Origin: Bacteroides sp.
GTDB lineage: Bacteria; Bacteroidota; Bacteroidia; Bacteroidales; Muribaculaceae
Assembly: GCA_014802385.1 (NCBI GenBank)
Contig: JAAVCJ010000027.1
Coordinates: forward strand, 26,343 to 65,142
Length of the DNA stretch: 38,800 nucleotides
Direction: 5' to 3'
Shown: in pieces, positions 1 through 38,800 of the stretch
Numbering within the stretch: position 1 is the first letter of the stretch
Layout: each line of letters begins with the position of its first letter
Made by a program: the position numbers and the translations under genes
The notes under the pieces: generated by a model
Told to the model about the DNA's origin: nothing
Databases searched by the model: none
Seen by the model: only the letters and a program-made list of their open reading frames with translations

Positions 1-309
1 GTCGGTAGCGGTGGTGGTGTCGTAGCTGCCGGGGAACTGGTCGAGAGCGTTCACCTCTTTAACGAGGGGCTGGTCGGCCTTGTTCTCGCCGCGCATGAGA
101 ATGCCCGAGAGCAGCGATGTGAAGCAGATGATGATGGCGAGGGTCCAGGTGGCCTTCTCGATGAACGAGTTGGTGCCGCGAACGCCCATGATCTGGTTTG
201 CGCCGGCAAATGATGAAGAAAGACCGCCGCCCTTAGATTTCTGAATGAGGACTGCGCCGATAAGAACAATCGAAATGATTACGGTGATAACGATTAATAA
301 TTGTTGCAT
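1..309 (-). CDS. secG: Preprotein translocase subunit SecG (C-terminus cut by window edge)
   Basis: Reading the minus strand from the ATG at 309 gives a protein starting MQQLLIVITVIISIVLIGAV, a first membrane segment, then IQKSKGGGLSSSFAG, which is the hallmark SecG loop (QxxKGGGL...F), then a second membrane segment around residues 53-70 (ATWTLAIIICFTSLLSGIL). SecG is the small two-helix partner of SecYE in the inner-membrane Sec channel. About 103 residues are visible and no stop occurs before the window edge, so the C-terminus lies outside. It is the last visible gene of a minus-strand cluster; the preceding gene ends 3 bp upstream, so the two are almost certainly co-transcribed. Identity is clear from the motif and topology. 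Confidence 0.93.
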   Translation of the reverse strand, partial: MQQLLIVITVIISIVLIGAVLIQKSKGGGLSSSFAGANQIMGVRGTNSFIEKATWTLAIIICFTSLLSGILMRGENKADQPLVKEVNALDQFPGSYDTTTATD

Positions 310-312
310 TGT

Positions 313-1128
313 TTATTTTTTGTTTGCTGTTACGTTTTTCTGTTGTTGCGCCTCGCTGTTGATGATTAATTTGCGAAGAAAACGCAATTGGTCTGCAAAG
401 TAAATACTTTTTTCCGGATATTTCAAACTTAGAGAGCTTATAATTTCGTATGCACCCTGATAATTGTGCTGTTTTATGAAAATTTTGGCCAGAGACTCGC
501 TCAGCAGTGAGCCGGCGGGGGCGCGCGGCGTCTCGACGGCGGGAGTTTCGGTCGGTTTTGGTGCTGGTGCCGGGTCGGTCGGTTCGGGGGCGCTGACGGG
601 CTCGTCGGCAGCCTCGGGCTCGTCTGCGGGACGGTGCAGCGAGTGGTCAGCGGCGATGAAAGCGTCGAGCAGGCGGTCTTGGTTGTCGACGGCCGGCGCC
701 GGGGTGGGCATGTCGCGCTCGAGGGTAGCTGCATAGTCAGGCACGGGGTTGAATATCATGCGGTTGAGCAGTTCCTCCTCGGCCGGGTCGATGTTGCCGT
801 AGTTGGATAGGAATGTGTCGATGGCGTCGACGGTGTCGGGGGTGTTGTTGACCTGGACGGTGGGGTAGAAGTTGTCATATCTGCCCGTGCCCTCTGGGTC
901 GATGAGTATGCGGGTGCGCGAGGGGTCGGGAATGGAGAGTGAAATGAGGTTGACGAGGCGCCTGACGGCATCTTCGGTCATGTCGGGGTGTGGGTGGCGC
1001 AGCTGCAGGACGACGGGCAGCAGGAAGGCCGGCGTGCGGTCACACAGCTGGCTTACGATCGCCGGGTCGACGGGGGTGTCGGTCGGCGTGGCAAGCAGGG
1101 CGTTGAGCGGTTCGAGAGACTGTTGCAT
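313..1128 (-). CDS. Hypothetical protein with TPR-like C-terminus, between lptE and secG
   Basis: A 271-residue protein. I chose the ATG at 1128 (MQQSLEPLNALLATPTDTP) rather than an upstream in-frame start at 1197, because the longer form would run 64 bp into lptE; the chosen start leaves a 5-bp gap. There is no signal peptide, so it is probably cytoplasmic. Residues about 30-160 hold an unassigned helical region; 170-205 is a low-complexity Pro/Ala/Glu linker; the last 60 residues (SLAKIFIKQHNYQGAYEIIS and following, then a conserved YPEKSIYFADQLRFL stretch) look like a single tetratricopeptide-type helical hairpin. Proteins of this shape often sit next to secG in Bacteroidales. The function is unknown; the context suggests envelope biogenesis, but that is only inference. 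Confidence 0.8.
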   Translation of the reverse strand: MQQSLEPLNALLATPTDTPVDPAIVSQLCDRTPAFLLPVVLQLRHPHPDMTEDAVRRLVNLISLSIPDPSRTRILIDPEGTGRYDNFYPTVQVNNTPDTVDAIDTFLSNYGNIDPAEEELLNRMIFNPVPDYAATLERDMPTPAPAVDNQDRLLDAFIAADHSLHRPADEPEAADEPVSAPEPTDPAPAPKPTETPAVETPRAPAGSLLSESLAKIFIKQHNYQGAYEIISSLSLKYPEKSIYFADQLRFLRKLIINSEAQQQKNVTANKK

Positions 1129-1133
1129 ATTGA

Positions 1134-1655
1134 TTACCAGTTGCCTAATGTTGCGTTGAATATCAGTTCGACAAGCTCTTTGGCTATGGTCTGGCACAGC
1201 TCGTCCTGGACGTCGGTGAGCAGCTCGCTCGAGTCAAAGTCGCGGTAGGCCGAGAATGTCTGGTCAACGTCGTTCTTGTCGTTCTTGGTGTCGGTGTACT
1301 TGATGCGTACGGTGATGGTGAGTCGCGTCTTTGAGGCGTAGGCGTCCTCGGTGACGGCCTGGGGCGACAGGTTGTAGCCGGTGATTTCGCCCTCGAGCGA
1401 GAGGTCGCTCGAGCCGTCGGTGGTCTGCAGACGCGTGTTGCGGGTGATATAGTCGAGCAGCTCGTTCTCAAATGTCTGCTGCAGCGGTGGATAGACGAGG
1501 GCCGCGCGTATGGGGAAGTCGCTGACGTGAATGGTGCGGTAGACGGTATAGTCGAGCGCGGCACCGTTGAGCTTGTAGCTGATGCGGCACGACGGCGTCG
1601 CGAGCATGAAGGTCACGAGCAGCAGGGTGCAGATGTGTTTGAGTTTCAGGGTCAT
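1134..1655 (-). CDS. lptE: LptE-family LPS-assembly lipoprotein
   Basis: A 173-residue protein with a positively charged start, a hydrophobic core (LCTLLLVTFMLATPS-like) and a Cys at residue 23, reading as a lipoprotein signal (TPSC). The mature part opens with RISYKLNGAALDY, a form usual for Bacteroidota LptE-like proteins, followed by alternating beta strands (residues 35-150) including an ITGYNLSPQAVTED segment. LptE plugs the LptD barrel and helps deliver lipopolysaccharide to the outer leaflet. The gene is 9 bp after the sigma-54 activator and 5 bp before the hypothetical gene, so it is within one operon. The assignment rests on signature and neighbourhood; the family is weakly conserved in sequence. 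Confidence 0.82.
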   Translation of the reverse strand: MTLKLKHICTLLLVTFMLATPSCRISYKLNGAALDYTVYRTIHVSDFPIRAALVYPPLQQTFENELLDYITRNTRLQTTDGSSDLSLEGEITGYNLSPQAVTEDAYASKTRLTITVRIKYTDTKNDKNDVDQTFSAYRDFDSSELLTDVQDELCQTIAKELVELIFNATLGNW

Positions 1656-1664
1656 GGGCTGGTG

Positions 1665-2951
<1,287 letters not shown>

Positions 2952-2983
2952 TGTAGAGTGTGTGAAACTGCTGGTGGGGAGGG

Positions 2984-3847
2984 TTATTTCTTGTCGCGGA
3001 GCTCGTAGGTGCGCTGGCGCAGGAAGTCGCCGAACTCGTCGAGCGAGCCTTTGTGCAGGGCTTGTTCCTCGACCGAGATGGGGTCACCGACCGTGACGTG
3101 GAATGTCTTGCCGCGCTTACGGAACACCTCGCGGGGGTGGCATAGCGAGCGCAGCTGCCAGCATGTCACGCCGAGGAAGTTGAACCACCAGCTGTTGCTG
3201 CCGTGGAAGAAGATGGGTATTACCGGCACGTTGAGCTGGTCGATGAGGCGTATGATGTTGGGCTGCCACTGGCGGTCTTTGAGGCGCAGGCGCCAGTTGA
3301 CCTTGCCGACGGCGCCGGCCGGGAAGAAGCCCACAGGGTCGCCGCTACGCACCATGCGTATGGCTTCCTTGATGCCTTTCATGCTTACAGCCTTCTTCTT
3401 GGGGTCGTTGCTGGCCATGGCGTCAACGGCGATGAAGTTAGGGCGCATGCCGCTGATGTAGTTGAGAAACATATTGACCATGACCTTGTAACGCGGGCGT
3501 CGCGAGGCCACGAGGTCAATGAGTATGATGCCGTCGAGTGCACCGAAGTGGTGATTGCTGACGGTGATGAACGCTCCCTCGGGCAGGTGGTCGAGCACCT
3601 GCTCGTTGTCGACCTTGAGTTTGATGTCGAGGTCGGTGAGCAGTCCGCGCACGAACTCGGGGCCAGGGTGGTCAATATTGTGTTCGTGCAGGGCGTTGAC
3701 CTTATCTATCTGCAGGAAGTGAAGCAGACGCTTAATGAGCTTGGGGTGCTTGGCAAGCTTCGGAACCATGCGTGCGACATCGTCGGCGTTGAGCACGTCG
3801 CGTTTGATCGGTTCCTGAGCCGTTGTAGTTTGGTTAGAATTTTCCAT
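2984..3847 (-). CDS. PlsC-like lysophospholipid/glycerolipid acyltransferase
   Basis: A 287-residue protein of the PlsC/LPLAT superfamily. The catalytic HX4D motif is visible as H100-FGAL-D105 in the stretch VSNHHFGALDGIIL; a second block around residues 170-190 (DPVGFFPAGAVGKV) matches the substrate-binding FPEG-type motif, and VIPIFFHGSNSW near 220 matches the VPV block. There is no signal peptide; membrane association is expected. Such enzymes transfer acyl chains to lysophosphatidic acid or to ornithine/glycine lipids, and the exact acceptor cannot be told here. The gene is the first of the minus-strand cluster, 32 bp ahead of the sigma-54 activator, with a promoter-like box immediately before its start codon. 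Confidence 0.85.
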   Translation of the reverse strand: MENSNQTTTAQEPIKRDVLNADDVARMVPKLAKHPKLIKRLLHFLQIDKVNALHEHNIDHPGPEFVRGLLTDLDIKLKVDNEQVLDHLPEGAFITVSNHHFGALDGIILIDLVASRRPRYKVMVNMFLNYISGMRPNFIAVDAMASNDPKKKAVSMKGIKEAIRMVRSGDPVGFFPAGAVGKVNWRLRLKDRQWQPNIIRLIDQLNVPVIPIFFHGSNSWWFNFLGVTCWQLRSLCHPREVFRKRGKTFHVTVGDPISVEEQALHKGSLDEFGDFLRQRTYELRDKK

Positions 3848-3854
3848 ACGAGTA

Positions 3855-3884
3855 CAAAGTTAATATTTCTTCAGAATATTAACT
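3855..3884 (-). promoter_or_regulatory. Candidate promoter -7 box overlapped by an inverted repeat, upstream of the acyltransferase
   Basis: On the minus strand, 3862-3855 reads TAACTTTG, matching the Bacteroidota -7 element TAnnTTTG. No good TTTG -33 box lies 19-20 bp further upstream. A perfect 10-bp inverted repeat, AGTTAATATT at 3858-3867 and AATATTAACT at 3875-3884 with a 7-nt loop, overlaps the box, as an operator would. The start codon is only 8 nt from the box, so the transcript would be leaderless or nearly so. Confidence 0.5.
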
Positions 3885-3944
3885 ACCCTCTCAATGGAAA
3901 TTGTTGTTAAATACTACTGAGCTTGACCGGGCCGTGGCCGTGGA

Positions 3945-5021
3945 TTAGCGAATGGTGCCGACGGCGCGGACGATGGTGGTGGCGTTGCGGGGGTCGTTGA
4001 CGATGAGCGATATGCGGCCGTTGAGTATCTCGGTGGGGACTGAGAGGGGGTCGACGGTGACGGTGACGATGGCTTCTTTGCCTTTCTTGAGCTTGTCGGC
4101 GGTAGTGGTGACTGTGATGCCGGGGTCGGTGGTGTAGACTCGGCGTATGAGCATGGTGCTGTTGCCGGCGTTGCGGAAGGTGAAGTTGCGGGTGACGGGG
4201 CCGCCGTTGCGGTCGATGTCGCCGAAGTCGAGGGTGCTCTCGCCGAGCTCTATGGCGGGGGCGTCGCGCAGCTGGCCTGGGGTGAGGCGCGAGAAGTCTT
4301 CGTCGACGATAGCTATCATGCTGATGTTTACGGACTCGTCGTCGGGTGTAGCGCGCAGGCTTAGGCTATCGGTGTAGATGCCGTACATGTCAGGCTGGGG
4401 AACGAAGAACAGTGTGTAGGTGAGCTGTTCGCCGGGGCCTACCTTGGGCACGTTGGTGTTGATCTGGACGCCGCGCGGCACTCGTGTCCACTCGGGGGTG
4501 ATGGAGTCGGGGGTGGCGTTGTAGACTTCGAAGAATACTGATTTGCTCTTGCCGTTTTTGATTTCGCCCATGAGGATATTGTCCTGTCTCAGTTTCAGGG
4601 CGCCGGCGTCGACGGGGTAGCGGCCGCGCAGGGTGTTGCCGGCTCCGATGACGACTCCTTTGATAATCAGTGTGTGACGGGGTGTGTCACTGTTGAAGTC
4701 GACGTATACTTTCTTGCTGAAGCGGCCGGGGCGGCCGGTGGGATTGTAGGTGACCTCGACATAGCCTGTGTCGCCGGGCTCGACGGGGGTCTTGGTATAG
4801 GCCGATGATGTGCAGCCGCATGTGGCGCGTGATGCCACGATGACGAGGGGCTCGTCGCCGGTGTTGACGTATGCGAAGCGACATTTCACCAGGCCGTCGT
4901 CCTCGTCGAAGGCGCCGAAGTCGTGGGTCTCGGTTAAGAATTTTGCGTCTGGGCCTGTTGCATTGATGGCTGTGACGGCAGTGATGACGGCAGTGATGAT
5001 GAGTGATGCAATTCGCTTCAT
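3945..5021 (-). CDS. DUF1573 protein with two ASH-like immunoglobulin domains
   Basis: A 358-residue exported protein. An open frame continues to 5234 but overlaps the neighbouring gene, and the ATG at 5021 is followed by a proper signal peptide (MKRIASLIITAVITAVTAIN), so I start it there. The first DUF1573 unit (about 24-115) has the signature HDFG, NTGDEPLVI, the conserved CGCT pair, and NPTGRPGRFSK. A second, similar unit near the C-terminus (about 260-358: LDFGDIDRNGGPVTRNFTF onward) lacks the cysteines. The central region also looks beta-rich. DUF1573 proteins are common, uncharacterised Bacteroidota envelope proteins. It lies 22 bp after its single-domain neighbour and is probably its operon partner, perhaps by duplication of the domain. 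Confidence 0.85.
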   Translation of the reverse strand: MKRIASLIITAVITAVTAINATGPDAKFLTETHDFGAFDEDDGLVKCRFAYVNTGDEPLVIVASRATCGCTSSAYTKTPVEPGDTGYVEVTYNPTGRPGRFSKKVYVDFNSDTPRHTLIIKGVVIGAGNTLRGRYPVDAGALKLRQDNILMGEIKNGKSKSVFFEVYNATPDSITPEWTRVPRGVQINTNVPKVGPGEQLTYTLFFVPQPDMYGIYTDSLSLRATPDDESVNISMIAIVDEDFSRLTPGQLRDAPAIELGESTLDFGDIDRNGGPVTRNFTFRNAGNSTMLIRRVYTTDPGITVTTTADKLKKGKEAIVTVTVDPLSVPTEILNGRISLIVNDPRNATTIVRAVGTIR

Positions 5022-5043
5022 GGTCGGATAGGTAGTGGAGTGA

Positions 5044-5436
5044 TTACTTATTGGCGGGAATGACGACGCCGGTGATGTTGAGGTTGATGCGTTTGGGGCG
5101 CGGTGCGTTGGTGCGCACGCGGACGGTTTTTGAAAACTCGCCGGGGCGACCTGTGGGCAGGTAAGTGACCTTGATTTTGCCTGTCTTGCCGGGCTGGACG
5201 GGTTTCTTGGGGTACTCGGGGCGTGTGCAGCCACAGCTGGCGTTGGCCGATATGATGACGAGGGGCTCGTCGCCGGTGTTGGTGAATTCGAACTCGCATG
5301 ACACGGGGCCGCCGTCCTCGCTGATGTTGCCGAAGTCGTGTGACGTGGTCTCGAGTGAGATGGCGGGTTCGCCTGCCATCATGGTGGCAGCGCCTACCAG
5401 CAGTGCGACTGCTGATGATATGAGTTTTTTGTGCAT
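5044..5436 (-). CDS. Small single-domain DUF1573 exported protein
   Basis: A 130-residue protein: signal peptide MHKKLISSAVALLVGAATMM with cleavage near AGE, followed by exactly one DUF1573 domain (HDFGNISEDGGPVSCEFEF, NTGDEPLVII, the conserved ASCGCT, PTGRPGEFSKTV). The same motifs occur in the first domain of the downstream protein, so the two are paralogous. It probably acts in the periplasm; no enzymatic residues beyond the cysteine pair are evident, and the function is unknown. Its 5' side holds a perfect 50-bp palindrome (5453-5502), which may control or terminate transcription between it and pgi. Confidence 0.88.
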   Translation of the reverse strand: MHKKLISSAVALLVGAATMMAGEPAISLETTSHDFGNISEDGGPVSCEFEFTNTGDEPLVIISANASCGCTRPEYPKKPVQPGKTGKIKVTYLPTGRPGEFSKTVRVRTNAPRPKRINLNITGVVIPANK

Positions 5437-5452
5437 AACAGGTGAGAATAGT

Positions 5453-5502
5453 TGTTAAATAATAGTCAATGACAACATGTTGTCATTGACTATTATTTAA
5501 CA
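5453..5502. repeat. Perfect 50-bp palindrome between pgi and the DUF1573 gene
   Basis: The 50 bp from 5453 to 5502 equal their own reverse complement with no mismatch, centred on CA/TG at 5477-5478. The inner arms contain AATGACAACATGTTGTCATT and the outer arms are AT-rich (TGTTAAATAATAG). As RNA it would form a hairpin with about 23 paired bases and a 4-nt loop. It fits the gap between the pgi stop (5531) and the next start (5436). There is no strong T-run, although the outer arm is U-rich, so it could be a terminator, a processing site or a dyad for a dimeric regulator. Confidence 0.85.
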
Positions 5503-5530
5503 TAACGTTTGTAGTCGTGTGAATGTTCAA

Positions 5531-6868
5531 TCAGAGCTTGGCGCGTATGGCCTCGGTCTCTTTCTCATAGCCGGGTTTGGCCAGGAGGGCGAACATGTTG
5601 CGCTTGTAGTCTTCTACGCCGGGCTGGTTGAAGGGGTTGACGCCGAGAATGTAGCCGCTGATGCCGCAAGCCTTCTCGAAGAAGTAGATGAGCTCGCCGA
5701 GACACTTCTCGTTGAGGGCGTCGATGGTGATGTGCAGGTTGGGCACGCCGCCGTCAACGTGGGCAATGCGGGTGCCGAGCTCGGCCATTTTGTTGACCTG
5801 GTCGACGCGCTTGCCGGCAATGTAGTTGAGGCCGTCGAGATTGGCGGCATCGGTGGGTATGATGACCTCGTGCTGCTGGTTGGCTACCGAGATGACGGTC
5901 TCGAAGATGGTGCGCTCGCCGTCCTGAATCCACTGGCCCATCGAGTGGAGGTCGGTCGAGTTGTCAACGGCTGCGGGGAAGATGCCCTTGTGCTCCTTGC
6001 CCTCGCTCTCGCCATAGAGCTGTTTCCACCACTCGGCGAGGAAGTGCAGTTTGGGGTTGTAGTTGACAAGTATCTCGATTTTCTTACCGGCGTTGTAGAG
6101 GGCGTTGCGGGTCTGGGCATAAAGCTGTGCGAGATTGTCGGCACCGGCCTCGGCTGTGGCTTTCTCCATCTCTTTTGCACCGTCGATGAGGGCGCGAATG
6201 TCGAAGCCGGCCACGGCGATGGGGAGCAGACCCACGGGGGTGAGCACCGAGAAGCGTCCGCCGACGTTGTCGTCGATTACAAATGTCTTGTAACCCTCCT
6301 CGGTGGCGAGCTGACGCAGGGCGCCGCGCTTGGCATCGGTGATGGCCACGATGCGTTTAGAGGCCTCGGCCTTGCCGAGCTGTGACTCGAGCTGCTCTTT
6401 GAGCAGGCGGAAGGCGATGGCGGGTTCGGTGGTTGTGCCTGACTTAGAGATGACGATGATGCCGAATTTCTTGTCGGCCAGGTACTGCTGGAGCTCGTAG
6501 AGATAGTCCTCGCCGATGTTCTGGCCGGCGAAGAGTATGGGGGTGCGGGTGGTGTCGTTGATGTAGGGGGCAAATGAGTTGCTCAGAGCCTCGATTACGG
6601 CCTTGGCGCCGAGGTAGCTGCCGCCGATGCCGATGGCAACAACGACGTCACAGTCGCGCTGCATGGCAGCCGCGGTGTCGGCGATGTCGTCGATGAGTGA
6701 AGCTGAGAGTTCGCCGGGGAGTTTCACCCAGCCCAGGAAGTCGTTGCCGGCACCTGTACCGTTGTTGAGGTGGCCTATGGCTGTAGCGGCGGCGGGCGCG
6801 AGAGCGTCTACGTCGGCGCGGTTGATAACTGTACCCAGTGCGTTGTCGATGTTTAGTTTGATATTCAT
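5531..6868 (-). CDS. pgi: Glucose-6-phosphate isomerase
   Basis: A 445-residue enzyme interconverting glucose-6-phosphate and fructose-6-phosphate in the cytoplasm. Its length matches the shorter bacterial (Bacillus-type) Pgi class. Visible SIS-type motifs are [19 protein letters not shown] near residues 75-95, [15 protein letters not shown] near 140-155, the sugar-binding [14 protein letters not shown] near 200, and [15 protein letters not shown] near 290, with the catalytic Glu in this block; [12 protein letters not shown] closes the protein. It is monocistronic-looking: rlmN ends 54 bp upstream and the palindrome follows. No clear promoter box is seen before it, so read-through from rlmN is possible. 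Fructose-6-phosphate is also the predicted end product of the amino-sugar branch of the PUL, but the two are not in one transcript. Confidence 0.97.
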
Positions 6869-6922
6869 ATTCTAAATTATAAAAGGGTTGTTTTGGTTAT
6901 TTGGCTTTTAGGATGGAAACAC

Positions 6923-7954
6923 TTATTCGTTAGATTTCTGACGTCCGGCGAGCATGCCACAGGCGGCCATGATGTCTTCGCCGCGCGAGGCTCGTATGGT
7001 GGCTATGAAGCCGAGCTCGTTGAGGCGGTCGCGGAAGGCCTCCATCGTGGCGGTGGTTGACGGGCGCAGGTCGCTGTCGGGAATGACGTGGAAGCGTATG
7101 AGGTTGATGCGGCAGTCGAGTCCGCGCAGCAAGCGGGCCAGCGCGTCGGCATGACGCAGGTCGTCGTTGACGCCGCGCCACATGGTGTACTCGAACGACA
7201 ACCGGCGTTGGTGGCTGAAGTCGTAGTCGCGCAGCAGGGCGATGATGTCGGTGGCGGGGTAGGCGCCCTCGACGGGCATCAGGCCACGGCGCTCGGCTGC
7301 AAACGGTGAGTGGAGGCTGATGGCGATGTGTACACGGGTGACGTCGAGCAGCGTGCGCAGTTCCTTGAGCTTGCCTATCGATGAGACGGTGATGCGTTTG
7401 GGGCTCCAGGCCAGTCCCCACGGGGCGGTGAGTATCTCGATGGCGCGTAGCAGTTCGCCGAGGTTATCGAGCGGTTCGCCCATGCCCATGAACACTATGT
7501 TGGTGAGCGACTCGCTGTCGGGAATGGAGAGCACCTGGTTGATGATGTCGGTGGTAGTGAGGTTGCCGTGGAAACCCTGTCGGCCCGTCATGCAGAACGT
7601 GCAGCCCATGCGGCAACCGGCCTGTGACGACACGCACAGGGTGGCGCGGTCGCGGTCGGGAATGTAGACCGCCTCGATGTCGCGGCCGCCGACGCCGTCA
7701 AACAGGTATTTGGCCGTGCCGTCGACCGAGCGAGTCTCGACCTTGGGGTCTCGGCGACCTATTATATAATGTTCGCGCATGCGCGCGCGAGCGGCAAGTG
7801 ACAAATCGGTCATGGCGTCAATGTCAGTAACCCGCGCGACGTATAGCCATCGGGCTATCTGCTTGGCGGCAAACGGCTTGAGTCCTACCTCGGCAGCAAC
7901 CGAGCGCAGCTGTTCAAGCGTCATTCCTAACAGTGGTGTAAGAGTGGTGTTCAT
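6923..7954 (-). CDS. rlmN: Dual-specificity RNA methyltransferase RlmN
   Basis: A 343-residue radical-SAM enzyme that methylates C2 of A2503 in 23S rRNA and of A37 in some tRNAs. The iron-sulfur cluster motif is C114-RMG-C118-TF-C121; the two further catalytic cysteines are at C107 (LCVSSQ) and C332 (AACGML), in the expected spacing. FMGMGEPLDN near 158-168 is the SAM-binding GEP block. The N-terminus (LLGMTLEQLRSVAAEVGLKP) is the usual helical RNA-binding domain. The ATG at 7954 was kept; an in-frame ATG at 7924 would cut into the conserved GMTL segment. The nearest promoter places the RNA start within a few bases of the ATG. Confidence 0.97.
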   Translation of the reverse strand: MNTTLTPLLGMTLEQLRSVAAEVGLKPFAAKQIARWLYVARVTDIDAMTDLSLAARARMREHYIIGRRDPKVETRSVDGTAKYLFDGVGGRDIEAVYIPDRDRATLCVSSQAGCRMGCTFCMTGRQGFHGNLTTTDIINQVLSIPDSESLTNIVFMGMGEPLDNLGELLRAIEILTAPWGLAWSPKRITVSSIGKLKELRTLLDVTRVHIAISLHSPFAAERRGLMPVEGAYPATDIIALLRDYDFSHQRRLSFEYTMWRGVNDDLRHADALARLLRGLDCRINLIRFHVIPDSDLRPSTTATMEAFRDRLNELGFIATIRASRGEDIMAACGMLAGRQKSNE

Positions 7955-7961
7955 GTTACTG

Positions 7962-7993
7962 CAAAGATAGTAATTTTGGCTTTCACGCTCAAA
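7962..7993 (-). promoter_or_regulatory. rlmN promoter (TTTG-N20-TATCTTTG)
   Basis: On the minus strand, TTTG at 7993-7990 is followed after 20 bp by TATCTTTGC (box at 7969-7962), a near-perfect Bacteroidota sigma-ABfr promoter. The -7 box ends 8 nt before the rlmN ATG (7954), so the transcript is predicted to have a leader of only about 0-4 nt. Confidence 0.7.
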
Positions 7994-8142
7994 TTTTTTA
8001 TCATCGGTCAGTGTATTAACCGCTAAAGAAACAATATGCCCTATAAATATGTTTTAAAACACATTTTTTAAAAATGTTGAATAATTGAGTTGTAATTAAC
8101 ACATATTAACCAAAATGATAGTGAGAAGGAGAATTGATTGCC

Positions 8143-8150
8143 TATATTTG
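8143..8150 (+). promoter_or_regulatory. Candidate susC promoter -7 box
   Basis: TATATTTG matches TAnnTTTG. No TTTG lies 18-21 bp upstream, so the promoter would be weak by itself and probably needs an activator or alternative sigma factor, as is usual for SusC-type operons. Transcription from here would give a leader of about 105 nt before the ATG at 8263. Confidence 0.4.
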
Positions 8151-8262
8151 TAAAAAAATATTAACAAATAGAGGTTGTATCGCTGCCACAACAGGCTTTA
8201 CAGTCAGAGCTAATACCATTAATAAACTAATTATCATATTATTAACCTTAAATTTAAATTCT

Positions 8263-11200
8263 ATGCGCGTTAAAAGCGAAAAAAGTACGAAAGGCATAGT
8301 CGCCCGCATGCAGATGCTGCTGGTGTCTCTCTCTATGCTTTTGGTGTGTTCGTTCACCGCAGCAGCGCAGGTTACAGTAACCGGTACCGTCCAGGACGAG
8401 ACCGGCGATCCGTTGCCCGGTGTTACTGTTATGGTGAAAGGCACTTCAACGGGTACATCGACCAACATCGATGGCCAGTACACAATCAACGCCCCTGCCG
8501 ACGGCACGCTCACATTCACCTATGTGGGCATGAATCCTCAGGAAATTAAAGTTGCCGGCAGGACCACAATCAACGTCACCATGAAAGAGGATACACAGAT
8601 GCTCGACGAGGTAGTCGTTGTGGGTTACGGCCAGCAGAAAAAGGTAACCATGACCGGTGCCGTTTCAGCCGTCGGTTCAAAGGAAATCGTGAAAACTGTA
8701 GGTACAAGCCTCTCACAATCACTCGTCGGTAAGCTCCCCGGCCTTATCACCATGCAGTCGGGTGGTCGTCCTGGTAACGACGGTGTAACCATTCAGGTGC
8801 GTGGTGCTACGTCTTATAAATCTGGTGGCACGACTCCACTTATTATTGTAGATGGTGTTAATCGTGGTAGCGATGGCTTGGCAGCCATTGACCCAAATGA
8901 GGTCGAGTCGATATCAGTGCTGAAAGACGGTGCGTCGTGTGCCGTGTACGGTATGGAAGCTAACAATGGTGTCATAATTATTACCACCAAGCGTGGTAAG
9001 GAAGGTACGGCCAAAGTAAGCTACCGAGGTACTGTAACCCTTAATCAGCCTACCGCTCTGCCAAAGATGATGAATGGTACCCAGTACATGGAATGGTATA
9101 ACAAGGCCCAGATTCTTGACGGTGTAGATCCGGCCAACGTTCTCTTTACTCCCGATATGATTGCCGCAACTACCAACGGCGATCTTACCGATGGTATTGA
9201 AAATACCGACTGGCTCTCGACCATGAAAAAGACCACGCTCAATACTCAGCACAACATCACCCTCACAGGTGGTTCGCAAAATGCCCATTATTTTATGTCG
9301 GGCGGTTTTATGAAGCAAAACGGTAACCTCAAGGGTCAGAGCTATCAGCGTGGTAACTTCCGTACCAATGTTGATGCTAAGGTGGTTAACTCATTGACCG
9401 TACAGTTCAGTGCCGCCGGTATCGTAGCCGACAGCTACTATCCCTCGGGTCAGACTTACGCTACTTCGTATGGTGGCTATTCACTCGAGAACCAGATGCT
9501 TTATTCTGCGCCCTATATTCCTAAGGCTTACTATATGTGTGATCCCAGTGATCCCCACTATGGCATGCCTACATCGGGTTTCCGTAACATCGGTCAGAAT
9601 CCCGAATATGCCGCCGGCCACACCGGTTTCATGGAGTCTCGTCGCGTCACCATCAATACATCGGGTCGCGTTGATTGGGATACTCCTTTTCTGCCCGGTT
9701 TCAAGGCATCGTTCTTCTTCGCATGGGACTGGTATGATCTGCGCAGCAAGTCATTCAACTACACATATCAGCTTATGGCATGGAACCCCGGTACCAAAAA
9801 GTATGTCGAGCAAACGTGTCCTAACCTTACTCCTACCGGTAACATGGCAGTAGGCGACGGTAAGAACCAAGATATCGTTCTCCGCCCCTCAATCAGCTAT
9901 ACCAATACATTTGCAGGTAAGCATAATGTTGATGCAATTTTCCTCTATGAAGAGCGTAAAAATAGTTCATCGTCATTAAGTGCCAATAGTAATACATTTG
10001 CATTCTTTGAGCTGCCTTATCTTAGCCAGGCTACTAAGGTACCTGACAATGTCAGACAGGTACATTCTGAGTCGGCCGGTAAGTCGCTCTACAAAGCATG
10101 GATAGGCCGTGTTGCCTATAACTACGAAGAGAAGTACCTCGCCGAATTCTCATTCCGTTATGACGGTTCATTTATTTTCCAACCTAAGAAACGTTGGGGT
10201 TTCTTCCCTGCCGGTTCATTAGGCTGGGTACTCTCAAGAGAGAACTGGTTTAAAGATTTTGCCGGTGATAATGTGAACTTCCTAAAAATACGTGGTTCAG
10301 TCGGTGTCACAGGTAACCAGCGTGGCGTAGGTGGTTGGCTCTATCGTCAGAATTATTCAGCCGGCTTGGGTAACGCAGTGTTTGGTACGACACCTACAAC
10401 AGCACCTATCTTGAGTTCCGTATATGCATATCTTCAGGATAACCTGACATGGGAGAAATGTCGTCAGTTCAACATCGGTGCCGAGTTGACAATGTGGAAC
10501 GGACTCTTAGGCGTTGAGGCAGATTACTTCTATAAGTACACCCACGATATTCTTGATACTGTATCGACATTGGCTTTCGCACCCTCTCTTGGTGGTAACT
10601 ATCCGACAATTGATCCTACCGGTCGTTTCGACAATCGTGGCTTCGAGCTTGTTCTGCGTCACACCAACCGCATAGGTAAGGTAGGTTATAACCTTAATGC
10701 TAACCTTACATGGGCTCATAACAAGACTCTCCGTAGGACTGAGAGTGCCGGTGTGTTGCCATGGCAGTCGAGTCTCGGCAATCCTCTCGGTCAGGTGATG
10801 GGCTTCCGTGCTCTTGGCCTGTATCAGACTCAGGAGCAGATTGACAATATGCCCAAGCCTATAGGCCAGACTCCCCGCATCGGTGATATCATGTATGAGG
10901 ACTTGAATGGTGACGGTAAAATCACGTCAGATGACCAGACATGGATTGCCCGCAGTCAGATGCCTGAGATGATGTTTGCCCTCAATGGTGAGGCTAACTG
11001 GAACGGCTTTGATCTTTCATTCCAGTTCTCTGGTGCCGCTCTTTGTGATAAGATGCTTGGCTCGGGTATGGCTGACTTCTGCCCGTTGACCCGTCCCTGG
11101 TATGGTAACTGGGATAACTCTCCCCTTTATCTCGTAGAGGGTTCATGGACTCCCGACAATGTAAATGCCGAGTATCCTCGACTCTCAGTTGTTGGCAACG

Positions 11201-11457
11201 CTCAAAATGCCTATATATCAACTTTCTGGAAGCGAAACGGCGCCTATTTGCGTTTGAAGAATCTGACTGTAGGTTACACTATTCCTACAAAGATTACCAA
11301 AAAAGCCGGTATCTCAAATGCTCGTTTCTTTGCATCTGGTGTGAACCTGTTCACTATTACTGACTTTAAATATCTCGATCCCGAAGGTGGTAACTTTGCT
11401 TGGTCGTTCTACCCCCAGCAGCGTACATTTACATTTGGTCTCGATCTCTCTTTCTAA
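8263..11457 (+). CDS. SusC/RagA-family TonB-linked outer membrane transporter
   Basis: A 1064-residue outer-membrane beta-barrel that imports oligosaccharides using TonB energy. I start at the ATG at 8263 (MRVKSEKSTKGIVARMQMLL), because it gives a good signal peptide ending SFTAAAQ; the frame stays open to a TTG at 8134 but the extension is not credible. In order: signal peptide (1-36), a carboxypeptidase-regulatory-like domain (about 37-115: VTGTVQDETGDPLPGVTVMV), the TonB box region DEVVVVGYGQQKK, the plug (LPGLITMQSGGRPGNDGVTI to ANNGVIIITTKRGKEG), and the barrel ending in aromatic LSF. No N-terminal signalling (STN) domain is present, so it is not expected to signal directly to an anti-sigma factor. 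susD follows 30 bp later. Confidence 0.97.
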   Translation: MRVKSEKSTKGIVARMQMLLVSLSMLLVCSFTAAAQVTVTGTVQDETGDPLPGVTVMVKGTSTGTSTNIDGQYTINAPADGTLTFTYVGMNPQEIKVAGRTTINVTMKEDTQMLDEVVVVGYGQQKKVTMTGAVSAVGSKEIVKTVGTSLSQSLVGKLPGLITMQSGGRPGNDGVTIQVRGATSYKSGGTTPLIIVDGVNRGSDGLAAIDPNEVESISVLKDGASCAVYGMEANNGVIIITTKRGKEGTAKVSYRGTVTLNQPTALPKMMNGTQYMEWYNKAQILDGVDPANVLFTPDMIAATTNGDLTDGIENTDWLSTMKKTTLNTQHNITLTGGSQNAHYFMSGGFMKQNGNLKGQSYQRGNFRTNVDAKVVNSLTVQFSAAGIVADSYYPSGQTYATSYGGYSLENQMLYSAPYIPKAYYMCDPSDPHYGMPTSGFRNIGQNPEYAAGHTGFMESRRVTINTSGRVDWDTPFLPGFKASFFFAWDWYDLRSKSFNYTYQLMAWNPGTKKYVEQTCPNLTPTGNMAVGDGKNQDIVLRPSISYTNTFAGKHNVDAIFLYEERKNSSSSLSANSNTFAFFELPYLSQATKVPDNVRQVHSESAGKSLYKAWIGRVAYNYEEKYLAEFSFRYDGSFIFQPKKRWGFFPAGSLGWVLSRENWFKDFAGDNVNFLKIRGSVGVTGNQRGVGGWLYRQNYSAGLGNAVFGTTPTTAPILSSVYAYLQDNLTWEKCRQFNIGAELTMWNGLLGVEADYFYKYTHDILDTVSTLAFAPSLGGNYPTIDPTGRFDNRGFELVLRHTNRIGKVGYNLNANLTWAHNKTLRRTESAGVLPWQSSLGNPLGQVMGFRALGLYQTQEQIDNMPKPIGQTPRIGDIMYEDLNGDGKITSDDQTWIARSQMPEMMFALNGEANWNGFDLSFQFSGAALCDKMLGSGMADFCPLTRPWYGNWDNSPLYLVEGSWTPDNVNAEYPRLSVVGNAQNAYISTFWKRNGAYLRLKNLTVGYTIPTKITKKAGISNARFFASGVNLFTITDFKYLDPEGGNFAWSFYPQQRTFTFGLDLSF

Positions 11458-11487
11458 TGTTGTTAAACACATTATAAATAGCTAATT

Positions 11488-13161
11488 ATGAAAAAATATA
11501 TATTAGGTCTTACCGCAGCAATTGCCATTGTGACTCCATCGTGTGAGAGTCTCGAGGTTGCACCAACAGGCTTTTTGGCATCGGAGGTAGCATACTCGTC
11601 GGTCGACCATCTCGATATGGTAGTCAAGAATTTCTACTCAACATTCCATGCTGTGGCCGATATCGAAACCGGTAAAGGTTTGACTGCAATAGATGATGGA
11701 GTATCCGATCTTTTGAAGTCGACATGGTATAACGTAGATGGCGGTGCTTTTAATAAGTTCTTCTTTCTGGATAATTATTTAACAGTTGAGAGCAACTTCC
11801 GTTCTAACTGGGGAACTATGTATACCTACATACGTATAATAAATCAGTTCTTTGACGATTATAACGAAGGTACAATCGCGTTGCCCGCCGAAGAAGTCGC
11901 TCCCCGCTTAGCCGAGGCTCGTTTCATCCGTGCATTCGCTTATCATCAGCTTGTCACTCGTCATGGCGGTGTTATTCTGCGAGATGAAGTGGGCGGTACC
12001 GACGACCACCGACAGAATAACAAGTCTCGCATGTCGACCGCCGACAGCTGGGAGTACGTTATCAGTGAGTATAAGAAGGCTGCCGCTGATCTGCCCGATG
12101 CATGGCCGGCTGCCGATAATGGCCGTATTACTAAAGGCGCTGCTTACGGTATGATTGCCCGTGCCGCTTTGTATGCCGAACGTTGGAATGAGGCTATCGA
12201 GGCTGCAAATGAGGTTATCGGCTCGTCACAGTATGCACTGTTGCCCGGAACCACAGTTACTGACTATAACAAAATTTTTGAGTTGCCTGCCAATAAAGAG
12301 TTGATCCTCCCGGTGTACTATGAGGTTGGTAACAAACAGCACTCTTGGAATACTTGGATTGCTCCTAACACCGACGCTGTGCTCGCTACAGGTGCTGAGG
12401 CCGGTGCCGCCATCTCACCCACTGAGGAGTATGTATCACAGTTTGATATCAAGGTAAACGGTACATGGGAGTCTTTTGACTGGGACAATCTTGCTAAATA
12501 TGGTAATGATCCCTATGCTAACCGAGATCCTCGATTCTATGCCTCGATTCTTTACAACGGCTGTACATGGAAAGGCCGTAAGCTCGAGTTCTATGAGGGT
12601 GGCAGCGATGGTTTCATGCCTTATACCGGTCTTGGTAGCCGTGATAATGTGCACTACACCTGCACAGGTTACCTGATACGCAAGTTCTTGACAACCAAAG
12701 AGTATACTTATACATATACTCTCAGTGACCAGCTTTGGCCCGAGATGCGTCTTGCCGAGGTTTACCTCATCCGCTCGGAGGCATACGCCCGTACTAACAA
12801 ATGGTCTGAGGCGTACACTGATCTGAATACTATCCGTGGTCGTGTAGGTCTTTCTGCCAAAGCTCAGAAGTCAAACTGGACTGATTATCTCGTTGATCTT
12901 CAGAAAGAGCGTATCTGCGAGCTCGGTATGGAGGGACATCGCTATGACGACATCATGCGTTGGAACATCCATCAGCAGGTGCTTAACGGTCAGCGTGTTC
13001 ATGGTGTGAAAATCACTAAGGTCGGCGATAATCTCAATTATGAGGTTGTAGAGTGTGATCTTCAGGATCGTAAGTTCCCTGTTAAGTACTCGATTTTCCC
13101 CATTCCTTACAGCGAGATTCAGGCCAACCCCTTGTGTGAGCAAAACGAACTTTGGAAGTAA
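11488..13161 (+). CDS. SusD/RagB-family glycan-binding lipoprotein
   Basis: A 557-residue surface lipoprotein that forms the lid on the SusC barrel. The lipobox is IVTPSC with Cys at residue 19, followed by acidic residues (CESLE) compatible with surface export. Typical SusD features: the N-terminal segment APTGFLASE, TPR-like helices with RLAEARFIRAFAYHQLVTRH at about 138-157, AAYGMIARAALYAERWNEAI near 213-232, and the C-terminal LAEVYLIRSEAYAR, LNTIRGRVGL and QKERICELGMEGHRYDDIMR blocks. The start is the only sensible ATG, 30 bp after susC. It pairs with the SusC encoded just before it; the specific glycan cannot be read from the sequence. Confidence 0.97.
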   Translation: MKKYILGLTAAIAIVTPSCESLEVAPTGFLASEVAYSSVDHLDMVVKNFYSTFHAVADIETGKGLTAIDDGVSDLLKSTWYNVDGGAFNKFFFLDNYLTVESNFRSNWGTMYTYIRIINQFFDDYNEGTIALPAEEVAPRLAEARFIRAFAYHQLVTRHGGVILRDEVGGTDDHRQNNKSRMSTADSWEYVISEYKKAAADLPDAWPAADNGRITKGAAYGMIARAALYAERWNEAIEAANEVIGSSQYALLPGTTVTDYNKIFELPANKELILPVYYEVGNKQHSWNTWIAPNTDAVLATGAEAGAAISPTEEYVSQFDIKVNGTWESFDWDNLAKYGNDPYANRDPRFYASILYNGCTWKGRKLEFYEGGSDGFMPYTGLGSRDNVHYTCTGYLIRKFLTTKEYTYTYTLSDQLWPEMRLAEVYLIRSEAYARTNKWSEAYTDLNTIRGRVGLSAKAQKSNWTDYLVDLQKERICELGMEGHRYDDIMRWNIHQQVLNGQRVHGVKITKVGDNLNYEVVECDLQDRKFPVKYSIFPIPYSEIQANPLCEQNELWK

Positions 13162-13182
13162 TCTATTTAACAAAGCAATTAT

Positions 13183-15057
13183 ATGAAACTTAAATATTTA
13201 TTCGCAGGGCTCGCCGCCTCGACCGTCATGCTCTCGAGCTGTGTTGAAGCTGATGAAGTAGCTCCGAAAGATGGTATTGGCGCTCAGCAGCTCGACGTGA
13301 AGGGTTACCTGGTAGAAGATGCTACCAACCTTTACGGTTCGGTTATTGATCCCGAGGCAGGCACAATCACAGTTCAGGTGCCCTACTATATCAGCGACAC
13401 CGAGCCTATAATGGGAGACATTACCCAGATGAAACTCGAGGCTGCAATGCCCGTAGGCTACAGCTTCAATCCCTCTATCAGCGGCATTCATGACCTGAGC
13501 CAGGGCTTCCGCACCAATCTTCTCGATGACAAAGGCCGTGCTACCTCATACACAATTGTTGCAGCTTATGTCAAGAATGCCGAGTCGCGTATCGTATCGG
13601 CCAAACTGACTGAGAGCGAGCGTACTGCTGTTGTAGTGCGTGAGCCTGCGAATGCGGGCGAACATGGTCAGGTTATAGTGGCCAAGACGTCATCGGCTAT
13701 TGACGGTGCACTACATGAGGTGGCTCTCGTTACCTCACCGTGGGCGACAGTGACATGTAGCGCACTCGATTCCGAGACCGGCTACGTAGACTTCTCGAAT
13801 AAGCCCGAAATCACTGTAACATCACAAGATGGTCAGCACAAGACTGTATATGACGTTGATATCCAGGTGCCCGATGTACTCTCTTCAGGTATCGGTTACA
13901 TCTCATCGATGTGGGCCAAGCAGCTCTACGTGGATAATGATGAGGGCTGGGAGACCGGTGCCAATGCCGGTATAGCAGTCGTTGATGACTATCTGATTGT
14001 CAGCAACGCCAATAATTTCAATGGAATGCTTGTATTCGACCGTTTCAGCGGCAAACGCCTCAATGATGTGAAAGTTAATACTGACGGTATTCCTGACGGC
14101 CGTATTATCCGTGCAATCACAAACGACGATGCCAACCATCTGGTAGCCGGCGTACTGACCAGCAACTCGTGGATGGTTACTCCGGCCAACGTGCTGATTT
14201 ACGTATGGAAAGATGGCATAACCAGCAAGCCTACTTGTGTGCTGGATGCTAATCTGGCCGGTTCATACTTTACCGGCGTACCGGGCTTGACGGCAATTGA
14301 TGTATTCGTTACAATGGATTGTGCCGGTGATATGACGAGCGGAAATGCTGTGGTGACCAATGTGTACCGCGCTCACTATGGTGGCGTGATGCTGATGCCG
14401 TTTGTTGACGGTAAGGCTGACGGTAACTGCATCTATGAGGGTAACCACGGTGCTCTCGGCTCGACATGGGACGCATCGACCGCTGTGCCTTTGTCTACCA
14501 AGGCACCCTGGGGTTATATAATCCACAGCGGTAATACCCGTGGTATTGTAACCTATATCCCCATTGGCTCAGGTAAGCGCGCACTTGAGTTCACACGTCC
14601 TACATCGCACTGGTGGGGAACAGCTGCCGGCAATAACTGGACCAATGGTGGCACATTAGGTATGGACTACATAGAGTTCAATGGCTGCAACCTGTTGGCT
14701 ATAGCGAACTGTAATGACACGCAGACTGCTACTCGTCTATATGTAACCGATATCACTGCATCGCCCTCGGCAACTTCACTCATGGACGGCTTTGTCTTTG
14801 ACTCACGCGAGGGCAGCAAGGTGGGTGACGCAGCCAATGGTGGCCCTGCCGGTACAGGTTATAGTGTAAGCGGTATGACTTCGCAGTACAGCTATGAGAG
14901 TGGCAAAGTGGTGCTTGGTGATAACCTCGGTTCGGTTAACCGTCGTACAAGTCCCGTGCTGTTTGCCCGCTCGGCCGACGGTAACGCCGTACAGGTGTAT
15001 ATGCTGACTCCTGACCAGGGTGTTCTCGCATACGAGATAACCCGCTTCGATCTCTAA
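13183..15057 (+). CDS. Surface lipoprotein of the SusCD operon, probable glycan-binding (DUF5018/DUF4623-like)
   Basis: A 624-residue lipoprotein: signal MKLKYLFAGLAASTVMLSSC with the lipid Cys at residue 20, then CVEADE, an acidic stretch compatible with surface display. Residues about 35-220 look like two beta-sandwich modules (PEAGTITVQVPYYISDTEPI; AAYVKNAESRIVSAKL). From about 235 to the end, repeated motifs such as GIAVVDDYLIVSNANNFNGM, LVFDRFSGKRLNDV and VLIYVWKDGITSKP suggest a beta-propeller. The gene lies 21 bp after susD, the usual position of a surface glycan-binding protein. The DUF5018/DUF4623 resemblance is from memory of such PUL lipoproteins and is tentative. No catalytic residues are recognisable. 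Confidence 0.75.
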   Translation: MKLKYLFAGLAASTVMLSSCVEADEVAPKDGIGAQQLDVKGYLVEDATNLYGSVIDPEAGTITVQVPYYISDTEPIMGDITQMKLEAAMPVGYSFNPSISGIHDLSQGFRTNLLDDKGRATSYTIVAAYVKNAESRIVSAKLTESERTAVVVREPANAGEHGQVIVAKTSSAIDGALHEVALVTSPWATVTCSALDSETGYVDFSNKPEITVTSQDGQHKTVYDVDIQVPDVLSSGIGYISSMWAKQLYVDNDEGWETGANAGIAVVDDYLIVSNANNFNGMLVFDRFSGKRLNDVKVNTDGIPDGRIIRAITNDDANHLVAGVLTSNSWMVTPANVLIYVWKDGITSKPTCVLDANLAGSYFTGVPGLTAIDVFVTMDCAGDMTSGNAVVTNVYRAHYGGVMLMPFVDGKADGNCIYEGNHGALGSTWDASTAVPLSTKAPWGYIIHSGNTRGIVTYIPIGSGKRALEFTRPTSHWWGTAAGNNWTNGGTLGMDYIEFNGCNLLAIANCNDTQTATRLYVTDITASPSATSLMDGFVFDSREGSKVGDAANGGPAGTGYSVSGMTSQYSYESGKVVLGDNLGSVNRRTSPVLFARSADGNAVQVYMLTPDQGVLAYEITRFDL

Positions 15058-15085
15058 ATCCTCGTTAATATAAAGTAATCTCTCT

Positions 15086-15120
15086 AATGGGGGTGAACCC
15101 TCGGTGGGCAAACCCCCATT
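15086..15120 (+). terminator. Hairpin after the SusCD-lipoprotein genes
   Basis: AATGGGGGT at 15086-15094 pairs perfectly with ACCCCCATT at 15112-15120; inside, ACCC and GGGT-like runs can extend the pairing. It lies 28 bp after the stop of the lipoprotein gene. It is followed by TTAAATTGATTCCTTTG rather than a clean T-run, so it may be a weak terminator or mRNA-stabilising structure that lowers expression of the downstream enzymes compared with susCD. Confidence 0.5.
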
Positions 15121-15147
15121 TAAATTGATTCCTTTGATATTGACCAT

Positions 15148-15190
15148 CTCTTCTCTCTCAATTTTGCTCAGACTCTTCTCTCTCCATTTT
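15148..15190 (+). repeat. Pyrimidine-rich direct repeat upstream of the SIS-domain gene
   Basis: Two 18-bp copies, CTCTTCTCTCTCAATTTT (15148-15165) and CTCTTCTCTCTCCATTTT (15173-15190), differ at one base and start 25 bp apart, in a tract from about 15145 to 15215 that is almost free of purines on this strand. It precedes the ATG at 15243 by 53 bp. It may be a regulator or RNA-binding site; no promoter box is evident nearby. Confidence 0.5.
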
Positions 15191-15242
15191 TCATTCTCCT
15201 CCCCTCCCTATTTTTAATATATAATCATTTAAAAGGCTATAT

Positions 15243-16301
15243 ATGACTCAGTTCCTTCAGGAAATCCTACAACAGCCGGAAGCTATAACTAATACTGCGG
15301 CTTATTATGATACGATGGCCGGTGAAAGTGCGCTAAGGCAGTTTACCGATGCTCTCAGCAGTGCCCGCAAGGTTGTCGCTACGGGTATGGGCAGTTCTTA
15401 TTTTCTGGCCAACGCGATGCAGGTTTTCCTCGCTAAGCACGGTATCGCCGTGACCGTAATAAATGCCGGCGAACTCTTACACTACGAACTCAATGTAGTT
15501 GATAATGACACGTTGCTTGTGGCTATATCGCAAAGCGGTGAAAGCTATGAGACGGTCAACGTGGTCAATAAACTGGACGAGGCCGGCGTCAGGCCGCGCG
15601 TGGCGGTTATCACCAATGAGCCATCCAGCACGTTAGGTCGTAGGGCCGATGTTCTGTTGCAGACGGTGGCCGGTGTTGAAAAAAAGACCTCGACCAAGAC
15701 ATTCATAACAGGTTTTCAAGTATTATATATGATTGAGAGGTGTTTGGCCGGCGAGACTGTCGGTGCTGACGTGTGGAGCAGCCTGTCCGGCTGCATCGCC
15801 GAGACACTCAATCAACGGAACAACGTGTTACCGGGCATGCTTCGCGCCCTGGGCGACGCGTCTTATTTGCAACTAATAGCGCGAGGCACGGTGATGGCAT
15901 CGGCGTCGCAGTCGGCCCTAATGGCGATGGAGGCAAGCCACACGCCATCGCAAGCGTTGGCTGGCGGCGAATTTCGCCACGGACCGCTCGAGATGGTAGG
16001 CCAGGGATTCACGGCTGTGGTACTGGCACCGACGACGTCGGGCACATGGGCTCAGACGGCGCGCCTTGTCGATGACATCATAAATTTTGGCGGCAGAGTG
16101 CTGCTGGTGACCGACCGTGACGATGTTTTAGAGTCGCGTGAAGGTCTGACGGTGGTTGCCGCACCGACGCCGCACCCCGAACTGTTCGCTATCACATCGA
16201 TAATCCCGGTGCAGGTAGCTATCGAGGCCTGGGCACGCGAGTATAGGGGTATAGAGCCGGGTATATTCACTCACGGAGCTAAAGTAACGGCCCGAGAATA
16301 A
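15243..16301 (+). CDS. SIS-domain aminosugar-phosphate deaminase/isomerase, NagB-II-like
   Basis: A 352-residue cytoplasmic protein of two SIS domains, like the isomerase half of GlmS without its glutaminase domain. Visible: VATGMGSSYFLANAMQVFLA (about 44-63) as the first phosphosugar-binding loop, VAISQSGESYETVNVVNKLD near 97-116, KKTSTKTFITGFQVLYM near 145, IARGTVMASASQSALMAMEA with the catalytic-type Glu, then GGEFRHGPLEMV, and a C-terminal RGIEPG...HGAKVTARE tail. This arrangement matches NagB-II, which converts glucosamine-6-phosphate to fructose-6-phosphate and ammonia; an AgaS-type or other ketose/aldose isomerase is the alternative. It lies 185 bp after the lipoprotein gene and 47 bp before a sugar kinase, with which it forms the cytoplasmic arm of the PUL. 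Confidence 0.75.
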   Translation: MTQFLQEILQQPEAITNTAAYYDTMAGESALRQFTDALSSARKVVATGMGSSYFLANAMQVFLAKHGIAVTVINAGELLHYELNVVDNDTLLVAISQSGESYETVNVVNKLDEAGVRPRVAVITNEPSSTLGRRADVLLQTVAGVEKKTSTKTFITGFQVLYMIERCLAGETVGADVWSSLSGCIAETLNQRNNVLPGMLRALGDASYLQLIARGTVMASASQSALMAMEASHTPSQALAGGEFRHGPLEMVGQGFTAVVLAPTTSGTWAQTARLVDDIINFGGRVLLVTDRDDVLESREGLTVVAAPTPHPELFAITSIIPVQVAIEAWAREYRGIEPGIFTHGAKVTARE

Positions 16302-16348
16302 TTCAGAATATAAAACAATTTATAACCAATCATAAACGATTACGATAT

Positions 16349-17242
16349 ATGTCACCTATAGGAACACGTGACCTGGCGATAGGTCTTGATATTGGCGGAA
16401 CAAAAATGAAGTGTGGTGTCGTTGATGCCGGCGGCAACGTTGTGGGTACGCCCCGCGAGGTGCCGACCAATGCACGTGGCCCGCGCGAGAAGATTGTGGC
16501 CGGCATACTTGATTTGCTTAATGAGGCGCTTGCCCAGGTGCCTGAGAACCGTCTGCGCGGTATCGGTATCGGCTGTTCGGGTCCGCTTGACATTATATCG
16601 GGTACGATACTGAAGTGTAACACGTTGCCGACGATGCACAATTATCCGCTTAAGCATATTATAGAGCTCACGACATGTAAGGAGGTGCGCATGAATAATG
16701 ACGCTAATGCCATGATGCTGGGTGAGGCTGTATGGGGTGCGGGCCGTGGCCGTCAGTCGCTGCTGGGTATCACGCTGGGCACGGGTATAGGCTGTGCGTT
16801 CATCAACAGCGGCCGTATCTGGACGGGCTTTACGGGCAATTCGGGCGAGATATGGCAGTCTCCCTATCGTGAAGGTGTGATTGAGGATTATGTGTCGGGT
16901 CCGGGTCTGAGTCGCATGTACAAGGATCTGGCCGGCATTGAGATTGGCGGTAAGGAGATTGCCGAGCGTGCGCGTGCCGGTGAGGAACTGGCACTGAAGG
17001 TGTTCGAGCAGTTTGCCGATGGTCTGGTGTTTGCGCTTGCGTGGACGTTGAATACGATCGACCCTGATGCCGTGATACTGGGTGGTTCGGTAGTGGATTC
17101 GAGCGACTTGTATCTGACGCGTGTGAAGGGCTTGCTGCCCAAATATATAACTCAGGAGGCTGCCGAGCATATCGAGATACTGACGGCTGGCCTGGGCAAC
17201 AATGCCGGTTTCATTGGCGCGGCTGCCCTGATGTTTGAATAA
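16349..17242 (+). CDS. ROK-family sugar kinase, probable amino-sugar kinase
   Basis: A 297-residue cytoplasmic ROK kinase. The ATP-phosphate loop is LDIGGTKMKCGVV near residues 9-21, the catalytic Asp is D118 in MNNDANAMMLGE, and GITLGTGIGCAFIN is the second phosphate block. Usual ROK kinases carry a zinc site made of a GH and a CxCGxxGCxE cluster; here the corresponding stretch after G166-E167 reads GEIWQSPYREGVIEDYVSGP, with no cysteine or histidine, so the zinc motif is lost. The neighbours (deaminase-like gene 47 bp upstream, hexosaminidases downstream) suggest GlcNAc, glucosamine or ManNAc as substrate; glucose cannot be excluded. Confidence 0.85.
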   Translation: MSPIGTRDLAIGLDIGGTKMKCGVVDAGGNVVGTPREVPTNARGPREKIVAGILDLLNEALAQVPENRLRGIGIGCSGPLDIISGTILKCNTLPTMHNYPLKHIIELTTCKEVRMNNDANAMMLGEAVWGAGRGRQSLLGITLGTGIGCAFINSGRIWTGFTGNSGEIWQSPYREGVIEDYVSGPGLSRMYKDLAGIEIGGKEIAERARAGEELALKVFEQFADGLVFALAWTLNTIDPDAVILGGSVVDSSDLYLTRVKGLLPKYITQEAAEHIEILTAGLGNNAGFIGAAALMFE

Positions 17243-17257
17243 CTGAATTTTTTATTA

Positions 17258-20038
17258 GTGAGAATCAAGAATATAATATTAACTCTACTGGCTGGATGCG
17301 TGGCTTTGGCCGGGCATGCGCTGGTGCCTGACGGCTGGTATCTGTATCATTCGGGTGGCGTGGCTGAGGCTGACAGCGTGGTGGCTACGGTGGGCTATGA
17401 TGACTCGGGGTGGCACGCGGTGTCGCTACCGTCGACGGTGCTCAATGCCTTGGTGTGTGAGGGTGTCTATCCCGATCCGAGGGTGGGTATGAACAATTAC
17501 TTGATTCCCGATGTGAGCGATGCGTTCAATGCGCGCCTGGGGCTTGACAGGTACAATCATCTTGACGATGGTTCGAATCCGTGGCAGCAGCCGTGGTGGT
17601 ATCGTGCCGAGTTCAAGGTGCCGGCGTCGTGGCGCGGTAAGTTTGTGTGGCTCAATCTTGACGGTATCAATTATCGTGCCGATGTGTGGGTCAACGGTCA
17701 CCTTGTGGCCGACCGTGACAGTGTCGTGGGCATGTTCCGACGTTTCAGGTTTGATGTCACGCCCTACATTGTTTGTGGCCGTGACAATGCTGTGGCGGTA
17801 AAGATATATCAGGTTGATCATCCGGGTGACCCGTCGCCGGGTACTCAGTTTACGCTGTTCGGGCCCAATCGCGGTAACGCGGGCGACATTCACCGTGATG
17901 AGACTCTGAAGATGAGCGGCGGCTGGGATTGTGCTCCGGTTGTGCGTGACCGCAATATGGGCATTTATCTGCCTGTTACGCTGGATGCAACCGGCCCTGT
18001 GACGTTTGATGACCCTCATGTGGTCACTGAACTGCCGGGGCGTGATACTACGATGGCTCGAGTTACGGTGACTGTTCCGCTGGTGAACAATTCGGATCGT
18101 GATATCAAAGGTTGTCTCACGGCGCGCATCAGTTCGCTGTCTGAAATAGATTTTGTGACTTATAAGAAGAAGGTTTCCACTCTCATATCTCCCATCACGA
18201 TAAAGCGTGATGTAACCATCGGCGCGGGCGACACGATGACGGTGACTCTGACTCCTGAGGAGTACAGGTCGCTGTCAATCGTCAATCCGCCGCTGTGGTA
18301 TCCCAACGGTTATGGCCAACAGCCGCTTCAGCGGCTTGAACTGGTGTTCAAGCCGCGCGGTGGTGCCGAGAGCCGCTATGAGTGTGACTTCGGCCTGAGG
18401 CAGGTGGAGACACGTCTGATGGAGCGCGAATATGAGTCACATCTGGGCGCTGATGTCGAGCATGGACTGGTGTTTATTGTCAATGGCGTCGAGGTGTTCG
18501 CGCGCGGTGGCTGGATTCAGCCCGATATGCTCCTCGATAATAGCCGGCGCAATATCTATGATCAGGTGAGACTGATGGCCGAGCTTGGCGCGAACACGAT
18601 AGGCAGTGAGGACATGCCGACACCCGACGATGCGTGGCTAGATGCATGTGACAAGTATGGCCTGATGTGGTGGCATGTGTTCCATCAGTGTTACCGCATG
18701 TTCCCCGGACGTGCCAATCAGAACAATCCCGACGACCACTCGCTGGCGGCGGCCCACGTCAGGGACGAAATTAAACGTTACCGCAATCACCCGGCCATCG
18801 TGGCCTGGGTGGGTGTCAATGAGGTTTGTCCGGCGCGTGACCTTTATGTGGCCACGCGCGATGCGGTTCGCACGCTTGATCCCTCAAGGCCGTTTATTCC
18901 CACCACCTCGACAAGCTGGGACGTTGAGAAACTCACGCCGTGGCTTGCCGAAGATATGCTTATCGGTACGACCGACGATGGTGCCCCTGACTACAACTGG
19001 GCTCCGAGCGACTATTATTTTGATAAAATCGACGAGGTGTATACCCAGATGTTCAAGAACGAGCTTGGTATGCCTGCTCCGCCGGTATATGAAAGCATAG
19101 AGAAGTTTATTCCAACCATCGGTAAACCGTTCGATGTCAGAGATCGCCTGTGGCCACTCGACAGTGTGTGGGCCGAGCATGGCGCGTGGTGTGTGAACAA
19201 CTTCGTCTACCGTGGTTTTGACAATGCGGTCAGGACGCTGTACAGTGACCCCGAATCGGCTCGTGACTATGTGTTTAAGTCTCAGTTGCTGAGTGCCGAC
19301 GGTTATCGGGCCATGATAGAGGCTGCCAATCACCGTGCGTGGGATATCACGACAGGTGTGATGCTGTGGAAGCTGAACTCGTGTTGGCCCGATGTTGCGT
19401 GGCAGGTATATGACTGGTATCTGACACCAAACGCGGCCTACTACTATACAAAAAAGGCTATGGAGCCGGTACACGCTCAGCTCAATGCCAATACCGAGTG
19501 TCCGGCGGTTGTCAACAACACTCAGCGCCCGTCGGGGCCGCTTGTGCTTGAGACGCGCATACATGACTTCTCGATGAAGCAGCAATGGAGTCGCTGTGAC
19601 ACTGTCAGTCTGGAGCCTAACAGCTATCTTCAGCTACCGGCCATACCTCGCGGTCAGAAGCTTGCGGCAGTCTACCTGGTGACGATGTCCCTGACTGATG
19701 CTGATGGCAACGAGGTGTCTCACAACACCTACTGGCGATATAGCCAGCACCAGAATTTCTATTGGTTGCTGAGGCTGCCGCAGGGTAATCTCACCCATGA
19801 GGTCGAGACTGTGCGCGACGGTGACGAGTGGCTGGTGACTGTCACGCTGATGTGTGACACCGACGGGTGTGCGTTCTTCAAGCATCTGACTATCGGCCAA
19901 TCGCCTGATGGGCCATCGGTGAATCCTGTGTTCTGGAGTGACAATTTCATCACGCTGCTGCCCGGCGAGACTCGTACGGTCACGGCGCGTGTGGCTGCCG
20001 ACATGCTTGATGGTGCTCCGATTGTAAGAATTGAATAA
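17258..20038 (+). CDS. Glycoside hydrolase family 2, exo-beta-glucosaminidase/mannosidase-like group
   Basis: A 926-residue exported enzyme; the start is a GTG giving the signal peptide MRIKNIILTLLAGCVALAGHA, 15 bp after the kinase. Domain order: jelly-roll sugar-binding domain (about 25-215: PWWYRAEFKVPASWRGK, VNGHLV), immunoglobulin-like domain (about 245-390), TIM barrel (about 400-700), then beta domains. The general acid/base is E522 in GVNEVCP and the nucleophile is E602 in FKNELGMPAPP, which is followed by the VYESIEKF segment. The overall plan and nucleophile block resemble exo-beta-D-glucosaminidases of the CsxA type, but those carry Ser-Asp where this has Asn521-Glu522, the doublet of beta-mannosidases and beta-galactosidases. 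Probably periplasmic and exo-acting; the sugar is uncertain. Confidence 0.85.
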   Translation: MRIKNIILTLLAGCVALAGHALVPDGWYLYHSGGVAEADSVVATVGYDDSGWHAVSLPSTVLNALVCEGVYPDPRVGMNNYLIPDVSDAFNARLGLDRYNHLDDGSNPWQQPWWYRAEFKVPASWRGKFVWLNLDGINYRADVWVNGHLVADRDSVVGMFRRFRFDVTPYIVCGRDNAVAVKIYQVDHPGDPSPGTQFTLFGPNRGNAGDIHRDETLKMSGGWDCAPVVRDRNMGIYLPVTLDATGPVTFDDPHVVTELPGRDTTMARVTVTVPLVNNSDRDIKGCLTARISSLSEIDFVTYKKKVSTLISPITIKRDVTIGAGDTMTVTLTPEEYRSLSIVNPPLWYPNGYGQQPLQRLELVFKPRGGAESRYECDFGLRQVETRLMEREYESHLGADVEHGLVFIVNGVEVFARGGWIQPDMLLDNSRRNIYDQVRLMAELGANTIGSEDMPTPDDAWLDACDKYGLMWWHVFHQCYRMFPGRANQNNPDDHSLAAAHVRDEIKRYRNHPAIVAWVGVNEVCPARDLYVATRDAVRTLDPSRPFIPTTSTSWDVEKLTPWLAEDMLIGTTDDGAPDYNWAPSDYYFDKIDEVYTQMFKNELGMPAPPVYESIEKFIPTIGKPFDVRDRLWPLDSVWAEHGAWCVNNFVYRGFDNAVRTLYSDPESARDYVFKSQLLSADGYRAMIEAANHRAWDITTGVMLWKLNSCWPDVAWQVYDWYLTPNAAYYYTKKAMEPVHAQLNANTECPAVVNNTQRPSGPLVLETRIHDFSMKQQWSRCDTVSLEPNSYLQLPAIPRGQKLAAVYLVTMSLTDADGNEVSHNTYWRYSQHQNFYWLLRLPQGNLTHEVETVRDGDEWLVTVTLMCDTDGCAFFKHLTIGQSPDGPSVNPVFWSDNFITLLPGETRTVTARVAADMLDGAPIVRIE

Positions 20039-20050
20039 CAGTATATCAAA

Positions 20051-21670
20051 ATGACCAATATGAATCGCATTATATTTTTTCTGATATTTATGGTGACAGT
20101 GTGTGGCGTGGCGAGTGCCGATCGTCTGCCTGTCATACCCTATCCGTCTGATGTGAAGGCGGCAAATGGCTTTTATAACGTTAAAAACGGTTTCGATATC
20201 ACGGTTACCGATTCGGCCTTTGTCTCGGAGGGCTCATTCCTGTCCGAGAAACTTGCAGCTGATGGTAAAATCGTTGAAATGAAATTTGCCCGTAAGGCCA
20301 AACGCGGTATTGTGCTTGCTGTCGATGATGCTATCGCTGAGCCTGAGGGGTATCGCCTTGAGATAGGTCGTGATCGCATTGTCATAACTGCACGTGAAGC
20401 ATCAGGCGCTTTTTATGGTTGTCAGACCCTTCTGCAACTAATAAATAATTGCAGGCAGCTGCCGTGTGTAACTGTTACCGATGCTCCACGCTATGGCTGG
20501 CGAGGTTTCATGCGCGACGATGCACGTCATTTTACGGGTGTCGAGAGTGTAAAGCAATTTATTGACCTGATGGCTTATTATAAACTAAACCGCTTTCACT
20601 GGCATCTGACCGATGCTCAGGGCTGGCGTGTGGAGATTAAGAAGTATCCCCGACTGGCAACGGTGGGCGGGGTGGGCTCGCACAGTGATCCAGATGCACT
20701 GTGTACTTATTACACTCAGGACCAGATACGTGACATTGTCGACTATGCGTCGCGCCGTCACGTCATGATTATCCCTGAGATTGATATGCCGGGCCATGCT
20801 ACAGCGGCCAACCGTGCATATCCCGAATATAACGGAGGTGGCGAGGGCATATTTCCTGACTTTACTTTCAATCCCGGCAAGGAAGGTACCTACACCTTTC
20901 TGAGTGATGTGCTCGCCGAGATTTCAGACCTGTTCCCCGGCCCGTATATTCATATAGGCGGCGATGAGGTGGCATACGGTATCAATGCCTGGAAAGTTGA
21001 CCCCGATGTCAACGCTCTTATGGAGCGCGAAGGATTCAGCAATGTGAAACAGTGTGAGCGTTACTTTATGAACCGCATGATTGCCGAGGTAGCTCATTTG
21101 GGCAAGACGTTGCTTGGCTGGGACGAGTTGATTGACCTTGATGTGGATAAGTCGACCCACATCATGTGGTGGCGACACGATAAACCCCAGTATCTGACCC
21201 GTTCACTTGTGGCAGGTTACACCACCGTGCTTTGTCCGCGCAAGCCGCTATATTTTGACTTCGTGCAGCACGATACTCACTCGGTGGGGCGCATCTGGGA
21301 CGGTTTCTGCCCACTCGATGATGTATATGCTTTCCCCGATCCCTGGTTTGAGTCGATCGGTGTCACTCCCGACATGCAGCAGAATGTCTCGGGCATGCAG
21401 GCCAACGCCTGGAGTGAACTCATGCACAATAGTGACCGCGTCGACTTCATGACTTGGCCACGTTTGTGTGCGCTGTCTGAAGCTGCATGGACACTGCCGG
21501 CCAACAAAGATTTTAACTCGTTTGAGCAGCGTCTTGACGATGCTTACAGGTTATTCGACAGTCTGAATATTTACTACTTTGATCATCGCGTCCCTGAGCA
21601 TCATGCCGAACCTGTCGGTCCGGTAATCAAGAAAAAGGTACGTGAGAGCGAGACCGAGTATCGTGATTAG
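20051..21670 (+). CDS. GH20 beta-N-acetylhexosaminidase (short form)
   Basis: A 539-residue exported enzyme removing terminal beta-linked GlcNAc or GalNAc by substrate-assisted catalysis. Signal peptide: MNRIIFFLIFMVTVCGVASA. The GH20 N-terminal alpha/beta domain covers about 25-140 (RLPVIPYPSDVKAANGFYNV), and the TIM barrel about 145-500: RGFMRDDARHF, LNRFHWHLTDAQGWRVEIKK, IIPEIDMPGHATAA, and the catalytic pair D305-E306 in HIGGDEV. Further substrate-site aromatics are seen in TLLGWDEL and QANAWSEL. It ends soon after the barrel, with a charged tail, so it has no extra binding module. No lipobox, so periplasmic. It lies 12 bp after the GH2 gene and is part of the same transcript. Confidence 0.96.
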   Translation: MTNMNRIIFFLIFMVTVCGVASADRLPVIPYPSDVKAANGFYNVKNGFDITVTDSAFVSEGSFLSEKLAADGKIVEMKFARKAKRGIVLAVDDAIAEPEGYRLEIGRDRIVITAREASGAFYGCQTLLQLINNCRQLPCVTVTDAPRYGWRGFMRDDARHFTGVESVKQFIDLMAYYKLNRFHWHLTDAQGWRVEIKKYPRLATVGGVGSHSDPDALCTYYTQDQIRDIVDYASRRHVMIIPEIDMPGHATAANRAYPEYNGGGEGIFPDFTFNPGKEGTYTFLSDVLAEISDLFPGPYIHIGGDEVAYGINAWKVDPDVNALMEREGFSNVKQCERYFMNRMIAEVAHLGKTLLGWDELIDLDVDKSTHIMWWRHDKPQYLTRSLVAGYTTVLCPRKPLYFDFVQHDTHSVGRIWDGFCPLDDVYAFPDPWFESIGVTPDMQQNVSGMQANAWSELMHNSDRVDFMTWPRLCALSEAAWTLPANKDFNSFEQRLDDAYRLFDSLNIYYFDHRVPEHHAEPVGPVIKKKVRESETEYRD

Positions 21671-21698
21671 TTGCGTTTAATTGTTCTGTTGTACAATA

Positions 21699-23942
21699 AT
21701 GAATATAGGTAAATATATGTTGACGATGGCTCTGTCGGTAGTGATGTCACTGCCGGCGGTTGCCGATGTCATATTGCAGAATGGTGAGCTGTCACTCACC
21801 ATAGGTAATGACGGTCTGGTGAAAAGCCTCGTGCAGAAATCGAACGGTCGTGAGTGTCTGCAGTCTGGTGTCGATGCTCCGGTGTGTGTCATCACGCAGT
21901 ATCGACCTTATGATAATGAGAATTTTCTGATGTTTCCGGCCAAGCCCCGTTCGTTTCCGTCTAATAAATGTTATATGTCGGGCGATACGCTTTGTGTCGA
22001 ATTCAATGATACATATGATATTGTAAAAATCAAGGTCGATATTACCCCCGATTATATTGCGTTTACGCCGGTTGATCGCGATTACCGCATAGAGGACTAT
22101 GGTGTCAAGCGCAAGACCGAGCTCGACGAGCTTACAATTATGCAGCTGCCTCTGAAGAAACTCGACCGCTTCGGCGAATGGCTCAATGTCATGTGGGACG
22201 ACGATGTGGCTATCGCTCTTGTGGGTACGCACCCCACTACCTATATAGACTCGCGGGTGGAGCGCGACAACACCACACTGCTCGCCGCCACACACACGGC
22301 TGTGAAACTCTTTGATTCGGGTGCCGCACTTATGGTGACTCACCCCGACAGTCTGCTTGACCGAATTGATGTACTTGAGCGTGACTATGACATGCCGCGA
22401 GGTGTCGAAAGCCGCCGCCGGGCTGAGTATCCCATGAGCTACTACGAGCTGCGCGATGTCACAGTCGACAACATCGACCGAAATATTGAACTCGCCCGTC
22501 AGGCCGGACTAAAGACCATGGTGGTGTACTATGTTGATTTTGCCAAAGCGTGCGGCCACTACGAGTGGCGCCCAGAGTATCCGCGCGGTATGGCTGACCT
22601 GCAGGAGATTACACGAAAGATTACCGAGGCCGGCATGATTCCGGGTATACACATTCACTACTCCAAGATAGCGGTTACCGACCCATATATCAATGACGGC
22701 ACGCCCGATCGTCGTGGCAATGTTGTGGCACGCTTCACGCTGTCCGAGCCTATAGACGATGCGGCTACTGTGATAACGGTTGAAGAGTGTCCCGAGGGCG
22801 TGCGCATGGAGAAGGGACGCCGACTGCTGCAACTCGATGATGAACTGATAATGTTCACCGATGTTACCAAGACTGCCCCATATACATTTACAGGCTGTCA
22901 GCGTGGTTACTACAACTCAAAGGCCTCTGCCCATGCCGCTGCATCGGAAGCTCGCCATCTTGATGTCGATGACTGGCCATTGTTCATAAGAGTCGACCAA
23001 AACAGCGGTATACAGCGTGAAATAGCCGAACGTCTCGGCAAGATATATGCCGACTGTGGATTTAAGTTTGTCTACTTTGACGGTGCCGAGGATATACCGA
23101 TGCCTTATTGGTATAATGTGTCTCGCTCGCAACTTGAAGTGTATAATGCTATGACCCCGGCACCTATGTGGGCTGAGGGTGCCCAGAAATCACACTATGG
23201 CTGGCACATACTGTCGCGCGGCAATGCGTTCGACATCTTCCCACCCGAGCGCATTCGGCCTGCCATGAAGCGTTACACCCTGCGTTGTGCCCGTCAGGTG
23301 GCATGTGACTTTACGTCGGTCAACTTCGGGTGGGTCAACTATCTCGCACCAAGCGATAAGACCATAGGCATGCAGCCCGATATGTATGACTATATCTGCT
23401 CAAAGGCACTCGCATGGGACTCGCCTATATCGCTTGTTGCCAACATGCCCGATCTCGAGATTCACCCCCGTACCCCCGACAATCTATTGGCAATCAATCT
23501 GTGGGAGACAGCTAAACTTGACCGAACCATTCCTGACAGCGTGAAACTCGCGATGCGCGACCCCGATACCGAGTGGACTATAATACCACGTCGCGGCGGA
23601 CGTGTTGATGTGCGTCGCGTCACCCAGCTCACCCCCGACTCGCTCAACGCCACGATGCCGGTGAGGGCATTTACCTATCCTGTCGATGCTGCTCACACTG
23701 CTGTAATTTACTGGAACGGCAACGGCGAGTCTACTGTGACGTTACCGGCCGATTCACCGTCGGTTGAGTTGTCAACATTTGACGGCAAGCGCATCAGGAC
23801 TCACCGCGACAAGAATGGCCGCATCTTGCTGCCGGCTTCTGAACGTCGCGTACTCAAAGTAGCTATGCCTGACGCTGAGGCCCGTGAATGGTTCCTCGAG
23901 GTTTTAACCAGTCAACAAGAATCACAAATATCAAAACAATAA
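21699..23942 (+). CDS. Putative TIM-barrel glycoside hydrolase, family not identified
   Basis: A 747-residue exported protein. The ATG at 21699 gives a good signal peptide (MNIGKYMLTMALSVVMSLPA); a TTG 18 bp earlier is less likely. Residues about 25-235 form a beta-rich domain like the N-terminal supersandwich of many clan-D type hydrolases. From about 255 a (beta/alpha) barrel is suggested: KTMVVYYVDFAKACGHYEW (D280), AGMIPGIHIHYSK, KFVYFDGAED (D461, E464, D465), DFTSVNFGWVNYL. A small inserted beta module (about 355-420: LLQLDDELIMFTDV, FTGCQRGYY) interrupts it. D461 is the best nucleophile candidate. A C-terminal beta domain follows (about 630-730). I cannot assign a GH family or substrate. 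It sits 28 bp after GH20 and 10 bp before another TIM-barrel gene. Confidence 0.7.
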   Translation: MNIGKYMLTMALSVVMSLPAVADVILQNGELSLTIGNDGLVKSLVQKSNGRECLQSGVDAPVCVITQYRPYDNENFLMFPAKPRSFPSNKCYMSGDTLCVEFNDTYDIVKIKVDITPDYIAFTPVDRDYRIEDYGVKRKTELDELTIMQLPLKKLDRFGEWLNVMWDDDVAIALVGTHPTTYIDSRVERDNTTLLAATHTAVKLFDSGAALMVTHPDSLLDRIDVLERDYDMPRGVESRRRAEYPMSYYELRDVTVDNIDRNIELARQAGLKTMVVYYVDFAKACGHYEWRPEYPRGMADLQEITRKITEAGMIPGIHIHYSKIAVTDPYINDGTPDRRGNVVARFTLSEPIDDAATVITVEECPEGVRMEKGRRLLQLDDELIMFTDVTKTAPYTFTGCQRGYYNSKASAHAAASEARHLDVDDWPLFIRVDQNSGIQREIAERLGKIYADCGFKFVYFDGAEDIPMPYWYNVSRSQLEVYNAMTPAPMWAEGAQKSHYGWHILSRGNAFDIFPPERIRPAMKRYTLRCARQVACDFTSVNFGWVNYLAPSDKTIGMQPDMYDYICSKALAWDSPISLVANMPDLEIHPRTPDNLLAINLWETAKLDRTIPDSVKLAMRDPDTEWTIIPRRGGRVDVRRVTQLTPDSLNATMPVRAFTYPVDAAHTAVIYWNGNGESTVTLPADSPSVELSTFDGKRIRTHRDKNGRILLPASERRVLKVAMPDAEAREWFLEVLTSQQESQISKQ

Positions 23943-23952
23943 GTATAACGAG

Positions 23953-25983
23953 ATGACAAAATCACCGATTGTAGCTTCATTGCTTATTGCCGCTCTCTCC
24001 TTTGCGGCCGAAGCCAAGACAACAGCCAGTCGTACATCGGCCGGAGATATCGTCCTGGCTAATGAGAACGCATCACTCACATTTGGCGGTGGAAAAGACT
24101 TTCAGTTCAAAGAATTTAATATGTCGGGCAAGGATTTACTGCCCGCTGGTGGCTCAACGACTTATCCCTGGCAGTTGACTTATCGCGGCCCCGTGGGTGA
24201 AAATCCTCAGTTGCGTCCTCAGTGGGGCGTGTACCGCGGAACCGAGATTACCGATCGTGACGGTGTTCCCGCCGTGAAGGCAACCTGGGACATGGTTCTC
24301 GATGACACTCCCCGCTGGCCAGTCACCGTTACTGTAACCTTAGCCGATGATGCCGCCATGCCGTCATTTTATATTGATGCATCGCTGCCCGACGATTGGG
24401 TGATTACCGACGTCGAGTTTCCGCGTATAACATTTAAGCAGATAAAAGGTGGCAAAGCCATAATGCCTATTGCCTATGGCTGTGAGTACAATCTCAGCCG
24501 CGAGGGACAACTGCAGACACGATACCCGTCGGTAACAGGCTCGATGCAGCTCATGATGATGCACGATCCGGCCGGTAACGAGGGCACGGTCTTCTTTGCT
24601 CCGCGTGATGCCGAAGGTGGCAACAAGGTTATGCGCATGAAGATGGAAGGTGACAACGTGACATTCCAGCAGGAAGTCACGGCCAATTATGACTGGAGTA
24701 AAGGTGGACAGTTCAGTCTCCCTTACGCTGTCGATGCCGGCTATAACCCTGCCGGTTGGCATCAGACGGCACTCGAGTGGTATCGCCCGTGGGCGCTCGA
24801 CACCAAATGGGCGTCACAAAATCTGCGTGACCGTCACATCGCTCCTTGGGTCGAGCACGCCGACATGTGGCTGCGTCCCGGAGACGTCGACGATGCTACT
24901 ATGAATGCCGTGCGTCAGGCCCTCAAGTATTATGGCAAGGGAGTCGGCCTACACTGGTACTATTGGCACAATCATCCGTTTGATACTCATTATCCCGAAT
25001 ATTTCCCTGCCAAACCGGGTTTCAAGGATATGATAGCTGAGGCACAGCAGATGGGAGCTCATGTCACACCCTATATCAATGGGCGCCTGTGGGATCCCGC
25101 TATCGACAGTTACAAAGCCGAGAATGCCAAAGAGGCATCGTGCCGCAAACCTGACGGAACTCTCTACACTGAAGTCTACAGCTCTAAGGTCCTCAATACC
25201 GTTACATGTCCTGCAAGTCAGTTGTGGCAAGACAAGCTGCACTATCTCAACCGCCACATTCTTGATAGCCTTGGTACCGATGGTGTCTACATGGACCAGA
25301 TAGGTTGTGCTGCCGCTGAACCGTGCTACGCCGACAATCACGGGCACGGCAAGGGTGGTGGCTCATGGTGGCCCGAGGCTTACCGCAAGGTGCTTACCGA
25401 TATGCGCCAATCCTTCTATACCCCCGACCAGGCTATGACAACCGAAGAAAATGCCGAGCCATATATCGACCTTTTTGATATGATGCTGGTGGTCAACTCA
25501 CCCCATGCCGCATATATGCGCATGGTACCTCTTTTCCCGCTCATATACAGCGACCGCTGTGTCTATAGTGGTTTTACCTACGTGCCTTGGAATATAAATG
25601 ACGGCTCGCTGCGCTATATGACCATGAAGTCGCTCCTGTGGGGGGCGCAGCTCGGCTGGGTTGAGCCCAAACTGCTTATGAACGAGGCCAACCGCGATGA
25701 GGCACTGATGCTTAAAAATTTGACGAAATTCCGTAAGGATAACCATGACATCTTCTTCGGCGGACGTTTTATGTCTGAGTTTACTCCCGGTGGCGATAAC
25801 GTTACGTTTGATGTGCCAAACTATCAGCCTACCCCGGTTGTGATGGGAGCCGAATGGATCGACGTCAAGGGCAAACGGTTTTATATCGTAGCCAACATGA
25901 GCGATACTGACCGTACGGTCACGCTTCCAGACGGAAAATCAATCAAAGTCAAAGCTTTTGATGCTGCTAAAAAAGCTATCTAA
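23953..25983 (+). CDS. DUF6259-like TIM-barrel protein, putative glycoside hydrolase
   Basis: A 676-residue exported protein with signal MTKSPIVASLLIAALSFAAEA and no lipobox, so periplasmic. An N-terminal beta-sandwich (about 25-260) precedes a barrel: GKGVGLHWYYWHNHPFDTHY (about 330-350), AQQMGAHVTPYINGRLWD, DSLGTDGVYMDQIGCAAAEP with D448, then MTTEENAEPYIDLFD with E498/E499, then SGFTYVPWNINDGS. The strand-end acids D448 and E498 or E499 are the natural catalytic candidates. The C-terminus (about 600-676) is a small beta domain of GH type. Resemblance to DUF6259 proteins is from memory and tentative; no activity is known to me. It is the last gene before a fresh promoter (26015-26044), so it probably ends the long enzyme transcript. 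Confidence 0.68.
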   Translation: MTKSPIVASLLIAALSFAAEAKTTASRTSAGDIVLANENASLTFGGGKDFQFKEFNMSGKDLLPAGGSTTYPWQLTYRGPVGENPQLRPQWGVYRGTEITDRDGVPAVKATWDMVLDDTPRWPVTVTVTLADDAAMPSFYIDASLPDDWVITDVEFPRITFKQIKGGKAIMPIAYGCEYNLSREGQLQTRYPSVTGSMQLMMMHDPAGNEGTVFFAPRDAEGGNKVMRMKMEGDNVTFQQEVTANYDWSKGGQFSLPYAVDAGYNPAGWHQTALEWYRPWALDTKWASQNLRDRHIAPWVEHADMWLRPGDVDDATMNAVRQALKYYGKGVGLHWYYWHNHPFDTHYPEYFPAKPGFKDMIAEAQQMGAHVTPYINGRLWDPAIDSYKAENAKEASCRKPDGTLYTEVYSSKVLNTVTCPASQLWQDKLHYLNRHILDSLGTDGVYMDQIGCAAAEPCYADNHGHGKGGGSWWPEAYRKVLTDMRQSFYTPDQAMTTEENAEPYIDLFDMMLVVNSPHAAYMRMVPLFPLIYSDRCVYSGFTYVPWNINDGSLRYMTMKSLLWGAQLGWVEPKLLMNEANRDEALMLKNLTKFRKDNHDIFFGGRFMSEFTPGGDNVTFDVPNYQPTPVVMGAEWIDVKGKRFYIVANMSDTDRTVTLPDGKSIKVKAFDAAKKAI

Positions 25984-26014
25984 GTTATTTAATGAAATTT
26001 CGTACTATAAAATT

Positions 26015-26044
26015 TTTGATAATCAATTAATTTGAATATATTTG
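26015..26044 (+). promoter_or_regulatory. Internal PUL promoter (TTTG-N18-TATATTTG)
   Basis: TTTG at 26015-26018 is followed after 18 bp by TATATTTG at 26037-26044, fitting the Bacteroidota sigma-ABfr consensus. The next gene starts at 26124, giving a leader of about 75 nt. It lies in a 140-bp AT-rich gap after the DUF6259-like gene and would let the last three PUL genes be transcribed independently. Confidence 0.65.
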
Positions 26045-26123
26045 TCAATACTTTTTAACACTGTGAGAAGTAATTGGCACAGTAATAACACAAAATAGAA
26101 TAAAAACCTTAAAATAAGTTAAC

Positions 26124-27746
26124 ATGAAAAAGTTATTTATCACATTAGCAACGAGTATGGCCGTTTTGGCTGCATGCTCTGATGGCTTTGATGCTGTAAT
26201 CAGCGACATGCAGTCACCGTCTGATGTCGCAGTAGAGCGTCTAAGTGCTACCGAGATTAAACTCACATGGACTGATAATGCTACAGCCGAGACCGGTTAT
26301 GTTATCATGGCCCGTCGTGCCGATGAACCGGCAAGCAATTTGAAATCGATTGGCGAAGTTGCCGCCAATGTGACATCGTTCACAACAACCGATTTGGCCG
26401 AGGGCTATAAATATTATATAGGAGTGAAAGCCGTTAACGGTAAAGAAGAGTCACGTGTTATCTCGGTTCTATTTGACATGGCCACTTATGACCTCATGGG
26501 TAATGCCAGGATTGATGAACTAAAGTCGGGCACAAACTGCATCTATGGTGAGTACACTGTTTTGAACAGCTCTAAAGTTACTGAGTGGGGTCTTTGTTTG
26601 AGCGCCGATGGTACTCCCACTGTCAACGATATTCACATTTCAGGACCTAAGCAGGCTGATGGTGGCAAGGTGTTCCAGGTAATACCCAACACTCTCCTCG
26701 AGTATGGCGTTGAATACAACGTGCGTGCCTATGCCGTTACAGCCGACGGTATCAACTACAGTGCTACTTCTAAAGCTTCGATGACAAAAGAGTACCCCGC
26801 TATCACCCTTGAGTGGACTAAGGTGTCAACTCCCGATATTCCCTCGGCAATCGAGGTCTACAGCACCACCAGCAAACTCAATGGCCTTGCTTTCGAAGCC
26901 TGGTATGCGATCGCTGATGTTAAAAACAGCGACGTTGAGTTCCGTGTGAATGTGCCCGCATCGGCTCAGACCATCGATGACCAGGCAGCTTCGTTCAACG
27001 GTGACTGCTACATCATGGTTAACGGTGGTTACTTCTACAACGAGAAACACACCGGTCTGGCTATTGTTAACGGCAAAGCCGAGGGTTCGATTAACGAAGT
27101 GCGTGGCTCACTGCTCACCTCAAGCCCTGAATATTATGAAATGTACAACGTTACCCGCGGCATCTTCGGTGTTGACGCTGCCGATCAGCCCCGTGCATTA
27201 TGGGCCGGCACTGATGGCGACAGCAAAACCAAATATTACACTACTCCCGCGCCTTGTGTAGTAGGAGAGAACAAGTATGGTAAAGTTAGCGCCAAATACC
27301 CTGTTGAGCCCACCGCCTGGACTCCCAAGTTTGCCCTCAGCGCCGGACCGCTGCTTCTTATCGACGGTAAGATACCCTTTGACTTCACCATGCTGCCTGC
27401 CGGTGAGGGTTACTATCTGACCAACTATGAGGTTATCGCTTACGATATCTTCGGCACCAATGTATCGCCTGACCGTACTGCTGCCGGTTGTACTGCCGAT
27501 GGCAAGATAATCCTGTTTATATGTGACGGTCGCACTGCCCAGTCGGGCGGCGCTACCCTACTGGAGCTTGCCCAGATCATGAAGGGTCTCGGTTGTGTGG
27601 ACGCTGTCAACTTTGACGGTGGTGGCTCAACAGGTATGATGGTAGGTGACAAGCACATCAATAAGGCTGTCATCGAGAATTCTAACGGCAGCCAGTCGCC
27701 CTATAACCGTGCCGTTGTATCGACTATGGGCTTCTTTAAGAAATAA
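26124..27746 (+). CDS. Lipoprotein with phosphodiester glycosidase (NAGPA) domain
   Basis: A 540-residue lipoprotein: MKKLFITLATSMAVLAAC, lipid Cys at residue 18, then CSDGFD, compatible with surface display. Residues about 30-115 form a fibronectin type III domain (SPSDVAVERLSATEIKLTWT), 120-220 a second beta domain, and about 225-540 the NAGPA domain: CYIMVNGGYFYNE, FALSAGPLLLIDGKI, DRTAAGCTADGKIILFICDG, and the family signature NFDGGGSTGM at 496-505. The human relative (uncovering enzyme) removes GlcNAc from GlcNAc-1-phosphate-6-mannose; bacterial members are thought to cleave sugar-phosphodiester bonds, but few are characterised. In a PUL with two hexosaminidases it suggests a substrate containing phosphodiester-linked amino sugar. 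It has its own promoter. Confidence 0.87.
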   Translation: MKKLFITLATSMAVLAACSDGFDAVISDMQSPSDVAVERLSATEIKLTWTDNATAETGYVIMARRADEPASNLKSIGEVAANVTSFTTTDLAEGYKYYIGVKAVNGKEESRVISVLFDMATYDLMGNARIDELKSGTNCIYGEYTVLNSSKVTEWGLCLSADGTPTVNDIHISGPKQADGGKVFQVIPNTLLEYGVEYNVRAYAVTADGINYSATSKASMTKEYPAITLEWTKVSTPDIPSAIEVYSTTSKLNGLAFEAWYAIADVKNSDVEFRVNVPASAQTIDDQAASFNGDCYIMVNGGYFYNEKHTGLAIVNGKAEGSINEVRGSLLTSSPEYYEMYNVTRGIFGVDAADQPRALWAGTDGDSKTKYYTTPAPCVVGENKYGKVSAKYPVEPTAWTPKFALSAGPLLLIDGKIPFDFTMLPAGEGYYLTNYEVIAYDIFGTNVSPDRTAAGCTADGKIILFICDGRTAQSGGATLLELAQIMKGLGCVDAVNFDGGGSTGMMVGDKHINKAVIENSNGSQSPYNRAVVSTMGFFKK

Positions 27747-27767
27747 TAAATAACTTACCCTTATATC

Positions 27768-27884
27768 AGGGCGGTGCTGCATAACCGATATCAGGTATCG
27801 ACACATTATCTTCGTCAGCGAGCGGAGTGAAGTTATATGATGTGTGAGCTGTAAATAATTGATATCGAATGTCGGCACCGCCCT
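27768..27884. repeat. 117-bp nested inverted-repeat element between two lipoprotein genes
   Basis: AGGGCGGTGC (27768-27777) and GCACCGCCCT (27875-27884) are perfect complements. Inside are two more pairs in register: CGATATCA (27786-27793) with TGATATCG (27860-27867), and ACACAT (27801-27806) with ATGTGT (27840-27845); CTTC/GAAG (27810-27813, 27829-27832) can close the tip. The whole gap between the NAGPA and DUF4855 genes is thus one long folded element, either a structured RNA in the transcript, an attenuator or a small non-autonomous repeat with terminal inverted repeats. No target-site duplication was found. Confidence 0.7.
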
Positions 27885-27903
27885 CTCAAATTATACTGAA
27901 TAT

Positions 27904-29112
27904 ATGAAGAAGTTTCTGAGTTTGTTGCTTTTTGCCGCCATGTTGCCATTGACTGCCTGTGGTGACAAGGAGCCCGACTATATAATCGTTCCTACTAATC
28001 CCACATCGCCTGACAATCCCGACGACCCGACGACCGGCGGTGATGAGAAGTATTTGTGGGAAGAAGAACGTGTAGGACTGCTCGACTATACCGACATGGT
28101 GCTATTCTATGGCGGAGGTACTCAGCGCTACATTCCCAATTGGGATAAAGACCGTCTTGAAAGTTATGTCACTTACACCGACAAGAGCGGCCGGGAAACA
28201 TGGTTCTTTGACTCGTTCCTGTTCCTGGAGTTTGCCGACTATGGTACAGGATCCCAAATGGTGACCTATGCAACCGGTTATAAAGATCCGAGTGGTACTA
28301 TTCTCAGTTCGGCTACAAAGTATGACTGGGAACGCCTCATAAATTATTACTTTCTAAGAGGACACAATCTGTATGCTCTCGATGAGACTGTAGGCGATGC
28401 AATCAAACGCCTCGGCGAGCCTTCTTACAAGCGTCGTGTTGTGATTACGGTTCCGGAGCCTATCACCCGACAGAACTGGAATGTCGCTACCTCGTCGACA
28501 ACTTACTGGGGGCGTGTAGATGGTGAGCAACTTGACTTCGCCAGAGATGCCGACCGCGTCACTGCGTGCAAGTGGTATATCAACCGCGTGCGCGAACTCT
28601 TTGACAAGGCCAATTTCAAGAATCTTGAACTCGCCGGCTTCTATTGGATTGCCGAAAAGTCGACCAATACATCGACCATACTGCCTCGTGTTGCCGAGTA
28701 TGTACACAAGTTTAATTACACTTTTAACTGGATTCCGTACTATACGGCCGACGGATACTCACAGTGGTCAACATGGGGATTTGATTATGCCTACCTGCAG
28801 CCCAACTACTTCTTCAATGAAGATGTTCCTATAAGCCGTCTTGATGAGGCCTGCAACATGGGCCGCAATGCCGGCATGGGCATGGAAATGGAGTTTGACG
28901 ACAACGCATTGGCGTCGCGCGGTAAGGCTTACCGGCTGCGCAACTATATGGACGCGTTCAAGCGCAACAAGGTGTGGGATAATCAACGCCTCGCTTATTA
29001 TCAGCATAATAATACCGTTCACACTCTAAAACACTCGTCCAACTCGGCTGATGTTGAGTTGTATCATGAATTTGCTACATTTGTGACCACACGTCCTTAT
29101 CGCTACCGTTGA
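27904..29112 (+). CDS. DUF4855-like surface lipoprotein, possible glycosidase
   Basis: A 402-residue lipoprotein. The ATG at 27904 gives MKKFLSLLLFAAMLPLTAC with the lipid Cys at 19, followed by CGDKEPD and a Pro/Asp-rich spacer (about 25-45), typical of a tethered surface protein. The body has barrel-like blocks: LDYTDMVLFYGG, ETWFFDSFLFLEFADYG, LELAGFYWIAEKST (E251), YTFNWIPYYTADGYSQW, FDYAYLQPNYFFNED, GMGMEMEFDD (E328, E330). Such WIPYY and QPNYFF blocks are what I remember of DUF4855 proteins, which have no activity known to me. E251 and E328/E330 at strand ends make a retaining glycosidase plausible. The stop overlaps the TTG start of the following GH20 gene. Confidence 0.7.
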   Translation: MKKFLSLLLFAAMLPLTACGDKEPDYIIVPTNPTSPDNPDDPTTGGDEKYLWEEERVGLLDYTDMVLFYGGGTQRYIPNWDKDRLESYVTYTDKSGRETWFFDSFLFLEFADYGTGSQMVTYATGYKDPSGTILSSATKYDWERLINYYFLRGHNLYALDETVGDAIKRLGEPSYKRRVVITVPEPITRQNWNVATSSTTYWGRVDGEQLDFARDADRVTACKWYINRVRELFDKANFKNLELAGFYWIAEKSTNTSTILPRVAEYVHKFNYTFNWIPYYTADGYSQWSTWGFDYAYLQPNYFFNEDVPISRLDEACNMGRNAGMGMEMEFDDNALASRGKAYRLRNYMDAFKRNKVWDNQRLAYYQHNNTVHTLKHSSNSADVELYHEFATFVTTRPYRYR

Positions 29113-31418
29113 AAAAACTGATGTTAAAAACAATATTATTAACAGCCGCCGCGTCGATACTATCAGTGTCGGTCTCGGCGGCTGTGCAGCGTCATGGCGT
29201 TGCCGATTATCACACCATTCCGTTACCACATGACGTCGCCATGCGGCATGGGCGTCCGTTCCTGTTGGGGGAAGATGTGTCAATTGTTGCGCCTGACAGC
29301 CTTGATACTGAGGCTCGTATTTTGCGTAGCCAGCTTGGCGTTTCCGGCCATGGCGCTTCATCGGGGCCCATAGTGCTATCGGCCACGCTCGCCGATTTTA
29401 ACCCTGAGGCATATACTCTTAATGTGACCGGCGACAGTGTCGTTATCAACGGCGCATCACGAGCCGGGGTTTTCAGAGCTATAATGACCTTGGTCAAGTC
29501 ACTTCCATCTCGGACTGATGGCGAGGTGCTCATGCCGGCCGTAGGCATATATGACCGCCCCAGATTCGCCTACCGCGGCATGCATCTCGATGTAGCCCGT
29601 CATTTTTTCCCGGTGTCAGACGTCAAGACCTATATCGACATGATGGCTCTGCACGGTATGAACACGCTCCATCTGCACCTTACCGACGATCAGGGCTGGC
29701 GTGTCGAGATTAAACGGTACCCGCGTCTGACGACAGTTGGCTCACACCGCGACAGTACAATTATCGGTCGCACAGGCCCGGGCTATGACCACACCCCGGT
29801 TGACGGATTTTACACTCGAGCTGATGTTGACTCGCTCGTGAGATATGCGGCCGACCGGCACATTCAGATTATTCCCGAGATAGACTTGCCGAGTCACATG
29901 CTTGCGGCGCTTGCAGCCTATCCTGAGCTGGGTTGCACGGGCGGCCCGTACAGCGTTTGGGGTAGATGGGGCATTAACGATGACGTACTGTGTCCCGGTA
30001 ATGATCTTACGCTTGAATTTATTGCCGATGTGCTTGAGGAGGTAATGGATATGTTCCCGGCGCCATATATACATATAGGTGGCGACGAATGTCCGCGTGT
30101 CAGGTGGCAGGCTTGTCCCAAGTGTCAGGCACGCATTGCCGAACTTGGTCTCGTGGAGAAAGATGGTATTAGCCCTGAGGCTCAACTTCAGGAGTTTATA
30201 ACGCGTCACGCTTGTGAGGTCGTGCGCCGTCACGGTAAGAGTCCGATAGGCTGGGACGAACTTCTTGAGTGTGAAGCTCCGGCCGATGCCATCATAATGT
30301 CGTGGCATGGTGTCACTGGTGCGATCGAAGGAACGCGTCGCGGTCATCGTGTCATTCTAACACCGTCACAGTATTGTTATTTCGATTATTTTCAAAGTCC
30401 TGACGGCCCCGATGAGCCGTTTGCTGTGGGAGGTCTTACCTCGGTCGAGAAAGTCTACTCGCTCGAGCCTTGCCCCGCCGAGTGGCAGGGTGAGCGTGCC
30501 GACCTCGTGATGGGCGTACAGGCCAATCTATGGACTGAATATATCAAGACATTCGATCACGTATGTTATAACGTGCTGCCGCGCATGGCCGCGCTGAGCG
30601 AGGTGCAATGGGTCGATGCCGACCACAAGGATTATGAGGATTTCAGATCTCGTATTCCTCATCTCATGGACACATACGAAGCCCGCGGCTATAACTATGC
30701 GCGTCACGTGAGCGATGTAAATGTCAAGTATCATACTAACCATGCCGACCGTTGTCTCGAAATGACGTGTACGGCACTCCCGGGTTATGACATACGCTAC
30801 ACTCTCGATGGTTCGGAGCCAACGATGGCCTCAACACGATATGTCGATACCGTGAGGCTTGACGCCGATTGTATTATCAAGGTCAATAGCTTCGCAGCCG
30901 ATGGACGTGCTGGTCGAACTGTGTGTGATACTCTCGAAGTCAGCAAACTGACATTCGGCGTCGTCGAGCTCGTCGACCAACCTTATTATGTGTATGCGTT
31001 TCAAGGGGCACCACAACTTGTCGACGGATTGAAAGGTACGCGATATTTTCGAACGGGCCGATGGCTTGGTTTCTCGGTTAAAAATCTTGATGCTGTCGTG
31101 ACGCTGCCTGAACCTACCGAGCTATCTAAGGTGTCGTTCCGTACGGTGGTTAAGCCTGTTGATGCACTTGCCGATGCAGTTGATGCCTGTGTGTATGGGT
31201 CGGTCGATGGCGAGATATTTACATTGCTCGCTACCGAGACTTATCGTCCCGACGACCCAGCTTCAGAGCATCACATAGAGAGTCATACACTCACATTTGA
31301 CCCTGTGGAGCTGACCAAAGTAAGAGTAGTTATACGACCGGTTGCTAAATTACCTGCCGAGCATCCGCAGGGCGGCTGGCCTGCGCTTATGTTTGTTGAT
31401 GAGTTGCGGGGTTGGTAG
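29109..31418 (+). CDS. GH20 beta-N-acetylhexosaminidase with C-terminal accessory domains
   Basis: A 769-residue exported enzyme if read from the TTG at 29109, which overlaps the preceding stop (TTGA); an ATG at 29121 would give 765 residues and the signal peptide MLKTILLTAAASILSVSVSA equally well. The GH20 N-terminal domain is at about 30-145, and the barrel at 150-500: RGMHLDVARHFF, LHLHLTDDQGWRVEIKRYPR, IIPEIDLPSHMLAA, catalytic D326-E327 in HIGGDECPRV, and GVQANLWTEY. After it come a chitobiase-type C-terminal domain (YTLDGSEPTMASTRY near 570) and an F5/8-type discoid-like beta domain to the end. No lipobox, so periplasmic. The first GH20 lacks these modules, implying different specificity. 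Confidence 0.95.
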   Translation: MKKLMLKTILLTAAASILSVSVSAAVQRHGVADYHTIPLPHDVAMRHGRPFLLGEDVSIVAPDSLDTEARILRSQLGVSGHGASSGPIVLSATLADFNPEAYTLNVTGDSVVINGASRAGVFRAIMTLVKSLPSRTDGEVLMPAVGIYDRPRFAYRGMHLDVARHFFPVSDVKTYIDMMALHGMNTLHLHLTDDQGWRVEIKRYPRLTTVGSHRDSTIIGRTGPGYDHTPVDGFYTRADVDSLVRYAADRHIQIIPEIDLPSHMLAALAAYPELGCTGGPYSVWGRWGINDDVLCPGNDLTLEFIADVLEEVMDMFPAPYIHIGGDECPRVRWQACPKCQARIAELGLVEKDGISPEAQLQEFITRHACEVVRRHGKSPIGWDELLECEAPADAIIMSWHGVTGAIEGTRRGHRVILTPSQYCYFDYFQSPDGPDEPFAVGGLTSVEKVYSLEPCPAEWQGERADLVMGVQANLWTEYIKTFDHVCYNVLPRMAALSEVQWVDADHKDYEDFRSRIPHLMDTYEARGYNYARHVSDVNVKYHTNHADRCLEMTCTALPGYDIRYTLDGSEPTMASTRYVDTVRLDADCIIKVNSFAADGRAGRTVCDTLEVSKLTFGVVELVDQPYYVYAFQGAPQLVDGLKGTRYFRTGRWLGFSVKNLDAVVTLPEPTELSKVSFRTVVKPVDALADAVDACVYGSVDGEIFTLLATETYRPDDPASEHHIESHTLTFDPVELTKVRVVIRPVAKLPAEHPQGGWPALMFVDELRGW

Positions 31419-31459
31419 CAAAATGTTGTTGAGTGGGGTGTATTTATGGAAAAATTGCG

Positions 31460-31499
31460 GATATTCACAAAATTTTAGTGAAAAAATTTTGTGAATATC
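31460..31499. repeat. 17-bp perfect inverted repeat after the PUL, overlapping a promoter
   Basis: GATATTCACAAAATTTT (31460-31476) and AAAATTTTGTGAATATC (31483-31499) are perfect complements with a 6-nt loop. It begins 42 bp after the stop of the last PUL gene. There is no T-run beyond it, but the loop-side arm is U-rich, so it may end the PUL transcript; alternatively, because its right arm contains the -33 TTTG of the promoter at 31488-31518, it may be an operator. Confidence 0.7.
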
Positions 31500-31518
31500 T
31501 GAAAGTGGTGTATCTTTG
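31488..31518 (+). promoter_or_regulatory. Canonical promoter with no plus-strand gene downstream
   Basis: TTTG at 31488-31491, exactly 19 bp, then TATCTTTGC from 31511: a full match to the Bacteroidota sigma-ABfr consensus. RNA would start about 31523 and run rightward into 31530-31605 and then antisense to gluQ. No plus-strand gene follows for nearly 6 kb. It may express a small or antisense RNA. Confidence 0.6.
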
Positions 31519-31560
31519 CGTCATAATAATCCAAGTTGATCTGATAGGACACAATTTCTA

Positions 31561-31611
31561 ATGTAAAAAAGGTTTTTTCACACTCGTGGGGGACAGGGGA
31601 TTTTTTTACAT
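31561..31611. terminator. AT-rich inverted repeats around the gluQ stop codon
   Basis: ATGTAAAAAA (31561-31570) pairs with TTTTTTACAT (31602-31611), and the same left arm pairs imperfectly with TTTTTTCACA (31573-31582). The gluQ stop is at 31606-31608. The T-runs on both strands make this a possible bidirectional terminator for gluQ and for the RNA predicted from 31523, but the stems are pure A-T and weak. Confidence 0.35.
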
Positions 31612-32511
31612 CTGAATGGCGAGAAGTTCGCCGAGCGTTACGGGGCGCGGTGTGTCAATAAGCCGTGCTGCGTGGGCTACAAGACCCAACACATCGGTAG
31701 GTTCGTAATCACGTCTCAATGCCTCCATGCTCAAACTGTTATCGCGTTTGCTCAGGCGCTGGCCGGTCTCGTTGGTGAGCAACGGCAGGTGGGCAAATCG
31801 CGGCGGCTCAAATCCCAACAATTCGTATAGATAAATTTGCTGTGCGGCTGACAGAAGCAGGTCGCTGCCTCGCATCACCTCGGTGACGCCCATGAGTGCA
31901 TCGTCGACCACGACCGCGAGCTGGTAAGACCATGCGCCGTCGGCACGACGCAGTATAAAGTCGCCACAGTCGCGTGCCAGATTGAAGCGCTGCGGGCCGG
32001 CGAGCAGGTCGTCAAACTCGATGTCGCGATCGGGGACGTACAGGCGTGTGGCGCCGGTGGCTGTATGGTCGGTGTCGTGGCACGGCATCGCGGCCGGGCG
32101 GCAACGGCCCGAGTAGATGATGCGGCCGTCCGACTGGTGTGGTGCCTGTGTGGCCATGATGTCGGCGCGTGTGCAACGGCACTTATAGGTGTAGCCTGTC
32201 GCCACGAGACGGTCGATATACTGCTCGTAAATGTCGTGTCGCTGACTCTGAACGTATGGGCCGTGTGGGCCGCGATTGTCGAGTCCTCCCTCGTCCCAGT
32301 CGAGTCCGAGCCATTGCAGGTCGTCCTCAATCATTTGGGCGTGTGTGAGTTTTGAGCGCTGGGGGTCGAGATCCTCGATGCGCAATATCCATCGGCCGCC
32401 GCGTCGGCGCACCGATAGCCACGACATGACGGCGGCATAGATGTTGCCAAGGTGCATGCGACCTGAGGGTGAGGGGGCAAATCGACCTACTGGTACCTGT
32501 GTTGATGACAT
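31606..32511 (-). CDS. gluQ: Glutamyl-Q tRNA(Asp) synthetase
   Basis: A 301-residue truncated paralogue of glutamyl-tRNA synthetase, with the catalytic half only, which attaches glutamate to the queuosine base of tRNA-Asp. The HIGH-type motif is FAPSPSGRMHLGN near residues 11-23; RIEDLDPQRS follows; YKCRCTRADI with C-x-C then a later YSGRC contributes to the zinc site near 110-136; the KMSKS-type loop reads RLSKRDNS near 255. Full-length GluRS is about 480-510 residues and has an anticodon-binding domain, which is absent here, so this is GluQRS. The gene ends the minus-strand operon, 9 bp after rnhA. Confidence 0.93.
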   Translation of the reverse strand: MSSTQVPVGRFAPSPSGRMHLGNIYAAVMSWLSVRRRGGRWILRIEDLDPQRSKLTHAQMIEDDLQWLGLDWDEGGLDNRGPHGPYVQSQRHDIYEQYIDRLVATGYTYKCRCTRADIMATQAPHQSDGRIIYSGRCRPAAMPCHDTDHTATGATRLYVPDRDIEFDDLLAGPQRFNLARDCGDFILRRADGAWSYQLAVVVDDALMGVTEVMRGSDLLLSAAQQIYLYELLGFEPPRFAHLPLLTNETGQRLSKRDNSLSMEALRRDYEPTDVLGLVAHAARLIDTPRPVTLGELLAIQM

Positions 32512-32520
32512 CGCGAAGTG

Positions 32521-33168
32521 TTATTTACGGCCGAAGTCGGCGGGGATTTCACCCCAGTTTTCGGTGTCCCATTTAATGACGGGGTTGAGTATGTCGTGGG
32601 TCTGCACCCAGGCATCGGCGCGGGCCAGGAGCTCAAAGATGCGGGCATTGCGGGGTGTGCGGGCCAGTGTGCTTTTGTGGCCGCGGCGTCTGAGCCATGA
32701 TTGTGCAGTGCGGCTGTCGCTGTAGACGGGGGTGAGGTGGTCGCCCTGCTTGTCGAGCATGGCGAGGGCGTGTACCAGGGCGAGGTACTCACCGATGTTG
32801 TTGGTGCCATCGTCAAGCGGGCCCATGTGGAACACCTCCTCGCCGGTACCTACGCGCACACAGCGGTACTCCATCGGGCCGGGATTCTTGGCACATGCGC
32901 CGTCGACGGCGAGTGCGTCCTGTCTGATGGCCGGTATGGCGTCGTAGTTGACGGGGGCTGTCGGGTGGGTGAAAATCTTGCGTATGATGCCTATGTACTC
33001 TGAGGGGTCGCCGCGATAGGCTTTGACGGCGGCCTCTTTTGAGTCGAAGCTTTTGTAGCGGGCGCCGGGAAATCCGTTAATCTGTTGCTGACAGTCGTCC
33101 CAGTTGTCGAAGACGCCTGTATCGTGACCGGCCCACACGACGTAGTATTTCTTGCGTTGTGAACTCAT
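32521..33168 (-). CDS. rnhA: Ribonuclease HI with N-terminal hybrid-binding domain
   Basis: A 215-residue enzyme degrading the RNA strand of RNA-DNA hybrids. Residues 1-55 (KKYYVVWAGHDTGVFDNWDD, INGFPGARYKSFDSKEAA) are the viroplasmin-like hybrid-binding domain seen in eukaryotic-type RNase H1 and many Bacteroidota. Residues about 85-215 are the RNase H fold with the acidic residues in AVDGACAKNPG, NNIGEYLAL, VYSDSRTAQSW and the terminal WGEIPADFGRK. A Lys/Arg-rich helix (WLRRRGHKSTLARTPRN) follows the third motif. The ATG overlaps the stop of the preceding gene by 4 bp (ATGA), indicating translational coupling. Confidence 0.93.
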   Translation of the reverse strand: MSSQRKKYYVVWAGHDTGVFDNWDDCQQQINGFPGARYKSFDSKEAAVKAYRGDPSEYIGIIRKIFTHPTAPVNYDAIPAIRQDALAVDGACAKNPGPMEYRCVRVGTGEEVFHMGPLDDGTNNIGEYLALVHALAMLDKQGDHLTPVYSDSRTAQSWLRRRGHKSTLARTPRNARIFELLARADAWVQTHDILNPVIKWDTENWGEIPADFGRK

Positions 33169-34346
33169 GACAGTTGTAGGAATAGGGCCAGGTCGGTGGG
33201 ACGACAGCCGGCTGTGCGTGCTATGTCGGGGTTGACGGCGTGACCGCCGAATGTGAGTGTGGCGCCTTGCAGGCCGGGAGTGAGTTTGACGGCATTGCTC
33301 ATGCCCTCACATGTGATGACGTCGTGGAGCATGGTGACGAGCGAGTTGCTCAGAGCCATCGCGGCGGTGCGTGGCACGGCGCTTCCGGCATTGATGTAGC
33401 AGACGCGGTAGCCGTCGAGGGTGTTGTCGCAGCTGCGTGCGACAGCCAGGTCGACGGTGGGCAGCGAGGGGAATATCTTGCCGGGGGTAGACGAGATGTC
33501 GAATGTTATGACGCCACGTTTCATGAGCTCGACGCGGTCGCTGTCAATGACCGGGGCGTTGTTCATGGTGGTGGCTACTACGATGTCGGCGCTGCGCAGG
33601 GCGTTCTCGACGACGTGGGGGTGGGGAACTGAGCCTGCGACGCCGGGGCCAAGCGCGGCGAGCGCCGAACGCAGCGAGTAGGTGTCGCCGTCGAACATGC
33701 GTACCTGGGCTCCCAGTCCGATGGCCGACATGGCGGCGGCGCGGGCAGCCAGTCCGCTGCCCAGTATCATTACCTCACATGGCACGATGCCGGCAACACC
33801 GCCCAGCAGTATGCCCTTGCCACGAATGGCGTCGGCCAGCAGCGACGAGGCTATGGCTATCGAGGCACGGCCGTCAATCTCGCTGAGTATGTCGGCAAAC
33901 AGCGCGTGCCCCTGAGGCTCCTTGATGAGGTCGAGGGCTATGGCTATGATGCCGTGGCGCATGAGTGCCTCGACGAGCGGACGTGTGAGTTTGGCCGACG
34001 AGTGGAACAGCGTCAGCAGCATGGCGCCTCGTTTCATGTCGTTGACATCGGCCACCGACAGTGGCGACAGGTGTATGACGAGGTCGCACTGCAGTGTCGA
34101 GCGTCGGTCGACAATGGCGGCGCCACAACGCGAATAGCGGTTGTCGGTATAGTGAATCACATCGGCGGCTCCGCGCTCCATCTTGACGGTGAAGCCCTGC
34201 TCGACGAGTATGTTGACGGCCTCGGGTGTGAGCGGGAAACGGCGCTCGGCGGCCTGGGCGCTGCGCGGCAGGCCTATGGTGAGGCGCCGGCGCTGTGTGG
34301 CTACCTGTGCGGCTTGCTCAATCGGTGTCGTGAAACTATCGGTCAT
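33165..34346 (-). CDS. Alanine dehydrogenase/PNT-family protein with altered active site
   Basis: A 393-residue cytoplasmic protein of the alanine dehydrogenase/transhydrogenase-alpha family. The substrate-side domain carries ERRFPLTPEAVNILVEQGF (the R in this block binds substrate carboxylate) and H115 in LLTLFHSSAKL. The NAD domain has VMILGSGLAARAA (192-204), and NAGSAVPRTAAMALSN matches the conserved VPRT block. However, the lysine of the KVKEP motif is missing: the stretch reads LVIHLSPLS with Ser94 at the expected place, and the DxxxDQGG block is FDISSTPG (282-289). So alanine oxidation is doubtful, and it may act on another substrate or be non-catalytic. It overlaps aroK and rnhA by 4 bp on each side. 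Confidence 0.8.
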   Translation of the reverse strand: MTDSFTTPIEQAAQVATQRRRLTIGLPRSAQAAERRFPLTPEAVNILVEQGFTVKMERGAADVIHYTDNRYSRCGAAIVDRRSTLQCDLVIHLSPLSVADVNDMKRGAMLLTLFHSSAKLTRPLVEALMRHGIIAIALDLIKEPQGHALFADILSEIDGRASIAIASSLLADAIRGKGILLGGVAGIVPCEVMILGSGLAARAAAMSAIGLGAQVRMFDGDTYSLRSALAALGPGVAGSVPHPHVVENALRSADIVVATTMNNAPVIDSDRVELMKRGVITFDISSTPGKIFPSLPTVDLAVARSCDNTLDGYRVCYINAGSAVPRTAAMALSNSLVTMLHDVITCEGMSNAVKLTPGLQGATLTFGGHAVNPDIARTAGCRPTDLALFLQLS

Positions 34347-34873
34347 TTGATAATGAATTGGTTTATAAAACGTTGTGTTGTTGCGGCAATCTGCTGTTCG
34401 TCTTCGAGCATGGTCGAGTCAAAGCGGGCGGCAGCGCGGGTGTAGTGTGGCAGGCGTTCACTGAGCGACGCGGTGATGAACTCGCGCAGTTCGTCGTCGT
34501 TTAGACGGGCTATCAGCGGCCTGGTAGCGCGTGCGACGGCGAGGCGCGAGTGCAGGCGGTCGATATCGGTCTCGAGATAGACCGGGGTGCCGGTGGCGAG
34601 CATCAGTTCCATCATGCCCTCGCGGCAGGGTGTACCGCCGCCGGTGGCGATGATGACGTCGCTGAGTGTTGACACTCGGGTGAGAGCTTCGCGCTCGAGC
34701 CTGCGAAATGTCTCCTCGCCGTGTTGGGCGAATATCTCGCTGATTGTCATGCCCTGTTCCTGCTCGATCAACTGGTCTAAATCGACGAACTGCATGGACG
34801 CAGCATGAGCCACGGCATGACCGAGAGTGGTCTTGCCGCAGCCCATGTAGCCTATGAGGTATATAGGGTGCAT
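34343..34873 (-). CDS. aroK: Shikimate kinase
   Basis: A 176-residue P-loop kinase that phosphorylates shikimate at the 3-hydroxyl using ATP, the fifth step of aromatic amino-acid synthesis. Walker A is GYMGCGKTTLG at residues 8-18; VDLDQLIEQEQGMTISEIF carries the shikimate-binding Asp; EETFRRLEREAL contains the conserved FR.LE block; IATGGGTPCREG is the GGG substrate loop; and the lid has ATRPLIARL. The length is normal for the family. It ends with a 4-bp overlap into the dehydrogenase-like gene and begins 17 bp after mscL. Confidence 0.96.
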   Translation of the reverse strand: MHPIYLIGYMGCGKTTLGHAVAHAASMQFVDLDQLIEQEQGMTISEIFAQHGEETFRRLEREALTRVSTLSDVIIATGGGTPCREGMMELMLATGTPVYLETDIDRLHSRLAVARATRPLIARLNDDELREFITASLSERLPHYTRAAARFDSTMLEDEQQIAATTQRFINQFIIK

Positions 34874-34890
34874 TTATATGTTCGGGGCGA

Positions 34891-35325
34891 TTATTTCTTG
34901 TCGGCCTGCTGTTGGAGCAAATCGCGTATCTCGGTGAGCAGAACTTCTTCTTTGGTGGGTTCGGGTGCGGGAGCGGGTGCTTCCTCCTCTTTCTTCTTGA
35001 ATTTCATGATAACTCTCAGTGCCACGAAGATGCTGAACGCGATAATCAGGAAATCAACGATATTCTCGACGAAGATGCCATAGTTGACGGCTACCTCCTG
35101 AGTGGTTACCGAGCCGGCTGCATCTTTAACCTCGGGTGTAATGATATACTTGAGGTTCTTGTAGCCGTCGCCGCCGGTTGCAAGCGAGATAACCGGCATG
35201 ATAATGTCGTTGACGAGCGATGAAACGATTTTACCGAATGCTCCGCCGATGATAACACCGACTGCCATATCGATAATGTTGCCCTTCATGGCAAATGCTT
35301 TGAAATCAGAAAGAAATTTACCCAT
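34891..35325 (-). CDS. mscL: Large-conductance mechanosensitive channel MscL
   Basis: A 144-residue inner-membrane protein forming a pentameric pressure-release pore. The N-terminal amphipathic helix MGKFLSDFKAFAMKGNIIDM leads into TM1 (AVGVIIGGAFGKIVSSLVND, with the small-residue GxxxG-like constriction), a periplasmic loop of about 35 residues, TM2 (YGIFVENIVDFLIIAFSIFV) and a charged bundle FKKKEEEAPAPAPEPTKEE ending in LLTEIRDLLQQ. All are standard. It lies 55 bp after dnaX with no clear promoter between, so it is probably read from dnaX. Confidence 0.97.
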   Translation of the reverse strand: MGKFLSDFKAFAMKGNIIDMAVGVIIGGAFGKIVSSLVNDIIMPVISLATGGDGYKNLKYIITPEVKDAAGSVTTQEVAVNYGIFVENIVDFLIIAFSIFVALRVIMKFKKKEEEAPAPAPEPTKEEVLLTEIRDLLQQQADKK

Positions 35326-35380
35326 AATCAGTAATTAAATAAATAGTTGAAAAAATTTGTCTAACAGTTATAGAACACCA

Positions 35381-37162
35381 TCACGTCAGTGAAAGTTTAA
35401 GCGCCTTGGCAAACTTTTTGAAATTTTTGTTTTCGGTCATCAGGTATTCTATAATTTCGCGTTCGTTCCAGGTCGACGGGCTTGAGGCTCCCTGGTTGAA
35501 CTCGATGTCAAACGTGACGTGGTCGTTGGCAAGATGGTCGTGTATGAACGTCAGCAGCGCCGGCATCTCGCGGTCAAGCTCTTCGCGCTGAGTCTTGTTC
35601 TCGATTGTGACAACGAACACGTTGGGGTGGTCGTCACTCGGCACGGGCAGGCTGGCACGCATGGTGTTGTGCAGTATGCGCTTGGTTGGGTCGATCATCA
35701 TGTACTCTTTCCACGCGGCTACGAGCTGGTCGGGGGTGTAGGCCGAGTCGCGCTTAGGCCTGTTGTCTTCGACCGGGGTCGTGTCGGTCTGCTCCTGGCG
35801 CATGGCGGCGCTGCCGTTGCGTATGCTGATAGTGTGCATCAGCGGTGTGCGTGTGCGGCGCGGTGTCGCCGCCGGGGCAGGGGGTGTGTAGGCCGGCGTG
35901 GCTGCTGATGATGGTGTGACCGGGGCGGTGGCCGTCGGTGTCTCGACGGCGCGGGGTGCTGATGCCGGTGCCGGGGTCACGGGCGTGGCGGTCGCGGCAG
36001 CATCGGTCGACGATGTCACAGCGATGGGTTGCAACTGCCCCTCTCCGTCGCCACTAAAGATGGGGGAGGGGCTGAGTAGTTGGCACAGTTTGATGAGCAG
36101 CAGCTCGACGAGGAATGTCTTGGCCGACGCCTGACGGTAGTTGAGGTCGGCATCGTTGCACAGGCTCATGGCCTGATACAGGAACGTGGGTGTACACTTT
36201 GAAGCCTGTTCGCTCATGAGCTTGAGCGTGGCCTCGTCAGTGTCGACGAGCGAGCGTGTCGACTCCTCGCGGGTCACCATGAGGTCGCGAATGTAGGCGG
36301 CGAGGCCGTTGACAAATGCGTGCGAGTCAAAGCCGTGGTCGCGTATCTCCTTGTAGGTGAGCAGCGCTGCAGGCACGTCACAGGCCAGGAAGCTGTCGAC
36401 GAGCCGGCTGAAGTAGGCCGCGTCGAGCACGTTGAGGTTGTCGATGGTGCTGCGGTAGGTTATCTCGCCGCGCGATGAGGCTGCCACCTGGTCAAATATC
36501 GATAGCGCGTCGCGCATGGCGCCGTCGGCCTTGGAGGCTATCACACCGAGGGCCGAGCGCTCGGCCTTGATGCCCTCGCTTTTGGCTACAAACTCCAGGT
36601 GATTGACCATGTCGCTGATGGTGATGCGGTTGAAATCGTATATCTGGCATCGTGACAGTATGGTAGGTATGATTTTGTGCTTCTCGGTAGTGGCGAGAAT
36701 GAACACTACATAGCTCGGGGGCTCCTCGAGGGTCTTGAGGAAGGCGTTGAACGCGGCCGACGACAGCATGTGAACCTCGTCGATGATGAAGACACGGTAG
36801 CGGCCGTTGGTGGGAGCCACCTGCACCTGGTCGACCAGGGCGCGAATGTCGTCGACGCTGTTGTTTGACGCCGCGTCAAGCTCGACGATGTTGAGTGAGC
36901 TGCCGGCGTTGAAGGCGCGGCACGAGTCGCACTCGTTACACGGGTCGCCGTCGGGTGTGCGGTTCTCGCAGTTGATGGTCTTGGCAAAGATGCGCGCACA
37001 CGACGTCTTGCCCACACCGCGCGAGCCGCAGAACAGGTAGGCGTGAGCCAACTTGTCGGTAGCGATGGCGTTTTTGAGCGTCGACGTCAGCGCGGTCTGC
37101 CCCACCACGCTTGCGAACGTTGACGGGCGGTACTTGCGTGCCGATACGATATATTTATCCAT
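35381..37162 (-). CDS. dnaX: DNA polymerase III gamma/tau subunit
   Basis: A 593-residue clamp-loader ATPase. Walker A is GSRGVGKTS at 46-54; the zinc module has C65, C75, C78 and C81; Walker B-type VFIIDEVHMLS near 125; SRC sensor block ILSRCQIYDF near 168-177; domain III follows to about 365. After it comes a Pro/Ala/Thr-rich linker (about 385-450) and a C-terminal tau-like domain to the end (WKEYMMIDPTKRILHN onward). The linker start, encoded at 36037-36072, carries a G/C hairpin in the DNA. A minus-strand promoter box (37190-37197) precedes it. It loads the sliding clamp and links the replisome; whether a short gamma form is made is unknown. Confidence 0.96.
   Translation of the reverse strand: MDKYIVSARKYRPSTFASVVGQTALTSTLKNAIATDKLAHAYLFCGSRGVGKTSCARIFAKTINCENRTPDGDPCNECDSCRAFNAGSSLNIVELDAASNNSVDDIRALVDQVQVAPTNGRYRVFIIDEVHMLSSAAFNAFLKTLEEPPSYVVFILATTEKHKIIPTILSRCQIYDFNRITISDMVNHLEFVAKSEGIKAERSALGVIASKADGAMRDALSIFDQVAASSRGEITYRSTIDNLNVLDAAYFSRLVDSFLACDVPAALLTYKEIRDHGFDSHAFVNGLAAYIRDLMVTREESTRSLVDTDEATLKLMSEQASKCTPTFLYQAMSLCNDADLNYRQASAKTFLVELLLIKLCQLLSPSPIFSGDGEGQLQPIAVTSSTDAAATATPVTPAPASAPRAVETPTATAPVTPSSAATPAYTPPAPAATPRRTRTPLMHTISIRNGSAAMRQEQTDTTPVEDNRPKRDSAYTPDQLVAAWKEYMMIDPTKRILHNTMRASLPVPSDDHPNVFVVTIENKTQREELDREMPALLTFIHDHLANDHVTFDIEFNQGASSPSTWNEREIIEYLMTENKNFKKFAKALKLSLT
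36037..36072. repeat. GC-rich inverted repeat inside dnaX
   Basis: GCCCCTCTCC (36037-36046) pairs with GGGGAGGGGC (36063-36072), 9 Watson-Crick pairs and one G-T, with a 16-nt loop. It encodes the segment SPSPIFSGDGEGQ exactly where the conserved domain III gives way to the low-complexity linker. It resembles a dispersed REP-type stem inserted in frame. A role as a frameshift stimulator is possible but no slippery A-run is seen just before it. Confidence 0.6.
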
Positions 37163-37189
37163 GTATAATAATGTATATGCTTATAACGG

Positions 37190-37197
37190 CAAATTTA
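37190..37197 (-). promoter_or_regulatory. Candidate dnaX promoter -7 box
   Basis: On the minus strand 37197-37190 reads TAAATTTG, matching TAnnTTTG, 28 bp upstream of the dnaX ATG. The position 19 bp further upstream is T-rich on the minus strand (TTTT) rather than TTTG, so the -33 element is imperfect. Confidence 0.45.
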
Positions 37198-37262
37198 GCG
37201 AAATAAATCCAATACGAAAAATTTTTAACCCAAACCCACTGGCCGATTACTGAAAAATAAAT

Positions 37263-37293
37263 TTTGCTAATTCAAAATTATACTTTAAGTTTG
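37263..37293 (+). promoter_or_regulatory. Promoter of the AT-rich exported-protein gene
   Basis: TTTG at 37263-37266, 19 bp, TAAGTTTGC from 37286: a full Bacteroidota consensus promoter. The gene's ATG is at 37321, so the leader is about 20-23 nt. It is divergent from the dnaX promoter, with which it shares a 158-bp intergenic region. Confidence 0.7.
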
Positions 37294-37320
37294 CAACTGT
37301 AACGAGAAATATTGCTTATT

Positions 37321-38046
37321 ATGAGACTATTGCTATTGATATCAATTGTGCTTTTTGAGGTAATGAGTTCCCAGGCCTTATCACTCACCTCTTATTATAC
37401 AGCCACGCAAGAGAGAAATAGTGATATGCACAAATCAAATAACGAAAATCAACTGGTTCAAGATATCTCATATAGTTATGAGCTGGTGTCAGATAATGGG
37501 AAGCTTAACTGTATCGGTACTCTAAATTTTTCATTGAATCTACCATCGGGTACAAGTCATTTGATTTTAGAAAGGTCAATTCAGCGTAGTAAAATTGATA
37601 TACCAGGAATGATAATTTTTTCATTAAAATCTGTTTGGCCCAACACTACAACCAATATAACTAAACAAGATATTTATTGGGGTACATATTTTAGAATTCG
37701 TGTTGTATTCGAAGATAATACAGATGTATACTCGCCAATATATTCGGTTAATGATTATATTGAGACTTCTGATTTGGAATTGTTGCAGAGTCAAGAGTCG
37801 GCAGCTATAGATAATATAGAAGCTGATGACGACAATGTTTGTATTTATATTAATAATAAGAATTTGGGGATAGACTCTAAAGAGCCAATTTCGATAAATG
37901 TATTTGATTTATATGGCAGAAGTATTTTTAATAGCGATATGGTAACAACGGAAACGATACCGCTAAATAATGTTGCCTCTAAATTCATCATTGTCAGATA
38001 TCAAACATCAAAAAATATTATAACTAAAAAATTCCTTCTACAATGA
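37321..38046 (+). CDS. Exported hypothetical protein with type IX sorting-like C-terminus
   Basis: A 241-residue protein. The ATG at 37321 gives the signal peptide MRLLLLISIVLFEVMSSQAL. The middle (about 45-150) looks beta-rich (YSYELVSDNGKLNCIGTLNF; RIRVVFEDNTDVYSPIYSV). The last 80 residues (AIDNIEADDDNVCIYINN, INVFDLYGRSIFNS, KFIIVRYQ, ITKKFLL) match the pattern of a type A T9SS sorting domain, a terminal beta-sandwich recognised for export and anchoring. It is visibly richer in A/T than all its neighbours, with many AAT, ATA and AAA codons, which may mean recent acquisition. It lies 272 bp ahead of porV, a T9SS component. The mature part is not recognisable. Confidence 0.72.
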   Translation: MRLLLLISIVLFEVMSSQALSLTSYYTATQERNSDMHKSNNENQLVQDISYSYELVSDNGKLNCIGTLNFSLNLPSGTSHLILERSIQRSKIDIPGMIIFSLKSVWPNTTTNITKQDIYWGTYFRIRVVFEDNTDVYSPIYSVNDYIETSDLELLQSQESAAIDNIEADDDNVCIYINNKNLGIDSKEPISINVFDLYGRSIFNSDMVTTETIPLNNVASKFIIVRYQTSKNIITKKFLLQ

Positions 38047-38051
38047 TTCGT

Positions 38052-38097
38052 TGTATCGCCGGGTGGCTCATACATCGAGAATAATTAGATTTTTTTT
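38052..38097 (+). terminator. Possible terminator after the T9SS-cargo-like gene
   Basis: Six bases after the stop codon, TGTAT-C-GCC (38052-38060) can pair with GGC-TC-ATACA (38065-38074) around a GGGT loop; an eight-T run follows at 38090-38097. The T-run is 15 nt from the stem, further than in a classical intrinsic terminator. The rest of the 272-bp gap to porV holds no recognisable gene. Confidence 0.35.
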
Positions 38098-38318
38098 ATG
38101 TCGGTTGGTTTGCTTATACTGCCCATTCAGTAGATACACTAAGCCCTGTTCTGAATATACCCACTGCGTTAGATATACGTTTTGTTTCATGATACAATTG
38201 GTTTATCGGGTGCAAGGTGGTGGCAAATTTCGGTAAATCCAAAAGCCGTTCATAATAAATGAGTGGGTTTTGAGTTAACTATATAGGGTATATTGTATGA
38301 CCTATCACACACACTGAC

Positions 38319-38800
38319 ATGAAAAAGTATCTCTTATCTCTTATAGCATTGCTGGCCGTGGCTGTTGGTGCCGTGGCTCAGAAAAATGAGTTCAATCCCA
38401 TTGAGACGGGTGTCACGTCGCTGTCGATTGCACCCGACGCCCGCGGTGCGTCGATGGGTGACACGGGCGCGGCCACCGATCCCGATGCAAACTCTCAGTT
38501 CTGGAACCCGTCGAAGTATGCGTTTGCATACAGTCAGGGAGCGGCTTCGCTCAGCTACACACCGTGGTTGCGCAAGCTGGTCAATGACATCTTTCTGGCC
38601 AATCTGGCCGGTTATTGGAAGGTTGGTTCGGGTGACAATCAGGCCGTGAGTGCCTCGCTGCGATATTTCTCGCTCGGTGAGTTTACATCGAACGACCAAA
38701 GCGGAGCTGTGGGCCAGAGTCTTAACCCCTACGAGCTGTCGTTTGACGTCGGCTACTCGCGCAAGTTGAGCGAGAAGTACTCGATGGGTGTTGTGTTCCG
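38319..38800 (+). CDS. porV: Type IX secretion outer membrane protein PorV (C-terminus cut by window edge)
   Basis: An open frame from the ATG at 38319 to the window edge encodes 160 residues without a stop. It starts with a signal peptide (MKKYLLSLIALLAVAVGAVA), then NPIETGVTSLSIAPDARGAS, MGDTGAATDPDANSQFWNPS and KYAFAYSQGAASLSYTPWLR, which are hallmark PorV/LptO segments of the FadL-like beta-barrel family, and continues with LRYFSLGEFT and YELSFDVGYSRKLSEKYSMG. PorV shuttles type IX cargo from the translocon to the attachment complex, binding sorting domains. The upstream gene encodes a sorting-like domain, though the usual partner porU is not visible here. No strong promoter box is seen in the preceding gap. 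Confidence 0.92.
   Translation, partial: MKKYLLSLIALLAVAVGAVAQKNEFNPIETGVTSLSIAPDARGASMGDTGAATDPDANSQFWNPSKYAFAYSQGAASLSYTPWLRKLVNDIFLANLAGYWKVGSGDNQAVSASLRYFSLGEFTSNDQSGAVGQSLNPYELSFDVGYSRKLSEKYSMGVVF

Follow-up and report, generated by a model that had tools for sequence, protein, structure and literature searches.

Which glycan is the target of the PUL in this stretch of a Muribaculaceae genome, and does its gene set correspond to a known kind of locus? Within the window (the whole stretch of 38,800 nucleotides that was analysed), ORF and domain searches place a SusC/SusD-type PUL of twelve plus-strand genes at 8263-31418: SusC, SusD, a DUF5018 lipoprotein, a SIS-domain protein, a ROK kinase, a GH2 enzyme, GH20a, U753, a DUF6259 protein, a NAGPA-domain lipoprotein, a DUF4855 lipoprotein and GH20b. 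The initial annotation had proposed this set; all genes were found where it had placed them, on the plus strand, and the families it named were recovered by Pfam and NCBIfam matches above curated cut-offs. Its three unassigned enzyme-like proteins, U753, DUF6259 and DUF4855, are indeed without an assigned function. The locus lies between housekeeping genes, pgi and rlmN on the left and gluQ on the right, and GC content falls from 60-62% outside the PUL to 47-55% inside. There is no regulator gene within the PUL, and an Rfam search gave no matches.

Five further Muribaculaceae carry the eleven genes that run from SusC to DUF4855 in unchanged order, at several places in the chromosome. This shared order indicates that the genes are not a chance neighbourhood. 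The initial annotation had stated that a lack of co-conservation would refute its reading; the comparison does not refute it, and co-conservation holds for these eleven. It does not extend to GH20b, an accessory gene that among the six genomes compared is present in two, that of the window and G038. A core of GH20a, U753 and DUF6259, usually followed by NAGPA and DUF4855, recurs in Alistipes and in rumen Bacteroidales, and this cassette was found in genomes whose record titles name the rumen or reticulum. In all 19 cassette loci the three core genes adjoin one another, with DUF6259 always directly 3' of U753, and NAGPA and DUF4855 come next in 11 of the 13 loci with enough flank. SIS and GH2 are found together in 11 loci and are both absent from five. 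Linked carbohydrate-active enzymes are thus conserved as a unit, as in Sus-type PULs.

The adjacent susC/susD pair consists of a TonB-dependent transporter (8263..11457, with its ATG at 8263; TIGR04056, 948 bits) and a surface glycan-binding lipoprotein (11488..13161; PF07980, E = 2e-50). The DUF5018 lipoprotein (13183..15057; PF16410, E = 2e-23) is likely a third surface glycan-binding protein, and like SusD it has a lipobox Cys. A hairpin in the gap between DUF5018 and SIS (15086..15120, plus strand) has a z score of -3.0 in the window; in three relatives it is strong and of terminator type (z from -4.2 to -7.0). A match to the Bacteroidota promoter pattern TTTG-N18-TAnnTTTG lies 5' of NAGPA (26015..26044, plus strand), one of four matches in the window against 0.38 expected. 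Because of the hairpin after DUF5018 and the promoter match before NAGPA, the PUL is probably transcribed as two or three units and not as one. A long hairpin in the gap between NAGPA and DUF4855 (27768..27884, plus strand; z = -5.6) is also present in three relatives (z from -2.7 to -4.8), with AGCTGT as a shared sequence. That this hairpin is a dispersed mobile element was considered and rejected, as it is present in a single copy in the genome. Between the convergent genes GH20b and gluQ, a perfect inverted repeat (31458..31501; z = -6.9) is likely a bidirectional terminator.

Amino-sugar use by the PUL is well supported, since the SIS protein keeps the GlmS catalytic residues, the GH2 enzyme is nearest to CsxA, and NagA replaces both genes in other loci. 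The SIS protein (15243..16301; PF01380) is a predicted amino-sugar-6-phosphate deaminase of the GlmS isomerase type without a glutaminase domain. The catalytic Glu, His and Lys of the GlmS isomerase are all present in 12 of 12 copies, and its scores are far under the curated cut-offs for NagB-II (41.8 of 430 bits) and GlmD (56.4 of 580 bits). The kinase (16349..17242) belongs to the ROK family (PF00480, E = 5e-52) and misses the equivalog cut-off for N-acetylglucosamine kinase, with 117 of 380 bits. The cassette loci that do not carry GH2 and SIS have NagA instead: NagA scores above its cut-off near the cassette in L034, L035, L044, L045 and L062, three of which also have NagP-like transporters. 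The source genome encodes NagA, NagP and NagB outside the PUL, 49-59% identical to the cassette-locus copies. The nag genes and the GlmS-type residues of SIS strongly back the earlier proposal of cytoplasmic amino-sugar use.

The best solved relative of the GH2 enzyme (17258..20038; Ig_GlcNase, PF18368) over its whole length is the exo-beta-D-glucosaminidase CsxA of subfamily GH2_16 (PDB 2vzo; E = 4e-61, and 7e-95 with a profile). Its catalytic residues are E522 and E602. The nucleophile E602 (CsxA E541) is invariant in 12 copies, as is E451, which aligns with CsxA E394 at the position where other GH2 enzymes have His. The Ser-Asp motif at the acid/base, reported to be strictly conserved in GH2_16, is not present: the locus enzyme has N521-E522, invariant in 12 copies, and for this reason is not placed in GH2_16. 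It probably represents a separate subfamily. Its likeness to CsxA nonetheless points to free glucosamine, and not to GlcNAc alone, a refinement of the initial annotation, which had proposed beta-linked GlcNAc or GlcN. The conserved GH20a (20051..21670; PF00728, E = 2e-106), a beta-N-acetylhexosaminidase, and GH20b (29109..31418; PF00728, E = 7e-109), which has C-terminal domains, both carry the GH20 catalytic domain and the motif HIGGDE with its Asp-Glu pair.

U753 (21699..23942, the better start being 21699; 747 aa) had no match in Pfam, NCBIfam, PHROGs or PDB sequences, and a 35-sequence profile run against PDB sequences likewise revealed no homology to GH101 or GH36. Its AF2 model (pLDDT 89.5) comprises a beta-sandwich, a barrel and a C-terminal sandwich. 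By Foldseek it is nearest to FpGalNase, the GH36 galactosaminidase of Flavonifractor plautii (E = 1e-17, probability 1.00), and to the GH101 endo-alpha-N-acetylgalactosaminidases (E = 6e-17); GH36 and GH31 alpha-galactosidases and alpha-glucosidases follow with E near 1e-13. The TM-scores of the top matches are just 0.34-0.43, with an rmsd of 13-15 A, and sugar specificity therefore cannot be read from the fold. D461 is invariant, E493 is present in 94% of copies, and their spacing of 32 equals that of D764 and E796 in GH101. Any similarity to FpGalNase and GH101 would lie in predicted fold and Asp-Glu spacing and is not accompanied by a detectable sequence relationship. Judged by the fold and the absence of sequence matches, U753 probably works as a retaining alpha-glycosidase akin to GH36 and GH101 enzymes, and it appears to be the first member of a glycosidase family not yet described. 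DUF6259 (23953..25983; PF19773, E = 9e-93) is a predicted periplasmic glycosidase-like protein with no homologue among PDB sequences, where its antibody matches are due to chance. A single family comprising U753 and DUF6259 was not supported: the profile comparison was weak, N-terminal and of 55% probability.

The NAGPA protein (26124..27746) is a surface lipoprotein with FN3 (PF00041) and phosphodiester glycosidase domains (PF09992, E = 1e-24; 87.8 bits against a curated cut-off of 25), the latter also matching PDB NAGPA entries. It shares this domain, with the DGGGS motif region, with the human mannose-6-phosphate uncovering enzyme and bacterial DUF2233 proteins, and differs from them in being a surface lipoprotein with FN3 inside a PUL. 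A phosphodiester target is suggested by this domain and by copies of U753, at 67-74% identity, within glycerol-3-phosphate operons (GlpABC-GlpT-like-HAD phosphatase) of Muribaculaceae. The PUL itself has no phosphatase, phosphosugar or polyol-phosphate gene, and the association with Glp operons is one of U753 alone. The DUF4855 lipoprotein (27904..29112, the better start being 27904; PF16147, E = 8e-95) is a predicted surface TIM barrel with no homologue among PDB sequences; the fold matches of its model (pLDDT 86) are TIM barrels only, dispersin among many others. Its neighbours in other Bacteroidales are mixed (GH16, a PIG-L deacetylase, an alpha-fucosidase) and do not fix its role. In Bacteroides thetaiotaomicron, the SusC/SusD locus BT0438-BT0442 encodes a DUF4855 protein, BT0442, and close to it an alpha-N-acetylglucosaminidase; compared by the table in PMC10434189, that locus resembles ours in these features and differs in that the table lists no gene of the GH20a-U753-DUF6259-NAGPA core for it.

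Taken together, the PUL probably captures and dismantles a glycan rich in amino sugars. Our fuller reading, to which we give a probability of about 0.6, is of a horizontally mobile PUL acting on a microbial surface polymer that contains both N-acetylated and free amino sugars. From gene families, co-conservation, conserved catalytic residues and predicted folds we infer cellular locations, linkages and substrate as follows. SusD, DUF5018, NAGPA and DUF4855 would bind the glycan at the surface and begin its breakdown: NAGPA would probably cleave a hexosaminyl-1-phosphodiester, and DUF4855 would presumably work as a barrel enzyme of endo type. SusC would import the pieces. In the periplasm, GH20a would remove beta-N-acetylhexosamine, U753 would cleave what is probably an alpha-hexosaminide by a retaining mechanism, with D461 as the proposed nucleophile and E493 as the proposed acid/base, DUF6259 may trim another linkage, and beta-linked glucosamine would be freed by the CsxA-like GH2. 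GlcNAc would enter the NagP-NagA-NagB route encoded elsewhere in the genome, and free glucosamine would reach fructose-6-phosphate by way of the ROK kinase and the SIS deaminase, bypassing NagA. The most likely substrate would be a surface polymer of other microbes with amino sugar and phosphate. A narrower proposal is tentative: that U753 founds a new family of retaining alpha-hexosaminidases whose amino-sugar targets are linked to phosphorylated polyols, and that gut and rumen Bacteroidales use the PUL to eat phosphate-containing, teichoic-acid- or capsule-like surface polymers of neighbouring bacteria.

Host glycans must be weighed against this reading. The nearest folds to U753 are those of a blood-group A galactosaminidase and of GH101 enzymes that act on mucin core 1, so that U753 might cleave alpha-GalNAc or alpha-GlcNAc from a mucin-type O-glycan or other host glycoprotein glycan, the GH20 enzymes beta-GlcNAc, with NAGPA in another alpha-hexosaminide role. 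The gut host range and the alpha-N-acetylglucosaminidase gene close to BT0442 agree with this. By domain search, however, the PUL carries no sulfatase, sialidase, fucosidase or galactosidase, and the branch formed by GH2 and SIS has no obvious use on mucin. Mucin is scarce in the rumen and reticulum, and the presence of the cassette there also makes a host substrate unlikely.

A partly deacetylated beta-glucosamine polymer, such as poly-beta-1,6-GlcNAc or chitosan, would account for a GH20, a CsxA-like GH2 and a GlcN deaminase as the expected exo set, with DUF4855 as the splitting enzyme, for which dispersin, beside many other barrels, appears among the fold matches. It leaves unexplained NAGPA and the alpha-type retaining fold of U753, both about as conserved as GH20, and five cassette loci do without GH2 and SIS; we judge it quite improbable. 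It is also doubtful that the amino sugar is a side chain only, with neutral or acidic alpha-glycosides of galactose, uronic acid or another sugar as the targets of U753 and DUF6259. The GH36 and GH31 matches of U753 would fit, as would GH27 in L052 and UxaC, UxuA and two GH39 genes in L058, but these neighbours adjoin distant U753 homologues (33-45% identity), whereas the sugar-catabolic genes adjoining the cassette are of nag type.

The PUL resembles other Sus-type PULs of Bacteroidota in its adjacent SusC and SusD, extra surface lipoprotein, predicted surface and periplasmic glycosidases and predicted cytoplasmic sugar use. It differs in having no internal regulator, in three enzyme-like proteins without known activity, and in an enzyme set unmatched in the literature searched. 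That literature, on DUF6259, NAGPA in PULs, Bacteroides exo-glucosaminidases and teichoic acid PULs, describes no equivalent, in agreement with the initial annotation. If our reading is right, the locus represents a new type of PUL, directed at a class of substrates that the literature searched attributes to no gut Bacteroidales. It would also add one or more new glycosidase families, among them that of U753, which has relatives outside Bacteroidota. The small size and fixed order of the conserved set allow the substrate to be tested directly with recombinant enzymes.

Full-length GlmS is absent from the genomes bearing the cassette. We dropped the idea that the PUL caused this loss, as many cassette-free Muribaculaceae, one of the same genus, also have no GlmS. 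Scavenged amino sugars may serve the cell's own wall synthesis in these genomes, besides energy.

The PUL occupies positions 8263-31418 on the plus strand, between rlmN/pgi and gluQ, all three on the minus strand. Its twelve genes encode, in order, SusC, SusD, a DUF5018 lipoprotein, a predicted amino-sugar-6-phosphate deaminase (SIS), a ROK sugar kinase, a CsxA-related GH2, a GH20 (GH20a, 20051-21670), a 747-aa protein we call U753 (21699-23942), a DUF6259 protein, a lipoprotein with FN3 and phosphodiester glycosidase (NAGPA) domains, a DUF4855 lipoprotein and a second GH20 (GH20b, 29109-31418); the gene list and coordinates of the initial annotation were correct. The PUL genes have a GC content of 47-55%, versus 60-62% for flanking genes. 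The window genome is 2.78 Mb (completeness 99.6%), and its nearest relatives are Muribaculaceae metagenome assemblies.

Eleven of the genes, SusC through DUF4855, occur in the same order in five further Muribaculaceae (G038, G059, G003, G015 and G108). The earlier proposal of one pathway, from glycan capture through surface attack and periplasmic trimming to cytoplasmic use of amino sugar, is partly supported: its gene set, the co-conservation and the logic of the pathway hold, with the substrate more tentative. Conservation did not extend to the twelfth gene: among the genomes compared, GH20b was found only in the window and G038, and we therefore regard it as accessory. The chromosomal site matches fully between the window and G038, which has an additional DUF4855 gene between SIS and ROK, and differs in the others. 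U753 is rare in the family (7/198 genomes), as is DUF4855 in the order (5/295). Scanning genome contigs with a U753 alignment yielded 40 loci, 19 of which carry GH20a-U753-DUF6259 contiguously, including loci from Alistipes and rumen/reticulum Bacteroidales; NAGPA and DUF4855 come next in 11 of the 13 loci with sufficient downstream sequence. The genomes carrying this cassette are relatives, so that locus counts are not independent events. The gene grouping is beyond chance, and its occurrence in Muribaculaceae, in Alistipes and in rumen lineages is most simply read as co-inheritance for function.

U753 had no sequence match in any of the libraries searched. Its AlphaFold2 model, of good quality (35 sequences; pLDDT 89.5, pTM 0.87), retrieved FpGalactosaminidase as the top Foldseek match (E = 1e-17), followed by GH101 endo-alpha-N-acetylgalactosaminidases, then GH36 and GH31. 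Conservation is complete at D461 and 94% at E493; the spacing of these two, 32 residues, equals that of D764 and E796 of GH101, as given in PDB entry titles. We predict a retaining alpha-glycosidase that probably acts on an amino sugar; because TM-scores are near 0.4, the fold does not settle which sugar. Distant relatives, about 810-830 aa long, are present across Bacteroidales genera (L082, L084-L090), with matches overall in 39 of the order's 393 genomes; the one relative checked from this group had no solved structure. In an Oscillospiraceae genome (L058:7686-17059) a homologue lies beside UxaC, UxuA, SDR and two GH39 proteins, which suggests that the substrate of this distant branch contains uronate.

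The best solved relative of the GH2 is the exo-beta-D-glucosaminidase CsxA (E = 4e-61; 7e-95 in a profile search, in which the runner-up was a beta-mannosidase at 1e-52). According to a GH2 subfamily study, SD replaces NE in GH2_16 glucosaminidases, and Glu stands in place of the usual His (PMC12243196). Like CsxA, the window GH2 has Glu at the His position (E451, aligned with CsxA E394) and keeps the nucleophile (E602, aligned with E541), but it has NE (N521-E522), invariant in 12 copies, rather than SD. We therefore did not place it in GH2_16, and the conserved Glu and nucleophile make glucosaminidase-like action plausible.

All 12 aligned SIS copies retain three residues of the GlmS isomerase domain (Glu, His and Lys), which we take to be catalytic as established for GlmS. 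In a curated model search SIS scored far under the NagB-II and GlmD cut-offs. Full-length GlmS was not found in the window genome or in six other cassette-bearing Muribaculaceae, where the PUL's SIS gene alone gave a GlmS-like match. GlmS is missing too from many cassette-free Muribaculaceae.

SIS and GH2 co-occur in 11 loci and are both missing from five. NagA, above its curated cut-off, was present in all four SIS/GH2-less loci with visible downstream sequence, and some such loci also have a transporter resembling NagP, which scores under the NagP equivalog cut-off. One locus (L044) has both gene sets plus NagB, and in the window genome homologues of NagA, NagP and NagB form one cluster on contig C12. 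We infer two amino-sugar branches. GlcNAc would pass from NagP through a kinase and NagA to NagB; for free glucosamine, released by GH2, phosphorylation by ROK would precede deamination by SIS.

The NAGPA domain exceeds its Pfam cut-off and matches solved uncovering enzymes. The DUF4855 model is a TIM barrel (pLDDT 86) that matched generic barrels only; its lipoprotein signal and conserved acidic residues suggest a surface endo-enzyme. A second DUF4855 protein of the window genome (C25:220186-221109; L010:14539-16218; 559 aa) has a C-terminal extension and no evident PUL around it, and a homologue of it is the gene between SIS and ROK in G038 (L012:18128-19090). In another Bacteroidales genome, a DUF4855-bearing SusC/SusD locus includes a PIG-L gene (GlcNAc-PI de-N-acetylase family; L070:17025-17909).

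That the substrate is an amino-sugar glycan is well supported, and an alpha-hexosaminide and a phosphodiester within it are plausible. In a Muribaculaceae locus (L029:3302-11668) a U753 homologue ends an operon of GlpA, GlpB, GlpC, a GlpT/UhpC-like transporter and a HAD phosphatase; a second, short contig (L028:89-3166) carries HAD and U753, and the copies at these loci show 67-74% identity. The same Glp genes occur without U753 in the window genome (C24:2222-8767). Close relatives of U753 are thereby linked to glycerol-3-phosphate; this Glp association and NAGPA are the sole evidence for a phosphate-bearing substrate. A microbial surface polymer is favoured over mucin because of the rumen/reticulum hosts and the Glp association, and because the PUL has no gene for a sulfatase, sialidase or fucosidase; against all listed rivals together, we put it at about even odds.

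Between the window and G038, its closest relative, the enzymes are 81-95% identical, versus 67% for SusC, 55% for SusD and 51% for DUF5018, and the nearest copies of these three are in G003 and G015/G108. The capture genes (8263-15057) are mosaic and evolutionarily uncoupled from the enzymes. The DUF5018/SIS interval holds a strong hairpin in the window and four relatives, terminator-like in the three relatives tested (z -4.2 to -7.0), and a TTTG-N18-TAnnTTTG promoter match lies upstream of NAGPA (four matches in the window versus 0.38 expected). By these signals, transcription should be partly separate for the capture genes, the enzymes and the surface enzymes. A 117-nt hairpin (27768-27884), present once in the genome, separates NAGPA from DUF4855. 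At this position three relatives also carry a long hairpin, which differs in its stem sequence and shares AGCTGT.
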